From assembly GCA_020718905.1 (NCBI GenBank), contig DYRD01000019.1, forward strand, positions 1 to 37,513: a stretch of 37,513 bases of DNA. Reading direction: 5' to 3'. This stretch comes from Syntrophus aciditrophicus (GTDB taxonomy: Bacteria > Desulfobacterota > Syntrophia > Syntrophales > UBA8958). The position numbers were made by a program, and so were the translations under genes. Below, in pieces: positions 1-37,513 of the stretch (position 1 is its first letter; each line of letters starts with the position of its first letter). A model generated the notes under the pieces. That model saw only the letters and a program-made list of their open reading frames with translations, made no database searches and was not told the DNA's origin.

Positions 1-90
1 ACGATTAAACAAGGGCAAGGTAACGTTTTTTTCACAGAAAATTCACAGAAAGTTCTTTTTATTCTTCTTTTTTAATGTATCATTTTATTT
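1..90. promoter_or_regulatory. AT-rich leader upstream of the plus-strand operon
   Basis: Non-coding stretch before the first plus-strand gene. It is very rich in A and T, with long T runs, and contains a tandem 10-base repeat (see separate entry). A promoter for the 64-residue gene should lie here, or further left outside the window. I could not place a convincing pair of -35 and -10 boxes at proper spacing, and there is no strong Shine-Dalgarno sequence before the ATG at 91. Confidence 0.3.
31..51. repeat. Tandem direct repeat TTCACAGAAA x2
   Basis: The decamer TTCACAGAAA occurs at 31-40 and again at 42-51, a period of 11 bases (about one helical turn). This spacing would place two copies on the same face of DNA, as in some operators. 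It sits 40-60 bases before the ATG of the small membrane-protein gene. It could equally be chance in a low-complexity region. Confidence 0.5.
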
Positions 91-285
91 ATGGAAAAGA
101 CGCCTAAAGTTCATATAAAGATGTCCCTGAAAGAGTATACAGATCGACAGGCCGCTCGCGCCAAGAACCCTTTCAAATTTGCGCTTTACCCAACCCCGGT
201 GCTGGTCGCTTTACTTATTCCCTTTGCCATCTTTGTCATGACCATCCTACTATATATTTTATACATAAAAGGAGCCAGTGAATGA
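91..285 (+). CDS. Small single-span membrane protein, 64 residues
   Basis: I do not recognise this family. The first 30 residues are hydrophilic and basic (several Lys and Arg). Residues about 36-59 form one long hydrophobic helix, ending in a short tail (KGASE). The distribution predicts one membrane span with the basic N-terminus in the cytoplasm. The gene ends inside the start of the CvpA-like gene (ATGA at 282-285), so the two are translated together and the product may work with CvpA. The ATG at 91 is the only reasonable start; its ribosome site is weak. Base composition is much more AT-rich than the giant gene. No function can be assigned. Confidence 0.7.
   Translation: MEKTPKVHIKMSLKEYTDRQAARAKNPFKFALYPTPVLVALLIPFAIFVMTILLYILYIKGASE
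268..274 (+). promoter_or_regulatory. Ribosome binding site of the CvpA-like gene
   Basis: AAAGGAG lies seven bases before the ATG at 282, inside the end of the upstream gene. It fixes the start of the CvpA-like gene and supports coupled translation. Confidence 0.75.
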
Positions 286-983
286 GCTTCCCTATGACTG
301 ACATCATCGTTGGTTTCTTTTTATTTCTATTGATAGCTAATGGCGCATATCAGGGATTTTTACGCAGCGCGGTCGGTCCGGCTTCCATTATGGTGGCCTC
401 TTTAGCCGCTTGGATCATTTTCATCACCACAAAGAACATCGGTGCAACATTACTGGTAGGATTATTAGGACCTTTTATTCTGGGATGGGGCTTTAGCTTT
501 CTTTTTAAATTGTTCTTACCCAAACACGAAACGCCTGTGCCTTCATTGATAAGCCGTGTTGCGGGTGCTTTATTAAGTGTAGGCTGGGGAGCGCCGATAC
601 TGGCAGGGGGGATAATTCTTTTAGCGCTGATACCGATCCAGCATCCAACGCTCATTTCGATGCGTGAAGATATTTCCCGCTCTGTTGCTTACGCGGTCAT
701 GGCACCATTGGTCCATCTTCCAGACCCTCGAAAAACAATGAACGACGAAAAACAAAACCAAGAAGCTGCTGATGACCTTACAAAAGATCCTCGTTTTCAA
801 GAAATGCTTCAAGACCCTGAACTGCTTAAAGCGATCGAACACAAAGATTTTACCAAGATCTTATCAGATCCCAGGATCATGGCACTGAACATGGATCCTG
901 CTTTTGTGATGAAAGCATTAAAAGCCGCGAACAAGAAATCATTTTTCCCAACAACCTCCAAGACGTCATATGACGATCAATAA
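282..983 (+). CDS. CvpA-family membrane protein
   Basis: 233-residue inner-membrane protein resembling the colicin V production (CvpA) family. The N-terminus has the family look: an Asp before the first span (TDII), a Gly-rich turn and Gln-Gly-Phe after it (YQGFL), then more spans at about residues 29-50, 54-77 and 90-118. The usual CvpA domain covers roughly the first 120-150 residues. Here it is followed by a hydrophilic helical tail (about 145-225) with repeated Asp-Pro turns (KDPRF, QDPEL, SDPRI, MDPAF), which looks like a small protein-interaction module similar in style to STI1-type repeats. CvpA proteins are tied to envelope homeostasis, but their molecular role is poorly known. Start set by AAAGGAG and the ATGA overlap. 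It ends 14 bases from the convergent PilZ gene. Confidence 0.75.
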   Translation: MSFPMTDIIVGFFLFLLIANGAYQGFLRSAVGPASIMVASLAAWIIFITTKNIGATLLVGLLGPFILGWGFSFLFKLFLPKHETPVPSLISRVAGALLSVGWGAPILAGGIILLALIPIQHPTLISMREDISRSVAYAVMAPLVHLPDPRKTMNDEKQNQEAADDLTKDPRFQEMLQDPELLKAIEHKDFTKILSDPRIMALNMDPAFVMKALKAANKKSFFPTTSKTSYDDQ

Positions 984-997
984 CGGTTGGACCATCA

Positions 998-1363
998 TTA
1001 AGCATGTATCGTGCCTGACCACCAATGCTGCCGCCACTCTTCAGTGAAATTCTTCTGTAAATACTGGTAGATCCCGTCTTTGTCCTGATCCTTGATACGG
1101 TTAAAAGACAGACCGTAAACATACCGGCCATTCTCCTGCCTGCTCCAGCGCACATCCGCCAGCACATCCATCTCCAGCCCGTCCATAAGCGATACGACGA
1201 GCCGAAGCACGGGTTTGAGCGGAAGCGCATCCGCAAAAGAAAGGCACATCCCCTTGAAACTGAGATCCTCGAGGCAACATGTTGCCTGCGCGGCATCATT
1301 CTCCACACGCACTGCGGTCTGACGTTGAACGCGCCATCTAGGGACTGTCCGTTGTTCTGTCAT
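998..1363 (-). CDS. PilZ-domain protein (probable c-di-GMP receptor)
   Basis: 121-residue single-domain PilZ protein. The N-terminal Arg-rich arm contains R5-x3-R9, matching the RxxxR half of the c-di-GMP site, and D33-x-S35-x2-G38 matches the (D/N)xSxxG half. The rest fits the PilZ beta-barrel, ending in a helix (about residues 98-112). It should bind cyclic di-GMP in the cytoplasm and act on a partner through protein contact. The start ATG overlaps the stop of the preceding gene (TGA at 1360-1362, ATG at 1361-1363) and has AAGGAG five bases upstream. It is last in the operon after the giant gene, so the giant protein or the 120-residue protein is a candidate partner. The partner is inference; the domain call is from the motifs. 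Confidence 0.82.
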   Translation of the reverse strand: MTEQRTVPRWRVQRQTAVRVENDAAQATCCLEDLSFKGMCLSFADALPLKPVLRLVVSLMDGLEMDVLADVRWSRQENGRYVYGLSFNRIKDQDKDGIYQYLQKNFTEEWRQHWWSGTIHA

Positions 1364-1722
1364 AGCCGCTCCTTTCCGAGGGGGACTCCCTCATGACCAT
1401 GATTATCTGCGATCAAAACTGCCGACGAAATACCTGTCGTTATATCCACAAACACCCGGCCTGAACCCTGTGACGAAGCGGTGTCGTTATCACGGATCTT
1501 TTCGATCTTCTTCAGGATCATCTCCTTAAGCTCGACATCCGACGCGTCAAGTTGATAATAAGCCCTAAGGAGGAATGTTGCCGCACCGGACGGTCCGAAG
1601 AACTCCACGAGCGCCTGCCTCAACAATGCCGCATCAACCCTGAAACGGTCCTGTGGACGCTTCACCTCTCTCATCCCCAAACCTAGCGTTTTAAGTACAT
1701 CAGCCTCGAGCACCTTACGCAC
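1360..1722 (-). CDS. Unknown 120-residue protein between giant gene and PilZ gene
   Basis: I do not recognise this protein. It starts with GTG at 1720-1722, which overlaps the stop of the giant gene by eight bases (1715-1722), so it is probably made by ribosomes that finish the giant frame; no independent Shine-Dalgarno is visible. A GTG at 1711-1713 and an ATG near residue 17 are alternative starts. The chain is mostly helical and charged, with a central Gly-Pro-Ser-Gly turn and a Lys-rich helix (KEMILKKIEKIR), then a strand-rich end containing DNHGHE. No membrane span, signal peptide or known catalytic motif is visible. Its position suggests an accessory or adaptor to the giant protein; that is inference only. 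Confidence 0.65.
   Translation of the reverse strand: MRKVLEADVLKTLGLGMREVKRPQDRFRVDAALLRQALVEFFGPSGAATFLLRAYYQLDASDVELKEMILKKIEKIRDNDTASSQGSGRVFVDITTGISSAVLIADNHGHEGVPLGKERL
1369..1374 (-). promoter_or_regulatory. Ribosome binding site of the PilZ gene
   Basis: On the minus strand this reads AAGGAG, five bases before the ATG at 1361-1363. It supports that ATG as the true start, within the last codons of the upstream gene. Confidence 0.75.
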
Positions 1723-4700
1723 CCCGGAGGTGAACGCAACGATCTTCGCGCGCAGAACACCCTCCTGATCGTTTTGTTCTGCCTATCAACTGGATATCCT
1801 CACTCGAATGTAAGATAAGCCTGACCAATTTATTCGGCAAATATTTTGCGAAGATCTGCGCGGTATTCACCACGAAGACAATGTCGCCCATCCCGGCCAT
1901 TCTCTTGTGCATGATCACATTGATCGCATTGAAATCTTCCGGGCCAAGGACTAAATACGGGAACTTCACCTTGAGCGCCTCAATGGCGCCTTTGAACGTC
2001 CAGCCGAGACCCTGTTCAAATAACATCAACCAGTCAGAGGTTTTCGTCACAGCCGCATTGGGGGCATTGATGGTAAGTACACCGTCGCTGATGGCAACAC
2101 CATTGAAGGCAGCCCCTTTGTCAACAACGACCCTGGTCAGATCCCGCGCGCCCTCATGGAACAAAAGGACATTGACCGCACGTAACAGATCCACAAAAGG
2201 AAGGAGCTGCCGGGCCGCCCGTTCGATCCTTTTTTCATAAGGAACATGGATATCAAACGTGACACGGCTTTTATCAGAAAGGCTTCTTTTCTTGCCCTGA
2301 GTGAGAACATTTTCCAACTTGGCTTTATAGTCAGGGTCAGGGGTGATCCCAAAAGAATCGAATGCCTTAAAAAGTGTATCGAGCTGATCAATATTCGAGC
2401 GGAAATAATTGAGACTGGCGGCAACTGCCTGCTGATGCGGATCAACAACGACGTGGTATTCCTGAAGCTCTGAGAGCTCATGATACACAACATCCTCCAT
2501 CAGCTGAACAAAACAGGAACGCTCGGGGCTTTGCGTTTCAAAAAGAGGCGCCCGTACCGCGAGTGCTTTCATGACCGCGGCCTTGCCGGGGATCGTTGAA
2601 ACATCCGAGATCTTGCCTGATCTTGTCTCATCGACAAAAATAAATAATTTCGCGCTGTCTTTCTCAAGGATACTATCAAAATACTTTCGCAAATTAGCCA
2701 GCGCCTCGGGCGTTATCTCTTTTAAGGAAGGCTCTATGACGGCCGGATAAGTAGAACATCTTGTGGCCGGTAAAACCAACGCAGGAAGACACTCGGCGGG
2801 GAACCTCGCGTCCCCTGCAGGCTTCACCTTCACGGTCGTCGCTGCCGAAAAACAACTGCCATTTAAATTCGTTTGGGATATCCAAAGACCTGCTGAATCC
2901 CCGACAATAGCTTCCACATTATGACGGACCCGCTCAACTTCTTCCGGCATTCCCTGCACCAGAAGCCAGTCCGTTAAATTCGATGTATAAACGACCTTGC
3001 TCACTGCTTGCTCAAGTTCGAGTTGCTGCAATAATCCGGGATCGGCCCAGTTACCGTTCATAACACGGATCCCGCCCTCGTTTACGACCAGCCTTAATTC
3101 CTGGAACATGTTCTCATTGGACAGCCAGTCGCGACCTTGGCTCGCGTCCAACGACATCGCCGACAATTTCTTCAGATCCGTCTCCAGGCGATACCCCAAA
3201 AGCCGCTGTTCAAGGAACTCCCCGGCGTTCCTGCGATATTCTTCTGGTAAAAGCGTCAGAAAATCCTTAATAAGTTTATTATCATACGCAGGTCCCAGCA
3301 AGCCCAACCCCCAGGAATGACCTTTCCTTTTTTTCAAGATGAATGCCGCAATGTCTTCCAGTAATGCGTCCAGCAAACCCTTCATCTGCCATCGTAGCGG
3401 ATCGATCCCAGCCATATTACAAAGGAATTCAAACCTGGAAGCAGACCTTCCGACTAGAAACAGGATATAAGGAAGGAACACGTCACTTACAAAAGGATTG
3501 ATATCAATGATGTACGCCTGCTTGAATCTGCCGGTGAGAATATGCGTGAAGACCTGACGGGAAGAAGATACGCCGTAATACACAGCGTTCTTCCCGGCAA
3601 CTCGCTCAATGGCGTCAAGCGAAGTATACCAGTCCGGCTCTGTACCGGAAAAATAGGTGGCATCCTGGAGACTGTTGAACACTTCCAGTTCCGGACGTGT
3701 CATGCCGGCAGGATGGGTCCTGAGGAACCACGAGCCGTCTTTGGCCAGGCGCTGTTTGATGTCAACCATCATAAATTCCCCGTAAGCGCCGACCAGCAGC
3801 ACTCCCGCGATCGCCGACGGGCCCGTCATCCCCCCCGCGTCAACCAGTGAAAAGACCCTGGCAAGGAACAGCCAGAGGAATATCCCGACCGCCAACAGCG
3901 CGACAGCCCCCACGGCCAGGACAACGACCACGACAGGATTCGTATACCCGGCTTTACCACTGCGAAGATCCTTTTCTTGCGAGACAACGGATGTCCGGTC
4001 GATCCAGTCATTCGCTTCTCCCTGATGCCACCTCAAGCGGGGCACAACAGCCTCTGCCACGACTTGTCGGTCGAGGATCAATTCCTTGCCTTCAAAAGGA
4101 AGGACGACCGCGGGGCTTATCCCTGGCTGTGACAGGGAACCATCTTTTCTGATCTTCACCGGTGTCCCGCTGTTCCACAGAGCATCAAACCCGAGGGCGT
4201 AATCCCTGCCGCCCGACTGCTCAAGCAGGCGGAGAATACCGGGGAGAATGGCAATATCCTGCCCGTCCCATGTCTGCACAAAGACCGTGCCCGGAAGGTC
4301 AACCGGAAAGTCGCGCCCGTTATCACCGACGACAACAAGATCGCGCGCGGGATCAATGATCCCCAGTTTTGCAACAGCCGTTTTGTACGACTTCACTTCA
4401 GGCAGGTCACCGAAAGAACGCATCCCGAGTTCAACGCGGGTGAACACCCGCTCCTCCGGAAAGAAGCCGGCAAGCCCGAGGTCATCGAGCGCTCTGCGCA
4501 ACCCCACGGGCCAACGGGCTGTCGCGAGCGCCAATACGGCCCCCTCCTTCACAAGCGCCTCACAACAGGCCTGTGCCCCCTGCTTGACAATATCTCCTTC
4601 AAGCCCCTTCGAGAGCGTTCCATCGAGGTCGAACACGATCCCCTTGCGGGAAGAAGGAACAAGCGCGCGCAGGACATCAAGCAGCCGGGGCTGTGAATTA

Positions 4701-7700
4701 CTGACCGCGATGATGACATCAAAATGCTCGTCCTGCCCGAGCTGGGCGAGTTTTTCAGCAACAAGGTCCCGAGCGAATCGTTCGGCGCGAGGCCAGTCGA
4801 TCTCCTCCCGGCCGATCGCCGGTTCCTGGCGGGCGACCGCGAGCACTTCATCAGAGAACAGGAAATCCACCGACTCCTCAAGGGATATTTTCCAGACAAA
4901 CCCCTTGTCCGTGACCTTGAGCTCTGTTTTAGACAAGGGGTGCTTCTGCAAATACGCCCTGATCGCCGAAACAACGAACCCGTTATCATTCTCACCGAAA
5001 TAAACAAGATTGCGGATATGCGCATACGCCCTGTTCTTCACGAGGACCAAAAGATGCGGCATCTTGTTCCAGGAGATCCCGCCGATGACCTGCTGATAAA
5101 GCTTGTGCAGGCCCATCGTGTATTTGAATTCAAAGATCGCGTTCTCGCTCACCGCGTCGAATTCCTTGACCCGGTCGCCCATGGGAACTTTCACGTTCAT
5201 ACCCGTCATGCCGCCGAACGACAATCCCTGCAGGATCGTCCCCTGCCTGATGACCGTCTCGTACACGCCCGAGATCTCGCCGGAGATCCCCAAGACCTTC
5301 GGCATATTCCCCAGAGAGACGGCCGCATCCGCAAGCGCCTTGCGGATATACTCCCTGATGAGCGCCTCGGCCGCGCCCGTATAAGACCACAAGGCCCGGA
5401 CCTTGCGCGCAAAGTGATCGGCCCTGAAACCGACGCGGGAATATTCAGGGCGCCCGGCGGTGCCCTGCTCGATGACGGCAAGCGCGCGTTCACGCTTGTC
5501 CTCATCCTGCTGTGGCTCGGCCGGGAGAACAGATGCCGGAACCACCGCGGGCTTGCGCGCGGCGACCACTCCGGGACACTCCCGGCGATAATGTTCGACC
5601 ACCGCCATGGCGCGGGCATGATCGCCGTAAAGAAGGGCGGCCAGCTCATGCAGGCATATTTCATCGACGGGGAAAAGACTGTTAGTGGCAACAATAATGA
5701 CAGGGGAGGCAGGATCTTCACTATTAAGACCGTTGAATATAGCCGTATGGTCGGGCCCGGCGCGGACCTTGAGAACTTTCCTCATCCGTTCAAGCACCGC
5801 GGCATCGGCAGGATAACTCCTCCTGTACCAGGAAAGCATTTTACGGAACCACGGCTGTGACTTGACGCCTGAAAAACCGCTGAAACCCGCCGCGCTGATC
5901 TTTTGATACAACGCCCGACATTCCTCTGGTGTGTGGCCGTCCCGCGGCCAGGCAGGATCGGAATGCCCCAAAAGCCGGGACTGCGAAAGTCCTGTTTTAC
6001 TTAATCGCTTCAGGAAATCGAACAACAGTTCAACAAACTCCCCGGGATCCTTGAGAGCCAGCTCCCTGCTGTCGGTACCGAATTCATTGCTCAGCACATC
6101 AACACGCGAATGGAATGAATGATACGAGCGGCCCCTGCAAGAATTCTCTCCGTCATCCGTCGGCAACATGGTCACGCGCAATTGCCGCGGTACCACCTTG
6201 CCCCAGTCGACCCTGAAATCTTCCTTCTGTCGGACCTGCGGATCCCTGAGCTCGGCGCTATGATCAATGACGATCTTGTCCCGTATCACATTAAGATGTT
6301 CACGCACTTCACGATCGCGAATATCCTCGATCTTAAAAAGAAGCTGCCGCCACTCGTCATGCGTGATCCCGTATTCCAACAGAGCTTGCCGCAATCCGGC
6401 TTCTATTTTTTCTCTCCCTTCAAGCGACTTTTGAGCGCCCTCCCGCAACAGTCCGCGTGGTTCTTCTTTATGCCGCCTGGGAAGATGTTCAAGGGCCTGG
6501 ATCATTTTCTTGCGATAGTTTCTCTCAAGGAACATACAAAAAGGATGATCCGGCTGAGATCCCGATCCCTCTGAAGCGATCATAATGGCTTTAGCCAGAT
6601 TTAAAGACTCCGGCAAGCCGACCCCTTCCGTCTCATTACTCACAACAACCCTCATCCAATTCATAAAATTTGTACTGCTAGAAAGCTCATCAATGATCAG
6701 ACGATCTATCAGGTCCCCAAGTATCAATAAAATTTCTTTTGCCTGGGATTCATCATCTGCTAAAAGACACAACCCTTCAAAAACAGGCTGCATCTGTGTT
6801 CTAAGCTCCATCCGTTTTTCAGAAACAACTGCAGTCAATAAAAGCCCATACGCGCTTTCTCCCCGAAAATCGGGAGTATGATCGTAGCGCTGAAGAAAGA
6901 CTTTTAGACAACCGGGAGCGTGCTCTTGCAGACGGATCAAAAGATCCGTCAAACAATAACGGCGCCGAGGATCCTGCTCTAAAAGTTTACACGCCTCCAT
7001 CTTACGCAATGCCCCGCGCACTTTTGACAGGGAGTATAAGGCCCCATCAGGCTTTTTCCATACCCTCTGAACATCCTGCGCGACAAAAGATCTGCTCGGA
7101 TGATCTTGGGACCTGCTAAAAAGAGATCCGGAAATAATATGGTAAAGCTCCTCGAGCCCGCCGGGCTTGATGTTTCTTTTTATTCCTGCCTCTTCATTGG
7201 CCTTTTTCCGAACTGTTGTCCGCTCTCGGGACGAAGATATTTCCAGGGAGTGGATAGCTTCTTTATCCTGCTTTTCGATCACGATCCCCATATTGCTCGG
7301 TGGAAGGGCGATCGCGTTCCCCTTCAGATCGGTCAGGGTGGCGTTGCCGTTAGCGATGATATTGCGGTCATACCCTTCCTGCCGGTACACCTGCAAATCC
7401 GGCGGAAGCTCCACAAAACGGATCGCAAGCCCCAGCTCGCTGGCCGCCTTTTCGATCAGCGCCAAATAATCACGGCGCGTGGCGACGCCATACTGCTCAC
7501 GCACTTCATACGTGAAACTCTTCGGCCCCCAGGTGAGCGTATACAGCGCTTCCATCGCGTCCTTGCGCTTGATCCTGAAAGAACGCGTTCCGTTCGAATA
7601 CGGCGAGGGGATCTCCTCCCAGGACAGGGGCCGCCCAACGAATTGCTCCACATAGGCATCGAACATTTTCTGGAACTGCACATCATGTAAATGCATGATC

Positions 7701-10700
7701 TGCCATTCTTCGCCGTCATCGGGCATCACCCCGTCACGGATAATGATCCTTCCACCCGAGTTAAGCGCTTCCATCATCACACCGAGCAATGTCTTTACCG
7801 CATTGATATTGAATTTCTTTCCTTCATACGGAACATAGCTGAAGATCTCGTGCAGGAACGAAAAGGCCAGGATGGTATCCGGCCGGGGAAGGCCTTCCTC
7901 CTTGATGATCCGCGCCAACTGGAACGCGTCGCCCTGGACCAACTGCGTATGCCGCCAGCCTTCCTGTTCCTTGCGTTTCTGCAGATCCGAGATCATCTCC
8001 TGAGAAAAATCAAGGCCAATGATCGCATCGAACCCTTTCTTCCCAGCGATGCCCTCCAGAACGGCGATCATGACCCCGCTGCCGGCGCCCAGGTCCCAGA
8101 CCGTCTTGCCAACAACAAAATCCATGAAACGCGCCTTGTCGTCCCGCGCGCCTTCCATGCTTTCCTGATAATTCGCTTCCTGTGTGATGCGGTCGAACTC
8201 ATCTTTACGGATCCCGTAAAGGTCCAGTATTTTGTTAAGCACCGCCTGGAACTCCACGTCATTAACAACCTCATTGTCCTTAAGCATTCCGGCGAGCCGC
8301 CGGGCTTTCCCGGTCATGTTCAACTGGAACGCGAAAGCCTTTTCGCCATCAATGTCGTCCAGCTGGAATTCAGTCAGGAACGTCGCCGCTCCTTCCTGGT
8401 CCTTGGCCCATAACGCCCGTAACTTCCCGTCATTGAACAAAATATCCTGCAGTGAGACCTGCCGCAAATACGTTGCGAGCATGCGCAAGAGATAGAAATC
8501 ATATTCTCTTCTGTCAACCGATACCGCCTTCATCAACTGCATGAAATTGATATGGAACGGCCTTGTGAGGTCAACGCCCTGCAGTTGCGCCACGCGGACC
8601 GCCAGCGCCAGGACCTTCACCTGGGCTTCCGGGGTCAACCCGCAGGTTGCGTCCTCAACATACCAGCCCTGGAAGAACTCAAACAATGTAGCCAAAGCCT
8701 GGATCTGTTCCGCCGGAAGCCCGTCTAAATAAACATTCAGAAGCTCTTTCGGTTCATTGTCCGCGCGATCGTATTTCCTGAAACGCCCCAGCCGGTCCTT
8801 TAAAAACGCCCTTTGGCCTGAAAGGCCTTCTCCCCCCCGGCGCTCACCGTCAAGGTCCTTCCAATCAAACGAGCGTGAGCTCAACACACGATAAAAATCG
8901 TCGTAAAACCCTTCGAATTCGCAAAGCAAGCTGTCTGTCATCAGGCCTTCGCGCAGGGCGCATACATCGATCAGGTCAAAAAGAAAAATGGCGTCCACAA
9001 TGATCCTGATAGCTTCCTCATCTGTTGAACCATCCGCGAAAGCACTCTTTAATTCCGGAAGATGCTCTCTGATCCAATCCGTCCATTCCTGAAAGACATG
9101 ATACGTAACCTCACCGCGGATCCATTGCCCGTCGTAACCGCGGCAGGCGATCATCCTGTAGAAAAATTCATGGACAATATCCGCGTTCGGCAAAGAACCC
9201 AATGCCGGAATATTCTCGAATAAGCCGATCCGCTTTGAACCCGGGAAGCGCATCTTCCGCACGACCATCGCGCTCGACTTGTTGGGGATGAGCGGATCGA
9301 TCCCCTCAATACGTCCCCACGCCCGGCGGTCTTCGGGCAAGCCGCCCTTGATGATGTCGTGATAGAGGAACGCCAGGAAAAAATGCGGGAATACCGTCGA
9401 CGCCTGCAAGTGCTGGAATGTGTGGGAGAGCTGATCGAACTTCTCCTGCGAAAGCCCGTCGCCCCTCTGGAACCACTGAATATCGCGATGCGCCAGGCCC
9501 AACATCTTGCGTTTCAGCCCGCGCTTGAAAATATGGTTCACCAGCGTCATGTCATACGGCGGTGTTAACGGATCAGCATAGGCCGACGAAAATTGCTCGA
9601 CATCGTAATTCATCAACGGCTTGTAGGGATACAGATACCCGAACAGCAGCGGAAAGGCTGCCTGGATACGCTGACGGCCCGCGAGGTCTTTCTCATCGAA
9701 CAACGGGGTGAAGAATTTCTCAAGACCGTCGAGATCTTTTCTTCCTAACAATGCTCCCGTTTCATCAGCTGGTATGAAATTATGCGCCCAATGCAACTGA
9801 AGAGCTTCACTATCGGTCATCGCGGGATCAGAAAGACGCCTGAAAAGATCCGTGTAAAAATACTGCCATTCATGGTCATTCGCGAAATGAACTTTCTGAT
9901 ATTCATGTGAAACTAACCACTTGCTTAAAGCGAACCCTTCATGCCGGATCTGCCGATTCTCCCGGGCAAGGATCTCTTTCTTGCCTTCTTCATCCGCCGC
10001 GTCATACGCCGTGCGGTTCTCCTGCATCACGCCTTGCTGATGATTCAAGCCAGAGTTCTGCCTGCTGTTCTGTAAAGTGTGTACACGCGCGAAGGCTATG
10101 ACCGCTTCCTGCCGGCGCTGTTGAGCATTCTTATCCCCAACATAGCGAGGAATGGCGCGCAGAGAACGGCAAAAAGCTTCCTCCCGGGCCAACGCAGGGT
10201 TTGCTTCGACGAAATACGCCGCGGCAACATGCGCCATAGCATAAACACTCCGGTCATTGAACTGCCGCGCGCGTATCCAGTGAAAGACCATGTCGAGGCG
10301 TTCTTTGGTGGCCTGTTGAGGGGACTTTTTAAGAAGCGGCGGAAGAAAACGCAAAGCTTCAAGGCGCACATGCCGATCTGTCTCCCCGGGCAACTGAAGC
10401 CGATCTAAAAAAGCCTCGATCACATCATCCCGGTCCGCAAAAGACTTGCCTTCTTCCTTCGAGAAAGCGGTCACCCTGCCCAGAGCTAAGACCGCTCCGC
10501 GCCGGACAACCGGGCTATACGGATATGCCGTCGCATTGATCAGCGCCCGCAACGCCTGCTCACGCTCATCACCTTTTTTATCAACGACCGCGGCCTCCCA
10601 TTGATCCATTTCCGCCATCAACCAGGGGCCGGCATTCGGCCCGATCACAAAGACATCCTCACTGCCTTCCTCAACGACCGCCGAGATCTTTCGACCTTTT

Positions 10701-13700
10701 CGAAGGCCCTTGAATTTGACCACATTCGAGATCCCGCGCACCAGATCCCCGATATCTTTCCTGATCTCTTCACGCGTGCGGGGACGGGCGCCCGCAGGAA
10801 CATGCTCATCAAGAAATTGTTCAATATATTTCCAATACATGGCTCCGGCGCAAGGGAAATGCCATGATTCCTCATTACGGACCAGCCCCGTGAGAACCCC
10901 GTCTCGGGTAAGCACGGCAGAACCGCTGCGCCCAGGAACAGGATCCATGCGCACTTGCGAGTATCCCTGGTCCAAAGAATCCGACGCCCACTGGACCGAG
11001 GTCTTTTCCACACAACGTTTGTCAAGACCCTTCCCCTTGACGGTGGCCACAAACATCTGCCGGTTCTGCGCGCCGTACAGCGCGCTGTCCTCGGCCCGCG
11101 GCCATTCGGCGAATGCCATCTGAACAGTCGCCGGGATATCAGAAGAACGGACACGAAGCAGCGAAATGTCATACGGCTCTTCAGGCGTTGTATCGTCGAG
11201 AGATGGCGGGATATAAGCAATAACATCAGCCGGAACAAGGTCGCCTTTGGAGCCGAAGACAATATTCACAGGCGAATCTTTTCCTGAAACATGCCCGGCG
11301 GTCAAGACATACGTATATTCGCGGTCACGCCCCACAAGAACACCGACGCCTCCGGTCCTTCGGGACCTCACCCGAACAAGCATCCGGGCCAGGCGCTGAA
11401 CCGCACGGCGATCTTCAGCCGTCATAGGCAAAGACATGTTCCGGGGAGCGCGCTTCTTACTGCGAGAATGCAAAGGGTCAGCCTGATCTTCCTGTGCGAT
11501 CGTCTTTTTATTCTCAACCCGTGCGAGCTCAGACTTGACCGCCGCCATGCGAACAGCCTTGGTCGGATAATACATCCGGCCCTCTGAAGGAATAAGCCGT
11601 CTAAAACGATCGTCCCCCAAAGCCTGGTCCGCGCCTTTAAGCGCATCATAACCCGCATACCTACATATTTTTGCCGCCGCCATATCGGCTTTGATCTCAA
11701 AAGCTTTTCGCATAGAAGGAATAAAAACAAAACATCTGAATGCGTCCATCACGACAAGAAGCGGTATGGCGGCAAACCATCCAAAAGCAAGTGCGGTCAC
11801 AAAAACCACCAGAAATGTATTGACCGGAAAATACGCTGAAGACGCTATTGCGCGCCACATCAATGAACTTAGCATCACCCGATGCCCGATCTCATGCGCA
11901 AAAATAAAAGCCAAGGCATTACCATCTTTCCCGGCATTAGAGCCACATAAAATAACTTTAAGGTTCTTTCCTTCGATCTTCGCATAACTAGGGGTCTCTT
12001 TGACAGATCGAAACAATTCAAATTTATCTTTATCTGTGATCTTGTCAGGGTAACATTTCCGGGCAAACAAACAAATTCGATCAAAGACATCCTTGATCTC
12101 GGGTTCAGGAGCAAGGAATACCTCCTTGGATTTTCGAACAAAAACCTTACGAAGAATATAAATCGCGAAAGGAAATACCCACAATGAACCCATCACAAGA
12201 AAAAGCATCCACATTTTGACGATCAGATCTCCTGGTAACGGAATCAGCGCCTGATCAACATAAAATTGAAGCAGTTCCCGATGCACCCTGGGGGCCAAAG
12301 CCAGGATCACAGAAACCACAAGAACCATCGTCACAAGAACGCGGGTCAGAACAAATCCCGCGTTTTTTTCTTTCTTTTCAATCCCGTCGATCGCCTTGCG
12401 GAGCGCCTGGACATGCCTGGCGCTTGCACCGCGACTGGAGACCGCTTTTCTGGCGGCGGAAACAAGCGCGGGCTTAAGCCCCAGAAGGCTTGCCGAGCGG
12501 GCACTGATCTCGGCGAGCAAAACTTCCCGGTCCTTCTTGTCCATCAGCCGCGGATCAAAGAACGCGCACTCTTGCAGATCGAACGAATCGCAACCACAAC
12601 CGTGCTCCCTGAACTGCTCGGCCAGACCATTAGGAATAAAAACCAGCTTGTCCGCGCTCCACATCTCCCGCCCCTTCTCCGCCAAACGGTTGAGGCCGTT
12701 ACTGTGCATGCGGCGTTCAAATTCCCTGACAGCCTCATCCGGTATCCGCGACAACACCGTGCCCTCTTCCGGGGAAGGCTGAGCGTCTGCCAGCATCCCT
12801 TTCCAGGCCTTGAGCATCGCGTGATCGACCCGGGCGGGAACGCCGGCGGAATGTTCGGTCAACTGAGTGCAAAAATGCTTCAATGCCTTATTCTCCTCGG
12901 CCTTAAGAAATGCCTTGGCGCGTGCCTGCCTGCGCGAAACTTTATTGCCGGAACGCTCGGTGTCTAGCGGACCTCTCTTTGCCCGCAGATACTCCTGGGA
13001 ATCAAACCCCGTCACATCCTTGACGACCGCGCCCATATCTTTAAAACGGACCCCGATCGCCCAGGGATAAACCTTGGCCGTATCCGTCGCTGAGAACCAC
13101 TGACGCAACCGCGCGCCCAGTTTTTCATTGCCCCCCATGTCAAAACCAAACTCGACACGGCCGATCTCACCGCCGAGCACTTCCTCAAAGATCGACCCAG
13201 CCACACGGTAACTGTCAAGTTTACTGCGGACCTTGGTAGAAAGAACGAATTCCAACGTGAATTTGGTGCGGCAAGACTTGATCTCGAAAATAACGATCTT
13301 GCCCGTCTTCGGATCCCGACAAACAATATCCAGCTCCGTGATATAGACCCCGCCGTGGCTGAAAATGACCCGGCCCACATCAATGATCTCCCAGCCTTCC
13401 TCAGCAAAGGCCTCCGTATAGACCAGCTCCAGAAGAAGCCCGCAATAACGGCTGTAAAAAGTGCCTTCGGCTAAATCCAGAACGGATGCGTTCCCGTCGG
13501 CAAAAAATTGCATCAGGCCGGTCACTTCATCAATAAGCTGGTCTTCATCCGCGGGAAAAGCGAACCGGTCGCTCAGCGCGTCGATGATAAGCCCGTGCTC
13601 GGCCTTGTCGGCACGCAGGTCAACCTCGCGTTCACGGATGGCCTGCATGATCAGATCGCCGCCCATCTCAAACGCCTGCTGCACTAAGGGCGCAATGGGG

Positions 13701-16700
13701 TCGCGGGAATCCAACAGAGCCTGGAACGCAGCCGGGTCCGCGCGGGCCGCCCTGACGATCTCGTCCCACCCCGTATCCACGACCACGTGAACATCATCAT
13801 ATTGCCCTACCGTCTTGGTGTATACCCCCGCGCCCTGCCGGCGGATCAGATGGTCCAGCCAGCCGGGATTGAGCATTTTCTTGGCGATCTGCGCGTATTC
13901 AACTACAGGCCCGTCGAGAGGGCCATACGCGTCAAGAAAATCGGTAACAAACCCCAGCGCCTTCTGCCTGGCATCGAGGCGTTCAAGACGATCAATAAAT
14001 CCCTCATCCGCCAGAGCCTGCCGGGCCGACAACAAAAGGTCTTTTTCCATCTTGCGTTGAATGAACGGATCCGCGTCATACGCATCGATCGCCCTGGAAA
14101 CATAGGCCAGCGCCATCTCGTTGGTGCCAGCGCCCAGACGCCAGACAGCCTCGACGGCCATGGAGAGCAAAGGCCCGGGATGCCGGTACGCCTGGTGGAC
14201 CTGGATGATCGAGACTCTGGATGTTACCGGGTCCTTGACCACCGCGTCGATCCAGGTATGCCCGGAAATATACTGATTGACCTTAAGAAGCTCATACCCA
14301 TTCTCGACCAGGACCTTAAGCATGCCCAGCTTGCCGCGCACGGTCCGCAGGGTGGGCGCAAGCACATCCTGGGTCGACGGGCAAACATTGATGCGCTCGT
14401 AAAGTTTCAAAATAAGCTGACGGCAGGTTTCGGCATAGGGCGCGGCCCGTCCAAAGAGCGGGACCATTTTGCTCACACTCCACCAGGCAAAAACCCCGTG
14501 GGCCAACGCCTCGGCCTTGGCCACATCCTCATGGCCGGCATAAAGATTGCTTTCTTCAAATTCCAGGACTTTCTGAAGCCAAGGGGTGCCAAGCAGGCCG
14601 GCGGGAAGAGCGATCTGCCCGTCGATGACAGCGCTTACGACAAGACGCTCCGACGAATCGAATCGCAAGAACGGCGGCGCGCGCGACGCGCTTTTGCCGA
14701 AATCACAACTGCCATATTTAAACCCGTTCGGCAGGAAGAAACAGGCCCGCTCCCCGAGGCGCGCCAGAAACGTGCGCTCATCACCGGACACAAGGTTTTG
14801 CAAGTCCTGCGGGAGCGCCGTGAACGCCATCATGCGGCCATCGATGCCCGTCGCCTGGCGGATCTCACGCGCCGCCTCAGGCGACACCTGCCCGTCCTGA
14901 TATATCCCCAGGCCGCAGCACAGCGGCGCGTCTTTCGACCGAGACCCCGCCCTGACCTTCCTATTAAGAAGCCCGCGCAATTCATTCATTTCCGGGACAA
15001 CGATGCTGGCGGAGAGCAGGCCTTCATACAGGGAATTTAAATGGCCGGTTTCCCGGGTATAATGCGCGATCAATGCAAGCTCGTCGCGAAGGCTTAACAC
15101 AACCAGGGCCAGGACCTCTGCGGTGAACTTGCCGATCATGGCTGTCATGTGGCCGAACCGCGCGCGATCGGGAACATCCGACAACATCGACACATCTCCC
15201 AACAGCGCCAGGAATCTCTGCGAAAAAAGATGGACGCCGAACATGAACCGCCAATCGTTTTCCTTCCCCGTATTGTCCATGCCCTTTTTCACATCATCAG
15301 CATCAAGCGCCTGAAGGTCTTTAAGATACGCCTCCATCTTTCCGAGGACAGCCCGGCTTTCCTCGATCTTTTCGGCATTGAATAATGCTTCCGCTTCATC
15401 ATGCAGGGTGACGATCCTGCGGATATCCCTACCCGCGCCGAGGATAAAATGGCGAATGTCGGCACAATCCTTGAGCCTTTTGCGATCTAAAGGAGACAAT
15501 GCCGCGGCGATAACAACAGGCGCCGCAGACGGGATCTGCCCGTCACGGTACAGGGAAACCTTATTGTCGGCTGTGACCACGCCGAATTCCATTCGCCGCT
15601 GGCCGTCTTTTTCATCGCTCTTGCACGACCAGGTGCCGGTGTTATACACCTTATAGGCTCCGAACTTTTCCACGCCCCAGATGTGCGTATGGCCGTAAAA
15701 GATCTTCAGATCCGACGACAACAGGCCCCGGACTTCCTGTTGATAGGCCAAAGCACGTAAAAGCGCGGGGAAATAAAAACTGTTGATCCATTTAAGCGGA
15801 TTGACCAGCTTGACCAGGCGGTAGATCGCGGCCTCGACGCGCTTGAGCGTGGTCGGATATTCGGTGGTCTGTTTTTCCTGCCTGAAGAACTGATAGAGCA
15901 GATGGACCGCCTTCGTGATCCTGCGGCTCGCTTTATTATCAAAATTCGTCGGGTCAGCCTGATGCCCGTGCATACAGAATATCTGGCGGTAGGGATCGAA
16001 TGATTCTCTTTTAATGCTGACCTTGCCGTTCAGGCTTTTTTTGATCACCTTGTCCAGGCGTTCCTGTGTATCAATGAACAGCTTTCTCAATCTTTGAGCG
16101 GCCTGATCAACGTGCCCATCGTCGATCAATGTGCGGGCTTCCTCGACAAGATCCTGACTGATGTAATAAACATCCCTGCCTTCTTCCTTGACCATCCCGC
16201 GGCCAAAAGGACGGCTGATCCGGACATCCGCGTTCCCGAAGAGCCCCCGCATTCCTTCTTGCGCCAGCAAAAACGACAAGGCCTCACTATCCTGCCACCG
16301 GCCGAGGATCCTGGCCCTCGCCCTGGCCGCCGCCTTTTCACGCCCCTGAATGATGAACGACTTGATAATATCCTCGTCGTGATTGCCATAATTGTAAACG
16401 ATCCTGCGGGCGCCAGACAAAAGATCGAGCAGAGCTTTCTGGCTTCCTTCAATATCCCCGTACTTGTATTCCCATAATTCGAAAATATCACCGTTAAGCT
16501 CGATCAGGGCGCGATCCTTGACAGCCTCACGCAGGATGCTCTCGAGATATTCCATTGTTTTGGGCGTTAATGAATCAAAGTTGCGTATCCCCAGATGAAT
16601 GTCCGAGAAAACATAGATCTTCAGCGCTTTTTCAACCAGCACACGGATCTTGTCCGCCGACAGTTCATTGCCGTCCTCTAACTCAACCGTCACCCGGCCG

Positions 16701-19700
16701 TCGATGTAGCGGATCAGCGTATTGCCATGACCGTCAAAAAGTTCACTGCGGGACGCCAGCAGGTCTTCGGTGATCGACCTGGCTTCAACGTATTCCAGTC
16801 GGCCCGTGAAAACCACATAAGAATCCCGGGCACCGTACTCCCGGACATACAGCGGATCATCGCCGATCTCCCGACGGAGCGGATCCAGGGAAAGGCGCTC
16901 GCGGAAAAAGTCGACCGAAAATATCTGCGTCGCCATCCGGCGCATCAGCTCTTCGTGCCGCTGTCTTTGATCGACTTTCTCCTCGGCCAATCTCAAGACC
17001 TTATTGGCTTTTGCAGACAAATGCCGGTCCGGCGTGCGGCTGTTACCGATATAGACCATCGCTTCATACGCAGATGTGCCCTTTTCGATAACAAAAAGCA
17101 GGGGCCGGTGAAACATCCATCCCCAAAAAAGTTCGGGATAAATGGACCAGAACGTGCCGTTAAAAAGCTCAACATTGAACGCGGCGATCATATCCTTGTC
17201 ATCGCCAGAAAGAGCATAACGGGTGTGGCGGATCTTGCCACTGAAACACACCGGGGCTGAAGGTTTATGGAGGCCTTTAAGATCATGCCGCCGGAAAAGC
17301 TTCACAACGAACCAGACGGCAAGCCCGGCCGCGAGGACAGCGCCGATGATGGCCGGCCATACCAACCCCGCGAGAACAACCGCCCCGCCTCCGGCGACGA
17401 ACGGCATCATTTCGGGGAGGACAAAACCCGCCTCGAGCCGCTGGCGGTCTTTGGCCCTCAAGAACGTAGCAACATCGATCTTCCAGGACACGCCTTTGAC
17501 GGAACGGGCAAAAATGAACCGATGTTCTCTTAAAAAAGCCTCCTGCGCGAGAATCGCTGAAATATACTCGTGTGCCGTAATGGGATCAAACTTCTTAACG
17601 TGCATCAAAAATTGCTTGGCTTCTTTCTCCCACAATGGAACAGCCTTTGGATCCGACGGGTCGGTCTCAAGAAAATCCCGCAGGATCTTGAGCCACGAGC
17701 GGAACGTCATGGCATGGCTCCTGTCGAGCAATTTATACTTGCCGAATGTATCCCGGAAGTTCTCGCGGAGCTGACGGTAAAAACCCGCCTCTGCCTCGGC
17801 GCGGACCTTTGGCGAAACGCGAAGCATCTCATGAAAACCCGGGCCATAAGCCGAAACGCTCAGCGACTGCAGGTCCCGGAACAGGCCGTTCACAAAAAGA
17901 CGCGGATTAAAAAGATCGTCGGCGCTGTGCGGCAATGAATAGGAATCAAAATCATGGAACCGCAGGCTGACCTTCCAATGATCGTTTGCCCAAGAACGGA
18001 CCAGCCCAATGTTCCGGTCGCGCAATCCCCACCGGGTTGAACCACCGACCCCCAGGATACGCCCGTAGAAAACTGCCAGCTGTTGAAGATAATCCCGGTA
18101 AAGCGCCTCGGCCTGACGTTTGACCTCGGGCCTGGCGAAATGATCCGCGCAATACGCTTTGCCTGAAGCAACCGGCTGATCGCCGGGAGTAATCTGGCCT
18201 GTCACAGCCTCAAGGACCATGTTCAGGAACCGCCGCTCCTCGCGCGCGTTCGGCGCACGACCAAATGTTTTTCGGAAATACATCCCGGCGCCACCCGGCG
18301 CAAGATAACGCTTCAAGGTGCTGAGCCGAAGCGGCGTTGCTCCGGCGTACAGGATCTGGGCGGGTTGGTTCCCGTTGATCATGTCACGGACAATATCCTT
18401 GTGCGTCCAGGAAGAATCGAAGTTTTCAGACGGCCACCGCTCGGCGACCATCCGGGCCTGCTTTTTCATCTTCTCAAAAGAACGCCCGGGCCAGAAACGA
18501 CGGCTGGTGAAATATTCTTCGAACGGCACTTCACGGCCCTTGTATGGCACGGACCCGATATCCCACATCGACAGCGGAATGGCAATGGGCGGCAGTTCGC
18601 CGTGGAGTTTTTGCCATAATCTCACCATGCTGATCCCGTTGGCCAATTCTCCGTGGCAATACCCTTCTCCCGCGCCGCCGTTCCATCCGTGGGTCCTTGC
18701 CCCGCCGACATTCCTGGTGAACGAACTGCGGTAACCGATCCGCAGCGGATGCGCGCCACGGATCCCCGCGCCCTTGATCTGAATGACATCCGGCGAACCG
18801 AAAGGACGGATCGTGATCACGCGGGTTTCCTTTAGAGGCCGCTTGAGCCCGCCGGGATGATACCAGGGGTGCTCCACGAAGGAGAACATGCGCGATGAGG
18901 TTTTCGCGGAGAGAAAATACCCCCAGGGGTTCTTGCGCAACAATGCAAGCACTTCGCGCGCCGCGGACGGCAGGCCGGCCGAAACCCTGCTTACGGTCTG
19001 ACGGAATTTGACAAGGACCTGCTCCCTGACCTCGAGGCGGCATGTCTTGTTAACCTGATGAGAGCGTTTCAGAAAAAGATCATATACTTCCTGCGGCGTC
19101 ACAACAAAAGCCAACAGCGTATGCTTGTCTGCCTGGAGGGCCCGGTCGCGCAGATCCTCCCAATCCTCCGCCGTTGCCCGGAGAGAGGCGGCAGCAACAA
19201 CAAACCGCTCATTGTCGTTCATCCGTCCCCACAGGCTGACGAGAAAAGCATCCAGATCCTCAAAGGAAAGCCCCAGCCCCGCGGCTTCATCCCTCTGGGC
19301 GACACTATACCCGTCCGAGCTGTTCTTACGTATGCCCAGCTCGCCAAGAACAGCAATAATGATCTTCCGGTCCCGAGCCTTGGCGGGATCAAGCCGGAGC
19401 AAAGCACCTTCCAACAACATGGCCGCGAACATCCGCGCAGGCATATTTTTCTTCCCGTCGCGCATGACCTGAAAGAACGGCATCGCGGCCGAAAGGCTAA
19501 AACCTTTTTTATTGCTGAAAATAGAGATCGGTTCTTTAAGGGTGGACGCTGACCGGGGAAAATGCTCCTTAAGGAAAGCATCCACGATGGTTGACGGAGC
19601 GATGTCGCCAAGCACCTGTTTTTCAAGAGCTGAATTCTTTTGGTGGGACAAGCCCTGCAGTGCCCCTGTCTCGTGGATAATGCCTTCATCGAATTTGCTG

Positions 19701-22700
19701 AAAAGAATAATATGATCCCGCGACGGACCACGGACCGGTATCGCGTGTGAAACAGCGGTAATGTCTTTTTTGATCCGTCCCGAAAAAGCCTCAACTTCTG
19801 CCGCGAGGGCCGCGGGCGCGCTCATCACGACCGCGCCTTTTAACCGCCGCGCCAGCTCCTTCATTTTCAGGCGTTCAAAAGCCTTCACGAAAGCATCCTG
19901 CCGCGGCTGATGGTCAAGGTCGCTCGTCCGGCGGGAACGGATATCCCTGTCGTAACGGGAAATGATCTCGCGCAATTGCAGTGCCTCACCGGTGGTCAGG
20001 GGTTTGGACGAACGCGCCGGATCAAAAGAAGTGTCATCCTCATCGGCCGGCTCCTCCACATCCCCGGCCAGTTTCTTCTTGAAAAGCAGGCCCCGGTGAT
20101 ACGCCGTTTGGGCGAGCACATCGAACGCGGAACCAACCTTGTCGGCCCCCTCCTGCGACATCTTGTCCCTGGAAAGGAAATAATGGTCGTAGTTCCAGAC
20201 CGAACCTGAATTCGTGCCGTTGACCTCGATGACCATGACCTTTTCGATCTTCTTCTGACGGGTCACATGCACCATCAGGTCGATGCCGGTCCAGTCCTGC
20301 TGCTGGGCCTCGACGGCCGACGTGGACGCAACAGCCGCTTGAGCGATCGCGTCATACGCGTTAATGGCCGCGGCCTCGATCTCTGCTTTCAGTTTTCGCG
20401 CCTGACGACGGTCAAGCTGAAGGAAATCCGCAAGCAGTTCATAATCAAATGTGGTGGCCCCGATAGACACATTGATCGCGCCCCCGCTTTTGCCGATCCG
20501 CACAATGATAGCCGAGACCCTGAGATACCCCTCAGGATCAGGCGAGACCATGACCCGCAGGTTCCAGTCGACCTGGCCTTCGATCCCGGGGAAATCCTTG
20601 GCCGTGAGCCTTTGCTGAAGGATAATGTCGTCGATCCTTCGCTTGCGACTTCCGGAGACCCCGCGTCCCTTCACCAATAATTGATGGATCTTTTGAGCGA
20701 TCTCCCGGCTGGAGGCGCCGCGCTTGAACAAATGAACATCTATCCCCTGGGAACCGGTTGCCGGCTTCACCACGACCGCCGGGCAGATCGCACGGAACGC
20801 GTCGACCTGGGCCCTGATCTTTTTATAGCTGATCCCGTGAAGAAAGCGGACGATCCGCACCCTGCTTTCGGATGTGGTACGATACCGTTTTTCATTATAT
20901 CCATCAGCCCTTTGAGGATGAACAAAACCAATAGAACGAGGCGCCAGCACACCCGCGCCGGAAAGAATCACATCGGTCTTGATCTTGTTGGTGGACAAGC
21001 TCTCAAACTCCCGATGCGCCGAGAACGGAGTATGGTCCTGGTAAAGATCGCCGATCTTTGTAGCCTTGCCGCGCAGGAACACATAATGCGCCTGCTGAGG
21101 ATCCGTAAAAGACACCCGGCGGAAAGAAAATTGTTTTTCATAATACGCGTCGAGGATCATGGCCTTTTTGATAAAGATATTGCCTTCCTCGTCCATGTTA
21201 TACCAGTCATGCCCAAGCACAAGGAACACATTAGCATGCGGCAGACGGTCTTTCAGGGCCCTGGCCGCCGCGATATTGTTATGGATGATGTTCTGATGCG
21301 GCTGGATGATCGCGATGTTCACCACTTCCGGCCCTGTTTTCAGGAATTGTTCGCCATTGCCAGAACAGGAGAACGTGAAGAATTCTCCGGCCTCACGCGC
21401 CTTGGCACTGACCCTGAAGCCCTGTAGCGCCTTCGGCGCGCGGCGCGCCCCCGGTTCACGCAATATAAAGTCTGTCTTAAGCCCGATCACCCGAAGAGGC
21501 AGGTCGTCGGGATTATATTCAATATTACGCATGACGAATTTGCCGTTGCCGTCCGTCCCGTGCACGGGATAGATCGTATGGTCCCTCTTTTTCTTGACGG
21601 CCAGATCACCCTTTTGCTTGTTCAACAAATGCGCGGCCGCCTCAAAAACTCCGCCTTCCCGCGCGTCCATCATATAAAGAAGCCATTGCCGCAAAATATC
21701 TTCCGCGAACTCCACTGAATTCGGGATAAGCTCATATCCGCGCCGAAGGTTCCTGCGCTCATACTCAATGATCCGCTCGATCAAATAAACCTGCCCCATC
21801 TCGATGAGCATCACCAAAAGGTCTGAACGCATGAAGATCATCTTCTGCTGTGGCATGGCATAGGTCAGGATCAGCTGTTTGAAATCATTGCTGTGATACA
21901 AGAACGGCTGGACAGGGAAAACATCGTCTTTCCCGGTCATGAACAAAAGATCCTTGGCCCTGAGCGTCTCGGTCAATCCCGGATGCTTCCTGACCATGGC
22001 CTTGATATAATCCGGCAGGCTGTCATACGCGTCGCCTGTAAAATAATTCCGCTCGTCGATCAGTTTGCGCTCAACCTGGACGCGGATCCTCTTGTGGATC
22101 TTTTCCGTTTCCGTGAACACCCCGAGGCCGATGGCCATGGGGAGGGCGGCGCCCTCGGAGGCGGGCGATCCCTTGGGCTCATTCGCGATGCCGGACACAA
22201 TATGCACCGCGCCAGGGATCCCTTTAAGATGACGCCGTTGGTCATCAAACATGAAATGAGGCCGCTCCTTCAGCAGGACGGGCCCTTTAGCAAAATCTCC
22301 CAGATAAAAGGTCCGGTCGAACTTGAGCCCGAGCTTGTCTGCGGTTAACTGCGTCCGGCGACGCATGGACGGGTCGCGCGAGGTGATCTTTTCCGTAAGG
22401 AATTCCGGCTTGTCCCGCCTTCCCCTCGCCAACTCTTCCCGTTGAAGCTGTTGATGAAAAGCCCAGCGGCGCAGGAATTCATTGATCGGGCCGGGGCCCA
22501 TCGGAGAATCCAGCCTTGACTGTTCATCTTTCCGCCATTCATCAAGCCCTTTCTCCTGAAAAACCCGCTCGGAAGAATCATCCGCCATCACCCCGTCGAA
22601 ATCCACGCCAAGGACAAAAACATCGTTCTTCAGGTCGCCATCTTTTTCATCGGTCAACACACGCCCCGCCGGATAGCCTCTTTTCAGGGCGTCACGGACA

Positions 22701-25700
22701 GCCTGTTCATGCGTCGTCAGGAACAAATGCACATTAAATACCGGCAGATATTCCCAGGAACGCCCGCCATGATGAAAGACCGTCGTATCCGGAACAAGGC
22801 CGTGATGTTCCAAAGAACGAAGCGCCCTTTCTCCCGTATCCTCATCATTCTCGGAGATCAACACCAGCCGCAAATGCTCCCCGAAGATCTCCTTCAATCT
22901 CTTTAAACGGCCGAAAGCCGCGCCCTTGGGATAATAGTCATTTTTGTGTTCTTCCTGATACTTCGCGTATTCCATCGGCCTGGTTGCGTAAACTTCTGCG
23001 GAATCCTTGATATCCAAAACAACCCGCGACGAGAAACCGATAATGATCCGCATCCTTGTTCCGGCATCCAAACAGCAAATGCCAACCTCATCGGTCACCA
23101 AAGGATATTCGATATGCGTACGCTCATGACTAAGGATGCGTTCTTGGGACCCTTGAGAAAAGGCATCAAAAACAGGATATGTTTTGATCTTGCCGTCAAT
23201 AACTTCAGCGATCACGGTATCATGATCGAATGGCGGCGCCCGGCCGCGAAACGCTGAACTGATGACTTCTTCATAAACAGGGTCATACGCCCTGGAAAGT
23301 TTTCTATTGCCTGTTCGCTCGCCTTCTTCATGGGCCGCGAAGATCGTTCCTATGCTCAACGCCTTGCGATCGGAGGGATTGCTGTCCGTGAGCTGACCGG
23401 CCGTCCGCGCGAACAGGTCGCCGCGGCGCTGGCCGTTATCCGCGAAGATCCCCATCAGCCGGGCGATCTCGTACCTTGGCATTCCGGCCTTTGCCCAATA
23501 GCGGGCCGCGCGGTCCATTTCATCACGGATACCGCCGATCATCATCTGGCCGGGGTCATCCGTATTAAACGTAACCGCCTTGATCAGGAAAGAAAGGTCC
23601 CGTCCGTTGACACGGAATCCCTGACGGACGATCTCAAGGAACGGCCCCTTGGACCCGGGGTTCAGTTCAATGAATGTCCCCTGGTCCGCCAGCTTGCGGG
23701 CAGTCCAATACGCCAAATCAAAAAGTTCCCGCGCCGTCAACAGCGGCTCGCGCAAGACAACCAGCGGGTTCTCCTGCTCTGACACCTCATAAACAGCCCT
23801 GGCCCGAACACCCGCCATATCGATGGCAACATTTCCCTCATTCGCGACCTTTCTTAACCAGGCAAGGGTTTTTTCCAGTTCATCACGGTTGACAGATTCA
23901 CAGGCCTGAAAGATCTCGCCGGAAAGCGGCCGCATGACCGCCTTGATATGGCCGACCGCCGCAACGCCAAGATCATCAACAGCTTCATGGACATAGCGGA
24001 TCGCGGTCACAATATCATGCCCTTTGCCCTTGACCGCATCCCAATCCTCGGCCACATGATATGTTGAAGCAAGCGGAGGATGTGTCCGTCCGTATTCCCT
24101 GAGACGGTCCGCGATCGGGCGAAATCTCGACGGAGGACATCCGACTTCCAGGGACGCCGCATCCCAGCCGCGGATGAAAGACTGCAACTGCGGATCCGCC
24201 TCAAGCGCCTCGATGATCCAGCCCAACTGATCGGCAAGCACCTGATCGGTCTCGCGTTTGCGGAAAACAACGCCAATATTGACCTTGAGCCCCGGGAATT
24301 TCTGTTCCCCGCGCTGCGCCGCGCGGGCGGCCCCCTGGAGCATGGCCCGCACGCTGTCCCGGTCATACTTGGGCTGAATGCGGATCTCCAGATGGCTGTT
24401 CTGGGCGAACTTTTCGACGATGCGGTCCACATACCACTCTGTCATCAGTCCCAGGTCCGCCGCCGACATGACCCCGCCCTTGACGCTTTGTTTCAGCACC
24501 GTGGCATAGCGGTCATAGGCACAGAGGAAATCAATGAACGGGATCTTCTGGCCGTCATAAGGCGCGTCGCTGACAAGCGAAAAGAAGATATGTTTCAACC
24601 CCAAAAGATATTCGGCGTGCTCGAACTGCCCCTTCATCTGCCGTGCCAGGAACAAAAGCCTGTTTAGATCCGTCCCTTCAAGATCATGGCCGTTCCAGTC
24701 AAGATACGGTGTTGTCAACTCCAGCGCCCGGCGCTCGGGATACAGCATGCCGAGAAAATCTTCCGAAAGTCCCGGCGGCAACACCGCATCCCCGGTCGCG
24801 AGAGCCCACAAGTCATCAATAGACAATTGGGCCTCAATATGCCCGTGATTGTCCGCCAGCCGCTCTCCATGTTTCAACCACCAAAGATCCCCGTTCTCCG
24901 GCCGCGACAGATCCTGCTCAGCCGCCGCAAGCCAGCCGAGCGCGGCGCGGTCGTTCTGCCCCGAGGCAAGAGACTCATTGACAGCCTTCCTGTACTCCAA
25001 CGCGAAAGATCCCAGCGCTTCGGAAGAACCGGGCGCCTTGTCCGCGAGCGCCCGAAAAGAAGCAATACCAGGCAATGAAGCCTGAAGAATATCCTCAAGG
25101 ACTTCGCGCGTCGCCGTAAGCCCGACAGCGTCGCCATACGGCTTTCCTTCTTTCACCAGAAGTCCTGTCTTTTCAAGAATAAATATACGATACACCTTTT
25201 CCCATAAGGCCAGGCCCTGCGGCACATGTCTTTGCCCGAAGATGACCGCAGGATCGTTCGCGGGAACAGAGGCGGGAGGACCTCTCTGTTGTTCACGCAG
25301 GTCAGTGACCTTCTTTTGATATGCCTGGAGATCCGGGAAGAACCGGCGGTCTTCCGGCGTGAACTTGCCATTGGTCTCCATCCATTCGACCAGCAGGACC
25401 GCCGCGACCCCGGTCTTTTCTGACAGGACCTTTTCCGTATCCTCCCAAACCTTCCGGGTCCAATCTTTTGTCCAAAGCTCCCAGATCTTCGGCAGATGCT
25501 GTCCAAGGAATAATGCGATCTGCTCAATGTCATGATAACGCAGGCGGCTCACCAGTTCGCGCAACTTGAGGCCGGGATAAGAACCGTCCCGTCCCTCGTC
25601 ATAAACGCCCGACAGCAACTGATCGACCAGCATCTTCATCCGCATCAGTTCCCGCTGATCGGAAGACACAGCAAACCTTGCGGCGGCCTGCGGCCCCAGC

Positions 25701-28700
25701 ATTTCACCCGCGATATCCCGGCGCAACAATTCATGCTCATGGTTGAAAACGATCCCCGCGCGACGAGGCGAGAAATAAAAGGCCTTGATATCCGCGCCTT
25801 TCCGGCGCAAGAGAGGCGCCAGATAAGAATGAAAAGCGCCCCGCAACACCACCGCGCGGCTGCCTGCAGGCAACGCCAAAAGCTGGCCCATCAGCCGCGT
25901 GTCCCTGGACATCAGGCTCTTCCGCTCGAACGCCTGGCCCTTCTCTGCCGCTTCACACGCCGGCCCGAGCCGCCCTTCCATAAAGTGATCCAGGGCCTGA
26001 TAAAGTGCCGCGTCACTCTGGCGGTCCTGTTCATCGCTCTCAGCCGTATCCTCGTCGGCAACATTGAGGTTCAGCCGCAAGCCCATGGCTGTGGCGACGC
26101 GTAAACATTCAACGATCATCCACAAGCTTTGAGGATTTTCCGGAACGATCTGTTCACTGAACAGATCTTCCATCACCCCGTGATCAGCCATCCTGGAAGG
26201 AGAAAGATCGCCGCTCAGGACCCGACCCATCACATCTTTTTCCACCGGATGAAGCTGTTCAATAAAGACCACGCCCTGATCCCCCGCCCAACGAAGGGCA
26301 TCCTGGAACATCTGCCGCGTGAACTCCGGACGGTCATGGATCTCCCAGACAAAACGGATCTCGGCGTTGCCACCGGATAAAGACCGAAGCTGTTCTTCCA
26401 TGCGGCCGCGGATAAAATCCTTGATCTTCTCGATGCTCCGCTCGGGCCCCCACCACTTTGCACTCTTGGCCAACACCTGATGTGTCCCGAAACCGGAACG
26501 GTCCTTGTGGCCACCGCCCCACGCCACCCCGCCGGGGCCATTGAGGGCCGGAGCAGACACGTCCAGACCGTCCGCTTCGATGCCGCGCGCCAAAAGGAAC
26601 GTGGTAGTCCCGTCGGCCTGCTGTTGATAATGGACCAACACGCGTTGACCGAACAAATGCCGGGCGTTGAGCTCAGCGAAAGCCATTTTATGTACGGACA
26701 AGCCCGCCGCATACGCGGACTTGACCTCAAAAAAGAAGACCGGTTCGGAACTTTCCAGGAACGCGTTGATCGAAAGGTCTGCCTGCCGGATAACCTCTTC
26801 GGCGAACAGCATGAACTTGCCGTCCCCTGCCTGGGCCAGCAAGACGGAAAGCTCTTCCATCAGCATCCGGATATCCTTCGCCCGGGCGAGAAGGCCGATC
26901 ACACTGGCAAGCGCCTGACGGCCGGCCGGGTCCTGAAGAACATAAGGCCCGAGGAGATTAAGCCAATCCGCGGCCCTGGCAATGTCGGCGAAGTCACCTG
27001 GCTTGAACGCCTCGGGGAACAGCATCTGATATTTGTCCCCGAAAAGAGCAACGGCCCGGATCAAATTAAACGCTTCATCGCCGGTCCCGAAAAAGTCCGC
27101 GGCCAAAGCCCCCGCCGGATACACATCCGCGTCAGGGCCCGGGAACAACAAATGATTGTTGATGATCACCGCTCCCTGGCGTACCCACTCGTTGACGCGT
27201 CCCGCGACATCCGCGGGCCACGCATGATGGTCGAAGATCAGGATATGGTCAAAACCCTCTTCCCCCCGGCGCGTATACCGGCCAAGCGCGGGGAACCTCA
27301 CATCAAGGACAACAAGAGCCGTCTCTCCAGCGGAACGAAGCGCCATCAATGCCTGATGGTCAGCCTCAAGAAAGCCTTTGTCCTCGGTCTCGCTGACCGG
27401 GAAAACAAGGATATTGAGCATCCCGAGGCCCGTGACGGCCGGATCATTAACGGCTTTAGCGGGGGCGCTGATGATCTGCCACGGCCGGCCGATCTTGTCC
27501 GCTTCCAGCATGAACCGGCGAACAACGGCGGAAGAGGCACTGATCGAATCCGCGTCCATGGCATAGTGGCCGGCATGATGGCCGGCAACAACCACAACGC
27601 CGGCATTCGCCGCAATGCGCTCGATCTTCTTTTCCACAAGCGCCTTGACCGCATAGATCGGGCTGTCCTTATGTGCCCACAACGCCCGGACCTGGGCGGC
27701 TGTGCTCATGGCGCCGCGCGGCTTCATCAGCGGCGTTGTCAAAAGCCGAACCTCCTCTGAGTTCATCCGGGTCACAGGCAAAAGCCCTGTCCCGCCCGTC
27801 ACAACAGCCAGGCGCCGCTTTTGCTCTTGTGCAACATCCCCGGGCATCACCCCGACCGCACGCGCCACATCGATGCGAAGGGCCTGGGCTTTTTCATACT
27901 GCGCCCGCGCCCGGCCGAGACTGTCCGCGTTCAAGCCCGCGACATGATCGCCCATTTCCCTGGAAAGCTGATCCTCTGATTTTAACAACCCGAGGCTGTT
28001 CACAAGCCGCTGGGCCTGAAACGGCGTGAGGCTTTTCAAAAACTCGAAAGAAGGAGCGCTCAAAACGCCTTCAAGCCCGTCGCGCAAAAGCCCCCAGGCA
28101 CCCTGCCACACGGTATGTTCCGACGGATAATCGGCTTCCTTCACCAGAAGGCGAGACGTCCTCAACCGCGCTGTCATGGCATGGGCAAGGTCTTTGTCCC
28201 CGGCCTCGGCGACCGCGGGCATCAAGCAGAGGCCGGCCCTTTGCTGTGCTTCCAGGGAAGCCCATTGTTCCGGCGTATGAAGATGTCCGCGAAGCCATCC
28301 GATCCGACTCTCAAAAGGCTCTGCCTCATTGATACCGACGACGCCGGTGATCGCGAACAGCAATTCCGCCATATGACGCGCCATGATCATGGAAATATAT
28401 TGTTCTCCCTCCCCGGAAGACTTCACGAAAAGAAGTTGTCCCGACGACAACAGCGCCCCGGACTGCCCGAAATCCGCCAGCAGGACAATGGCCAGCTTCA
28501 CGCTCCCAAAGACCTTCTTGGAATCACGGACAAAAAGGAACATTTGCTCAAGTAACGCGGCATAAAGCGCCCGGACTTCCCTGGCGGCCCCATCTTCCGA
28601 CGACAACCCATACTCCAGGCGCCACATGATCCTGATCATCTGGCCCTGATAATACGGCCTGACCATCCTGATAAACTCATCCCACTTCACCCGGACGATC

Positions 28701-31700
28701 CTGGAAGACAGGTCCTTGACCTGGTCCGCCAGTTCATGCTCATATTCCTCTGCCCTCTTGAACAGATGGATATCCGAAAGAAGCTGCGTAAGGTCAGCAT
28801 CCGTAATATGGGACAGATATTCCCGCTGGCGGCCTGCCAAGCCTTCCACCGGCGATCCGGAAAGATCCCTGGAGCTCTCCGCTTCAAAAAAACGATACTG
28901 CTGTAATTGAGACGGGAGCAGGAAGCGATGGAGCGGCAGCAGCTTGGCGAAACGGCCCGGATGCTGGGTATGGATCGGCATCACATATTTGGCCTGAACC
29001 CGCCGCATAAAATCATGAATGAGCTCATACTCCTCGATGTGCGGAGAAACATACAGCTCTTCCCAGACCATATCGTATTTCTCGATCCACATATCGATCT
29101 TCTCGTGCAGGGCCTCCATATCGGGGCTGAAGAGAGCGCCCAGCGAATAAACGAACGGCGCGTCCGGCGGCGGCAGGATGGTATCAAACTCATTAAGCTG
29201 GGCGATCGAAAGCATGACAATACAACGGCCCTGATTGGCGCTTTGCGACAGCCATTCGGAGGTGACCATGCGCTCCGGCGGAAGCCTGCCGTAAAACTCG
29301 TCCTCGATCGACATTTTCCGGCGGGTCTTGGCGCCGGACTTATCCGTGGCAAGCCCGAACATCTCGTAGAAATATTTCGCGATCCCGTGGCCCCACTTGC
29401 GTTCCGGCACATGGAACCTGATCGTTGCGTCGCGCAGCACATCAGGGACATCATACCCCTCCTCGCGCAACGCCATAAGGAACCTTGCCATGGCGACGGG
29501 GATGACCCAGAACCGGCCGCTCTCCTTCGCCAGCTGATGCCAGCTGATCTGCCGGTTAATATAATGCCAGGAACAGCTGGCAAAGACCGGCTTGTCTTTC
29601 GCCCGGTCAATGATCTGCCGGGCGAGTTCCATATACTCAGCCTCGCTGCCGATCCGTGTCCGGCGTTCGGGAGAGACCGTACACCCTTCGGTCATCAGGA
29701 CCAGGATATCCGGGTCTTCAACGATACGCCTGATGAACGCTTCGGTCGCCGCGCGGTCATGGCTCTGGATCGTCAGGTCACCGGTATAAACCACCTTGCC
29801 GGCGGGCGTCTGGACAATGAACGCTTCCGCCGGAATGGAATGGCCCACGCGGACAGGCGTGATCATGAACGGCGAACCATTGATCGTGAATTCTTCCCCG
29901 GCGCGATAGGTCATGATATTGCGCGGCACGCGCGGGTATGGCCGCTGGGCCATGTTGGTCCGGTCCTTGATATGGGTATACTCGGACCGCAGCCCGCTCG
30001 GTGAAAGGAACTCGAACGCCTGCATGGCGGCCTTTGTTTCAACCGACATGATGACCAGCACATCAGGATCCAGGGCGTACAAGCTCTCGATATGGTCCAG
30101 ATGGGCATGCGTGATAAGGACCGCGCGGACCCCGTTCGACTCAAACGCCATCCATCCGGTCTTTCGCTGGAACATATCCCCGCGGATCATATCCGGAAGC
30201 CAGGGAAGGATCCCGGACTCCATACTGCCTTCAACCGATTCCACGATCTTGAACCCGCCCCATCCGGAGAAAAGCTCATCCCAGTTGCGGGTGGCCCCTC
30301 CCATATCCATAAAGATGCGCGACCCATTCATCTCAAGTTCAACAATATTCCCGGCGATCCTGTCGGTGCGGCTGTAAATGGTTATCTTCCCGGCAACCTT
30401 GGGAATGATCCCGGCGGACTGCGGACCAAGGAGCTTTCCGCCGAATGTTCCGGCCATAAAAGCAACGGGCTGAAGACGGAACAGCTCCACCAGCCTCTCT
30501 CGCACGGAGGGGTCCTGCTGGCGAGGGATCAGCGCCGTCAATTCCTTGCTGAACATATCCCTTAACGCCGCGACAGAACTTTTCAGGTTCCTGACCGTCA
30601 CCGGCCTCCCCCAGGAGATCACCCGCTGGATCTTCTGCTGAAGGCTCGCAAGCCCCTGTTCCAGCACAGAAGCATCTTCCAGTTCATACCGGCCGGCCAA
30701 CGCCCTGGCCTCGGCCTCGCTCGCGGGCAACGCTGGATAAAGCTTCAAAAGGCTTTTAAACTGCTCCTCCAACGGCTTGTCCTGCTGCAGGGATCCGACC
30801 CTTCCCTCGGGAGCGCTGACCCGCTCATGCTCCAAAGAATAAAATACCTGCCGATCCTTCCAGAAAATATTCCCTGTCAAAAAGGCCGGGATACCCAAAG
30901 GATACTGCCGCTGTAAATACGCCACCAACGACTGCCGGGCATTCAGGGCGCTCTCCGACGACCCATCATCCGAAACAAAGACGACCGGCAAACCTCCCAG
31001 GATCAGGCCTTCGATCCAGGGCCACATCCTCTCATCAAGCGCGCCGAGAACGGCTCCGCCCAACCCAAGGGCGCCAACAGGCCCGGAAACCAGCGCCGCC
31101 GCCGTTTCCCGCGGAAGTGCGGGCGCCTTGACTGCCGCGTGACGCGCCAACGGGGCGAGGATCTCTTCTGCCGTAGCGCCCCGCTCCTTCGCGTCGCGGA
31201 CAAATAACCCCACCTCGGACAAAACACCCGATGTCGTCTTGTCCGTTAACCAACGCCGCTGTGTTTCATCCATTGTCTCAACGATCGCGTGATCGATCGC
31301 CGGACGGATCACGGCGCCCGACAACCGGCCTTCCAGCGCGTCGGCGGAAACGCCCGCCGACACGACGGCATTCGCCCGGGGATCCGCCGACGATGTGAGG
31401 ATGCCGCGCACACGCCCGATAAAATCTGTATCTCCAAAAGCCAGCAAGATATCATCATAACGCTCCTTGTAAGGAGACATCATTTCCGGAAGGGTCTTTT
31501 TCTTTTCAATGCGAATGACCGAAGAAGTCGCGTTCGATCCGGCAAAAACCGGAGGAAGAACGCCTTCAAGATGGGAATAAAAACGATACAATGTCTTATG
31601 AATACTTCCGGCGGCATCAACAGCGACGGACGCCGGGATATCGGCGGGAAAGATCATGAGGAACCCCGGCGGCGCTTGCGGCCGGTTAGCCTTAAGAAGC

Positions 31701-34700
31701 GCAATGACCATCCGAGTGTCAATATCTTTAAGGAACGCGCGCACCATCACGCGAGCCTCTGAACGGGTCTTCACCTTGCCGTCACGGACAAAACTTCCGG
31801 TCAGGGTCATGACAAGGTCCCTCCACGCCCAACTGCCGACAACACGGCGAAAGATCGCCCGCGCCAGGCCATCGCGCGCGCGAACAAGCTCGGCCGGTTC
31901 GGCAAGGCCCAACCGCTCCGACAACCCAAGCCGAAACATCTGTCCGCGATAATAACGGGCCAGTTCATAAACCTTATCGCTGATATCATCCGGATGGGTC
32001 GAGTCTGCCCGTTCAGGGTATGTGAATATCCTGGCCCGGCGTTTCACCCCGGCCATCAGCTCGCGCACTTCCTGCTCCATCCGGACAGAAGTCCTTGTCT
32101 GAGAAAGGCCTTCCAGAAGCCCCCAGGCCTCGGCGCGGCTAAGGCTCTTGAGGAACGCCAGCTCATCATCCTTCAGGACCCCCGCCGGGACAGGCAGTTC
32201 CAGCCCGGCTTCCCGCGTCAGAAGCGCGCATGGTTTCGCGTATAACGGCGCGATCGAATGGGCCTGAGGCGCGCTGCGCGCCAGGACCGCACGGCTAAAA
32301 GAATTGCGGTCCAGGCAATGCACCGCCAGTACATTAGCGGGCGCCGCGTCCCTGATCATGTCAAAGGACTGGGCTTCCAGCAAATGGCCGGAAGCGTGTA
32401 TCCCGTATTTCCTGACGCGTTCTCCGCGAAGACCGAATTCTTTCATCCACGCCTCGACCTTGCTCTCGGAAATGGTCATTTCCAGGTTCCACGGCTCTCC
32501 GTGAGAATGGATCCAGGAAACCCCTTCATTGACCGGCACCATCCCCAGGATCTCTCCGACCTCATGCGTATTGAGGACCAAGAGGATCTTTCCGCGCTGT
32601 TTGCGGGCCTCATCCTTGCGTATGATCATTGCCGCAAGCCGCGGGTCGGCAAAGATAGCCTGCTCAAAACAACGGTAATCACCCTCGGGGTCATACTGGC
32701 CCGTCCGCTTGCGGACCTGATAGATCCTGAGGCCTTCCGCCCCGTGGATATCAAAAATATCATGATCTTCCGGCCGGAAAGTCTGAGCCACTTCAAGCAG
32801 ACGCAGAAGATCAACACTCTCCAAAGACAGGATCGCTCCCCGAATGATCTCAAAAGACTCCCCCTGCCCGGCGATAGCAGCCCCCTCTTTCTTCCCTCGG
32901 CGCTGGCGGTTCATCTCATTCGACACCTTGTCCATCAACTCCTGCCACTGGCCGCCATCTTTTGCCAACACCGTGATCCAGGCAAAGAACGCTTTCTTCA
33001 ATTCAGGCATTTCTCCTGCGATCAACCGGACCCATTCCTTCTTCCCGGGCCGTTTCATGACAGAGAGAACATCCCCCTCAAGGCCGTTGTCCGGCATCTT
33101 GATAAAGATCTTCAATAACGGAACCCCCAGCGATGCCGGGACTTTTTCCAGCGCCTTCAACAGGAACGCGCCAGCAAAAACGTCCGCCCCCTGAGCGTAA
33201 GGAAGATCCCTGACCATGATCCCGCTCTTGTCAAGGGAGGCCGTCCACTCTCCGAAACCGTTCTTCCTTAAATGGGTCCTGACCGCGGCTTCACGCGTCA
33301 TTTCTAAAAGATAGGCTTCCTTGGCATTGATGACCAAAGCACGCCCGCGGCTGTTCGCCGCCTGCCAAATATTCCGCATACGGGCCAGGTTCAGGAAATT
33401 AAAATTCACGACCGCAAGCTGGTCCGCGGCAGCCTCGAGCACCTCTTGCGCGCGCGGGACAATGCTCATTTCCGTCGCTGTTTCGTGCGGCTTGGCAAAA
33501 TTCGTCCCCTCCGCGATCATGGCCACCACCCCGAGCTTGCGGGCCTCACTCGTAAAACCTTCCGTCCATTGCCCGTAGGAACGCATCTTCCCGTCGGGAT
33601 CCTGGTCCCAGTTGGCACGAAGATCCCCGGTATAAGCGATCCAGCCCGCATCAGTACGGATCAAAAACGCGGCCGATCCCGCCGCCGAATGGTCGACCCT
33701 CTTGGGAAGGACCGTCATCGCCCCGACCTGGAACGGGACATCATAATCAAAAACGCGGATCTCGCGGCGGACAGAAACGCCGGTCTCGCGGTCCTCAAAA
33801 GAAAGAAGTTCCTTGCTGATGTCCGCGCCCGCGGCATCAAGGGTCGTCATCACCGCCCAGGACTCGGGACTGACATAAACAGGGATATCACTGCGCACAT
33901 AAGCCAGGTTGCCGATATGGTCCTGGTGAAAATGACTGATCAAAATGGCGTCGACCGGCGCCGGGCCCTGGATCTTCATCGCTTCTTCCGTCAGGTCATT
34001 CCGGAAAAACCCCTTGATCCTGGGAAGGAAGCCGTTAAGGAGCATATCGCGAATGCCCTGGTGCACGGTCCTGGGCCTCATATACCTGGCGGAATACATC
34101 TTCGACGCGCGCTCTCCCGCCGCACCGGGATCAATGAATATCCTCGTCGGAGCCCCTGGAACAGGGCCGGATTCAACAAGAGTGCCTCCCATGCCGACCT
34201 CATCACCGCCATAATAAAGGACCCTGGTCGTCGACTCGCGCGGCATGACCGTCTCCGCCTCCGCCCCCAGCATTTCTCCCTGCCGGACAGCCTCCCTGAA
34301 AAGTTCAGGCTGAAGGACATAACGCCAGCGCAGCGCCGACACAGCCGCATCCTTCGTTTCCCCGCCGACAGACAAGTCCCCGGCCAGGCGCTCTGTTTCA
34401 ACAATGAATATTTGCCGCATCCGCTGGACGCTGATGCGCATCAACGCCGGGGTCACCTCCAGCGCGTATTGCCTGAGCCTGGACGCCTGCGCACGCAGCT
34501 CCTCGAGGGACATCCCGTCGGGAACATCCTTCTTTTTCATCCCGAGGGATGCGAGATAATCAAGGCGATCATCGGCATGCCTCTGGAGTGAATGCCGCTT
34601 GGAGTGCTCCAGCAAGGCCTCGGTCTTGCGGTTGATCCGCCAGATATCCGCTAGGTTGAACCGCGCGAACGCCGCGACGAGATCATTAAGGAGCCGTTCC

Positions 34701-37513: not shown

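Follow-up and report, generated by a model that had tools for sequence, protein, structure and literature searches.

The giant open frame

The window analyzed here (37,513 nt) is the entire contig C280 of a 3.0-Mb MAG of 319 contigs. It carries, on its minus strand, a giant open frame and a downstream PilZ-domain gene, and on the opposite strand a gene for a CvpA-like membrane protein (Table 1); no RNA families or tRNA genes were found in the window. Since the window is the whole contig, the 5' part of the giant gene is not readable from it, and no contig overlapping the cut 5' end was found in the bin.

The frame stays free of stops for 11,932 codons, against 459 codons for the second-longest stop-free frame in the window. 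Such an absence of stops would arise by chance with a probability of ~10^-203 given the base composition, or ~10^-139 given the composition at each codon position. The coding score of the giant frame ranks first among the six frames in 392 of 396 scoring intervals, and its codon-position GC is steady along its length; thus, the frame is coding throughout. Shine-Dalgarno-like motifs precede 1.3% of in-frame ATG codons against 1.7% of other codons and are thus not enriched at potential starts, so there is no sign that several independent genes have been fused. These results bear out the first-pass annotation, which had called this a real coding frame, cut by the window edge and therefore larger than what is seen: the frame is still open where the contig ends. 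The giant gene is real and unusual; the sequenced stretch covers its C-terminal part, and it is presumably translated as a single chain.

An assembly chimera, or several genes collapsed into a single frame, could account for the one frame change seen near the 3' end. Nevertheless, such an artifact is highly improbable: codon usage, codon-position GC and coding score are uniform over 36 kb, and the fusion of separate genes without any intervening stop is very unlikely.

The 3' end of the frame, listed at 1715, is doubtful, because the coding signal switches frame near 1764-1790 and continues to 1360. The coding score of the giant frame collapses at ~1764 and rises in the +1 frame of the minus strand, which is open from 1782 to 1363 (stop-to-stop) with its stop at 1360, and the final ~20 codons before the stop at 1715 have no coding signal and are not protein-like. 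Codon usage in the tail is giant-like (+0.051 nats/codon). Probably, there is a frameshift near 1764-1790, either natural or a sequence error; alternatively, the tail may be a separate 120-aa gene beginning at GTG 1722 and overlapping the giant's own stop. This frame change was missed in the earlier reading.

Table 1. Features of the window, ordered along the minus strand from the cut 5' end of the giant frame
Feature	Position	Strand	Basis or remark
Giant open frame	1715..37513	-	11,932 codons (35.8 kb); 5' end cut by contig edge
PHP-phosphoesterase-like motif (VDHVNF)	35834..36916	-	by eye only; no Pfam match
Helix-hairpin-helix motif	35174..35461	-	Pfam HHH_3 E 9.5e-4, below cut-off
RNase-J-like metallo-beta-lactamase domain 1 (HFHQDH, GDLR, HASGH)	32234..34216	-	PF12706 E 3.5e-9
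RNase-J-like metallo-beta-lactamase domain 2 (HAHLDH, GDLT)	28934..30406	-	PF12706 E 2.1e-9; TIGR00649 E 9.6e-14
DHH phosphoesterase-like domain, four motifs (DADSIS, LD, DHH, PAGA)	26864..27646	-	PF01368 E 0.005, below cut-off
TraB/TIKI-like motifs (RDxxM, GAFHS), lead only	25544..26836	-	PF01963 E 0.14
Adenosine-deaminase-like domain	23234..24886	-	HxH, HxxE, H, DD all present; NCBIfam ADA E 0.0025
5'-nucleotidase domain	22208..23053	-	PF06189 E 5.8e-60
ATP-grasp ligase domain (YheC/D-like)	20114..21316	-	PF14398 E 1.4e-7
Hydrophobic hairpin, probable membrane segments	17294..17425	-	hydropathy
Calcineurin-type metallophosphoesterase (DIH, GD, GNHD, GH, GHTH)	15614..16636	-	PF00149 E 1.5e-5; motifs
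PD-(D/E)xK-nuclease-like motif (ELDIVCRDPKTGKIVIFEIKS), lead only	13064..13456	-	motif; no Pfam match
M48 peptidase (HEIGH, EIKAD), membrane segments either side	11594..12361	-	PF01435 E 1.8e-4; hydropathy
Trypsin-like serine peptidase; H, D, S all in place	10844..11356	-	PF13365 E 1.6e-10; motifs
HD-type phosphohydrolase-like motif, lead only	8894..9496	-	motif only
Class I SAM-dependent methyltransferase	7334..8146	-	PF13847 E 2.5e-9; PADLOC mad2 E 2.6e-13
Second PD-(D/E)xK-like motif, lead only	4874..5296	-	motif only
HAD phosphatase-like domain (DLDGT, GDNGRD)	4244..4636	-	PF08282 E 1.4e-3, just below cut-off; motifs
Membrane segments	3749..3946	-	hydropathy
DUF7790 match	2879..3196	-	PF25046 E 3.3e-6
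Probable +1-frame continuation of giant coding region	1360..1782	-	coding-score frame switch, codon usage
Downstream PilZ-domain gene	998..1363	-	PF07238 E 3.9e-13
CvpA-like membrane protein gene	282..983	+	PF02674 E 0.025, below cut-off (weak match)

Domains of the chain

Domains were called by Pfam gathering scores, weaker ones by profile support together with motifs, and leads by motif only. Eight enzyme domains pass the gathering scores: two RNase-J-like metallo-beta-lactamases, a 5'-nucleotidase, an ATP-grasp, a metallophosphoesterase, an M48 peptidase, a trypsin-like peptidase and a methyltransferase. DUF7790, a family with no function attached, is an additional pass. About three further domains (DHH, RdrB-like adenosine deaminase and HAD) combine weak profile support with conserved motifs, while TraB, HD, PHP and the two PD-(D/E)xK assignments come from reading motifs alone or nearly so. 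The "about 20" enzyme-type domains of the first-pass annotation were thus an over-count. The profile-HMM search of the translated frame that it had proposed, run here with Pfam, does yield enzyme domains, but eight of them rather than some 20. Its description of a chain of different enzyme types holds. It had also reported neither adhesin repeats nor assembly-line modules; Pfam finds no such domains, but the chain is not repeat-free, as two internal duplications had gone unnoticed.

The stronger of these duplications pairs residues 1003-1435 with 2288-2731 (E about 1e-18) and corresponds to the RNase-J-like module (window 28574-34507); the other pairs residues 5125-5282 with 7530-7683 (E 0.002; window 21668-22141 and 14465-14926). 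Both metallo-beta-lactamase domains are nearest to RNase J, and the first matches RNase J-type structures with E values from 2e-9 to 2e-4. Like beta-CASP nucleases of the RNase J family, they have a metallo-beta-lactamase core with RNase-J-type motifs, here present twice; unlike them, they score 50.7 against a family cut-off of 400 bits and are embedded in a giant chain.

For the adenosine-deaminase-like domain, the best match among solved structures is RdrB of RADAR (8fnv; phmmer E 1e-3). Foldseek also returns 8fnv (E 4.7e-4 over 156 columns), using a low-confidence model. AlphaFold without alignments was run on two regions and gave poor models (pLDDT 42 and 37), of which only that of the deaminase produced a usable match. 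Thus, RdrB is the nearest solved structure by both sequence and fold, with weak similarity. In contrast to RADAR, the deaminase here is one domain of a giant chain, and neither PADLOC nor Pfam detects an RdrA ATPase in the chain. The neighboring 5'-nucleotidase domain is 32-35% identical to plasmid 5'-nucleotidases and was matched in just one other genome of a phylum sample of ~395 genomes. The stretch at 17834-18946 (-) contains a DFD motif and a glycine-rich stretch; it matches no family, and its structure model is poor.

By hydropathy only, there are three strong hydrophobic clusters, near residues 6700, 8390-8590 and 11,190-11,250. Two familiar kinds of giant protein were considered and rejected. 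An NRPS/PKS assembly line would need carrier, ketosynthase or adenylation modules, none of which is detected by Pfam. For a giant adhesin, there is no adhesin domain by Pfam, and the repeats consist of just the two internal duplications, one of them RNase-J-like. PADLOC matches to PDC-S08, LmuA and mad2 were likewise rejected as defense systems, each reflecting a single shared domain only.

The giant coding region could be real without its product staying whole: the chain might be processed into individual enzymes, possibly through the trypsin-like and M48 peptidase domains that it contains. Both peptidase domains keep their catalytic motifs, and the domains of the chain are unrelated, stand-alone types. 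The usual targets of membrane-bound M48 peptidases, however, are other membrane proteins. We consider such processing unlikely.

Origin of the contig

In RpoC, the bin shares 96% identity with one Deltaproteobacteria MAG and 83-84% with several others; by this marker, the bin is a deltaproteobacterium. The contig looks different. Codon usage is giant-like in every piece of the giant, in the tail and in the PilZ gene, and bin-like in 39 of the 39 other contigs scored (distinct contigs, a sample of the bin's 319); the CvpA-like gene gives a weakly giant-like signal (+0.011). Three control genes, which lie on two further contigs of the bin, have 69-91% matches in four to seven of seven genus relatives. 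In the same seven genomes, the pieces of the giant (all but residues 3001-4004 and 5172-6000) have no homologue, nor does the CvpA-like gene have one in 30 relatives that include all seven. The PilZ gene has no close relative among 395 phylum genomes, of which only one is another genus member; its best match in this sample is 36%, in another family. In other families, some pieces of the giant weakly match single metallo-beta-lactamase genes.

Since its codon usage is foreign and its genes, unlike the three controls, have no close homologues in the genus, mis-binning is the simplest reading, and C280 was probably mis-binned into the deltaproteobacterial genome. The GC of the contig matches the range of the bin, so GC alone would not reveal foreignness. 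The codon usage by itself could also reflect horizontal transfer or a property of giant genes. Indeed, the giant might belong to the deltaproteobacterial genome after horizontal acquisition together with its flanking genes; this would agree with the shared GC range and with the binning, which placed the contig in a bin that is 97.8% complete with 3% estimated contamination. Such a transfer is improbable, however, because 37.5 kb including both flanks lacks genus homologues and differs in codon usage, and none of the contig's genes links it to the bin. Binning can thus credit a giant gene to the wrong phylum, as it probably did here, which is of consequence for surveys of such genes.

No homologue of the chain as such was found in 60 relatives of the bin, ~395 phylum genomes, named genomes, viral contigs, plasmids or phages; all of these searches gave single-domain matches only.

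Comparison with known giants

Omnitrophota contain giant multi-domain ORFs of >20 kb with unclear function, the largest of which encodes 39,678 aa in 'Ca. Velamenicoccus archaeovorus' (PMC10066038). These giants, which have several transmembrane helices but few annotated domains and are poorly conserved, are common in the phylum (in Velamenicoccia, 77 of 116 genomes) and have been connected with predation; peptides of the 39,678-residue ORF increase threefold in attached cells (PMC10066038). Gigantic Omnitrophota proteins with lipocone domains mix enzymes and are proposed to act on prey (PMC12419801), and predicted proteins reaching about 85,800 residues have been reported for PVC lineages (cited in PMC12057145).

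The frame described here shares with the Omnitrophota giants a length of >20 kb (35.8 kb), probable membrane segments, few annotated domains and poor conservation. Unlike them, it is made up, as far as its domains can be recognized, of nucleases and nucleotide enzymes together with peptidases and phosphatases, and no adhesin or carbohydrate domain was found. A divergent SecA-type DEAD domain has reportedly been described for Omnitrophota giants in a 2023 preprint; none was found by Pfam in this fragment, whose 5' part is missing. Like the lipocone giants (PMC12419801), the chain mixes peptidase and methylase domains with membrane segments, but no lipocone, LysM or kinase-receiver domain is found here by Pfam. 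Thus, in size, membrane segments and divergence, the giant resembles known giants of ultra-small, possibly predatory bacteria, and by this analogy its source phylum is probably Omnitrophota-like.

A possible role in macromolecule breakdown

What bacterial giant proteins do is an open question, one reason being that recognizable domains are scarce in most of them. Here, a fair number of domains keep their catalytic motifs, so their activities could be tested domain by domain. The chain would consist mostly of hydrolase-type domains together with several membrane segments. Domains of its upstream half (residues about 1100-5100) could jointly take RNA to nucleosides, namely both RNase-J-like nucleases along with the DHH phosphoesterase, adenosine deaminase and 5'-nucleotidase domains; the downstream half would contribute peptidases, phosphatases and a methyltransferase. 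The location and function of the giant protein are inferred: the domain families suggest, as the most likely role, the breakdown of nucleic acids and protein, possibly those of other cells, by a bacterium that lives attached or as a predator.

The joint explanation, that the giant is the C-terminal part of a hydrolase chain from an Omnitrophota-like source, mis-binned here and serving nucleic-acid and protein breakdown, has in our judgment about an even chance of being correct. Counting against it, the giants described so far have been associated with adhesion and polysaccharide degradation, for which no domain was found in the chain, and the 5' end of the giant, with any secretion signal, lies beyond the contig edge. 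A narrower proposal, in which the upstream half would be an RNA-to-nucleoside catabolic line on one polypeptide that digests the RNA of prey cells and salvages its products, is doubtful.

Directly downstream of the giant lies the PilZ gene, whose codon usage is giant-like; a connection with c-di-GMP signaling is conceivable.
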